Source: Betaproteobacteria bacterium
Lineage (GTDB): Bacteria > Pseudomonadota > Gammaproteobacteria > Burkholderiales > SG8-41
DNA: 36,605 nt
Direction: 5' to 3'
Assembly: GCA_900299145.1 (NCBI GenBank)
Contig: OMIN01000080.1
Span: 1 to 36,605, forward strand
Below the pieces are notes generated by a model. The model saw nothing but the letters and a program-made list of their open reading frames with translations. It was not told where the DNA came from and did not search any database. Below, piece by piece: positions 1 through 36,605 of the stretch. Made by a program: the position numbers and the translations under genes. Each line of letters begins with the position of its first letter. The first letter of the stretch is position 1.

Positions 1-13
1 AAAACAAATACTT
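1..13 (-). repeat. AT-rich dispersed repeat, copy G (cut by window edge)
   Basis: Read on the minus strand this is AAGTATTTGTTTT, identical to the left half of the AT-rich repeat seen complete at 17926-17952 and 24826-24854. The rest of the copy would lie outside the window. Confidence 0.55.
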
Positions 14-63
14 ATTATAAACAGCCCATTGATGCAGTAGCAGAAATCGTCAACATCCTGCTC

Positions 64-177
64 ACGTCATTCCGGCGAAGGCCGGAATCCAGTACGTAAA
101 CCCATGCAAAGCACCTGGATTTGGGGTCCTTCGGACCGGCGTTACGACCTTGATTCTGGCCTTCGCCAGAATGACGT
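64..177. repeat. REP/BIME- or MITE-like paired palindrome element
   Basis: Two near-identical inverted arms of about 29 nt lie at 64-92 and 149-177. The outer ends are ACGTCATTC and GAATGACGT, and each arm is itself a palindrome (CCGGCGAAGGCCGG type). The element fills the space downstream of the cytochrome c peroxidase gene. Related elements lie at 31751-31831 and 34525-34604. The rest of 1-238 shows no gene. Confidence 0.75.
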
Positions 178-238
178 GGTAGGTGGTCAGCTATTCTGTT
201 CAGCCAATCGCACGGAATGAAACGGATACGCTCTACGC

Positions 239-1507
239 CTACGGCGCGGCGTAGTTGTCCTCGACCGCCGCCTTGCCGTCCAGTGTGCACGGCGGCAGCG
301 CGTATTCCTTGCCGCGCCAGGGCGGCGCGCGATCCATGTTGAGCGACTGCAAAAACGCGACGAGGTCCGCCGATTCGCGCTGGGAGAGTTTCAGTGGCCG
401 CAAAATGCTTTCGCCATCGGCATGCAGTCGGTCGACATTCAGCTCGGAGTAATGCCGCACCACCTGATCAAGCGTGACAATTTCGCCGCTGTGCATATAC
501 GGCCCGGTGTAACCGACGTTGCGCAGCGACGGCACCTTGAATTCGCCGAAGTTACGGTGCTCTGCCTTCACGTGCGTGGTCTTGACCGCGCCCGCGCGAG
601 CAGGGTCGTCGTTGTAGGGCCCCAGCAGATTGAATTTGCTCGACAGCAGCTTTTTAATGCCCTCGAAGCGGCCGGCATCGACTTTCTTGCTGTCACCATC
701 GATGAAATGCGACACGCCGATATCATGAAATTCGCCGTTGGTAAACATCGGCCCGGTATGGCAGGTGCTGCAATTGCCCTTGCCGATGAAGATTTTCAGA
801 CCGCGCCGCGCATCACGCGGGTACAGCGAGGCCGCCGCGTGATCGCCGCGCGCCAGTGCATCGCGGAATTGGTCGAACGGCGTCACATCCGTCACCAGTG
901 TTTCCTGAAACGCGGCCATCACCTTGCCCACGCCCACCAGCACGGCTTCGTCGTCCTGCCTGGCCGGGCTGACACCAAAGGTTTTTTCATAGCGGCACGC
1001 GAGATCGGCATCTTTGCGCACATACTGCGCCACGTGCGCGGCATTGGAGGCCAGCTCGCGCGGATCCACAATCGGCCGCATACTTTGGCCCCACAGGCTA
1101 TCCGCCGCGCCGTCGAGCGCGAACCAGCGATGATGACGCATGTTCATCAGCGTAGGCGTGTTGCGATCCACCAGCGTCTGACCGCTGTTGCGCTTTACGC
1201 CATCCGTCCAGTTGTATTCGGCGATGTGGCAGGTGCCGCACGACACGTTGCCTTTCACCGACAGCTTCTCGTCGAAGAAAAGGCGCTCGCCCAGATCGGC
1301 GGCATGAGCGTTGCCGGACACCCGATTGCTTTTGTCGGGCGACCACGGCATCGGCCACGGTCCGTGACTGAGGATGCGGCTCACTTCCGTCTCGGAGAAT
1401 TCCACCACGCCCGGCTCGTCCGCCAGCGAAGCGCCCGTAAACCACGCCGCGCCGATGCTCCCTGCTGCAAGCGCGCCCGTCATGAGTAAGGATTTGATTT
1501 TTTTCAT
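239..1507 (-). CDS. Di-heme cytochrome c peroxidase (MauG/CcpA family)
   Basis: The 422-residue product has an N-terminal signal peptide (about residues 1-29, ending ASLADEP), so it should be exported. Two c-type heme motifs are visible: CGTCH at 90-94 and CSTCH at 246-250. This is the two-domain layout of bacterial di-heme peroxidases and MauG-type proteins. The stretch around residues 250-262 (TGPMFTNGEFHDIGV) is characteristic of the C-terminal heme domain. Known roles are periplasmic reduction of H2O2 or oxidative modification of a partner; which applies here is not visible. It is the last gene of a minus-strand operon. The YtkA-like gene stops 4 nt upstream and no good ribosome site precedes this ATG, so translation is probably coupled. 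Confidence 0.93.
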   Translation of the reverse strand: MKKIKSLLMTGALAAGSIGAAWFTGASLADEPGVVEFSETEVSRILSHGPWPMPWSPDKSNRVSGNAHAADLGERLFFDEKLSVKGNVSCGTCHIAEYNWTDGVKRNSGQTLVDRNTPTLMNMRHHRWFALDGAADSLWGQSMRPIVDPRELASNAAHVAQYVRKDADLACRYEKTFGVSPARQDDEAVLVGVGKVMAAFQETLVTDVTPFDQFRDALARGDHAAASLYPRDARRGLKIFIGKGNCSTCHTGPMFTNGEFHDIGVSHFIDGDSKKVDAGRFEGIKKLLSSKFNLLGPYNDDPARAGAVKTTHVKAEHRNFGEFKVPSLRNVGYTGPYMHSGEIVTLDQVVRHYSELNVDRLHADGESILRPLKLSQRESADLVAFLQSLNMDRAPPWRGKEYALPPCTLDGKAAVEDNYAAP

Positions 1508-1511
1508 TGCG

Positions 1512-1955
1512 TTATTGCAGCACCACGCTGGTTGTCATGCGCTCAACCGCGCCAGCGTCACCCTCGCCGCCTGCGCGCACTTCGAAAATATACTCCCATC
1601 GCCCCGGCATGTGAAACATCAGCCCTTCCGCGCGGTATTTACCCGCGCCAACGCCGCTGATAGTGGTTTTGTAATTCATGCCATGGCGGTGTTCGGGCAT
1701 GTGCGCATCGACGCGCACGTTGCCAGGTGCAGCCGCCCCGGCTTTCGCACACACCGCCAGCTCAACCACGAAGTGCTGACCGATGGTGATTTTTTCCGGC
1801 TGGGTGCGAAAAGCCAGTGCATAGCTTTTGGATTCGATGGTTTTTGCGGCAGCTTTCGCGCCGGCGAGATCGGGCGTGCAGGCGAAGGCAGCAGCGTGAG
1901 AACCCAACCACGCCACAGCCACCATCTTCGTGCATAACTTCATCGTGGCATTCAT
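1512..1955 (-). CDS. YtkA/FixH-like exported protein
   Basis: The 147-residue product has a short signal peptide ending about ACTPDL. A C-terminal immunoglobulin-like region contains MPEHRHGMNY and a later GRWEY motif. The HxHGM-type segment followed by Gx(Y/W) beta strands is typical of YtkA-like and FixH domains, often found near copper or heme proteins. A longer in-frame start is possible up to 2282, but that extension is arginine-rich, overlaps the amidohydrolase in another frame and looks spurious. I chose the ATG at 1955 because it overlaps the upstream gene's stop as ATGA (1952-1955), a classic coupling signature. A second ATG lies four codons in. It sits between the amidohydrolase and the di-heme peroxidase, so a periplasmic redox or metal-handling accessory role is a reasonable inference. 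Confidence 0.82.
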   Translation of the reverse strand: MNATMKLCTKMVAVAWLGSHAAAFACTPDLAGAKAAAKTIESKSYALAFRTQPEKITIGQHFVVELAVCAKAGAAAPGNVRVDAHMPEHRHGMNYKTTISGVGAGKYRAEGLMFHMPGRWEYIFEVRAGGEGDAGAVERMTTSVVLQ

Positions 1956-2797
1956 GGCTTCATCACCCCGCCAAACAACGCATCGCCATTGCGATACGCG
2001 AGCTTTTCCGCAAGCTCGCGCGGCAAATCGGCCATCCAGCCGCGCGACCAATTGGCGTGCTCCACCACATAGTGCCAGCGTTCGGCGGTGTAGGTGTCGG
2101 TGCCGACCATGAAACGATCCGGGAATTCCACAAACGCCGCGCGCCAATCCGGATCGAGTTTCCCGCCGGTGTTGCCAACCGAGGCATGATCGTTGCGGAA
2201 CGCGAGATCGCACCACAGGTTTTTGTGTCTGCGCAGCATCTCGCGCACTTTTTCCGGCCGTTCGAAACCCGAATGCGCCCACAGAACGCGCGCCTCCGGA
2301 TCCTGCCTGAAGATGCGCTCAACGCCATCGACATCGGTATGCGCATGCAGGATCAACTTGTACTGCTTCGCCCACTGCACCACTTGACGCGCAACGGGCG
2401 CGTCGGCATCCGCACCATACACATGAAATTCGCCGATGGCGGCATAGCGGTATTTCTTAAGCCGCTCGCGCATATACGTGGCCACCGCCTCATCCTTGAA
2501 CCAGGTGCCAATGTCGGCACGCGTGCGATAAGTGCGTAGTGAAGGCAAAATCAGATCGGGCGCTTCGGCGTGCAACTTTTGGTTCCCGTCATCGTTCGTG
2601 CTCGACACCAGTGCGCGCTTGATGCCCGCCTTGCGCAGCAATGCAATCGCCTCCTTCGGCGGCATGCGCTCCCACGCCTCCTGACTATAGTGAATGTGCG
2701 CGTCGAAAATGGGCAGTGGCTCGGCCGACCACGCCATGCCCGTGCACGCGAGCCACGCGAGCACAAATCGCATAAGGCAATGACAGATATTACGCAT
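1952..2797 (-). CDS. Exported amidohydrolase-2 family metal-dependent hydrolase
   Basis: The 281-residue product has a hydrophobic leader (about residues 9-25, ending AWSAEP), suggesting export. It shows TIM-barrel amidohydrolase motifs in order: HxH in FDAHIHYS near residue 33, EFHVYG, HAHTD, WAHSGFE, and a late metal Asp in VGTDTYT. This matches Amidohydrolase_2 (PF04909), whose members hydrolyse or decarboxylate cyclic and aromatic acids. The substrate is unknown. The start is uncertain: ATGs at 2797 and 2773 both lack a clear Shine-Dalgarno sequence. It is the first gene of the operon with the YtkA-like and peroxidase genes and overlaps the former by 4 nt. Confidence 0.88.
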   Translation of the reverse strand: MRNICHCLMRFVLAWLACTGMAWSAEPLPIFDAHIHYSQEAWERMPPKEAIALLRKAGIKRALVSSTNDDGNQKLHAEAPDLILPSLRTYRTRADIGTWFKDEAVATYMRERLKKYRYAAIGEFHVYGADADAPVARQVVQWAKQYKLILHAHTDVDGVERIFRQDPEARVLWAHSGFERPEKVREMLRRHKNLWCDLAFRNDHASVGNTGGKLDPDWRAAFVEFPDRFMVGTDTYTAERWHYVVEHANWSRGWMADLPRELAEKLAYRNGDALFGGVMKP

Positions 2798-2857
2798 GGT
2801 GAAAGTTTATCAGCTTGCAGTGCCGCGCATCCAGAGCCACCCGCGAGTGAAATTCAT

Positions 2858-2885
2858 AACCATCTGTTTTTATTGACTTTTTTGA
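2858..2885 (+). repeat. AT-rich dispersed repeat, copy F
   Basis: Contains CTGTTTTTATTGACTTTTTT, matching the family core TATTTGTTTTTATTGA with few changes. It lies between the divergent amidohydrolase and NIPSNAP genes. Confidence 0.65.
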
Positions 2886-2896
2886 GAACACCAAAA

Positions 2897-2926
2897 TTTC
2901 ACCCGCCGCGCGCGGTTTGATACACT
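2897..2926 (+). promoter_or_regulatory. Candidate promoter of the NIPSNAP gene
   Basis: A TACACT -10-like hexamer at 2921-2926 lies 18 nt downstream of a weak TTTCAC -35-like hexamer at 2897-2902. It lies about 50 nt before the start codon. Inferred from sequence only. Confidence 0.35.
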
Positions 2927-2975
2927 CGTGCGCGCAGCACCCATCCCGCAGACCTCAAATCAAAAAGGACTCGCC

Positions 2976-3614
2976 ATGATTTACGAAGTCAGAACCTATG
3001 TTGTGAAGCCGCGCACCATGGCCGAAGTGGAAAAACGCTTCGGTGAAAAATACGAACAGCGCAAAAAATATTCCGAACTCGCCGCCTTCTGGAAAACCGA
3101 AGTCGGCCCGCTAAACCAATTCATGCACGTGTGGGGCTATAAGGATCTCGCCGAGCGCGCCACCATCCGCGCCGCCGCCGTGAAAGACGGCGCATGGCCG
3201 CCGCCCATCTCGGAATTTCTGGTGAGCCAAAAATCCGAAATCATGAACCAGACACCGTTTTCGCCCGAACTGAAGCCGAGCAACAACGGCCCGTGGTTCG
3301 AGTGGCGCGAGTACACCCACAACCCCGGCCAGTTGCCGATCATGATGAAAAACTGGGAAGTCGCGCTCGAAACGCGCCTGAAATTCGGCCCGATCACCGC
3401 GCTGTGGTACACCGAACTCGGCGGCCTGAACAAGTGGATACACGTGTGGCCGTACAAATCGCTCGATCAGCGTAACGAAGTCCGCAACAAGGCCCACGAC
3501 ACCGGCGCCTGGCCGCCCTCCGCGCGCGCCAAGACCGACGGCCGCCCGATTGAATCGCTGTCGATGCAGGAAAACAAGTTCATGACGGCTGCGAGCTTTT
3601 CGCCGATCAAGTAA
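2976..3614 (+). CDS. NIPSNAP family protein (two tandem domains)
   Basis: The 212-residue product starts MIYEVRTY, the typical beginning of NIPSNAP proteins. It carries two repeats of the ferredoxin-like NIPSNAP fold, roughly residues 1-100 and 108-212. Each repeat has an L(N)xxxHVWxYK motif: NQFMHVWGYKDL and NKWIHVWPYKSL. The start was placed at 2976, not the upstream in-frame codon at 2928, because AAAGGAC at 2964-2970 is a good ribosome site and the family begins here. There is no signal peptide, so it is cytoplasmic. Bacterial NIPSNAPs are often found among catabolic genes, but their biochemical role is not settled. It is a single-gene unit closed by a strong terminator. Confidence 0.93.
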   Translation: MIYEVRTYVVKPRTMAEVEKRFGEKYEQRKKYSELAAFWKTEVGPLNQFMHVWGYKDLAERATIRAAAVKDGAWPPPISEFLVSQKSEIMNQTPFSPELKPSNNGPWFEWREYTHNPGQLPIMMKNWEVALETRLKFGPITALWYTELGGLNKWIHVWPYKSLDQRNEVRNKAHDTGAWPPSARAKTDGRPIESLSMQENKFMTAASFSPIK

Positions 3615-3640
3615 CGCGCTTTCGTTCCACCGGCTCCATA

Positions 3641-3669
3641 AAAAACGAGAGGCGATGCCTCTCGTTTTT
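3641..3669. terminator. Strong bidirectional intrinsic terminator
   Basis: A perfect 13-bp stem (AAAAACGAGAGGC, loop GAT, GCCTCTCGTTTTT) is flanked by A-runs and T-runs, so it can terminate from both strands. It separates the convergent NIPSNAP (plus) and Bug (minus) genes. Confidence 0.92.
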
Positions 3670-3724
3670 AGTTTGTGCCGTTACGCCCGCCGTTTCCCTC
3701 GCCGCTTTCCCTGCCGTTTTCCCA

Positions 3725-4711
3725 TTACTCCGCCTTTATCCCTGCCGCCTTAACCACCTTGGCCCACGTCGCCAATTCCGTGCGTACCAGCGCGGCAAAC
3801 GCTTCCGGCGCGCTGGCGACGGCTTCCACGCCCTCATTGGCGAACACTTTGCGTACGTCGGGCGCCTGCAAGGCGCGCGCGACTTCCGTGTGAATTTTCG
3901 CGAGTATCGCTGGAGGCGTTTTTGCCGGTGCGAACAGGCCATTCCACGGCCCATGGTCATAGCCCGCTACGCCGGATTCGGCAAACGTCGGCACGTCGGG
4001 CGCTGCGGGTGAACGCGCGGCCGTCGTCACTGCGATTGCACGCAGCTTGCCGCTGCGCACATGCGGCAGTACACCGACCGTGGTGCCGATATTGAGCTGC
4101 ACCTGCCCTCCAATGGCAGCCGTCACTGCCGGGCCGCCCCCAGTGTACGGAATGTGCACGAGATCGATGCCGGTCATGGCTTTCAACAACTCCATCGACA
4201 TGTGCGTGCCGCTCGCCAGCCCCGCCGACGCGTAATTGATCGTGCCGGGCTTTGCCTTGGCCAGTGCCAGCAAGTCCTGCAGCGTCTTCGCGGGGAAACC
4301 CGGATGCGCCGCCAACAGATTCGAAAAACGCGTCAGCTGCGAAATCGGCGCAAGATCGCGCCCGGTGTCGTAGGGCATGCGCTTGTGCATGCTCGGATTC
4401 ACCGTAATGCCGGAGGCTACCACCAGCAGCGTATGCCCGTCGGGTGCGGCACGCGTCACCAGTTCGGTACCGATGATGGTGCCCGCGCCCGGCCGGTTAT
4501 CCACCACCACTGGCTGCTTCCACGCTTCCGACAGTGCCCGCGCAACCAGCCGTGCGGTGAGGTCCGTGGAAGCGCCAGGCGATTGCGGCACTATAATGCG
4601 CAGCGGACGCGCTGGATAACTGGCGGCTGGGGCGCCATCGCGTTGTGCAAACGCTGGCGTACTGGCGAGCACAAGCAAGCCTGAGATACTGCTCCTGCAA
4701 ATCTTCCACAT
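3725..4711 (-). CDS. Bug-family (TctC-like) tripartite tricarboxylate transporter binding protein
   Basis: The 328-residue product is a periplasmic solute-binding protein of the Bug family (PF03401), which captures carboxylates and related small organic molecules for TTT transporters. The signal peptide ends STPAFAQ. Signature segments follow in order: YPARPLRIIVPQSPGASTD, VVDNRPGAGTIIG, DGHTLL, MPYDTGRDLAPIS, HIPYTGGGPA, LRAIAVTT, DVPTFAESG, and a terminal AAGIKAE. Two ATGs (4717 and 4711) are in frame. I prefer 4711 because GAGG lies 6 nt before it, while it abuts the other. The gene stands alone between the terminator at 3641 and a 170-nt gap containing AT-rich repeat copy E. No TctA/B partner is in the window. 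Confidence 0.94.
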   Translation of the reverse strand: MWKICRSSISGLLVLASTPAFAQRDGAPAASYPARPLRIIVPQSPGASTDLTARLVARALSEAWKQPVVVDNRPGAGTIIGTELVTRAAPDGHTLLVVASGITVNPSMHKRMPYDTGRDLAPISQLTRFSNLLAAHPGFPAKTLQDLLALAKAKPGTINYASAGLASGTHMSMELLKAMTGIDLVHIPYTGGGPAVTAAIGGQVQLNIGTTVGVLPHVRSGKLRAIAVTTAARSPAAPDVPTFAESGVAGYDHGPWNGLFAPAKTPPAILAKIHTEVARALQAPDVRKVFANEGVEAVASAPEAFAALVRTELATWAKVVKAAGIKAE

Positions 4712-4742
4712 GTTCATCCTCGTAACTTTCTTGTTCCATCTT

Positions 4743-4770
4743 AACTATTTGTTTTTATTCATTTTTTTAT
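4743..4770 (+). repeat. AT-rich dispersed repeat, copy E
   Basis: Contains AACTATTTGTTTTTATTCA, one base off the family core. It lies just upstream of the Bug gene at 3725-4711, in its probable leader. The remainder of the gap 4771-4882 shows no gene. Confidence 0.75.
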
Positions 4771-4882
4771 TCTCTCATTCTGAAAGATCACCTTGCGCGG
4801 GAATCGCAGTCATTCCGTTCGACAAGAGCACAAACGGGTACTTTGAATAGTTTGCGGATGCGACACCCGCGTTCCTGGCGCA

Positions 4883-5848
4883 CTACTCCGCGACTATTTT
4901 TGCCGCGCGGATCACGGTGGCGTACATTACCGTCTCCTTGCGCACATGATCTGCCAGCGCTTCCGGCGTGCTGGGCGTGGCTTCCGCCCCCTGTTGAGCG
5001 AAGCGCTCTTTGACATCCGTGCGCGCGAGCACCTTGCCAAAATCGGCATTGAGTTTGGCGATGACATCACGCGGTGTCGCGGCGGGCGCGAACATCCCGC
5101 TCCACGTCGGAATGTCGAAACCTCTGAAAGTCTCGGCCACTGCGGGCACCTCGGGTAACAGCGGCGAACGCGAAGCCGACGACACCGCCACCGCTCGCAC
5201 ACGGCCCGTGCGCAGATGGGGCATGGTGCCGACGATATTCGCAAACATCAAATCCACCTGCCCCGAAATCAGATCAACGAATGCGGGCGCTGCGCCTTTG
5301 TACGGCACATGGTTCATGGTAACGCCCGCCTGAAGACGCAGCAGCTCCATGCCCAGGTGCTGCAAGTTGCCGACACCCGACGAAGCATAATTCAACTGCC
5401 CCGGACGAGTGCGCGCCAGTGCCATCAATTCCTTCACGCTTCTCGCTGGCAATGACGGATGCACCGACAACACCATGCGCCCGGCGTTGACCATGGTAAT
5501 GGCGGCAAGATCACGCTGCGGATCGTACGGCAGTTTTTTGAACAAGGTCGGGTTCACTGTGATCGGCCCCGCATTACCGATCAGCAACGTGTAACCGTCG
5601 CCTGCCGCCTTGGCAACCACTTCCGCGCCAATGTTGCCGCCCGCGCCGCCACGGTTTTCCACCACGACAGCCTGCCCCCAGATTTCGGTAAGGCGCTGAC
5701 CGAGCACGCGCACGATTTCATCGTACGGGCCGCCTGCGGCGTAGGGGACGACTACGCGGACGGGTTTGATGGGGAAGGTTTGCGCATGGGTATACACGGC
5801 TACGCCAGCCATTCCAAAAGCCACACACCACGCCTTGATCAGATACAT
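4883..5848 (-). CDS. Bug-family solute-binding protein
   Basis: The 321-residue product has a signal peptide ending VYTHAQ. Bug signature segments are FPIKPVRVVVPYAAGGPYDE, VVENRGGAGGNIG, DGYTLLIG, LPYDPQRDLAAI, YASSGVGNLQHLG, NHVPYKGAAPA, VPAVAETFRGFD and a terminal AAKIVAE. The NLQHLG loop is shared with the Bug protein at 24912-25886, so these two may be closer paralogues. The ATG at 5848 has a GGGG-rich ribosome site a few bases upstream; the alternative start at 5914 would add 22 residues ahead of the signal peptide and is unlikely. It lies downstream of the cyclase-family gene with a gap of about 100 nt, so co-transcription is plausible. Confidence 0.93.
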   Translation of the reverse strand: MYLIKAWCVAFGMAGVAVYTHAQTFPIKPVRVVVPYAAGGPYDEIVRVLGQRLTEIWGQAVVVENRGGAGGNIGAEVVAKAAGDGYTLLIGNAGPITVNPTLFKKLPYDPQRDLAAITMVNAGRMVLSVHPSLPARSVKELMALARTRPGQLNYASSGVGNLQHLGMELLRLQAGVTMNHVPYKGAAPAFVDLISGQVDLMFANIVGTMPHLRTGRVRAVAVSSASRSPLLPEVPAVAETFRGFDIPTWSGMFAPAATPRDVIAKLNADFGKVLARTDVKERFAQQGAEATPSTPEALADHVRKETVMYATVIRAAKIVAE

Positions 5849-5946
5849 CCCATTCCCCGCAAGTAGTTGGATCGCAGACGTCCTGTCCGCTGGAAGCACT
5901 GCTTTTTTCCTCAAGCACGAGGCGGACGAAGCGCCCGCGCTTCAAG

Positions 5947-6981
5947 TCACTTGATTGCCAATGGATTCACCGGTGACCCCACCGCCCCGGTAATCGGCAG
6001 CGCCGGTGCAACAAACAAAAACTCATAACGCTTATCCTCCGCGCAGTCTTTGGCCAGTTCGGTAAGATTAAAAATCTCGCCGACGGTAAGGCCCATCACC
6101 GGGATGCACACCCAGTGCCACGGCTGCGTGGTATCCGGCGTTTCATTAGGCCGCACCTCGGCACCCCAGGTGTCGGTGGCCACCCCGGCAACCTCTTTCT
6201 TATGCAGCCACGCCACGGTTTCAAAGGCGAAGCCCGGCGCGTCACCACCGGAATAGCCGTCCCAGCTTTTGCTATCCAGACAGCGCTGCACGTGCCCGGT
6301 GTGCACCAGCAAGAAATCCCCGCGCCCGACTTTCACGCCCTGCTTTTGCTCGGTGTAATCGAGGATTTCATTGGTGATGGCAAACCCGTCAGGCAAATGC
6401 TTTTTGCCCATCGCACGCGCGACATCCAGCAACACGCCGCGGCCCACCATTTTTTCGGCGGTTTTTTCGATGCCGGCTTTTGCCGCGCCAGCACTCGATA
6501 CATTGCGGCAGTCGTAGCCGTTCCACATGAAATCGCCGTAGAGGATGTGACCGAGGCCATCCCACTGCGTGCCGCATTGCAGCGGCATGATGATGATGTC
6601 GTCAGTGCCGCGGATCTTGCGGTGATCGAGAATGCCGGAATACGCATCGGTGCCGGTGCGCGTCATCAGGTGGATTGGGTTAAAGCGCCCCAGCGCCGGG
6701 TAATTGCTTTTCGCGCCCTGCGGGCCGTTGTTGTCGTACTTCAGCGCCAGCGACATCACCTTGCCCTTTTGCACCAGCTTTGCCGCTGCAACGATGTGAT
6801 CGGCACTGGTGAAATTGAGTGTGCCGATTTCATCGTCCTTGCCCCAGCGGCCCCAGTTCTTGTATTTCTTTGCCGCCGCGTGCACGTCCTTGCGCGTGAG
6901 CCTGCGGTTTTTTTTGTCGAGCGTACTGAAACCTTTTGGCGCACCGCGAACACTCGTTAACTTGCCTGTCTTTCCAGCCAT
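5947..6981 (-). CDS. Cyclase-family (kynurenine formamidase-like) hydrolase
   Basis: The 344-residue product matches the cyclase family (PF04199), metal-dependent amide/ester hydrolases related to kynurenine formamidase and isatin hydrolase. The usual HxGTHxDxPxH metal motif appears here as QCGTQWDGLGH at residues 135-145. This keeps Asp141 and the last His but replaces the first two histidines, a pattern I recall from a larger (about 310-350 residue) subgroup. Other family segments include FLLVHTGHVQ, GVATDTWGAE and HWVCIPVMGL. There is no signal peptide. The ATG at 6981 was chosen over the codon at 7011 because GGAG lies at ideal spacing. It diverges from the methyltransferase gene. Confidence 0.9.
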   Translation of the reverse strand: MAGKTGKLTSVRGAPKGFSTLDKKNRRLTRKDVHAAAKKYKNWGRWGKDDEIGTLNFTSADHIVAAAKLVQKGKVMSLALKYDNNGPQGAKSNYPALGRFNPIHLMTRTGTDAYSGILDHRKIRGTDDIIIMPLQCGTQWDGLGHILYGDFMWNGYDCRNVSSAGAAKAGIEKTAEKMVGRGVLLDVARAMGKKHLPDGFAITNEILDYTEQKQGVKVGRGDFLLVHTGHVQRCLDSKSWDGYSGGDAPGFAFETVAWLHKKEVAGVATDTWGAEVRPNETPDTTQPWHWVCIPVMGLTVGEIFNLTELAKDCAEDKRYEFLFVAPALPITGAVGSPVNPLAIK

Positions 6982-7060
6982 GTGCCTGCTCCTCGAAAAT
7001 TGATCGTGCAAGGCAGTCTATCAGCGTCCGGCATGCCATGCACAACTGCCGCGCATGGTT

Positions 7061-7066
7061 CATAAT
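7061..7066 (+). promoter_or_regulatory. Candidate -10 element for the methyltransferase gene
   Basis: CATAAT lies about 40 nt before the ATG at 7105, in the gap between divergent genes. No convincing -35 is seen. Confidence 0.25.
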
Positions 7067-7104
7067 CCGCCCACCGTGCCCATGGGCAAATAGAAATCTC
7101 CGAC

Positions 7105-8559
7105 ATGAGCGAAGCCTCCACCTACGACGCCGTACCGTACGAATCTTTTCCGTTCGCGCAGTCGCACCCCGCGCGCATGAGCGGCATGGCGAAACTGTTT
7201 GGCTTGCCCGCGCCAGCGCTCGCCAACGCACGCGTGCTGGAGCTGGGTTGCTCGTTCGGCGGCAATCTGCTACCGATGGCGATGCAGTATCCCAATGCAC
7301 AATTCACTGGAGCAGATCTGTCGCAGGTGCAAATCGATTACGCCAACAAGATCAAGGGCGAACTCGGCGTCAACAACATCACGTTCCGGCAGGCGAATAT
7401 TCTCGATCTGGCGAAAGAATCTGCGCAATACGATTACATCATCACCCACGGCGTTTACAGCTGGATTCCGCCGGAGGTGCAAAGCGCGATGCTCGAACTC
7501 TACGGCAAGCAGCTTTCGCCCAACGGCGTGGGTTACATCAGCTACAACGTCTACCCCGGCTGGAAAATGCGCGAAGTGGTGCGCGAGATGATGCTGTTTC
7601 ACGTCGGCCACCTGAAGGACACCACCACCAAGCTCGCTCAGGCGCGCGCCATTTTGCAATACGCCGGGAAGCTGCATGCCAGCAATCAGGCGGCGTTCGG
7701 CCGGCTGATGGCTGAAGAAGCCAACCTGCTGATGCGCTGCTCGGACAGCTACATCTATCACGAGCACCTCGAAGCCAACAACCGGCCCTGTTACTTTCAT
7801 GAATTCGTGGGTGCTGCGGCGAAACACGGCCTGTCGTATCTGGGCGAATCGTCACTCTCCGACATGCTGCCCGACCGCCACGGCGCCGATCTCGCCAACA
7901 CGGCGCGGCAGATTTCCGACGGCAACATCATTGCCTGCGAACAATATGTCGACCTGCTCACCAACCGCGCTTTCCGCCAAACGCTGCTGGTCCGCGCCGA
8001 CCGTTCAGCGGCGGTGCAGCGCGCTCTGTCACCGGCAAGCTTTCGCGACCTGCACGTGAGCGCACAGCTCAAGCCCGCCACTGCCGCACCCGCCTTGCAA
8101 ACCACGAAAACCCAGCAACCCGCCGTGCACGCGGTCTACAACGACGTGCACGGCCGCCAGATCAACGCCAACCAGCCGCACGCCAAAATCATGATTGATA
8201 CGCTGGTCGCAGCCAGTCCGTACACCGTGCCGTTCACGCAGGTGGTGCAGGCCGTGGCTGCTTACGCGCAATCTGCCGGGCTGCAACTGGATGCCGCAAC
8301 ATACGCCTCTTCCGAACTGGCGGTGTTACTGGGCCAGGGCGTGGCCACGCTATATGGCGAGGCGCTGCCGCGCCCCGCCGCAGATGCGGCAAAGATCGCG
8401 CCCTACGCGCGCTGGCACGCCGCGCGCGGCAACGTGGTCACCAACGTGTTGCATGGGCTGGTACAGCTCTCGCCGGAACAGGCGCTGGCAGTCAAGGCGG
8501 GCACGCCGGCCAGCGAGACGCAACGCGCCGAATTAATGAGTCTGGGCCTATTGGTCTAG
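7105..8559 (+). CDS. Class I SAM-dependent methyltransferase with regulatory domain
   Basis: The 484-residue product opens with YDAVPYESFPFAQSHP, characteristic of methyltransferases carrying the methyltransferase regulatory domain (PF10119). SAM-binding motif I follows as VLELGCSFGGN at residues 44-54, then an acidic GADLS loop. The middle region (about 210-300) fits the regulatory domain. The C-terminal part (about 340-484) is consistent with the winged-helix-like tail (PKMT C-like) often attached to this family. The methyl acceptor is unknown. No strong ribosome site precedes the ATG. The flavin reductase gene follows after 34 nt, so the two probably share a transcript. Confidence 0.9.
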   Translation: MSEASTYDAVPYESFPFAQSHPARMSGMAKLFGLPAPALANARVLELGCSFGGNLLPMAMQYPNAQFTGADLSQVQIDYANKIKGELGVNNITFRQANILDLAKESAQYDYIITHGVYSWIPPEVQSAMLELYGKQLSPNGVGYISYNVYPGWKMREVVREMMLFHVGHLKDTTTKLAQARAILQYAGKLHASNQAAFGRLMAEEANLLMRCSDSYIYHEHLEANNRPCYFHEFVGAAAKHGLSYLGESSLSDMLPDRHGADLANTARQISDGNIIACEQYVDLLTNRAFRQTLLVRADRSAAVQRALSPASFRDLHVSAQLKPATAAPALQTTKTQQPAVHAVYNDVHGRQINANQPHAKIMIDTLVAASPYTVPFTQVVQAVAAYAQSAGLQLDAATYASSELAVLLGQGVATLYGEALPRPAADAAKIAPYARWHAARGNVVTNVLHGLVQLSPEQALAVKAGTPASETQRAELMSLGLLV

Positions 8560-8593
8560 CAGGCAACTTGTAAACACAGGAAAGGCAATCACC

Positions 8594-9271
8594 ATGGCAT
8601 CACACAGCAGTCCGCCGCAAACGCTCGACAGCGATCTCGAAGTCAGCCCCGGCGAATGGCAGCAACAGGAGTTCTATCATTTGATGACGGCACTGGTAGT
8701 GCCGCGTCCGATCGGCTGGATTTCAACCATCTCCGCAAAGGGCGTGAGTAACGTTGCGCCCTATTCGTATTTCAACATGATGGGCAATGACCCGCCGTAC
8801 GTGGCGTTTGCCTCCACCGGCGTGAAAGACAGCCTGCGCAATTTGCGCGAGGTGCCGCAATTCGTCTGCAACATCGTCACCATGCACGTGCTGGAGGAAA
8901 TGAATTTCACGGCCACGGATTTTCCGCCCGATGAAAGCGAATTCGGGTGGGCGCAGTTGACGCCCGCGCCGTCGGCAAAAGTAAAGCCATTTCGCGTGAA
9001 GGAAGCGCGCGCGCACATCGAGTGCGAGGTGAAACAGATCATCACCGATCACAACACCAACATCATCCTCGGGCGCATTGTGCACACGCACGTCACGCCC
9101 GGTGTGTGGAAAAACGGCCGCGTTGATCCGCGCCTGCTGGATCCGGTATGCCGCTTGTCCGGCTCCGGTTACGCGCAGCTGGGCGAGCTGGTGAATGTGC
9201 AGCGGCAGTCGTGGACAGATATCAAAAGCACAAAGGGCAAGTCGGCAATGGCAAAGGCCGTAAAGCGCTAG
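8594..9271 (+). CDS. Flavin reductase / DIM6-NTAB family flavoprotein
   Basis: The 225-residue cytoplasmic protein contains VVPRPIGWISTISAKGVSNVAPYSYFN (residues about 35-61, split barrel FMN-binding segment) and a following DPPYVAFAS strand. These are diagnostic of the flavin reductase-like family (PF01613). Members supply reduced flavin to two-component monooxygenases or act as FMN-binding oxidoreductases. No partner monooxygenase is nearby, so the role is open. AGGAAAGG lies 8-10 nt before the ATG. It sits between the methyltransferase and a Bug gene. Confidence 0.92.
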   Translation: MASHSSPPQTLDSDLEVSPGEWQQQEFYHLMTALVVPRPIGWISTISAKGVSNVAPYSYFNMMGNDPPYVAFASTGVKDSLRNLREVPQFVCNIVTMHVLEEMNFTATDFPPDESEFGWAQLTPAPSAKVKPFRVKEARAHIECEVKQIITDHNTNIILGRIVHTHVTPGVWKNGRVDPRLLDPVCRLSGSGYAQLGELVNVQRQSWTDIKSTKGKSAMAKAVKR

Positions 9272-9369
9272 GATTTGGGCGGTGGCGCCGGGAACGCCTT
9301 TCGCCAGCAGCACCCATAACCATAATTACTACAAGTACCTGTTTTATAAGACATTTTCAGGAGGATGTC

Positions 9370-10377
9370 ATGCGCTTTTCTCAACGCTTTGCGAACAAGT
9401 TCCACTTTACGCGGATCGCCGCGGCTGCATGCCTGTGTCTGGCAGCAGTCAACGCCATCACGCCTGCCCTCGCTGCGGAACAGTACCCCAACAAACCCGC
9501 ACGCCTGATCTTGCCGTTTGGCGCGGGTGCCTCCACCGACATCATCGGGCGCATTTTCGCGCAACGCTTCACCGAAATGTGGGGCCAGCAGCTCATCGTT
9601 GACAACCGCCCTGGCGCGGGCGGCATCCTTGGCACGGAGATGGCCGCGCGCGCAACACCCGATGGCTATACGCTATTCACCTACGGCATCAACCAGACCA
9701 TCACGCCACATCTTTACAAAAAGCTTCCCTACGATGTAATACGCGACTTTATGCCGGTATCGCTTTACGCCACCATGCCCAACATTCTGTGCGTAAATCT
9801 CGGCATTCCCGCCACCACGGTGGGTGAATTCATCAAGCATGCAAAGGCCAATCCCGGCAAGCTGCGCTATGCCTCTTCCGGTATCGGCGCGACACCGCAT
9901 CTCACCATGGCGCTCTTCGCCACCATAAACGGGCTGGACATGATCCATGTGCCGTACAAGGTCGCCTCGCAGGGCTACACCGACACCATCGCCGGTGAGA
10001 TTCAGACGTTCTTTTACAACCTGCCGGGGCCGCTGCCTTTTGTGAAGGCGGGCCGGCTGCGCGCAATCGCGGTGACATCCGCCAAGCGCGCCGAGCAATT
10101 ACCCAATGTGCCCACCGTCATCGAATCCGGCGTGCCGGATTTCGAAGTCACTGTGTGGCAGGGCTACGCAATGCCAAAGGGCACGTCACCCGCGCACGTC
10201 AAGAGCGTGCATGCGGCGATGATGAAGGCACTGGCAGTGCCAGATCTGAAAACCCGCTTTTTTGAAAATGGCGTGGCCGCCGCACCGCAAACACCGGAGG
10301 AATTCGGCAATTTCATCCGCAAGGAACATGCTCGCTGGGGCAAAACGATAGCCATATCGAGCGTCAAGGTGGAATAG
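9370..10377 (+). CDS. Bug-family solute-binding protein
   Basis: The 335-residue product has a signal peptide ending TPALAAEQ. Family segments are YPNKPARLILPFGAGASTD, IVDNRPGAGGILG, DGYTLFTYG, LPYDVIRDFMPVS, YASSGIGATPHL, IHVPYKVASQG (where most relatives have YKG), LRAIAVTS and VPTVIESG. It ends with SSVKVE. The ATG at 9370 has a canonical AGGAGG at 9359-9364; upstream in-frame codons back to 9148 overlap the flavin reductase and are rejected. It forms a tandem with the next Bug gene 36 nt downstream. The altered ligand loop suggests a different substrate from its neighbour (inference). Confidence 0.94.
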   Translation: MRFSQRFANKFHFTRIAAAACLCLAAVNAITPALAAEQYPNKPARLILPFGAGASTDIIGRIFAQRFTEMWGQQLIVDNRPGAGGILGTEMAARATPDGYTLFTYGINQTITPHLYKKLPYDVIRDFMPVSLYATMPNILCVNLGIPATTVGEFIKHAKANPGKLRYASSGIGATPHLTMALFATINGLDMIHVPYKVASQGYTDTIAGEIQTFFYNLPGPLPFVKAGRLRAIAVTSAKRAEQLPNVPTVIESGVPDFEVTVWQGYAMPKGTSPAHVKSVHAAMMKALAVPDLKTRFFENGVAAAPQTPEEFGNFIRKEHARWGKTIAISSVKVE

Positions 10378-10413
10378 CTTCCATCGAACACAAAAAAAGC
10401 AACCGAGGAGACC

Positions 10414-11376
10414 ATGAAGAAAACTCTGCACGCTGTCAGCGTGCTGGCACTGTTCATTCCGGCCAGCGCATTCGCTCAATCCTATCCCACCAAGCCCATC
10501 CGCCTGATTGTGCCATTCCCGCCTGGCGGCGCCAACGACATCGCCGCGCGCGCCCTCAACACGCGCCTGCCCGCACTGCTCGGCCAGAACCTGATTATCG
10601 ACAACCGCCCGGGCGCAGGCGGCAACTTCGGCGCGGAACTCACCGCCAAATCGCCAGCCGATGGCTACACCCTGCTTGCCGCGAACAACTCGCTCATTAC
10701 CAACGCCAGCCTCTATCGCAAGCTGCCATACGATCCGTTTCGTGATTTTGTTTCCATCGCCATGATTGCCACCTCGCCCAACATGGTGGTGGCGCATCCG
10801 CAGTTGCCCGCGCGCAACGTCAAGGAACTCGTCACACTGGCCAAGTCCAACCCCGGGCAAATCACCTATGCCTCGCCGGGGCCGGGCACGTCATCGCATC
10901 TGGCTGGCGAACTGTTTCGTTCGCGCACCGGTACCAACCTGCTGCACGTGCCGTACCAAGGCGCGGGGCCGCTGGTGGTCGATCAGGTGGGCGGTCATGT
11001 GATCCTGAGTTTCACCGCGCCCATCGTCTCCAAGCCGCACGTCGACGCGGGCAAGCTGCGCGCCATCGCAGTCACCAGTGAAAAGCGCTGGCAAGGGTTG
11101 CCCAACGTGCCCAGTGTCGCGGAATCCGGCTACCCCGGCTTTGATGTCTACGTATGGGTGGCGCTGTTCGCGCCCGCCGGCACGCCGCGGCCGATCATCG
11201 ACCGCGTGGCGGGCGACACTGGCAAGGCGCTCGAATCAGCAGAACTCAAACAACGCTATGCCGCCGCCAGCATTGACGCGCCGATCAGCACGCCTGACAG
11301 TCTTGCGGCGTTTTTGAAGAACGATTTTGCGCTTTGGGACAAGCTGATCAAGACGCAGGGCATCAAGCTGGATTGA
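10414..11376 (+). CDS. Bug-family solute-binding protein
   Basis: The 320-residue product has a signal peptide (MKKTLHAVSVLALFIPASAFA-Q) and a textbook Bug core: YPTKPIRLIVPFPPGGANDI, IIDNRPGAGGNFG, DGYTLLAANN, LPYDPFRDFVSI, YASPGPGTSSHL, LHVPYQGAGPLVVDQ, LRAIAVTSEKR and VPSVAESGYPGFD. It ends with TQGIKLD. The ribosome site GAGGAG precedes the ATG. It is the second of two tandem Bug genes and is the last plus-strand gene before the convergent membrane-protein gene, which stops only 25 nt away. The gap holds only GC-rich sequence with a GGCTAGCC palindrome. Confidence 0.95.
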   Translation: MKKTLHAVSVLALFIPASAFAQSYPTKPIRLIVPFPPGGANDIAARALNTRLPALLGQNLIIDNRPGAGGNFGAELTAKSPADGYTLLAANNSLITNASLYRKLPYDPFRDFVSIAMIATSPNMVVAHPQLPARNVKELVTLAKSNPGQITYASPGPGTSSHLAGELFRSRTGTNLLHVPYQGAGPLVVDQVGGHVILSFTAPIVSKPHVDAGKLRAIAVTSEKRWQGLPNVPSVAESGYPGFDVYVWVALFAPAGTPRPIIDRVAGDTGKALESAELKQRYAAASIDAPISTPDSLAAFLKNDFALWDKLIKTQGIKLD

Positions 11377-11401
11377 CCCGCCGCCGGGCTAGCCGCCGCC
11401 T

Positions 11402-12016
11402 TCAGCCCGGCAGGGTAAACCCGCCAAACAGCTCGAAGTAGTAACGAAATTGCAGGCGCTGGAAACCGGGCGCCACACCAAGGGTCAGCCGAAGCCGCTG
11501 CGGGCCCTCGTACTTCATGCCTTCATCCAGTTCGAAGCGTCCCTCGTTGCTGATTTCACGTCGTTCGATGCGGCAGATGGCTGCATCGTCGGCGCTGTCT
11601 TTTGACTTTGCATCCGGGCCCGCCAGTAACAGTTCTCCCGGCTCCCACAGCCCGAACGTGCAGCTACTGCCAGTCATGGGTGTCACCGTCAACTCTACGA
11701 CAAAATAGTTTCGGGAAGCTTCCAACTCGGGGTTTTCACCGTCAGCATCGGCACCGACTTTGTGTTTCAGCATCTGTCGCGCAACCGCAAGCGTCATCGG
11801 TGTGATTTTGTGCAGCTCCACCGATGCGCCGCGCAGCACCGCGCCCTTGGCCTTGAAAGGCAGGCTAAAGAGCAATTCCAGCAGGCGTCCCCCAAGCAAT
11901 TTTGCAGCCAGCACCAGCGCCACAACAACCACTACGCTGACCCACCATGGGAGGTAAGCCACCATTGCCATCAACGCAACGGCGATTACGAGCAGAATGA
12001 ACAGTATGATTTTCAT
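11402..12016 (-). CDS. Uncharacterised membrane-anchored protein
   Basis: The 204-residue product begins with two hydrophobic segments separated by only a few residues (about 1-20 and 24-44, PWWVSVVVVVALVLAAKLL). A mainly soluble domain follows. I do not recognise the family. The soluble part contains alternating beta-rich stretches (NYFVVELTVTP, TFGLWEPGELLLAG, QRLRLTLGV), suggesting a beta-sandwich. GAGAGG at good spacing supports the ATG at 12016. It is the last gene of the minus-strand run from 16651, with about 70 nt separating it from the amidohydrolase, so it may or may not be co-transcribed. Confidence 0.75.
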   Translation of the reverse strand: MKIILFILLVIAVALMAMVAYLPWWVSVVVVVALVLAAKLLGGRLLELLFSLPFKAKGAVLRGASVELHKITPMTLAVARQMLKHKVGADADGENPELEASRNYFVVELTVTPMTGSSCTFGLWEPGELLLAGPDAKSKDSADDAAICRIERREISNEGRFELDEGMKYEGPQRLRLTLGVAPGFQRLQFRYYFELFGGFTLPG

Positions 12017-12087
12017 GCCTACACCTCTCCCGGAAATCCACGAGTTTCGTCCTTACCCTCGCCGTGCGCGTGTTCAAGCGCGAGTTT

Positions 12088-13128
12088 TCAGGTGCTGGCG
12101 CCCAACGACGGCAACAACCTCAACGCGTTGCCGCGATCAATCGCATGCCGCTCGGCCGCGCTGAAGCGCTGATATTTCGCCAGTGCTTCGTTCACTTCCG
12201 CGCCATCGCGGAACGGATAATCAGTGCCATACAAGAACTGCGACACCGGTGCGATGTGCAGCAGCGCATCCAGTGCACCAGGGTGGTTGCCCTGCGCCAT
12301 GTCATAGTAAAACCTCGCCAGTTCGTGCCTGAAGCCAGTGGGCACTTTCTCCTTGAGACCCTTGGTAAAATTTTCTTCGCGCTCGAAGCGCGACACCAGA
12401 AAGGGCGTCACACCGCCGCTATGCGAGAAAATCCATTTGATGTCCGGGTAACGAGCGGCCGCGCCGTGAAACATCAGGCTTGCCATGGTGCGCGTGGTGT
12501 CGACCGCGTATTCGATGGCACTCACTGAGACCGGCGATGAAATCTTGCCGCAACATTCCGGCGACAGCGGATGCGTATAAACGACCGCCTTGCGGCGATT
12601 CAATTCCTCAAGCACCGGCCAGAAAGCGGGGTCGCCCAAATAGCGCCCGCCGTAACTCGTCATCAGACAAAAGCCCTCCGCTTTGAGCGTGTCGAGCGCA
12701 TAGGCAATTTCCGCGAGACTGCCGTTGATATCGCTATACGGCAGTGCTGCAAAGCTGCCGAAGCGACCCTTGTGCGTGCTCGCGAGCTTGGCCGCGTGCT
12801 CGTTGGCTTCGCGCGCCATTTTGCGGCCCAGCGCCACGTCGCCAACAGTCATCGCCGGCTGGATCAACGAGAGCAGCGAAGTCTGAATGCCACTTTTGTC
12901 CATGTCGTCAAGCGACATTTGCACCGACCATTTGGCATGGCCCTGGCCCAGTTGCTTCAACGCGGCGGAATAGCCGGGCGAAACAAAGTGATGATGCACG
13001 TCAATGCGCCGAGCGGGCGCAGTATTGCCACCCGAATCGGCGCTGGTGGACACACAGCCCGGCAGCCACGCGCTCACACTCAACGCCGCCATGCCCGCCA
13101 GAAATCCCCGTCGTTGCAGATCACTCAT
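12088..13128 (-). CDS. Tat-exported, possibly lipidated amidohydrolase (ACMSD-like)
   Basis: The 346-residue product starts with a twin-arginine signal (QRRGFLAG, Arg6-Arg7) that also contains a lipobox-like LPGC ending at Cys25. Export by Tat, perhaps with lipid anchoring, is therefore likely. The mature part is an Amidohydrolase_2 TIM barrel (PF04909). It has the metal motif VHHHF at residues 44-48, a YTHPLSPECC segment, FSHSGG, and FLYGTDYPF with the conserved Asp. Relatives include aminocarboxymuconate-semialdehyde decarboxylase-type enzymes; the substrate is unknown. GGGGAGAG precedes the ATG. It lies downstream of the acyl-CoA ligase gene, 60 nt apart with AT-rich repeat copy H between them. 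Confidence 0.9.
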   Translation of the reverse strand: MSDLQRRGFLAGMAALSVSAWLPGCVSTSADSGGNTAPARRIDVHHHFVSPGYSAALKQLGQGHAKWSVQMSLDDMDKSGIQTSLLSLIQPAMTVGDVALGRKMAREANEHAAKLASTHKGRFGSFAALPYSDINGSLAEIAYALDTLKAEGFCLMTSYGGRYLGDPAFWPVLEELNRRKAVVYTHPLSPECCGKISSPVSVSAIEYAVDTTRTMASLMFHGAAARYPDIKWIFSHSGGVTPFLVSRFEREENFTKGLKEKVPTGFRHELARFYYDMAQGNHPGALDALLHIAPVSQFLYGTDYPFRDGAEVNEALAKYQRFSAAERHAIDRGNALRLLPSLGAST

Positions 13129-13152
13129 ACCGCTCTCCCCGTTTATACAATT

Positions 13153-13174
13153 ATTGTTTTAAAACAGATACTTA
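13153..13174 (-). repeat. AT-rich dispersed repeat, copy H (degenerate)
   Basis: On the minus strand it reads AAGTATCTGTTTT followed by AAAACAAT. The left half matches the family and the right half has diverged. It lies between the acyl-CoA ligase and amidohydrolase genes. Confidence 0.5.
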
Positions 13175-13188
13175 TGACATCGTTCGAG

Positions 13189-14781
13189 TCACACTCCCTT
13201 CAACGCCGTCACCGCCATTTCGCGCAGTTTCGCCTTCTGAATCTTGTTGCCGTTGGCGCTGGGCGTGAAGGGAAACTCGGCAATTGAAAGTACGTGACGA
13301 GGCACCTTGTAATTCGCCACCCGCTGCCTGCAATGCTCGATCAACGCGGTTTCATCCACCGCCGCGCCGTTCTTCGGCAACACAAACGCCAGGGGCATCG
13401 GCCCGCGCGGGCCGTCAATACCGACCACCTGACTGACAGCCACTGAGGGATGTGCATCGAGCACCGCTTCGATTTCCAGCGGGTTCACCAGAAAGCCCGA
13501 CAGCCGCAACACGTCGCCCATGCGCGTGAGGAAAATAAATTCGTTATCCGCCAGCGTATAACCGAGATCGCCGCTTTTGAACCAGCCGTCTTCAGTGAAC
13601 GCTGCTGCGGTAGCCTCGGCATTGCCGAAGTAGCCCATCAACATGCTCGGCCCCTTGAATTCCAGTTCGCCGTGTTCGCCGTGCGGCAGAATTTTGCCGG
13701 TGTCGTTGCTGCGCGCGCGCACGCGCGTGGCCGCATTGATCAACCTGCCGCCGCCGATTTCACGCTGCTCCGGGGGCAAATCGACCGGACGCAGCGACAG
13801 CACCGCCTGCATTTCGCTGGAACCGTAAATGCCGAGTAACTTCAGTCCGCGCGCCTCGGCAGGTCGCGCCTGCCCCGCGCGCACGCCCATCACCGCGCGC
13901 ACAGTCGGATAGGGAACCGGCTCGCTCGATGCGGCAAGCAACTGCGCCACGATATCGCCGGTGGCGGGCAAATGCGTGACGGCATATTGCTTGATCGCCC
14001 GCGCCGCCGCGTGCACTTCAAACGTGGGCAGCATCACCAGCAACTGCCCGCCCGCCAGCGGGCTGAGTGCATGACTCATGCCAAACGTGCCGCACATCGG
14101 CACGGTGAGCAGCGTCACCGCACCCGCGTCGCCATAACCAAACCCGCGCGCCGCCTCGGCAGCGTGGCCGGCCATCGACGCCTGATGATGCAGCACGAAC
14201 TTGGGCAACTTGGTGGTACCAGAGGTCGTGAAAATCAAACAGCCTAGGTCAGGCCGCGCGTGATCGTGTGGAAAGGGTGCGCATGCGGCAAGATCCGCAT
14301 AGGCCGTGATCGGCTTGCCCAAAGCAGAGTGATCCATGGGCGGATCACCCGGCTCGCCATACGCGACTATTGCCTGCAGCTCCTTCAGCGCCGGCACGCC
14401 CGCGTCGCGCAAAATGCCGTCAAAATCAATGCCGCGATAGCCCGGCCAGTAAATCAGCACCTTCGCGCCGGAGCGCCCGACGATATCGGCAATTTCGTTC
14501 GAGCGAAAGCGCGTGTTGACCGCCACCACGATGGCGCCCAGCCGCGCCGCCGCAAAAAAACACGCTGGCCACGCCGGTACGTTGGGTAGCCACACGGCCA
14601 CGCGATCCCCTTCGCGCACCCCCAGGTCATGCAGGCCCTGCGCCACACGGCGGCTTTCTTCGTCAAGCGCGGCAGCCGTGACCAGCCTGTCGCGATCGAT
14701 CAGGGCGACACCGCCCACGGCCACGCGGCTCGCCAGCAGTTCGGTCAGGGTCTGCGGATTGATGTTGCTCGCACTACTCAT
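13189..14781 (-). CDS. Class I adenylate-forming acyl-CoA ligase
   Basis: The 530-residue product belongs to the AMP-binding family (PF00501 with PF13193 C-terminal domain). The ATP/phosphate loop is TTSGTTKLPK at 185-194 (a variant of TSGTTGxPK). Next come a GIYGSSEMQ motif, the hinge region DGWFKSGDLG...RMGDVLRLSGFLVNP (split here), and a C-terminal lysine at 513 in GNKIQK that matches the catalytic Lys. It activates a carboxylic acid as acyl-AMP and then as the CoA thioester in the cytoplasm; the acid is not identifiable. It overlaps the upstream pirin gene by 4 nt (ATGA), so the two are translationally coupled. A Bug gene lies just upstream, suggesting uptake then CoA activation. Confidence 0.94.
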   Translation of the reverse strand: MSSASNINPQTLTELLASRVAVGGVALIDRDRLVTAAALDEESRRVAQGLHDLGVREGDRVAVWLPNVPAWPACFFAAARLGAIVVAVNTRFRSNEIADIVGRSGAKVLIYWPGYRGIDFDGILRDAGVPALKELQAIVAYGEPGDPPMDHSALGKPITAYADLAACAPFPHDHARPDLGCLIFTTSGTTKLPKFVLHHQASMAGHAAEAARGFGYGDAGAVTLLTVPMCGTFGMSHALSPLAGGQLLVMLPTFEVHAAARAIKQYAVTHLPATGDIVAQLLAASSEPVPYPTVRAVMGVRAGQARPAEARGLKLLGIYGSSEMQAVLSLRPVDLPPEQREIGGGRLINAATRVRARSNDTGKILPHGEHGELEFKGPSMLMGYFGNAEATAAAFTEDGWFKSGDLGYTLADNEFIFLTRMGDVLRLSGFLVNPLEIEAVLDAHPSVAVSQVVGIDGPRGPMPLAFVLPKNGAAVDETALIEHCRQRVANYKVPRHVLSIAEFPFTPSANGNKIQKAKLREMAVTALKGV

Positions 14782-15638
14782 TTCGTCAACGTTCCATTCT
14801 GATAATCGCGCACGGCCTGTTCAACTTCTTCGCGCGTGTTCATGACAAAGGGGCCGTATTGCACCACAGGCTCTTCAATTGGCTTACCCGCCAATAGCAA
14901 AAAGCGCGCGGCGCCGTTGTCGGCGGTTACCGTGATGCGGTTGCCCCGCGACAGCACACCGCCACTCTGCGGCTTTAACGCACGCGCGTCTTCGCCCGCA
15001 CCCACCAGCAGCATGCCTTCATAGAGGTAAATGAAGGCGTTGTAATCATCCGGCAGGCCGTAATGAAACAGCGACCCGTTGGGCAATTCCACGTCAAGAT
15101 AGCGCGGATCGGTCGAGCGGTCAGTGATCACGCCATCGGTCTGCACGCCCGCGACGTGAATCGAACCGGCAATGATGCGAGCCGTGCCGCCGTCGGCCAG
15201 AGTCACCGTGGGAATTTCATGCGGCTCGATGTCGCGGTACCACGCCGGCTTCATTTTCTCGCTGGCGGGCAGGTTTACCCACAACTGAAACCCGCGCATG
15301 CGGCCTTCGGCCTGCTGCGGCATTTCGGAATGAATAATGCCGCGCCCCGCCGTCATCCACTGTGCACCACCACTTTTGAGATCACCGCGATTGCCCAAGT
15401 GGTCTTCGTGCAGCAGGTGGCCGTCAAGCATGTAGGTCACCGTCTCGAACCCGCGGTGCGGATGCGCGGGGAATCCGGCGATGTAATCGTCCGGGTTGTC
15501 GGTCGAAAACTCGTCAAGCATCAGAAACGGATCGACATACAGCCCACGCTGGCTGCCCAAACTGCGCCGCAGCTTCACGCCCGCACCATCCGACGTTGGT
15601 ACGGAAGGAATCACCTGCTTTAAAGTGCGCACGCTCAT
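14778..15638 (-). CDS. Pirin family protein
   Basis: The 286-residue bicupin has the pirin metal site: HPH at residues 59-61 in FPAHPHRGFETV, and HSE at 103-105 in GRGIIHSEMP. The equivalents in characterised pirins bind Fe. It also has the usual pirin C-terminal cupin. Some pirins show quercetin dioxygenase activity and others act as redox-sensing regulators; sequence does not decide between them. GGAG lies 6 nt before the ATG. It sits 11 nt downstream of a Bug gene and overlaps the acyl-CoA ligase gene, indicating one operon. Confidence 0.94.
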   Translation of the reverse strand: MSVRTLKQVIPSVPTSDGAGVKLRRSLGSQRGLYVDPFLMLDEFSTDNPDDYIAGFPAHPHRGFETVTYMLDGHLLHEDHLGNRGDLKSGGAQWMTAGRGIIHSEMPQQAEGRMRGFQLWVNLPASEKMKPAWYRDIEPHEIPTVTLADGGTARIIAGSIHVAGVQTDGVITDRSTDPRYLDVELPNGSLFHYGLPDDYNAFIYLYEGMLLVGAGEDARALKPQSGGVLSRGNRITVTADNGAARFLLLAGKPIEEPVVQYGPFVMNTREEVEQAVRDYQNGTLTK

Positions 15639-15649
15639 GATGGCTCCGG

Positions 15650-16651
15650 TTACTCTGCCTTGATGTTGGCCGCGCGGACGATTTTTCCGAAAACGGCGAT
15701 TTCTTCGGCGACGATCCTGTCGAAGCCCGCCGGCGTCGTGGGCTGGGGCGTAAGCCCTATCGGCAACCAGCGCTGCTTCACATCGGATTCCAGGAGCACA
15801 CGGCGGATTTCACCGTTCAGCTTACTGACGATGATTTTGGGAACCTGCGATGAAGTCAGGATGCCAAACCACAAATCGGCGGCAAAACCCGGCAAACCGG
15901 CCTCGGATAATGTGGGCATGTCAGGCAGCAGCGCGTCGCGTTGCAGCGAAGACACGCCCAGCCCCACCACGCGCCCTTCTTTCACCATATTCAGCGCATT
16001 GGCGATCGGTGACATAAAAAGTTGCACACGGCCACTGATGGTTTCGGTCAACGCTTCTGGTATTCCCTTATAGGGCACGTGCACGATATTGATCCCCGCA
16101 GCAGCCTTGAACTGTTCGGCAGCGAAGTGCGTACCGCTGCCCACGCCCGCCGAGGAGAAATTCAACTGGCCGGGCCTGGCCTTCGCCATCGCCAGAAGAT
16201 CCTTGAGCGTTCTTGCACCGAGCGCGGGCGCCGCCACCAGCACGTACTTCGACACGGCCGTTTGCGTGATGCCTGACAGGTCCTTCATGGTGTCGTACGG
16301 CAGCTTGGCATAAATCACCGCCGCCACCGCATGCGCCGATGACACCGACAATAGCGTGTAACCATCCGGGTTGGCGTTCGCCACCAAATTGGCGCCAACC
16401 GTGCCACCCGCGCCGGGGCGATTGTCCACAATCACCTGCTGCTTCCACGCCTCCGTGAGCTTCTGCGCCAGATAACGCGCGGTGATGTCCGGCCCGCCGC
16501 CGGGCGTAAAGCCGACGACGATGCGGATGGGCTTCACCGGGTAATCCGCTTCGGCGGATTGCGCGGCCATTCCCGGCTTGACCATCGCAACCATGCTCGC
16601 GAAAGCAAGCATCACCGCGCCCGCAAGAACTCTGAGGTAGTTTCGCCGCAT
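15650..16651 (-). CDS. Bug-family solute-binding protein
   Basis: The 333-residue product has a long leader ending KPGMAAQ. Bug segments are YPVKPIRIVVGFTPGGGPDI, IVDNRPGAGGTVG, DGYTLLSVSS, LPYDTMKDLSGI, FSSAGVGSGTHF, VHVPYKGIPEAL, MPTLSEAGLPGF and a terminal AANIKAE. The ATG at 16651 follows a GGAG at good spacing; a GTG at 16693 would add 14 residues and has no ribosome site. It is the promoter-proximal gene of the operon with pirin and acyl-CoA ligase. A GATAAT hexamer at 16683-16688 on the minus strand is a plausible -10. Confidence 0.94.
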   Translation of the reverse strand: MRRNYLRVLAGAVMLAFASMVAMVKPGMAAQSAEADYPVKPIRIVVGFTPGGGPDITARYLAQKLTEAWKQQVIVDNRPGAGGTVGANLVANANPDGYTLLSVSSAHAVAAVIYAKLPYDTMKDLSGITQTAVSKYVLVAAPALGARTLKDLLAMAKARPGQLNFSSAGVGSGTHFAAEQFKAAAGINIVHVPYKGIPEALTETISGRVQLFMSPIANALNMVKEGRVVGLGVSSLQRDALLPDMPTLSEAGLPGFAADLWFGILTSSQVPKIIVSKLNGEIRRVLLESDVKQRWLPIGLTPQPTTPAGFDRIVAEEIAVFGKIVRAANIKAE

Positions 16652-16745
16652 TCGCGCTCCGCTCGTAACAATGCCGCGAATATTATCATTCACGCAGCCA
16701 CGCCATCGCGCGCAGAGCCATCCGCGATTGGCGGACTCGCGCAGC

Positions 16746-16751
16746 TATAAT
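16746..16751 (+). promoter_or_regulatory. Consensus -10 hexamer very close to the MFS start codon
   Basis: A perfect TATAAT ends 9 nt before the ATG at 16761. Transcription would begin only a few bases before the start codon, giving a leaderless or near-leaderless mRNA. There is no clear Shine-Dalgarno or -35 element. Confidence 0.45.
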
Positions 16752-16760
16752 CGCCGCGCC

Positions 16761-17927
16761 ATGCCCGCCTCGATTGCACTCCTGTTAACCCTTTCCACCG
16801 CACTGTTCGTCGCCTCCAAGGGTAACCGCGTATTGGTCACGCTGACCGCCGTGGATGCCGGCGCAAGCCCGCTGCAACTCGGCATCCTGTTCGCGCTGCA
16901 CGGGCTGTTTCCGTTTCTGCTGGCGATCTACGCGGGCCGCCTGGCCGACCGCATCGACAACCAGCGGCTGATCTACAGCGGCATTGCCGTATATGCCTTC
17001 AGTCTCGCAATGCCTTATGTGTGGCCCGGTTTGAGCACCTTGTATGTCTCGGCAGCCGTGGGCGGCCTGGGCAACATGCTGTTCGTACTGGCGTTGCAGA
17101 ACCTCATCGGCGTGTTGTCCACCAACGCTACCCGGCGGCGCAATTACAGCTGGTATGCGCTGGGCGAATCCGCCGGGCACGGGCTGGGGCCGATCGCCAT
17201 GGGCCTGTGCATCGATCACTTCAACACCACGACAGCGTTTCTGATCGCGGCCCTCTTCAGCGCGATATGGCTGCCGGTGGCATTGGGCTTCCGGCGGCAT
17301 TTTCCTGCAACCCAACCCGCGGATCACAAGCCCGCCAACGCCGCGCACGGCAGCCGCGACTTGCTGAAGCTGCCCGCAATGCGGCTGGCCCTCATCACCA
17401 ACGGCGTGTTCATGATCGGCTTTGATTTGTTCAATTTGTATATCCCGGTATATGGGCGCGGACTGGGCCTCACCGCCACCGCCATCGGGCTGGTCGTTGG
17501 CGCATACGCTCTCGCGGCTGTGATCACGCGCGGGTTGCTGCCACTTGCCAGTGCACGCTGGGGCGTGCGGCGCATCCTCACGCTGGCCCTCGCCGGGCCT
17601 GCCTGCGCGTTTGCCTTGATTCCGTTTACCGGCAGCGTGTGGCTGCTGGCGCCGCTGGCGTTCGTCATCGGTCTGGGCGTCGGTTGCGGCATGCCACTGT
17701 CGATGGAACTTGCGTTCAACGCGGCGCCGCAAGGCCGCACCGCGGAAGGCGTCGCCATGCGGCTCACCGTCAGCTTCGGTGCGCATGTGTTCATCCCGCC
17801 ACTATTCGGCGCATTGGGCGCCGTGATGGGATTAGCGCCGGTGTTCTGGGTGTGTGCGTTGGCGTTGAGCGGTGGCGCGGCGATGCATGCGCGGCATCAA
17901 GCGGCCCACGCCACTGATAAAACGTAA
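16761..17927 (+). CDS. MFS transporter
   Basis: The 388-residue integral membrane protein has about 12 hydrophobic segments. The loop AGRLADRIDNQRL (about residues 66-78) is the major facilitator motif A between TM2 and TM3. The C-terminal half repeats the six-helix layout. The ligand is unknown; the compact size fits the drug/sugar-type exporters of MFS_1 (PF07690). The start at 16761 begins the first hydrophobic helix, and no ribosome site is seen. The stop codon TAA (17925-17927) lies at the left edge of AT-rich repeat copy A. It is a single gene divergent from the Bug operon and convergent with 17949-18881. Confidence 0.9.
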   Translation: MPASIALLLTLSTALFVASKGNRVLVTLTAVDAGASPLQLGILFALHGLFPFLLAIYAGRLADRIDNQRLIYSGIAVYAFSLAMPYVWPGLSTLYVSAAVGGLGNMLFVLALQNLIGVLSTNATRRRNYSWYALGESAGHGLGPIAMGLCIDHFNTTTAFLIAALFSAIWLPVALGFRRHFPATQPADHKPANAAHGSRDLLKLPAMRLALITNGVFMIGFDLFNLYIPVYGRGLGLTATAIGLVVGAYALAAVITRGLLPLASARWGVRRILTLALAGPACAFALIPFTGSVWLLAPLAFVIGLGVGCGMPLSMELAFNAAPQGRTAEGVAMRLTVSFGAHVFIPPLFGALGAVMGLAPVFWVCALALSGGAAMHARHQAAHATDKT

Positions 17928-17952
17928 GTATTTGTTTTTATTGAATTTTTAA
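17926..17952 (+). repeat. AT-rich dispersed repeat, copy A (reference copy)
   Basis: A full copy with core TATTTGTTTTTATTGA followed by ATTTTTAAG. It occupies the whole gap between two convergent genes. The MFS stop TAA (17925-17927) overlaps its left end and the minus-strand stop of the next gene (17949-17951) lies within its right end. Confidence 0.8.
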
Positions 17953-18881
17953 GAAACCAACTCCAGCGCGCGCAGCATCTTGGCGCTGAATGCGCGCTCG
18001 CGGTCGAGGAAGTCTTTTAACGCATCGCCAGTAATGAACTCCGGCGACCAGCAATTTGCCGCAAGTTCTTCCTGCCATTCCGGGTGTTGTAGCGCCTCAC
18101 CCAACACGCCAATCCAGTACGCCACGTGTTCAACACCGATGTCCGGCGCCCCCACCAGACCACGCCACTGACCGAGCACGCACGGCACATTCAGCTCGCG
18201 CCACGTAGGTGCACCGGCAAACACACCGCCAAGCCGCTCCATGGACGACACCGCGAGCACGCGCACCGTGCCAGCTTCGAGCGCCTTGCGCGCACTGACG
18301 GACGAAATCACCCCCAGCTGCGCGTTACCCGCCACCACGTCATCCACCGCATAAAGCGCGGAATCAAACACCCGTAGATCGAGCTTGCGCGGATCAGCCC
18401 CGCCATGCATCAACAACTGCCCGAGCGCCACGTGATTAGTTGTGCCGATGGCCGTGGCAATCGCCACTTTCATCCCGGCCGGATTAGTGGCCAGCGTAGC
18501 CAGCATCGACTTCGCATCACGCAAAGGCGAAGCCGCCGGCACAATAAACGCCAGATATTCCGTGTAAAGATTCGCCACGGGCGTCAGCGCCTCGTGATCG
18601 TAGTCACTCACGCCCTGAATGCGGTTACTCAGAAGCGGCATCGCACTGATCGACAACACATGCGGATCGCCCGCCCGCACCCGCAACGCATCCCAAGCCT
18701 TGCCGCCGCCCTTGCCTGTGATGTTGGTGATTTTCATCGGCGCGTCCACAAGGCTCGCGCTTTGCATGATGCGCATCAGCGTCCGGGCCGGGCGGTCCTG
18801 GCCGCCGCCGGGTGGGGTGCCTACGATGAATTCAACTTCTCGCGAAGGAAGCCATACGCCCGCGGAGTGTGTACCAGCCAT
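17949..18881 (-). CDS. TctC-like Bug protein without a signal peptide
   Basis: The 310-residue product is homologous to Bug solute-binding proteins: EVEFIVGTPPGGGQDRPAR near the N-terminus, then a QWRGLVGAPD segment and the ITGDALKDFLDRE C-terminal region. These last two resemble the TctC-like protein at 27653-28624 (NWRGVIGA, MTGPKLREFLDAE). It starts MAGTHSAGVWLPSREVEF with no hydrophobic leader. Extending the frame to 18935 adds MGWFGAEGFRRQW and still no signal. It is therefore predicted cytoplasmic, which is odd for this family. GAGGAAA supports the ATG at 18881. The PanE-like gene ends 11 nt upstream, so the two are probably co-translated from one mRNA. The stop codon lies in AT-rich repeat copy A. 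Confidence 0.85.
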   Translation of the reverse strand: MAGTHSAGVWLPSREVEFIVGTPPGGGQDRPARTLMRIMQSASLVDAPMKITNITGKGGGKAWDALRVRAGDPHVLSISAMPLLSNRIQGVSDYDHEALTPVANLYTEYLAFIVPAASPLRDAKSMLATLATNPAGMKVAIATAIGTTNHVALGQLLMHGGADPRKLDLRVFDSALYAVDDVVAGNAQLGVISSVSARKALEAGTVRVLAVSSMERLGGVFAGAPTWRELNVPCVLGQWRGLVGAPDIGVEHVAYWIGVLGEALQHPEWQEELAANCWSPEFITGDALKDFLDRERAFSAKMLRALELVS

Positions 18882-18892
18882 GATTTCCTCAG

Positions 18893-19828
18893 TTATCCAT
18901 TGCCGCCTGAAGCCCTCAGCGCCAAACCATCCCAAACCGCCCGATTACAAGGCGTAGCCACTCCCACTTTCTGCCCCAGCCGCACCACACCGCCAGCGAG
19001 CCATTCGACTTCCAGGCGGTTGCCATTCTTCAAGTCGTGGTGCAGCGACGAATCCATGGTCGCCGGCACACCATCGGCGAATTTCAGTCGATCATCGGCG
19101 TAGTCTTCCGGCAGCGCCACGCCCAACGCACGGCCCACGGCCACGGCCTCTTTCATCAGATCATGCAGGAAGGCGCGGGTTTGGGGGTTTTCGCGGATGG
19201 GACCTATGGGGGAGCGCATGTTGGCGGTTGCGCCGGAGAGGCCGACGAGGAAGGTGTATTTCTCCCACAGCGTGCGGCGGATGTCGTCGGAGAGTTCGGC
19301 TTGTATTCCGGCTTTTAGCAATGCGGCGAGGAGTTTTTCTGACCGTTCGGATTTTTTGCCGCCCGCGTAACCATATTCGCCAAATACCAGCCGCTGTAAC
19401 GTGCCGACCTGATTGATCACGCCGGGCCGGGATATATGTGTGCCCACGTATGCCACGCCGCCCATCAGCGCTTGTTGGCCGAAGATGCCGCCGAGGATGT
19501 CATCTTTTACCACGCCGTTTTGCAGTGATAGCACCGCCGTGTGCGGCCCCGCGATGGGCATTAACTGTTTCGCCACGGCTTCGGTATCCCACAGCTTTAC
19601 AGCGAACAGAATGAGATCAGGCGTGCCGGTTGATGCCGGGTCGTCAGTAACTTTGACAGGTTTCACCAGCGTATTGCCGAGCGTGGCGTTTTCGATCAGC
19701 AGGCCCTGTTCGCGCATGGCTGCCAGATGCGCACCACGTGCAACGAAGGTGACGTCGCAACCGGCACTTGCCAGGCGCCCGCCGTAGAGGCCGCCGACGC
19801 CGCCGGAGCCCATGACGAGTATTTTCAT
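18893..19828 (-). CDS. Ketopantoate reductase family protein (PanE-like)
   Basis: The 311-residue product has the N-terminal Rossmann motif GSGGVGGLYGGRLA (residues 7-20) for NADPH. Other family segments are LFAVKLWDTE, SLQNGV and the WEKYTFLVGLSGATA region carrying the catalytic Lys of ApbA/PanE enzymes, followed by the helical C-terminal domain. The reaction of the founder is NADPH-dependent reduction of 2-dehydropantoate to pantoate. In a catabolic setting like this, a paralogue acting on another 2-oxo acid is equally likely. AT-rich repeat copy I lies immediately upstream and the leader offers only TGGAAAA as a ribosome site. Confidence 0.9.
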   Translation of the reverse strand: MKILVMGSGGVGGLYGGRLASAGCDVTFVARGAHLAAMREQGLLIENATLGNTLVKPVKVTDDPASTGTPDLILFAVKLWDTEAVAKQLMPIAGPHTAVLSLQNGVVKDDILGGIFGQQALMGGVAYVGTHISRPGVINQVGTLQRLVFGEYGYAGGKKSERSEKLLAALLKAGIQAELSDDIRRTLWEKYTFLVGLSGATANMRSPIGPIRENPQTRAFLHDLMKEAVAVGRALGVALPEDYADDRLKFADGVPATMDSSLHHDLKNGNRLEVEWLAGGVVRLGQKVGVATPCNRAVWDGLALRASGGNG

Positions 19829-19833
19829 TTTTC

Positions 19834-19853
19834 CATTTAAAACAGATAGTTAC
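19834..19853 (-). repeat. AT-rich dispersed repeat, copy I (degenerate)
   Basis: On the minus strand AACTATCTGTTTTAAATGG lies just before the PanE-like start codon. The left half matches the family; the right half has diverged or been lost. Confidence 0.5.
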
Positions 19854-19870
19854 AGTTTTTCGGCGCGATT

Positions 19871-20464
19871 TTACTTCGCCGCAAGTTGCTGATGATTTCG
19901 CTGCAGCTCGGCCAGCATGTTGCAAAACAGCGCGCCCTGCTCAAGGGCGTCTTCCACTGCAACGTGTGTGTGCGGCAGCGGGTCGTACCAGCGCCGCGGC
20001 ATAAACTCCTTGGTGGTGCGCTGCCAGTTGCTGTTGGTGAGTGACATCGCCAGCGTGCGCAAATCAATGCCCGAATGCCGGAACGGGCTCGCACCGGTGA
20101 ACTTGAAAAGATACCACTGCACAAACATGAAATCGAAGGTCACCGGGAAGCCGACAAATACCGGCAGGCCTGGCAGCCCTTTTAACCACTTCAGCAGCGC
20201 GTGCATCGCCTGCTCGGGCGGCTGCGTGTCCTTGCGGTGCGCGGCCCATGCGGGCTTTTGCGTCTCCCACCACGCCATGGTGACGGGATGCCCCGTGGCG
20301 CCGGGCAGCGTTTCAAGATTGACGGAAAACGTGCCGATCAAGGTTTTGTTGGCAAGGTACGCCGCGCAGCCCACGCTCAACATCGAATGTGGCCCCGGTA
20401 TCGGGCCGTCGGTTTCGACGTCCGTACTGACGTAGATTTCAGGCAGATCGGGCGTGTTAGCCAT
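19871..20464 (-). CDS. DEDDh-type 3'-5' exonuclease domain protein
   Basis: The 197-residue product starts with the ExoI motif STDVETDG (Asp15, Glu17 as metal ligands). A central [14 protein letters not shown] carries the ExoII Asp. The end [11 protein letters not shown] gives the ExoIII His and Asp separated by four residues, which is the DEDDh (DnaQ-like) pattern. No polymerase or RNase T-specific extensions are visible, so the nucleic-acid substrate is unclear. It lies 26 nt after the Ldh-family gene and 42 nt before the PanE-like gene on the same strand. This is a housekeeping-type enzyme embedded in a catabolic run. Confidence 0.88.
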
Positions 20465-20490
20465 GACAAGCCGCTTGTGTGCCAGGCACC

Positions 20491-21534
20491 TTACAGCGCT
20501 TTCAGGGAATCAATCACCTTGCGCTCGATCACGATGCCTTCAACACGCCGCCGCTCGCGCTCACGATTCGCACGTTCGGAGGGAATGCGAATTTCCGACA
20601 CGCCCGCGCGCTTAGGCAGCGCTTTCATCTCGCGCACGTATTCCGACATGCGCTGTTTGAAGTCGTCGCCCGGCAGCATGATTTCCGGGTTCACCGCCCA
20701 GAACAAAAATCCATAGTCGCGCACCATGCCCTTCGACAAAAACGATCCCGCCAGCAAACCCAGCGCCTGTATCGCGAAACTCAAACCGTAGCCCTTGTAG
20801 ACATGCTCCTTGCCGCCGAAGGGTGTAACGCCGCCTTTCAGGACAGCGGAGGCATCGCGCGTGGGATTGCCATTTTCATCGACACCTACGCCTTCAGGCA
20901 ACGGCTCGCCCAGATGTGCATGCAGCATGATGTCGCCCCACATCAGCGATGCGGTGCCGATGTCAAACGTAATCGGCCCTTCTTCCGATGGGAAACCGAA
21001 GCAGATCGGGTTCGTGCCCAGCGCAGGTTTGGTTGCACCCGGCGGCACCACGTGCGGTTGCGCGCTCGCCGTGTGCATCGCCACGTAGCCTTCCTTCACG
21101 ATCTGCTCGACAAAATACGCATTGCGCCCGCTGTAGTAGCTGTTGTAAATGCCGACACAGGCGATGCCATGCGTTTTGGCTTTTCCCACTGCCTTCTGTG
21201 CGGCGTGATAACACGCGACATAGCCGATATTGTTGCCGGCATCCATCAACGCCGATACCGGCGTTTCCTTGATCACGGTGATCGGTTTGCGGCCGAGCTT
21301 GAGTTTCTTGTCAGTTGCCATTGCCAGTATGCGCGGCAGCCCCGCAAACTTGTAGCCGCACAACATGTTGTCGATCAACTGATCAACCACGATGCGCGCG
21401 TCGTCGGCGCTGTAGCCGATGCGCTTTACTGCGGTCTCGCCGATGTCACGCGCTTCGGCAACAGTTAGACGCACGGTGCCGGATTCATCGCTATCGAGCA
21501 AGCCTGATGTTTTTTGATTTGCAGTTGCACTCAT
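20491..21534 (-). CDS. Ldh-family (malate/L-lactate dehydrogenase type 2) oxidoreductase, non-canonical catalytic residues
   Basis: The 347-residue product matches the LDH2/MDHG family (PF02615), NAD(P)H-dependent 2-oxo/2-hydroxy (or imino) acid oxidoreductases. It has [22 protein letters not shown] (split; residues about 175-196), DENGNPTRD and a YKGYGLS loop. The usual SHGxxR segment reads [10 protein letters not shown] (residues 59-68): Arg68 is kept, but the catalytic His position is Ala64. The second His expected after NS is replaced in NSYYSGRN (131-138). No signal peptide is seen. The gene follows the LutA-like gene by 42 nt. The leader contains ATCAATTTTCTGGAA, resembling the right end of the AT-rich repeat. 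Confidence 0.9.
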
Positions 21535-21576
21535 ATTTTGTTCCAGAAAATTGATTAAATACTTGTAACCAAGCGG

Positions 21577-22335
21577 TCAACCGCTCGAATTGTCCACTGG
21601 CTGGCCGGCAGCTCCCGCCAGCACTTCTGCCACATGCAACACAGCGGTTTTCATGTCACCGCGGCGCCGCAAGCGGCCTTCGATATTGAGCATGCAGCCC
21701 AAATCGCCCAGCACCACCGCATCTGCGCCACTGTCCTTGATGTTCTCGCATTTGCGATCAGCGATGTGGGTGGAAATCTCGCCATACTTCACCGCGAAAG
21801 TGCCGCCAAAGCCGCAGCAGGCTTCGCATTCGTTCATTTCAGTGAGCGTAATACCTTCCGCTTTTGCCAGCAGCGCACGCGGCTGCGCCTTCACGCCCAG
21901 CTCGCGCATCCCTGAGCAGGAATCATGATAAGTTATTGTTTTTATTGAATTATTTTTAGGGCACACCACACCCTCGAACTTCACCACATTCACCAGAAAA
22001 TCCGTCAGCTCATACGTGCGCGCGCACAGTGCCGCCGCGCGTGTTTCTTCCGGCTGGCCCTTGAACAGATCACGATAGTGCGTGCGGATCATGCCCGCGC
22101 AAGACCCTGACGGCGCCACCACGTAATCCACGCCGTCGAATTCTTGCAACACCTTGCGCGCCAACGCCAGCGCTGATGCGCGGTCGCCGCTGTTATAGCC
22201 GGGCTGGCCACAGCAGGTTTGCGTGGCGGGTACCACAACCTCGCATCCCGCCTGCTCGAGTAACTTCAATGCTGCAAAACCGATGCTCGGGCGCATCAGA
22301 TCGACGAGGCAGGTGACGAAGAGGCCGACTCTCAT
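21577..22335 (-). CDS. LutA/YkgE-like (Fe-S)-binding protein with CCG domains
   Basis: The 252-residue product has two cysteine-rich CCG modules: TCCGQPGYNSG (Cys41-Cys42) and CEACCGFGG (Cys170, Cys173-174), with HDSCSG between them. This matches LutA/YkgE/GlcF-type subunits that bind an iron-sulfur cluster in L-lactate or glycolate oxidation complexes. LutB and LutC partners are not adjacent. Residues about 126-135 (PKNNSIKTIT) are encoded by AT-rich repeat copy D, in frame. The product is about a dozen residues longer than I recall for YkgE/LutA. The ATG at 22335 is preferred to GTG 22359 because it begins the conserved MRVGLFVTC; no ribosome site is clear for either. Confidence 0.92.
   Translation of the reverse strand: MRVGLFVTCLVDLMRPSIGFAALKLLEQAGCEVVVPATQTCCGQPGYNSGDRASALALARKVLQEFDGVDYVVAPSGSCAGMIRTHYRDLFKGQPEETRAAALCARTYELTDFLVNVVKFEGVVCPKNNSIKTITYHDSCSGMRELGVKAQPRALLAKAEGITLTEMNECEACCGFGGTFAVKYGEISTHIADRKCENIKDSGADAVVLGDLGCMLNIEGRLRRRGDMKTAVLHVAEVLAGAAGQPVDNSSG
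21930..21960 (+). repeat. AT-rich dispersed repeat, copy D (inside a coding sequence)
   Basis: Contains TTATTGTTTTTATTGAATTA followed by TTTTTAGG, nearly identical to copies A and C. It lies antisense inside the LutA-like gene and preserves the reading frame. Confidence 0.8.
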
Positions 22336-22428
22336 GACATGCGTGAGGCGTAAGCCCACACCTTTGGCAATGCCGCTGTTAGAACTGCAATACGCATTTC
22401 ACGTTCCACGTAAACCACGTCTCACCCC

Positions 22429-23448
22429 TCACCGAAATAGCCCCTGCTTCGCCAGCCATTCCTGTATCAACCCCGCCACCTGATCGCTGTTGCGATCCAT
22501 CATGATCATGTGTGAATTGCCCTTGATGCCGGCCTGCGGCAGGTTGATGACTTCGAACTTGCCGCCCGCGGCCTTCACCTGCTCGCCGAACTTCAGTTGA
22601 TTGGCGCGGATGGTCGGCCAGCGCGGGTCTTCCTCGATGTAATCGCCATATACCGCGAGGATCGGTGTGTTTTTCAAATTAGCTGCGAGCTTGGCATCAC
22701 CCGGCGCCGCCGGCTCCACCAGCACCAGCGCCTTCACCTTGTCGGGCCGAGCCTGCGCCACCTTTTGCCCAAACGGGCCAGACTGCGAGTGCACCAGAAT
22801 CACGCACGGGCACACTTTATCCACCAGTTCGGTGTACGCACGGATGATCGCATCGTCCGTCGTTGTCCAGCGCGGCACACCCTGCTTGGTGAAATTGTTG
22901 TAGCCCTCGGCCGGGAACTGGCTGCCAGGCTTCAATTTCATTTTCGCCGGATCAGTGCTGAACGATCCCGGCCCATCGCCTATGCGAAAGCGGTTGAACG
23001 GATCAGCTTTGGTCAAAAACAGCGGCTCGCCCTTGAACACGTCCGGATACATCGCCCAACCGCTGCGCCCGCGCTCCACGGCATCAGAGTTGTAAACCGC
23101 CCAGCCCTGCTTGATAAAGTAATTCATCCAGCCTTCGCGCCCATCAGGCGTGGTCTCGTAGGTCACGCCAGACAAGCCACCGCCATGCCACATCAGCAGC
23201 GGCAGCGTGCCCCGCTGATTCTGCGGAATAAAATACTGCACATACATCTGCTCAACCTGATAAACACCATTCGGATCGACCTTCGCCGGCACGCCACCCG
23301 GCGTAAACGTGACTTCCTTCACCGGCTTGCCACTGATGGTGACCTCGCGCCCGCCGATGTGGAATGAACCCATCTGCTTTAGCGCGATGGGCGCTTCGGT
23401 GGCACAGCCTGCAAACAAAGCGAACAAGGCAATAACGCAAACCCTCAT
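22429..23448 (-). CDS. Lipoprotein alpha/beta hydrolase
   Basis: The 339-residue product has a short leader with lipobox FAGC (Cys15), so it is probably an outer- or inner-membrane lipoprotein. An alpha/beta hydrolase fold follows. It has LLMWHGGGLSG (oxyanion-hole region, about residues 85-94), and a nucleophile elbow VILVHSQSGPFG where Ser221 follows His220. ILAVYGDYIEEDPRW carries the probable acid, and GNSHMIMMD near the end carries the catalytic His. The substrate is probably an ester, but this cannot be specified. It overlaps the upstream small membrane-protein gene by 4 nt (ATGA). The LutA-like gene follows 93 nt downstream. Confidence 0.88.
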   Translation of the reverse strand: MRVCVIALFALFAGCATEAPIALKQMGSFHIGGREVTISGKPVKEVTFTPGGVPAKVDPNGVYQVEQMYVQYFIPQNQRGTLPLLMWHGGGLSGVTYETTPDGREGWMNYFIKQGWAVYNSDAVERGRSGWAMYPDVFKGEPLFLTKADPFNRFRIGDGPGSFSTDPAKMKLKPGSQFPAEGYNNFTKQGVPRWTTTDDAIIRAYTELVDKVCPCVILVHSQSGPFGQKVAQARPDKVKALVLVEPAAPGDAKLAANLKNTPILAVYGDYIEEDPRWPTIRANQLKFGEQVKAAGGKFEVINLPQAGIKGNSHMIMMDRNSDQVAGLIQEWLAKQGLFR

Positions 23449-23882
23449 GTATTTCTCCCCAATTCATGTTTAGCGATGGGTTGCGTTGCACGGCCGGCGA
23501 GCAGGCGCCGCAAAAACGAGCCGGCCAGAGCGTAAAACATCAACACAAGCGCCGCCACAATCAGCAAATTACTTTTCTCGAAACCCGCCTGATCATATCG
23601 AATCGGCAAATTGATGGCTTCAACAATCACCCCAGCGGCGACCACGGCCACAAACACGCGCACCAACGTGCCCCATAACGGCAAACCCCCATGCCGCACG
23701 CCTTCGCCGCGGCGGAAAAACCGGCGCGCAACCCCCACTGCAAACAAGCCAAAAATCCCTGCTGCCAAAAACTTGCCAAACATCAGCGCAAGGCAACTAC
23801 CCGACACCAAAGCCGCGACTTCCAGCCCGTCAGCAATAACCGACAGCCGCCGCTTCATATTTGCCCGCCAGAGCGCCAACAT
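23445..23882 (-). CDS. Small integral membrane protein, unknown family
   Basis: The 145-residue product has about four hydrophobic segments: two around residues 22-51, one around VRVFVAVVAAGVIVEA and one around NLLIVAALVLMFYALAGSFL. Short basic loops (RRFFRRGEG) lie between. I do not recognise it. Alternative starts are TTG 23888 and ATG 23858; ATG 23882 keeps a normal 9-nt gap from the preceding Bug gene. The end overlaps the lipoprotein hydrolase start by 4 nt, so the two are coupled. Placement directly after a Bug gene invites comparison with TctB (four-TM small subunit of TTT transporters), but there is no visible similarity strong enough to call it. Confidence 0.72.
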   Translation of the reverse strand: MLALWRANMKRRLSVIADGLEVAALVSGSCLALMFGKFLAAGIFGLFAVGVARRFFRRGEGVRHGGLPLWGTLVRVFVAVVAAGVIVEAINLPIRYDQAGFEKSNLLIVAALVLMFYALAGSFLRRLLAGRATQPIAKHELGRNT

Positions 23883-23891
23883 CGACAACGC

Positions 23892-24863
23892 CTACTCCAC
23901 CTTCGCGCCCGAATCCTTAACCACCTTGCCCCACTTTACCATTTCGCGCTTGATGTGTTCGGCGTATTGTTCCGGCGTGCTACCCACCGGTTCGATGCCA
24001 TCGCGCAGCAGACGATCACGGATGTCCGGCACTTTCAGCACGCGGGCAACTTCGTTGTAGACGCGGTCGATAATGGGTTTAGGGGTGCCGCCGGGCGCGC
24101 AAATGCCGGCCCATGATATCGCTTCAAAGCCGGGCAAGCCCTGCTCGGCAATGGTGGGAATGTCCTTCATGGTGGAAAACCGCTGGCCACTGCTGATGCC
24201 AAGCACCCGCAGCTTGCCCGCCTGCACGTGCGGCATTGAAGACACCGGCTGATCGAAAATCATCACCACCTGGCCGGCGAGCAGGTCACTCATGGCGTTG
24301 CCCGTGCCCTTGTACGGCACATGCACCATGTTCAGCCCCGCCGCCGATGCGAACAGCGCCGCCGAAAGATGCGAAGCCGTGCCCACGCCCGACGAGGCAT
24401 AGTTGATCTGGTTGGGCCGCGCCTTGACGAAATTAATGAAATCGCGCGTGCCCTTCACCGGCAACGACGGATGCACCACGATGATGTAGGGCAGTGTGCC
24501 GGTTTGTGTCACCGGTGCAATGCCTTTCTCCGGATCGTACGGCAGCTTGCTGTAAAGAAACGGCTGTATCGCAAACACGCCGGTGGTGCAGGCGTGCAGG
24601 GTATAGCCGTCGGGCGGCGCTTTCGACACCAGCTCCGCCGCAATATTGCCACCCGCGCCGGGACGATTGTCGACCACAACCTGCTGACCGACGTTTTTCG
24701 TCATCTCCTGCGCGATCAGGCGCGCAACAATATCGGTGGAGCCGCCGGGCGCGAAACCGACAAGGATGCGAACCGTTTTGTTCGGATAGTTCTGCGCAAC
24801 CGCCGGAACCACTCCGCCCAATCCAAATAAAAAACTCAATAAAAACAAATACTTAATATTCAT
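23892..24863 (-). CDS. Bug-family solute-binding protein with repeat-encoded signal peptide
   Basis: The 323-residue product shows YPNKTVRILVGFAPGGSTDI, VVDNRPGAGGNIA, DGYTLHACTTG, LPYDPEKGIAPV, YASSGVGTASHL, VHVPYKGTGNAM, LRVLGISSGQR and IPTIAEQGLPGFE. It ends with DSGAKVE. The leader MNIKYLFLLSFLF is unusual: codons 4-13 are AT-rich repeat copy B read in sense. Cleavage is probably after PAVA. The gene is second in a tandem Bug pair (the preceding one ends 48 nt upstream) and is followed 9 nt later by the small membrane-protein gene. Confidence 0.94.
   Translation of the reverse strand: MNIKYLFLLSFLFGLGGVVPAVAQNYPNKTVRILVGFAPGGSTDIVARLIAQEMTKNVGQQVVVDNRPGAGGNIAAELVSKAPPDGYTLHACTTGVFAIQPFLYSKLPYDPEKGIAPVTQTGTLPYIIVVHPSLPVKGTRDFINFVKARPNQINYASSGVGTASHLSAALFASAAGLNMVHVPYKGTGNAMSDLLAGQVVMIFDQPVSSMPHVQAGKLRVLGISSGQRFSTMKDIPTIAEQGLPGFEAISWAGICAPGGTPKPIIDRVYNEVARVLKVPDIRDRLLRDGIEPVGSTPEQYAEHIKREMVKWGKVVKDSGAKVE
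24826..24854 (-). repeat. AT-rich dispersed repeat, copy B (encodes signal peptide)
   Basis: On the minus strand it reads AAGTATTTGTTTTTATTGAG then TTTTTTA, a full family copy. It spans codons 4 to about 13 of the Bug gene at 23892-24863. Confidence 0.8.
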
Positions 24864-24911
24864 GACTACTCCAGAGAAATAACGACGACCCGCGCAAAAA
24901 AAGGTGCGTGC

Positions 24912-25886
24912 TCATTGTGGCGTAATGCCGGCCGCCTTCACGATTCTTGCATACTTTTCGAGATCTTCACGCAAAAACTTCGAGAATTCCGCGGGCGTGC
25001 TTCCACGGCTTTCAATATTGATTTCGGCGTAGGTCTTGCGGGTATCGGGATGTTGCATCACGGCTCGCGTGGCTTCATACAACCGGTTGGTAATCGCTGC
25101 CGGCAACCCCGGTGGCCCATAAATGCCATACCAGCCGGAGACTTCATAACCTTTCAATCCCGACTCGTCGAGCGTCGGCACCTCGGGAATCTGATCGCTG
25201 CGCTTTAAGCCCGTGAACGCGAGGCCGCGCAAACGATCGGTCTTGACGAACGGCACTGCAGCGGGGCTCGACGCAAAATTCATCGCGATTTGATTGGCCA
25301 GCACATCGTTGATTGCCGGGCCGCCACCCTTGTACGGCACATGGGTGATTTTCGCGCCCGCCATCAGACAAAACATTTCACCCGCGAGGTGCTGCAAATT
25401 GCCCACGCCCGCCGAAGCGTAGGAAAATTTGCCGGGCGCGGCACGCGCGGCATCCACCAACTGCTGCACCGTACGATGCGCGAACGTCGGATGCACCACC
25501 AGCACCAATCCGCTCGATTTCACGATTTCGCTGATCGGCGTGAAATCACGCAAGCTATCGTACGGCAGCTTGCGATACACATGCGGATTAATGGTGTGCG
25601 AACCGGAGGTGATCAGAATCGTGTGCCCGTCGGGCGCGGCACGCGCCACCATCTCGGTGCCGATAATGCTGTTTGCCCCCGCGCGGTTGTCCACTACGAC
25701 CTGCTGCCCCAGCACCGTACTCAGCCGATGCGCGTAGATGCGCGCGATCACGTCCGGCCCGCTGCCCGCCGATGACGGCACGATCAGGCGCACGGGGCGG
25801 TCGGGATAGGCTGCCATCGCTGACGCGCTGCACAGCAAGACGGCAGCGCCCGAACTTACCGCCAACCACGCATTCAATCTGTACAT
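24912..25886 (-). CDS. Bug-family solute-binding protein
   Basis: The 324-residue product has a signal peptide ending SASAMAA. Segments are YPDRPVRLIVPSSAGSGPDV, VVDNRAGANSIIG, DGHTILITSG, LPYDSLRDFTPI, YASAGVGNLQHLAGE, THVPYKGGGPA, VPTLDESGLKGYE and a terminal AAGITPQ. The loop after the first strand (SSAGSGPD) differs from the common PPGG form. The ATG at 25886 has AGAGG upstream. It follows the sulfatase gene by 47 nt on the same strand, suggesting a sulfatase-Bug-Bug transcript. Confidence 0.94.
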   Translation of the reverse strand: MYRLNAWLAVSSGAAVLLCSASAMAAYPDRPVRLIVPSSAGSGPDVIARIYAHRLSTVLGQQVVVDNRAGANSIIGTEMVARAAPDGHTILITSGSHTINPHVYRKLPYDSLRDFTPISEIVKSSGLVLVVHPTFAHRTVQQLVDAARAAPGKFSYASAGVGNLQHLAGEMFCLMAGAKITHVPYKGGGPAINDVLANQIAMNFASSPAAVPFVKTDRLRGLAFTGLKRSDQIPEVPTLDESGLKGYEVSGWYGIYGPPGLPAAITNRLYEATRAVMQHPDTRKTYAEINIESRGSTPAEFSKFLREDLEKYARIVKAAGITPQ

Positions 25887-25933
25887 GAAAGAACCTCTTT
25901 GTCGCTGTTCGTTGTTTGGTTCACACAGGCCGT

Positions 25934-27481
25934 TCACGCCATGCCAATAGGCTCGGCCAGCGATTCGACTATCTTGCCGGGCCGCGCACGCATCAAGTCA
26001 TGCAGCTCGCGGCGCACATGCGCATAGCCGGGGTCATCGAACAGATTGTTCATTTCCGCCGGATCATTGCGCAAGTCATACAACTCGCCCGCGCCGGAAT
26101 CGAGTTCAAACGTGCATTTGTATTGCTGCATGCGCACCGTGCGCAGCTTCAGCGCCACGCCGCAGCGCGACGGGTGCACATGCCATTCGCTGTAGGCCGC
26201 ATCACGCGTTTCCGCACCACCCCGCAAAAGCTTCATCAAGCTGCGGCTTTGCTGTTCTACCGGCGCCGATACACCCGCTGCTTCGTAAAATGTCGCGGAC
26301 AAATCCAGTGTCGAAACCGGTTCCACCACGAGTTGGCGGCTGGCCACACCCGGCCCGCGCACCACCATGGTCACTCGCAGCAAATCCTCGTACGGCGTGG
26401 GACCTTTGAGATACAGGCCGTGATTGCCGAGCAGTTCGCCGTGATCGGTGGTGTAAATCACCAGCGTGTTATCAAGCACACCCTGCGCTTCGAGCGCGCT
26501 CATGATGCGCCCGACGCTGTGGTCCACCTGCGAAATCATGCCGTAGTAGTTGGCGGTCATTTCGGCGAGTTGGGCATCGGTCTGATCCGGCACGCGCGAG
26601 CCTTCGGCGCGAAATTTCAGCATCACCGGATCGCTTAACTGCGGCTTGCCCTCATATTGCGCCTTGTGCCACCACGGGCGACGCTCGAAGTCACGTACAC
26701 GGTGCTTCGGCAACACCATGTCTTTCGGGTCATACATCAGACTCCACGGCTCCGGGCAATCGAAGGCGTGATGCGGATCGGGAAACGACACCCACGCGCA
26801 GAACGGCTCGTCCTTGCGCTGCGCTTCGTTGATCCAGTGAATCGCGCGGTCAGCCACCCAGGTACTGGAGTGCCACGCGGCGGGCAACGCAGAAAACCAC
26901 GTCTGAGCGGCGCCCGTGCCGGGCCGTGTCTCGGCGGCCCACAACTGTATACCCTCGCCCCCTCCGCGCGAAATCAGCCAGCGCTCATAATGCCCGACAG
27001 CCGGGTCTTCCAGCGGACGCGTGCGATGCAAATGCCCCAGCGCCACCAGCTCGCAATGCTGAAAGCCCATGTAGGGGCCAAACCAGGCAGGACCATATTT
27101 AGCCTGACTCTTGTTGCACTCCGGCGTGCCAGTAGGCGCGAAGGTGGCCTTGGTCGAAAAATGCGCCTTGCCGATAAAACCTGTTTGATAACCGGCTTTG
27201 CTCAACGTGCCCGCAAAGCCCTGCTCACCCACGGCCGGGTTCAAATCCACGCCGTTATCCCACACCCCGTGCGTCAACGGCAGCAAGCCGGTCAGTATCG
27301 ACGAGCGCGAAGGCTGGCACACCAGATTCGGTGTAATACATGCCGAAAAGCGCGTACCCTCGCGAGCGATGCGGTCGATGTGCGGCGTCTTGATGTTCTT
27401 ATTTTCGAAACCATTGCAGTCGGCCCGCTGCTGGTCGGAGGTAATGAGGAGAATGTTGGGGCGCTTTTTTTGCGTAGCCAT
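25934..27481 (-). CDS. Sulfatase family hydrolase (formylglycine type), cytoplasmic
   Basis: The 515-residue product has the sulfatase fold (PF00884). It begins with the metal motif NILLITSDQQRAD and carries the formylglycine consensus CQPSRSSILTG with Cys55 (CxPxR). GKAHFS and TTDHGELLG follow, holding further active-site and metal residues. The C-terminal subdomain includes YDLRNDPAEMNNL. The TDHGE form resembles choline-sulfatase or phosphonate-monoester-hydrolase-type members more than secreted arylsulfatases. There is no signal peptide, so the substrate must be imported. An activating formylglycine-generating system is needed but is not in the window. AGGAAA precedes the ATG. It heads the long minus-strand run. 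Confidence 0.93.
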   Translation of the reverse strand: MATQKKRPNILLITSDQQRADCNGFENKNIKTPHIDRIAREGTRFSACITPNLVCQPSRSSILTGLLPLTHGVWDNGVDLNPAVGEQGFAGTLSKAGYQTGFIGKAHFSTKATFAPTGTPECNKSQAKYGPAWFGPYMGFQHCELVALGHLHRTRPLEDPAVGHYERWLISRGGGEGIQLWAAETRPGTGAAQTWFSALPAAWHSSTWVADRAIHWINEAQRKDEPFCAWVSFPDPHHAFDCPEPWSLMYDPKDMVLPKHRVRDFERRPWWHKAQYEGKPQLSDPVMLKFRAEGSRVPDQTDAQLAEMTANYYGMISQVDHSVGRIMSALEAQGVLDNTLVIYTTDHGELLGNHGLYLKGPTPYEDLLRVTMVVRGPGVASRQLVVEPVSTLDLSATFYEAAGVSAPVEQQSRSLMKLLRGGAETRDAAYSEWHVHPSRCGVALKLRTVRMQQYKCTFELDSGAGELYDLRNDPAEMNNLFDDPGYAHVRRELHDLMRARPGKIVESLAEPIGMA

Positions 27482-27486
27482 GTTGC

Positions 27487-27512
27487 GTTTCCTGAAAATT
27501 CAATAACCTGAT
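27487..27512 (-). repeat. Possible right-half remnant of the AT-rich repeat in the sulfatase leader
   Basis: On the minus strand the leader reads TTATTGAATTTTCAGGAAAC. It matches the right end of the repeat family and also supplies the AGGAAA ribosome site of the sulfatase. Only half the repeat is recognisable. Confidence 0.35.
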
Positions 27513-27514
27513 TT

Positions 27515-27636
27515 GCCATCCCGATGAAGGCCAGAAGCCGGCGTTTGCCTGGCGTCAGAGACACCTGACATAAGATGCATTCTGCTGCTGCGTGGATTGT
27601 AACGAACTGGATTCCGGCCTTAGCTCGAACAATGGC
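27515..27636. repeat. Degenerate REP/BIME-like element
   Basis: CCATCCCGATGAAGGCCAGAAGCC at 27516-27539 (split arm) and CTGGATTCCGGCCTTAGCTCG at 27608-27627 resemble the two arms of the element at 64-177, with decay. It fills the gap between the sulfatase and the next Bug gene. Confidence 0.45.
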
Positions 27637-27652
27637 GTTGGCAGGACAGGCG

Positions 27653-28624
27653 CTATTTGTTCAGCCCCAATTCCGTCAACAACATACGAAACCGCGTCGC
27701 CTCCGCATCCAGAAACTCACGCAACTTCGGACCGGTCATGAAATTCGCGCGCCAGAAATTACGTTCCAGTTCCTTCTTCCATGCGCCGGATTCGTTGACC
27801 ACCGACAACGCGTTTTCCCAGAACGCCACCTGTTCGCGCGTCATCGCCTTCGCGCCGATCACGCCACGCCAGTTGGTGAACACCGCGTCAAAGCCCTGCT
27901 CCTTCAGTGTCGGCACGCCCGCCAGTGCCCCCGATAAACGCTGCGGTCCGATCCCCGCCAGCGCGCGCACGCGCCCCGCCGCGAGAAACGGCGGCATATT
28001 GGCCGCCGTGCCACTGACCAGATCGATCTCCCCCGCGAGCATGGCCACCACACCGTCACCCGCCGACTTGTACGGCACCCAGCGCGCCTTGCGCACGTCC
28101 GCACCCATTGCCTTCCACGCGACAGCGGCAGCCGTGTGGCCACCCGCACCGATACCAGGCCCAAAACCCACCGCCACCGAGCCAGGGTCGGCGCGCAGCC
28201 GGTCGCGCACGTCAGCCATGGATTTCAACGGCGAATCCGCACGCGCCACCAGCACAAAATAGTCGTCGAACATCAGCGCCAGCGGCGTCACGTCGCGATG
28301 TGTCATGGGATGCGCGCCGGTCACCGCGTTCGACACCAGGTTGGTGTTACCGATGGAAATCGCGTGGCCGTCGCCACGGTCATTCATATAGCCCCAAGCG
28401 ATGCCATTGCCCGCGCCGGGCTTGTTGATCACGACCACCGGCACACCCGCCGCGCGCGTGTCGTCCCAGATTTTCTGGATCGTGCGCGCCGTAAGATCCA
28501 GACTGCCCGCCGGTGACGAGGGTGAAATAAACGCGACCGGGCGTGTGGGCTTCCACGACTGCGCCTGCGCGAAGTAAGTGAAAAACAATCCGGTCAGACA
28601 AACCAGCAGGCTCGTAATTTTCAT
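27653..28624 (-). CDS. TctC-like Bug-family solute-binding protein
   Basis: The 323-residue product has a signal peptide ending YFAQAQ. It belongs to a branch more like TctC than the other Bugs here: PTRPVAFISPSSPAGSLDLTAR, VVINKPGAGNGIAWGYMN, RWVPYKSAGDGV, TNWRGVIGA, MTGPKLREFLDAE and terminal LTELGLNK. It lacks the VVDNRPGAGG and DGYTLL forms of its neighbours. No ribosome site precedes the ATG. A TATA-containing sequence (28632-28638) lies within 15 nt, so the message may be nearly leaderless. It lies alone on the minus strand between two sulfatase units. Confidence 0.92.
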   Translation of the reverse strand: MKITSLLVCLTGLFFTYFAQAQSWKPTRPVAFISPSSPAGSLDLTARTIQKIWDDTRAAGVPVVVINKPGAGNGIAWGYMNDRGDGHAISIGNTNLVSNAVTGAHPMTHRDVTPLALMFDDYFVLVARADSPLKSMADVRDRLRADPGSVAVGFGPGIGAGGHTAAAVAWKAMGADVRKARWVPYKSAGDGVVAMLAGEIDLVSGTAANMPPFLAAGRVRALAGIGPQRLSGALAGVPTLKEQGFDAVFTNWRGVIGAKAMTREQVAFWENALSVVNESGAWKKELERNFWRANFMTGPKLREFLDAEATRFRMLLTELGLNK

Positions 28625-28631
28625 GGTCAGC

Positions 28632-28638
28632 TATACTA
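28632..28638. promoter_or_regulatory. Candidate shared -10 region for divergent genes
   Basis: TATACT (28632-28637) on the plus strand and TAGTAT (28633-28638) on the minus strand overlap. They could serve the small membrane protein at 28675 and the Bug gene starting at 28624. No clear -35 elements are seen. Confidence 0.35.
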
Positions 28639-28674
28639 ACCGCATCACTCCACCGAAGGCAAAGGACAAAGACC

Positions 28675-29025
28675 GTGGCCCATACACACGCCTGTCCGCG
28701 GCGCCGCGCGCAAGCCGGCACCATGTCGGAGAACAACACCCTGATTTGGCCCGCGCTGTACGGCTACACCGCGTGGCTGTGGGGAAGTGTACTGGGATAT
28801 CCCATCGCGATTGCCGCAGCCGGAACTGTGCTGGGCTTTGTAGTCGGCGTGCTGATGATGAGGGTAAACCCTTATGGCCCGGAGCTGATGCAATTCTGGC
28901 TGATCGTTATCGTGCCGTGGTTCGTCAGTGACGAAACCTGGCGCTGGGTGCTTTTAGCAATGTGCATTGTGCCGCTGCCACGCTTGATCGCCGGACTCGT
29001 GCTCAAAAAGACCTGGTCGCCCTGA
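28675..29025 (+). CDS. Small membrane protein, unknown family
   Basis: The product is 116 residues from the GTG at 28675, or 100 from the ATG at 28723. GTG is favoured because AAAGGA lies 8 nt before it, but the extra N-terminus (HACPRRRAQAG) is not obviously structured. About three hydrophobic segments are visible: ALYGYTAWLWGSVLGYP/IAIAAAGTVLGFVVGVLMM, QFWLIVIVPWFV, and RWVLLAMCIVPLPRLIAGLVL. I do not recognise the family. It stands ahead of the plus-strand sulfatase gene with a 125-nt gap that has its own -10 candidate. Confidence 0.65.
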   Translation: MAHTHACPRRRAQAGTMSENNTLIWPALYGYTAWLWGSVLGYPIAIAAAGTVLGFVVGVLMMRVNPYGPELMQFWLIVIVPWFVSDETWRWVLLAMCIVPLPRLIAGLVLKKTWSP

Positions 29026-29112
29026 CACGCATCGCGGTCAGGCTTTCTGCCTTGTAACGCACATGCCGCCACCAAGTACCGGCGAATACGGAAATGTCCC
29101 AATAACTGGCGC

Positions 29113-29118
29113 TATACT
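29113..29118 (+). promoter_or_regulatory. Candidate -10 hexamer for the second sulfatase
   Basis: TATACT ends 32 nt before the ATG at 29151. There is no obvious -35 and no Shine-Dalgarno before the ATG. Confidence 0.35.
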
Positions 29119-29150
29119 CCCCGGCATCCTTCACCAACCCACGCATCGAC

Positions 29151-30497
29151 ATGAGTTCCCTTACAAAACCCAACATCGTACTGATCCTCGCCGACAATCT
29201 CGGCTGGGGTGAACTCGGTTGCTACGGCGGCGGCGTGCTACGCGGCGCACCCACGCCACGCATCGACGCGCTTGCAGCGCAGGGCTTGCGCCTGACCAAC
29301 TTCAACGTCGAATCCGATTGCGTGCCCACGCGCACGGCACTGATGACGGGCCGCCACCCGATACGCACCGGCGCGCTGCAATCGGTACCCGCCGGGCTTC
29401 CGCAGGGGCTGATCCCGTGGGAGATCACGTTGGGCCAACTGCTGTCGACGCAGGGCTACGCCACGGCGATTTTCGGCAAGTGGCATCTGGGCGACCGGCC
29501 GGGGCGTTTTCCGCACGAGCGCGGCTTTGACGAGTGGTACGGCATTCCGCGCACCACCAATGAGAGCATGTTCACCAGCACACCGGGCTACGACGCCAGC
29601 GTGGTGCCGCTGCCGTATGTGATGGAAGGCAAACGCGGCGAGCCAGCGCGTGACGTCGCTATTTATGATCTCGAAATGCGCCGCAAGATCGACTCTCAAC
29701 TGACTGAGCGCAGCATCGATTTCATGCAGCGGCAAGTCCAGGCAGGCAAGCCGTTTTTTACCTACGTGCCACTGACCCAACTGCACTACCCGACGTTGCC
29801 GCATCACGATTTCGCCGGCAAAACCGGCGCGGGCGATTTTGCGGATTCGCTGGTAGAGATGGATGCGCGCACAGGGCAAGTAATTGATTTTATTGATAAA
29901 TCCGGATTGACTGAGAACACCGTGTTTATTTTTGCCAGCGACAACGGTCCGGAGTTTCGCCGGCCATGGCGCGGCACGGCCGGGCCGTGGACAGGCACTT
30001 ATCACACCGCAATGGAAGGCGCGCTGCGCGTGCCATTTATGGTGCGTTGGCCGGGGCACGTGCCTGCTGGTGGCGTGTCCAACGAGATCGTGCACGTCAC
30101 CGACATCTACACCACGCTCGCCCACATTGCAGGTGCTGCGCTGCCCTCTGACCGGCCCATCGACGGTGTCGATCAACGCGATTTCTTTTTCGGCAAAGCC
30201 GAAAAATCCGCGCGTGAAGGTTTTGTCTACTTCATCAAGGACGAATTGCGCGCGGCGAAATGGCGCGACTGGAAAATGCACATGGTGTGGGAGACCGAAC
30301 CCAATGCCGGCCCCATTCATCTGGAAACGCCCTGGGTGTTCAACCTCAAGCAGGACCCCAAGGAAGAAACGGACGTCGGTACACAATACAACTGGGCGCG
30401 CCGCCCGCTGCGTGTGCTGATACAGGATTTTCAGCAAAGTCTGAAACAGCACCCGCCCATACCGCCGGGCGCGCCTGACGATTACCAGCCCAAATAG
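29151..30497 (+). CDS. Sulfatase family hydrolase (arylsulfatase-like), cytoplasmic
   Basis: The 448-residue sulfatase (PF00884) begins NIVLILADNLGWGELGCYGGG with the first metal Asp. The formylglycine motif is CVPTRTALMTGR with Cys57 (CxPxR). GKWHLG and ASDNGPE provide further active-site residues. These spellings are those of the arylsulfatase A-like branch, unlike the sulfatase at 25934-27481. No signal peptide precedes residue 8, which is unusual for this branch. The C-terminal VFNLKQDPKEETDV is a typical sulfatase tail. It lies 23 nt upstream of the enolase-superfamily gene, so the two are likely one transcript. Confidence 0.93.
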   Translation: MSSLTKPNIVLILADNLGWGELGCYGGGVLRGAPTPRIDALAAQGLRLTNFNVESDCVPTRTALMTGRHPIRTGALQSVPAGLPQGLIPWEITLGQLLSTQGYATAIFGKWHLGDRPGRFPHERGFDEWYGIPRTTNESMFTSTPGYDASVVPLPYVMEGKRGEPARDVAIYDLEMRRKIDSQLTERSIDFMQRQVQAGKPFFTYVPLTQLHYPTLPHHDFAGKTGAGDFADSLVEMDARTGQVIDFIDKSGLTENTVFIFASDNGPEFRRPWRGTAGPWTGTYHTAMEGALRVPFMVRWPGHVPAGGVSNEIVHVTDIYTTLAHIAGAALPSDRPIDGVDQRDFFFGKAEKSAREGFVYFIKDELRAAKWRDWKMHMVWETEPNAGPIHLETPWVFNLKQDPKEETDVGTQYNWARRPLRVLIQDFQQSLKQHPPIPPGAPDDYQPK

Positions 30498-30520
30498 ATC
30501 ACGAACACGGAGCCCCACCC

Positions 30521-31693
30521 ATGAAAGTCACCCGCTTTGAGACCTTTCGCTGCGACGCCGGCTGGCGCACGTTTTCATTTTTGAAACTGATGACCGACGA
30601 GGGCCTCGTCGGCTGGTCGGAATACAACGAAAGTTTCGGCAGCGGCGGATTAAGCGACGTCATCACCGCGCTGATGCCGGTGGTCATCGGCAAGAATCCG
30701 TGTGACGTGGAGCTCATCAACGCTCACCTGCGCACGCACACCGTACAGTCGCGCGGCGGCATTAACCGGCAGGCGGTGGCGGCCATCGAAAACGCGCTGC
30801 TCGACATCAAGGGCAAGGCGCTGGGTGTGCCGGTGTATGACCTTTTCGGCGGCGCGGTGCGTAAACGCATTCCGTGTTACTGGTCGCACTGCGGCAGTTA
30901 CCGGGCGCGTTACCCGGAGCTGCTGGGTGTGCCGCGTGTGGCGAGTTACGACGATCTCTCCCGGCTAGCGGAAGAGGTCGTGCGGCGCGGCTTCGGCGCG
31001 TGCAAAACCAATGTGATGATTCACGACGGCAAGACGCTAGCGGCGTACCGCCCCGGTTTCGGCGCGAGCAAGGGTTACCCGGAACTGAACTGGAGCAACG
31101 ACATTGTCGATGGTGCGTTCAAGACCGCCAACGCGTTTCGTCTGGGCGGTGGTGCGTCGCTCGGCATCATGATGGATCTCAACTTCAATTACAAAACTGA
31201 AGGCTACCTTCGCATCGCGCAGGCGGTGGAGCCGATCAACATGACGTGGTTGGAAATGGACACGCACGATCCGCAATCGCTGGCATTGATCCGCCGCCAG
31301 ACCAAGACGCCGATTGCCTCATGTGAAACGCTGTGCGAGCGTCGCGATTTCAAACCGTTTTTCGAGCAATATGCGATGGATGTGGCCATCATCGACGTGG
31401 TGTGGAACGGTTACATGGAGTCCCTCAAGATTGCGTCCATGGCCGACGTCTATGAAATGAACGTCGCGCCGCATAATTTCTATGGCCATCTGTCGAGCAT
31501 CATGTCCGCGCATTTTTGCGCGGCGGTGCCCAATTTCAGAATCATGGAAACCGACGTCGACGCCGTGCCCTGGCGCGATGAGTTGGTGGATATTCCACCG
31601 GTGATCGAGAATGGCGAGTTCGTGCTGACCAGCAAGCCGGGCTGGGGCGTGGAAGTGAACGAAGCGGCGGTTCGGCGGCATCCGCCGAAGTAG
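30521..31693 (+). CDS. Enolase-superfamily enzyme (mandelate racemase / sugar-acid dehydratase-like)
   Basis: The 390-residue product has the N-terminal capping domain (AIENALLDIKGKALGVPVYDLFGG, split around residues 88-111) and a TIM barrel. Predicted Mg ligands are Asp219 (MMDLNFNY), Glu245 (WLEMD) and Glu269 (SCETL). Lys162 (CKTNV) and His318 (APHNFYGHLS) are candidate acid/base residues. The APHN motif is typical of the mandelate racemase subgroup, which includes galactonate, gluconate and related acid-sugar dehydratases. The substrate cannot be named. GGAG lies before the ATG. It follows the arylsulfatase-like gene closely, suggesting desulfation then dehydration of an acid sugar (inference). 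Confidence 0.92.
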   Translation: MKVTRFETFRCDAGWRTFSFLKLMTDEGLVGWSEYNESFGSGGLSDVITALMPVVIGKNPCDVELINAHLRTHTVQSRGGINRQAVAAIENALLDIKGKALGVPVYDLFGGAVRKRIPCYWSHCGSYRARYPELLGVPRVASYDDLSRLAEEVVRRGFGACKTNVMIHDGKTLAAYRPGFGASKGYPELNWSNDIVDGAFKTANAFRLGGGASLGIMMDLNFNYKTEGYLRIAQAVEPINMTWLEMDTHDPQSLALIRRQTKTPIASCETLCERRDFKPFFEQYAMDVAIIDVVWNGYMESLKIASMADVYEMNVAPHNFYGHLSSIMSAHFCAAVPNFRIMETDVDAVPWRDELVDIPPVIENGEFVLTSKPGWGVEVNEAAVRRHPPK

Positions 31694-31750
31694 GGGTTGG
31701 GAGGGATTCAAACAGATTTTTCAGGTGTCGGTCAGGCCAACACCCCAACC

Positions 31751-31831
31751 CGTCGTTCCCGCGTAGGCGGGAACCCATAACACAGTGCCATATGGCACCC
31801 CGCATGGATTCCCGCCTTCGCGGGAATGACG
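31751..31831. repeat. REP/BIME-like paired palindrome element
   Basis: Inverted arms CGTCGTTCCCGCGTAGGCGG and the complementary ATTCCCGCCTTCGCGGGAAT...GACG flank a short centre. It shares the internal AACCCATAACACAG with the element at 34525-34604. It lies downstream of the enolase-superfamily gene. Confidence 0.8.
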
Positions 31832-31902
31832 AGGAAAGAATTGCAGTTCATGCGAATTGCACGGGACGCACATCGACGCCAATAAAACGCCTCCAACCAA
31901 TA

Positions 31903-31933
31903 AAAAAGGGAAGGCCACCGGCCTTCCCTTTTT
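31903..31933. terminator. Bidirectional intrinsic terminator
   Basis: The stem AAAAAGGGAAGGCC, loop ACC and GGCCTTCCCTTTTT form a perfect hairpin of about 14 bp with A/T flanks. It lies just beyond the stop of the minus-strand small exported protein and downstream of the plus-strand enolase-superfamily gene. Confidence 0.92.
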
Positions 31934-31962
31934 GCTGGCAGAACCTGAAACAGTCGTCCGAG

Positions 31963-32241
31963 TTACTTCTTGGCCTTCTCGTCTTTCTTGTCATCCTTCT
32001 TCGCCGACTTGGATTCAATCTCCGTCGCCGTCATGCGGTACTGAATCGTCACGCGGTCGCCCTTTTTGATGTTCTTGTCGCCCTTGGTGTCCTTGTCGCG
32101 GGCGATTTCCCATTTTTCCTTGTCCTTCTCCACCACGATTTTGGTGTCGGTTACTTCCAGCACCGGGCCGGTGACCTGATACGCAAAAGCCGACGTGCCC
32201 ACCAGCATGCTTGCCGCAAAAACCGCTATCGAACGTTTCAT
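31963..32241 (-). CDS. Small exported lysine-rich protein, unknown function
   Basis: The 92-residue product has a clear signal peptide (MKRSIAVFAASMLVGTSAFA-Y). A short mature domain follows, rich in beta strands (VTGPVLEVTDTKIVVEK and RVTIQYRMTATEIESK, OB-like in appearance). It ends in a charged tail KKDDKKDEKAKK. The ATG at 32241 has GAGGAG at ideal spacing; the extension to 32307 has no support. The function is not recognised. The charged tail could bind an anionic polymer or metal, but that is conjecture. It is a single-gene unit with its own strong terminator. Confidence 0.85.
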   Translation of the reverse strand: MKRSIAVFAASMLVGTSAFAYQVTGPVLEVTDTKIVVEKDKEKWEIARDKDTKGDKNIKKGDRVTIQYRMTATEIESKSAKKDDKKDEKAKK

Positions 32242-32340
32242 GATTTCACTCCTCATGGGTTGGTTTTGAAACGGTGCAACACTAAAGCTTCGTAACGCTC
32301 TTCGCAATCGCGCGATGACGCACCGAAAGCGCCCATCCGC

Positions 32341-32371
32341 AACTATTTGTTTTTATTGAGTAATTTTAGGA
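32341..32371 (+). repeat. AT-rich dispersed repeat, copy C
   Basis: AACTATTTGTTTTTATTGAG followed by TAATTTTAGG is a full copy. It ends exactly at the stop codon of the downstream minus-strand dehydrogenase gene (stop at 32372-32374). Confidence 0.8.
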
Positions 32372-33433
32372 TCACAAAGCCGCTGCCACGGCATCGCCCA
32401 TTTGCGTGGTGCTCGCCGTGCCGCCGAGATCCGGCGTGAGATGCCTTGCCTCGGCAATCACACGTTCCATTGCGCTTTCGATCAGCGCTGCCGCGTCCAG
32501 CGCCTTCGCGTCACCGCGCTTGCGCCCCAGCCACTCAAGCAGCATCTGGCCCGACATGATCAGCGCATACGGGTTGGCGATATTTTTGCCGGCGATGTCC
32601 GGCGCCGAACCGTGTGTTGCCTGCGCCATCGCCTGCGTCTCACCGCACACCAGCCCCGGCGCCAGCCCCAGCCCGCCGACCAGCCCCGCGCCCAAATCCG
32701 TCACGATGTCACCGAACTGATTGGTGGTCACCACCACGTCGTAATCCCACGGGTTCATCACCACTTTCATCATGAAGCCGTCGATCAGCACTTCGTTGTA
32801 ATGCACATCGGGGAATTCCTTCGCGACCTTGCGGCATTCCTCGGCAAACATGCCGCACACGAGGCGATACACCGGCTCCTTGTGCAGCGATGTCACGCGC
32901 TTCATCTTGCGCGTGCGCGCGATCTCAAACGCCGCACGCGCCACGCGGTTCGCGCCCTTGCGGGTAACCACGCGCGTGCCGATGGAAATTTCGTCATTGG
33001 GCCGGAACTCACCCGCGCCCGCCACCACGGTGTCGCTGGATTGCAAGCCCTCGGTCACCTCGCGCAGGAACACGATGTCGACGTTCTTGTGCACCGATGG
33101 AATATTCGGATACGACTTCACCGGTTTGATGTTCGCGTACAACTCAAAGCGCTTACGCACCGGCGGCATGATCCACGTCGGGTCGTTACGCGGATACGCG
33201 TTGTGGCCGATGGGGCCGCACAGCCAGCCGTCGGTGTTTTCCAGCTCCTTTTGCGTTTGCAGCGGAAACGTGTGGCCGTGCAACTCATGGCCGCGCTTGC
33301 CGATGGCGTGGTCGCTCCACGCGATTTGCACGCCAGTTTTCGCCGCCGCCGCTTTCATGACTTTAACCGCTTCGGGGACGACTTCGAGGCCGATGTCGTC
33401 ACCCAGCAAAACACCAATTTTCAGCAAATTCAT
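32372..33433 (-). CDS. Isocitrate/isopropylmalate dehydrogenase family protein
   Basis: The 353-residue product belongs to PF00180, NAD(P)-dependent decarboxylating dehydrogenases of 2-hydroxy acids (isopropylmalate, isocitrate, tartrate, homoisocitrate). Segments are KIGVLLGDDIGLEVVPEAVK at the N-terminus, a PVKSYPN strand and FLREVTEG. SLHKEPVYR carries the catalytic Lys, TTNQFGDIVTDLGAGLVGG carries metal Asp residues, and HGSAPDIAGKNIANP carries the NAD loop. LHKEPVYR departs from the usual TDKxNV of LeuB, so the substrate is probably not isopropylmalate. The ATG at 33433 starts the conserved strand; upstream in-frame starts (33454, 33481) overlap the promoter. It diverges from the Bug gene at 33496. 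Confidence 0.92.
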   Translation of the reverse strand: MNLLKIGVLLGDDIGLEVVPEAVKVMKAAAAKTGVQIAWSDHAIGKRGHELHGHTFPLQTQKELENTDGWLCGPIGHNAYPRNDPTWIMPPVRKRFELYANIKPVKSYPNIPSVHKNVDIVFLREVTEGLQSSDTVVAGAGEFRPNDEISIGTRVVTRKGANRVARAAFEIARTRKMKRVTSLHKEPVYRLVCGMFAEECRKVAKEFPDVHYNEVLIDGFMMKVVMNPWDYDVVVTTNQFGDIVTDLGAGLVGGLGLAPGLVCGETQAMAQATHGSAPDIAGKNIANPYALIMSGQMLLEWLGRKRGDAKALDAAALIESAMERVIAEARHLTPDLGGTASTTQMGDAVAAAL

Positions 33434-33462
33434 TCTCCCGCTTCGGTCGAACATTCCGCGCG

Positions 33463-33470
33463 AGTATACT
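33463..33470. promoter_or_regulatory. Palindromic -10 shared by divergent genes
   Basis: AGTATACT is its own reverse complement, so a TATACT -10 hexamer is present on both strands. It lies 26 nt before the Bug ATG (33496) and 30 nt before the dehydrogenase ATG (33433). -35 elements are not clear. Confidence 0.5.
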
Positions 33471-33495
33471 GGCTCGCCCACAACGGAGGAAACCT

Positions 33496-34464
33496 ATGCC
33501 CGCGCTCTTTCGCACCCCGCTTTGCATCGCACTGCTGCTCACGGCCCACGGAGCCTGCGCACAGGCGTACCCCACCAAACCCGTGCGCCTGATCGTCCCC
33601 TTCCCGCCCGGCGGCGGCGTTGATTTTGTCGGCCGCGTGGTTGGTCAGAAACTCACCGAGCGCCTCGGCCAGCAATTTGCCATCGACAACCGCGCCGGCG
33701 CCAACGGCATCGTCGGCCTGCAGGCGCTGATGGCTTCGCCGCCGGACGGCTACACAATCGCCGCAGTTTCCGCCGGGCCGCTGGCATGCAACCCGCACCT
33801 GTATTCCAAATTGCCGTACGACACGCTGCGCGATTTCACACCGATTGCCAACATGATCAACTTCCCGCTGATGCTGGTGGCGCACCCCTCGCTGCCGGTG
33901 AAAAACGTGAAGGAACTGATTGATCTCGCGAAAGCCAAGCCCGGTGAAATCACCTATTCGCATCCCGGCGTGGGCAACACCGGCCACATCGCTGGCGAGT
34001 TACTCAATGCAGTGGGCAAAGTCAAAACCACCGGCATTCCCTATAAAGGCACGGCGCCGTCGGTGATCGCCGTGCTGTCCGGTGAAGCGCAACTCACCTA
34101 TAGCAGCATCCCCACCGCGCTGCCTTACATCCGAGCCGGGCGGCTACGCGCGCTGGGTGTCGGCAACGCCAAGCGCATGCCCTCGCTGCCGGAGTTCCCC
34201 ACCGTCGCTGAAGCCGGCCTGCCAGGCTACGAAGCGTATGCGTGGGGCGGCATGCTGGGCCCGGCCAAAATGCCGGTGGACATCGTCAACCGCCTGTCGC
34301 GCGAAATTGTGGCCAGCATCAACAGCAAAGATGTCACAGACCGCATGCTCAACGAAGGCACCGTGCCTACGCCGTCGTCGCCCGAGGAATTCGCCGCGTA
34401 CATCAAATCGGAAATCCAGAAATGGGGCGTGGTGATTCGTGGGGCGAATATACGGGTGGAGTGA
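33496..34464 (+). CDS. Bug-family solute-binding protein
   Basis: The 322-residue product has a signal peptide ending HGACAQA. Bug segments are YPTKPVRLIVPFPPGGGVDF, AIDNRAGANGIVG, DGYTIAAVSAG, LPYDTLRDFTPI, YSHPGVGNTGHI, TGIPYKGTAPS (Ile where neighbours have Val or His-Val), LRALGVGNAKR and FPTVAEAGLPGYE. It ends with GANIRVE. The ribosome site GGAGG at 33485-33489 lies 6 nt before the ATG. It diverges from the isocitrate/isopropylmalate dehydrogenase-family gene, with which it probably shares a regulatory region. Co-regulated uptake and oxidation of a hydroxy-acid is a reasonable inference. Confidence 0.95.
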   Translation: MPALFRTPLCIALLLTAHGACAQAYPTKPVRLIVPFPPGGGVDFVGRVVGQKLTERLGQQFAIDNRAGANGIVGLQALMASPPDGYTIAAVSAGPLACNPHLYSKLPYDTLRDFTPIANMINFPLMLVAHPSLPVKNVKELIDLAKAKPGEITYSHPGVGNTGHIAGELLNAVGKVKTTGIPYKGTAPSVIAVLSGEAQLTYSSIPTALPYIRAGRLRALGVGNAKRMPSLPEFPTVAEAGLPGYEAYAWGGMLGPAKMPVDIVNRLSREIVASINSKDVTDRMLNEGTVPTPSSPEEFAAYIKSEIQKWGVVIRGANIRVE

Positions 34465-34524
34465 CGAGTAGCTTTGTCTGCAATGTCTATCTCGCAACTC
34501 TCGCAAAATCGATACATCAACCCT

Positions 34525-34604
34525 GTCGTTCCCGCGAAGGCGGGAACCCATAACACAGGTTGTATCGCAATCGCCCTATGGATTCCCGCCTTCGCGGGAA
34601 TGAC
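34525..34604. repeat. REP/BIME-like paired palindrome element
   Basis: Arms GTCGTTCCCGCGAAGGCGGG and its inverted partner GATTCCCGCCTTCGCGGGAA...TGAC flank AACCCATAACACAG, which is shared with 31751-31831. It lies in the gene-free stretch 34465-34820, which otherwise holds repeat copy K and an inverted repeat at 34703-34762. Confidence 0.82.
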
Positions 34605-34662
34605 GGGGGTTAGATTGTCAGCAAACGGACATTGATCAAGTAAGGCCGAGAAACAATTCGTT

Positions 34663-34690
34663 GAAAATATAAATTAAATCAAATAGTTAA
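34663..34690 (-). repeat. AT-rich dispersed repeat, copy K (degenerate)
   Basis: On the minus strand it begins AACTATTTGATTTAATTTAT, matching the family's left half and AT-rich character. The right half has diverged. Confidence 0.45.
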
Positions 34691-34702
34691 ATACCGTTTG
34701 CC

Positions 34703-34762
34703 GTAGGGTACGCATGATGCACGAGACCAATTACATAGCGCGTTAGTGCTATGCGCACCTAC
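34703..34762. repeat. Imperfect inverted repeat upstream of the DapA-family gene
   Basis: GTAGGGTACGCA (34703-34714) is inversely repeated as TGCGCACCTAC (34752-34762), with an inner CATAGC...GCTATG pair (34734-34753). It resembles a decayed REP-like palindrome of the GTAGGGTGCGC type; an operator role is also possible. Confidence 0.5.
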
Positions 34763-34820
34763 CGATCTGATATTCTTCACCAGTCAAATTTCATTCTAAC
34801 CAACACCCCCAGGAGCCCCC

Positions 34821-35828
34821 ATGAAATACAAAAAGAACGAAGCCAAGGAAGCCGCCAAGGAAATGCTGCGTGGCGTGTGGACGGCACTGCCGACGAACTT
34901 TATCGATGCCGAGCGGCTGGACGAAAAAGGCATCGCGTTCAATCTGGAGCACTCGATCACGCATCTGAAAATCGACGGCCACTATTGCATCGGTAACGTC
35001 GGTGAATTCTGGGCGATGACCAACGAAGAGCGCATGCGCGTCGCTGAAATCAACGTCGACGTCAACAAGGGCCGCGTGCCGCTGATCGCCGGCTGCCATC
35101 ACCAAAACCCGGCCGAGGCTGCCAAGCTCGCCAGGCACGCGCAGGATATCGGCATCGATTTCGTCATCATCCTCACGCCCTACATGGCCGCGCGCGGCGA
35201 CGATGCCGTTTACGACTACTACAAGTTAGTCGCGGATCGCGTGGATATCGGCATCTGTTTATTCAACACCAATCAGGGTCACTCGCTCTCGCCGAAGCTC
35301 GCGCAGCGTCTCGCCACCATCCCCAACATCTGCGGCTACAAGCAGGGCGTGTCGGGCATGGCGTTTGCCACCACCCTGCGTGAAACCGTTGGCCAGCAAA
35401 TCGAAGTCAGCGTTGCCGAAGAAGCGCCGTGGCTCTACAACATCGCCATCTGCGGCGACCACTGGCTGCTCAACTACTGCCCGCATCTGTATCAAGTGCC
35501 CGGCTACCTGCCCGTGCGCGACTACACCCTCGCTGCGCAGGCTGGCGATTTCAATAAAGCCGTCGAAATCTGCAAAAGCATCAACCCGCTGCGCTCCACA
35601 CTCGGTCGCTGGATCCCCGGCTACGGCAGCAGCACCAAAATGGCCATCGCCGAGCAAAAATACTGGATGGAACTCGTCGGCATGGTGGGTGGCCCGGTGC
35701 GCGCACCGTGCGCCGAGATGACGGAAGAAAACAAAAAGCTGATGAAGGCTGATCTTGAGGCAACTGGCTTGATTGCCAAGGCCAAGGCCGGGTTGGCTGC
35801 GGCTGCGCCGCAGAAGAGGGCGGCGTAA
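34821..35828 (+). CDS. DapA (dihydrodipicolinate synthase) family class I aldolase/lyase
   Basis: The 335-residue product fits the DapA/NAL superfamily (PF00701), which uses a Schiff-base lysine in a TIM barrel. The lysine is Lys174 in ICGYKQG, and the substrate loop GxxGE appears as GNVGEF (58-63). The YNVPxRTG segment that holds the catalytic Tyr and carboxylate-binding Arg in true DHDPS reads LFNTNQGHS (147-155). Both residues are therefore missing and a different reaction is likely. Family members include sugar-acid dehydratases and aldolases. AGGAG lies 5 nt before the ATG. It follows the Bug gene after a 356-nt gap rich in repeats, so it is probably a separate transcript. Confidence 0.9.
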   Translation: MKYKKNEAKEAAKEMLRGVWTALPTNFIDAERLDEKGIAFNLEHSITHLKIDGHYCIGNVGEFWAMTNEERMRVAEINVDVNKGRVPLIAGCHHQNPAEAAKLARHAQDIGIDFVIILTPYMAARGDDAVYDYYKLVADRVDIGICLFNTNQGHSLSPKLAQRLATIPNICGYKQGVSGMAFATTLRETVGQQIEVSVAEEAPWLYNIAICGDHWLLNYCPHLYQVPGYLPVRDYTLAAQAGDFNKAVEICKSINPLRSTLGRWIPGYGSSTKMAIAEQKYWMELVGMVGGPVRAPCAEMTEENKKLMKADLEATGLIAKAKAGLAAAAPQKRAA

Positions 35829-35840
35829 GTTTTTCGATTT

Positions 35841-35880
35841 TCGTAGGGCGTCAATACGAGAAGCGCAATGCGCCCTACGA
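35841..35880. repeat. REP-like hairpin
   Basis: TCGTAGGGCG and CGCCCTACGA form a perfect 10-bp stem around a 20-nt loop. It has no T-run, so it is more a REP-type palindrome than an intrinsic terminator. It follows the DapA-family gene. Confidence 0.65.
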
Positions 35881-35915
35881 GCCCGATGGTGTCCGTATTC
35901 TCTTAGGAGCAATCA

Positions 35916-36512
35916 ATGGACTTCAATACACCTGCTGCACTGTGGAGCATCTTCTTTCTGACCATCGCCACATCATTTTTCGTGCCATATTTTTTTGTTA
36001 AGTATTGGTTGGCCGACAAAATCAAGAATTTTTCGAGAGATTACAAACTTCCTGCATGTGACGATCTACTAAAGTTGACCGGCACAGATGGTCTGAAGAA
36101 TAATGGTGCGGTTTTGGCTTCAGAAATTTGCAAGCGCGGCAACACGAGTTTAGCGGTGGTTGGAGAATTCACGGAGTACCACTATTTCGCGTTAATTGGC
36201 GCAATAGTTCCAGCAGTCTTAGGGGGAGCGGCAGCTTTCCTGGTTGCCGATGGCGGCTGGAGCAATGCGAATGCTGCCCTTCGAGGAATGTTCCTCGGAT
36301 CAGCGTCAGCATTGGCCCTATGGCTAACTATGATTCAAGTATTCAGATACTCCGATACGATAGCAAAGCACGAATCAATTTACACGTTGTGTGCAAACCT
36401 GCTGTCCGACTTAGTCGCAGTACTTAGTTGCCCCCCGAAGCTTGGAAGAAACGGAAAGGAGTTCTATCTAGAAGCATATCTACAAGGGGTCTTAGGAAGC
36501 AAACTGGGTTAA
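35916..36512 (+). CDS. Hypothetical membrane protein (possibly foreign)
   Basis: The 198-residue product has an N-terminal hydrophobic segment (about 9-29), a soluble part with charged residues, then two more hydrophobic segments (about 90-112 YHYFALIGAIVPAVLGGAAAFLV and 122-140). I do not recognise the family. AGGAG lies about 9 nt before the ATG. Base composition and codon use are visibly more AT-rich than its neighbours (many TTT, AAA and AAT codons), suggesting recent acquisition. The stop TAA overlaps the stop of the IS1595-type transposase on the other strand by 4 nt. It may be an IS passenger gene or a gene abutted or truncated by the insertion. Confidence 0.7.
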   Translation: MDFNTPAALWSIFFLTIATSFFVPYFFVKYWLADKIKNFSRDYKLPACDDLLKLTGTDGLKNNGAVLASEICKRGNTSLAVVGEFTEYHYFALIGAIVPAVLGGAAAFLVADGGWSNANAALRGMFLGSASALALWLTMIQVFRYSDTIAKHESIYTLCANLLSDLVAVLSCPPKLGRNGKEFYLEAYLQGVLGSKLG

Positions 36513-36604
36513 AGAGGTTGCATTCTGAGTAACTTTAACAGGACGGTATAGAGATTGTCGTGCCGGTGGTTGAAACGAAACTCGGTTTCCTTCAAGTGCA
36601 AGGC
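36509..36604 (-). CDS. IS1595-family transposase, C-terminal fragment (cut by window edge)
   Basis: The minus strand encodes 31 residues and a TAA stop. The sequence includes LHLKETEFRFNHRHDNLY and continues to LLRMQPL. The LKExEFRFNHRxxN tail is, as I recall, characteristic of the C-terminal end of ISXO2-like / IS1595-family DDE transposases (PF12762). The rest of the gene lies beyond the window. The expected IS terminus would be to the left of the stop, within or beyond the 3' part of the gene at 35916-36512; I cannot identify its inverted repeat. Confidence 0.75.
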   Translation of the reverse strand, partial: ALHLKETEFRFNHRHDNLYTVLLKLLRMQPL

Positions 36605-36605
36605 A

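Follow-up and report, generated by a model that had tools for sequence, protein, structure and literature searches.

Why an AT-rich word of DNA should be scattered over the GC-rich chromosomes of environmental bacteria from a little-known group is the question raised by the 36,605-nucleotide stretch analysed here (hereafter the window). A preliminary description had reported a dispersed repeat family of about 27 nt in it, with six full copies, all of which were found where they had been placed. The family is real and larger than described, while its unit, rather than a fixed 27-mer, is a non-palindromic stretch of about 40 nt made up of a 14-nt core, TAASTATYTGWTTT, and AT-rich arms. Among the partial copies proposed earlier, those at 1-13, 13153-13174, 19834-19853 and 34663-34690 proved to hold perfect cores, all on the minus strand, whereas 27487-27512 matches neither TATTTGTTTTTATTGA at up to three mismatches nor TAASTATYTGWTTT at up to two. 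At these thresholds the window contains 8 matches to TATTTGTTTTTATTGA, against a mean of 0.07 and a maximum of 1 in 100 dinucleotide shuffles, and 13 matches to TAASTATYTGWTTT, against a mean of 0.36 and a maximum of 2, which bears out the claim that the copies exceed chance. The copies and the weaker matches are as follows.

1-14, minus strand: copy with perfect core, its arm lost at the contig end
2857-2883, plus strand: copy with one core mismatch, between the Amidohydro_2 and NIPSNAP genes
4742-4768, plus strand: copy with perfect core, upstream of a minus-strand TctC gene
13148-13174, minus strand: copy with perfect core, between minus-strand Amidohydro_2 and AMP-binding genes
17925-17951, plus strand: copy with perfect core, occupying the whole space between the converging MFS and TctC-like genes
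19826-19852, minus strand: copy with perfect core, at the ApbA gene start and reaching upstream of it
21929-21955, plus strand: copy with two core mismatches, inside a CCG-domain (LutA-like) gene
24829-24855, minus strand: copy with perfect core, inside the N-terminal part (NIKYLFLLSFLF) of a gene with DNA repeats in common with the TctC genes of the window
32340-32366, plus strand: copy with one core mismatch, just 3' of the stop of the Iso_dh gene
34663-34689, minus strand: copy with perfect core (W = A), intergenic
1487-1500, plus strand: doubtful copy with one mismatch, where a minus-strand gene starts
29877-29903 (core 29877-29890), plus strand: doubtful and probably chance, two mismatches, within a long reading frame
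9332-9345: probably a chance match

The copy at 17925-17951 supplies, with its TAA, the stop codon of the MFS gene and contains in its right end the stop of the opposite gene, and the one at 21929-21955 reads in frame on the minus strand as PKNNSIKTITYHDSC.

The genome-wide search that the preliminary description had called for yielded 447 sites (16-mer, at most one mismatch) and 885 exact 14-mer cores in the 5.5 Mb of the host genome, 435 and 450 on the two strands, with none in the backwards control; exact copies thus number in the hundreds, far above chance, and the family survives the refuting condition set in that description, fewer than a handful of further copies. An attempt to iterate a weight matrix of 60 columns over 436 kb was abandoned because the matrix slid towards AT-rich sequence in general; fixed IUPAC cores, together with the backwards control, took its place. 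The mismatch spectrum, taken over 1.216 Mb, is two-peaked, with 196 perfect cores, 100 with one mismatch and 61 with two, followed by background. Spacing, analysed in one genome, is more even than random: its coefficient of variation (CV) is 0.624, whereas the minima reached in 300 draws of each control were 0.855 for uniform placement, 0.968 for non-coding placement only and 0.750 for one copy per gene gap. Only 11 spacings are shorter than 1,000 bp, whereas one-per-gene-gap placement gives 30.3 on average and never fewer than 17, and the excess regularity is confined to these two measures, spacings below 500 bp (3 of 278) being no rarer than the same placement gives (mean 4.0).

The word marks four of the nine genera of the host family, where it is present in 38 of 39 genomes at graded copy numbers (7 to 885), while the other five genera hold 0-6 copies in 35 genomes. 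A related dialect, in 253 copies, occurs in one genome (G445) that belongs to the same order but to a distant family. Words of this kind are thus shared by related genera, with dialects.

We consider it probable, at roughly 70%, that these repeats constitute a third, sequence-unrelated lineage of self-DNA uptake tags comparable to the USS and DUS, most of whose hallmarks that can be seen in sequence are present here, including the DNA-uptake genes ComEC, ComEA and minor pilins in the host genome. That the system also arose independently of the other two, extending across genera and, as a dialect, to one member of a distant family, is a more tentative proposal, to which we give somewhat less than an even chance. 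In such a system, a surface DNA receptor (type IV pilus or outer-membrane) would bind the word in either orientation and start uptake, and recombination of the fragments taken up would favour alleles that carry it. Molecular drive would then let copies accumulate where their cost is low, namely at gene ends and in spacers, signal peptides and loose linkers of proteins. Provided that a single copy per fragment is enough, a second one within about 1 kb would bring no gain, which fits the rarity of spacings under about 1 kb; lineages losing transformation would be expected to lose the word as well.

In passages of two papers, strong uptake specificity is placed in two families, the Pasteurellaceae and the Neisseriaceae, apparently through convergence (PMC3630211, PMC7811141). 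For the Pasteurellaceae USS, passages of these and a further paper note evolution by point mutation, dialects and even spacing (PMC7811141, PMC1939737, PMC3630211), all of which have counterparts here. The resemblance extends to a high copy number and to a core with AT-rich tracts (the Hin-USS core AAGTGCGGT is accompanied by AT-rich segments); on the other hand, the core of the present word is unrelated and itself AT-rich, its host is GC-rich, and its role in uptake is putative. Its density, about one per 4 kb in the host genome and far lower in genera g7 and g8, falls below the roughly one per kb of Haemophilus influenzae, which counts against the uptake reading. Dialects within the family are also noted for the Neisseriaceae DUS in a passage of PMC3630211. 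In this regard the present word is similar, and its host genome encodes a PF16732 ComP_DUS pilin; unlike the neisserial ComP receptor, this pilin is encoded in an operon of minor pilins, and its distribution does not follow that of the motif. The DUS itself is 10-12 nt long and unrelated in sequence to the word. REP/BIME and other dispersed intergenic repeats have hundreds of mostly intergenic copies, as does the word; it differs from them in lacking a palindrome, in changing in place and in lying also within coding sequence.

Of the three possibilities named in the preliminary description, namely a short mobile repeat, an uptake or recognition tag and a protein-binding tag, the uptake tag is the best supported and an intracellular protein-binding tag the main rival. 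A MITE-like repeat or IS-end remnant would account for hundreds of dispersed copies whose number varies between species, yet it is largely contradicted by the unrelated flanks of the copies, their over-dispersed spacing, the degeneracy of the same letters (S, Y, W) in every copy and genus, and the way in which copies appear to be gained and lost through point changes at orthologous sites, at least in LutA. In the LutA alignment, 28 of 81 rows carry the motif (at most 7 mismatches of 27), 22 of them with a residue distance identical to that of all 53 other rows, and no motif row is longer by a copy's length (0 to 5 extra residues, where a copy would add at least 9), so that insertion against an empty site is not seen there. 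Three further LutA rows with 8-11 mismatches (L111, L122 and L113) were considered as intermediates and not counted, since they lie outside the motif clade and adjoin a motif-free row. Spacer sites are less clear: across 17 comparisons, their spans vary from -28 to +157 nt. At 13148-13174, congeners have copies with 2-11 mismatches of 27, and three loci (L057, L058, L059) with 10-11 mismatches have spans 18-24 nt below the window's, which makes a length change possible there; at 19826-19852, four congener loci have copies with 6-9 mismatches and spans differing by 0 to 3 nt. A clean pair of filled and empty sites was not seen among the orthologous loci compared, and we regard a mobile origin as extremely unlikely. 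A transcription-related element, whether a terminator, a 3'-end or mRNA stability signal, a promoter or an UP element, is very unlikely. Many copies do lie at gene ends, with a neighbouring gene ending in or beside the copy in 79 of 296, the right end is T-rich, and tandem gaps show a slight excess of the opposite orientation (85 against 62, p 0.07). Nevertheless, both orientations occur in tandem, convergent (25 same, 29 opposite) and divergent (18 and 20) gaps, only about 244 copies lie in or at 927 gene gaps, and six folds of three copies gave no hairpin (z-scores -1.0 to 1.2). The 296 copies comprise 145 intergenic, 99 at a gene edge and 52 inside genes, the last group also speaking against a transcriptional element. 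These results agree with the earlier statements that copies have no internal palindrome, occur in both orientations, in leaders, at gene ends and inside genes, and resemble neither REP elements nor terminators nor, probably, promoters.

A replication, repair or segregation signal (Chi-like, KOPS-like or matS-like) would likewise be frequent, genome-wide and non-palindromic, but the word shows no polarity: neighbouring copies are co-oriented in 146 of 278 cases, contig polarity gives a chi-square of 15.8 on 18 degrees of freedom, and orientation follows local GC skew in only 135 of 296, so that this explanation has hardly any probability left. Sites of a putative chromosome-organising protein (nucleoid or loop-anchor), structurally spaced and placed so as to leave genes undisturbed, are the most serious competitor, although still unlikely, because a non-palindromic, AT-rich, over-dispersed word in both orientations, changing in place and placed at gene edges, would suit them equally well. 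Against them stand the more than tenfold range of copy number among congeners (79-885, with a single copy in G009), judged hard to reconcile with an architectural site, the lack of any longer spacing period beyond short-range exclusion, and the isolated occurrence in G445, the other 11 sampled genomes of whose family have 0-3 matches.

Returning to uptake tags, the only congener without the word, G009, is also the only one of the 14 genomes of its genus (g1) in which ComEC was not matched. It lacks matches to GspH and to a widespread stand-alone pilin as well, the former absent also from the motif-bearing G008, G011 and G061, and retains ComEA, pilins and a divergent ComP_DUS pilin. This coincidence of absences, which would fit the uptake reading, is a single case whose place in the tree is unsure: G009 has a long branch and a GC content of 48% (one 4.6-kb locus measured), and the data do not reject a LutA tree in which it falls outside the motif clade (p-AU 0.145). 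Against the uptake reading, 31 of the 35 genomes from motif-free genera have ComEC, and the motif-bearing G046 gave no match to it. No tested pilin tracks the word. The PF16732 pilin occurs in 43 of 46 genomes, among them some that are motif-free (it was missed in G008, G011 and G041); its tree of 46 rows, one of which (G021a) came from the wrong reading frame and has a very long branch, needs 8 changes of motif label (at least 5 forced) against a shuffled mean of about 15.5, a clustering such as relatedness would produce, and in it G445 adjoins a genome from its own family that lacks the motif. The stand-alone pilin, matched in G445 and not in G009, is found in 73 of 79 genomes, including motif-free genera, so that neither pilin is proposed here as the receptor. 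ComEA does not set G009 apart.

If uptake follows the word, its bearers would form a DNA-sharing guild, with a boundary to gene flow written in sequence and readable from metagenomes, and the word would supply a DNA-only marker of transformation for bacteria known mainly from such data. A third lineage that combines graded copy numbers in 38 genomes with a one-copy congener and a dialect outside the family would moreover allow comparative tests of the reasons for having uptake sequences, of the manner of their spread and of whether they isolate gene pools. Four motif-free gaps of more than 11 kb were found, two of which, judged by reading, look acquired, in favour of the uptake reading, and two ordinary, against it. 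Also counted in favour of that reading is a scan of 2.9 million viral contigs, in which the exact 22-mer of the word occurs in 12 stretches, with one copy in each.

The preliminary description of an AT-rich repeat of about 27 nt holds in that its copies are present where it placed them and exceed chance; when copies are pooled, the best conserved part, TAASTATYTGWTTT, starts to the left of the core it proposed. Across the window's genome (5,508,723 bases in 158 contigs, the window being contig 80) the exact core occurs 885 times, 435 forward and 450 reverse, and the pattern read backwards not once. In 1,215,794 bases of this genome, a sample of 18 contig stretches chosen for long contigs with listed matches, the mismatch spectrum runs 196, 100 and 61 before reaching background. 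Alignment of 195 exact cores (1.216 Mb) gives a consensus of about GnnGAWWWWYR TAASTATYTGWTTT WATTGAATWTTTTWA, with information at background level past about -10 and +31, the core letters being fixed by construction; the arms are free to vary and are informative.

Copies with no or one mismatch number 296, of which 145 are intergenic, 99 lie across a gene edge and 52 within a gene, in sequence that is 81% coding according to a simple gene caller, which picks the longest reading frame, so that some of the inside copies near starts may be upstream. In tandem gaps 62 copies have the same orientation and 85 the opposite one (p 0.07), and both orientations also occur in convergent (25/29) and divergent (18/20) gaps. 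A neighbouring gene on either strand ends in or beside 79 of the 296 copies: opposite-strand genes at 70, and same-strand genes whose stop is the TAA of the copy at 11, two copies being in both classes. Many of the 24 same-strand intragenic copies encode K/N-Y-L-F-L-L close to the gene start, which in our reading resembles signal peptides.

Spacing in one genome (n = 278) has a mean of 3,971 bp and a coefficient of variation (CV) of 0.624, and was compared with 300 draws each of uniform, non-coding only and one-per-gene-gap placement, whose lowest CVs were 0.855, 0.968 and 0.750, respectively. Three spacings are shorter than 500 bp, against control means of 32.8, 71.8 and 4.0, and these are therefore accounted for by one-per-gene-gap placement. 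The 11 spacings below 1,000 bp are not explained by that placement, since the control means are 61.9, 94.6 and 30.3 and the minima 45, 71 and 17. Taken in 500-bp bins, pair counts start at 0.09, 0.26, 0.53, 0.91 and 0.56 of the uniform expectation and lie near 1 from the sixth bin on; against uniform placement no longer period was seen in this genome.

Copies were compared with relatives at shared sites, including the following two.

13148-13174 (minus): copy in a spacer
21929-21955 (plus): copy in frame within a CCG-domain, LutA-like gene

The LutA comparison has 81 rows: the window, three of 13 congener loci, and 77 rows from 76 of 80 named loci, the other four having no anchor peptide. Mismatches to the 27-nt unit number at most 7 in 28 rows (26 distinct, two pairs being identical), 8-11 in three and at least 13 in 50. 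Length, measured in residues from an upstream TDFL-like anchor to YHDSC, is 22 in each of the 53 poorly matching rows and in 22 of the 28 motif rows (L072 and L086 among these, read from peptides, as was L087 below); the remaining six are 3 to 5 residues longer (25 in the window and L082; 26 in L087, L088 and L129; 27 in L085), and none of the 28 gains the at least nine residues that one copy spans. The protein segment is of the VPGxFxGTVTYHDSC type, becoming for example SKTSIKTITYHDSC in motif rows. In a tree of 79 different rows built without motif-encoded residues, the motif rows group in a single clade (97/98) that also includes G009, L119 and L121, which lack the motif. The last two are sequences in 20.7-kb loci with no exact core, and possibly represent further losses of the motif. 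One locus, L100, has two LutA-like genes with the motif at the same internal place in both (1 and 2 mismatches of 27).

Seventeen congener comparisons with both anchors, at four window sites, show 2 to 11 mismatches of 27; their spans depart from that of the window by -28 to +157 nt, in six cases by no more than 3 nt. Three rows at 13148-13174 are ambiguous between in-place change and length change, and two further congener loci are rearranged. No clean pair of filled and empty sites was seen among these loci, and the flanks of copies are mutually unrelated. The motif thus appears to behave as a recognition word and not as a mobile copy.

Within the window's own genus, g1, 13 further genomes hold 79-550 exact cores, except G009 with one. 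Elsewhere in the 74 family genomes surveyed, counts are 241 in g6 (one genome), 8-190 in g7 (21), 7-23 in g8 (three) and 0-6 in genera g2, g3, g4, g5 and g9 (35). In the order survey (399 genomes, 386 outside the family) the core occurs 0-5 times per genome outside the family; the exception, G445 of family f25, has 51, and 253 (124/129, control 0) with a relaxed right-hand pattern, which occurs 0-8 times in each of the remaining 385. The G445 copies are nearer to TAASTAYTTGATTATATTGAATATTTT (360-kb sample, GC 53%), a form that we term a dialect of the word. By their record titles the relatives are metagenome assemblies of Betaproteobacteria or Burkholderiales, groundwater being the source of some; many we presume, from the style of isolate names, to come from lakes. 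Eight of 80 relatives are titled 'Bordetella parapertussis' (L081, L086, L087, L089, L090, L091, L095, L118); they are metagenome assemblies of 58-64% GC, most close to the window's genus, and the titles look wrong.

In the literature, Neisseria and Pasteurellaceae are called unique in requiring uptake sequences (PMC3630211), strong uptake preferences are described in two families, AT-rich segments contributing, and uptake signal sequences (USS) are said to evolve by point mutation with an average spacing of about 1,000 bp (PMC7811141). Even USS spacing is likewise cited, and is judged to fall short of the evenness that a compaction signal would require (PMC1939737). The literature searched yielded no description of a comparable Burkholderiales word, some searches being narrow, and most subscription papers and all bioRxiv preprints lying outside its scope. 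A search for five typed words found one paper, on an unrelated Brucella promoter. The copies appear to share the hallmarks of USS that are visible in sequence, save a competence link and a receptor, and the word probably works like a USS (probability about 0.7). We suggest resemblance and do not claim membership, because uptake and receptor binding are predictions. The LutA site, the CV and the distribution stand as evidence; the spacings below 500 bp and equal length at spacer sites are weaker support and leave the probability as it was. Sites that organise the chromosome would fit the layout of copies equally, and this is the only rival that fails no test, although in our judgement it fits poorly with the range of copy numbers and the patchy distribution. 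Each remaining rival fails at least one test.

Regarding a USS-like role, a ComEC match was found in 68 of 74 family genomes (all but G009, G046, G067, G075, G082 and G083); ComEC is common in motif-free genera as well, which would be expected of genera whose DNA uptake needs no tag. A GspH match is absent in eight of 74 (G008, G009, G011, G061, G078, G080, G084, G089), and a stand-alone pilin in six of 79, including G009, which retains ComEA and other pilins. G009 lies within the LutA motif clade on a long branch, placement outside not being rejected (p-AU 0.145), and is at most one evolutionary case. No receptor for the word was found among the candidate pilins examined. The stand-alone pilin (L366:904-1707, minus), present in 73 of the 79 genomes surveyed in two families and not in G009, possibly has a competence role. 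Congener G007 carries two minor-pilin operon types (L300, L338), one resembling that of the window genome and the other those of further congeners, an indication that pilin operons have been exchanged. The sample has four motif-free gaps longer than 11 kb. By reading of translated starts, the gap labelled C98 contains two serine-recombinase-like reading frames and C124 (GC 54%) cytochrome-like genes, and these two look acquired; the remaining two appear ordinary. Among 2.9 million viral contigs, 12 stretches contain the exact 22-mer TAASTATYTGWTTTWATTGAAT, one copy per stretch, several of them very AT-rich.

The window also contains a second, unrelated family of GC-rich inverted repeats in spacers, of the TTCCCGCGAAGGCGGGAA type, which we take to resemble REP-like hairpins, and genes of the TctC (Bug) binding-protein type, assigned by Pfam or suggested by shared DNA repeats to be candidates.

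63-178, 31749-31834, 34521-34608: GC-rich inverted repeats
3725-4717, 17949-18935: TctC (Bug) binding-protein genes (Pfam)
5582-5675, 16349-16442, 24594-24687, 25614-25707: shared DNA repeats marking further TctC candidates
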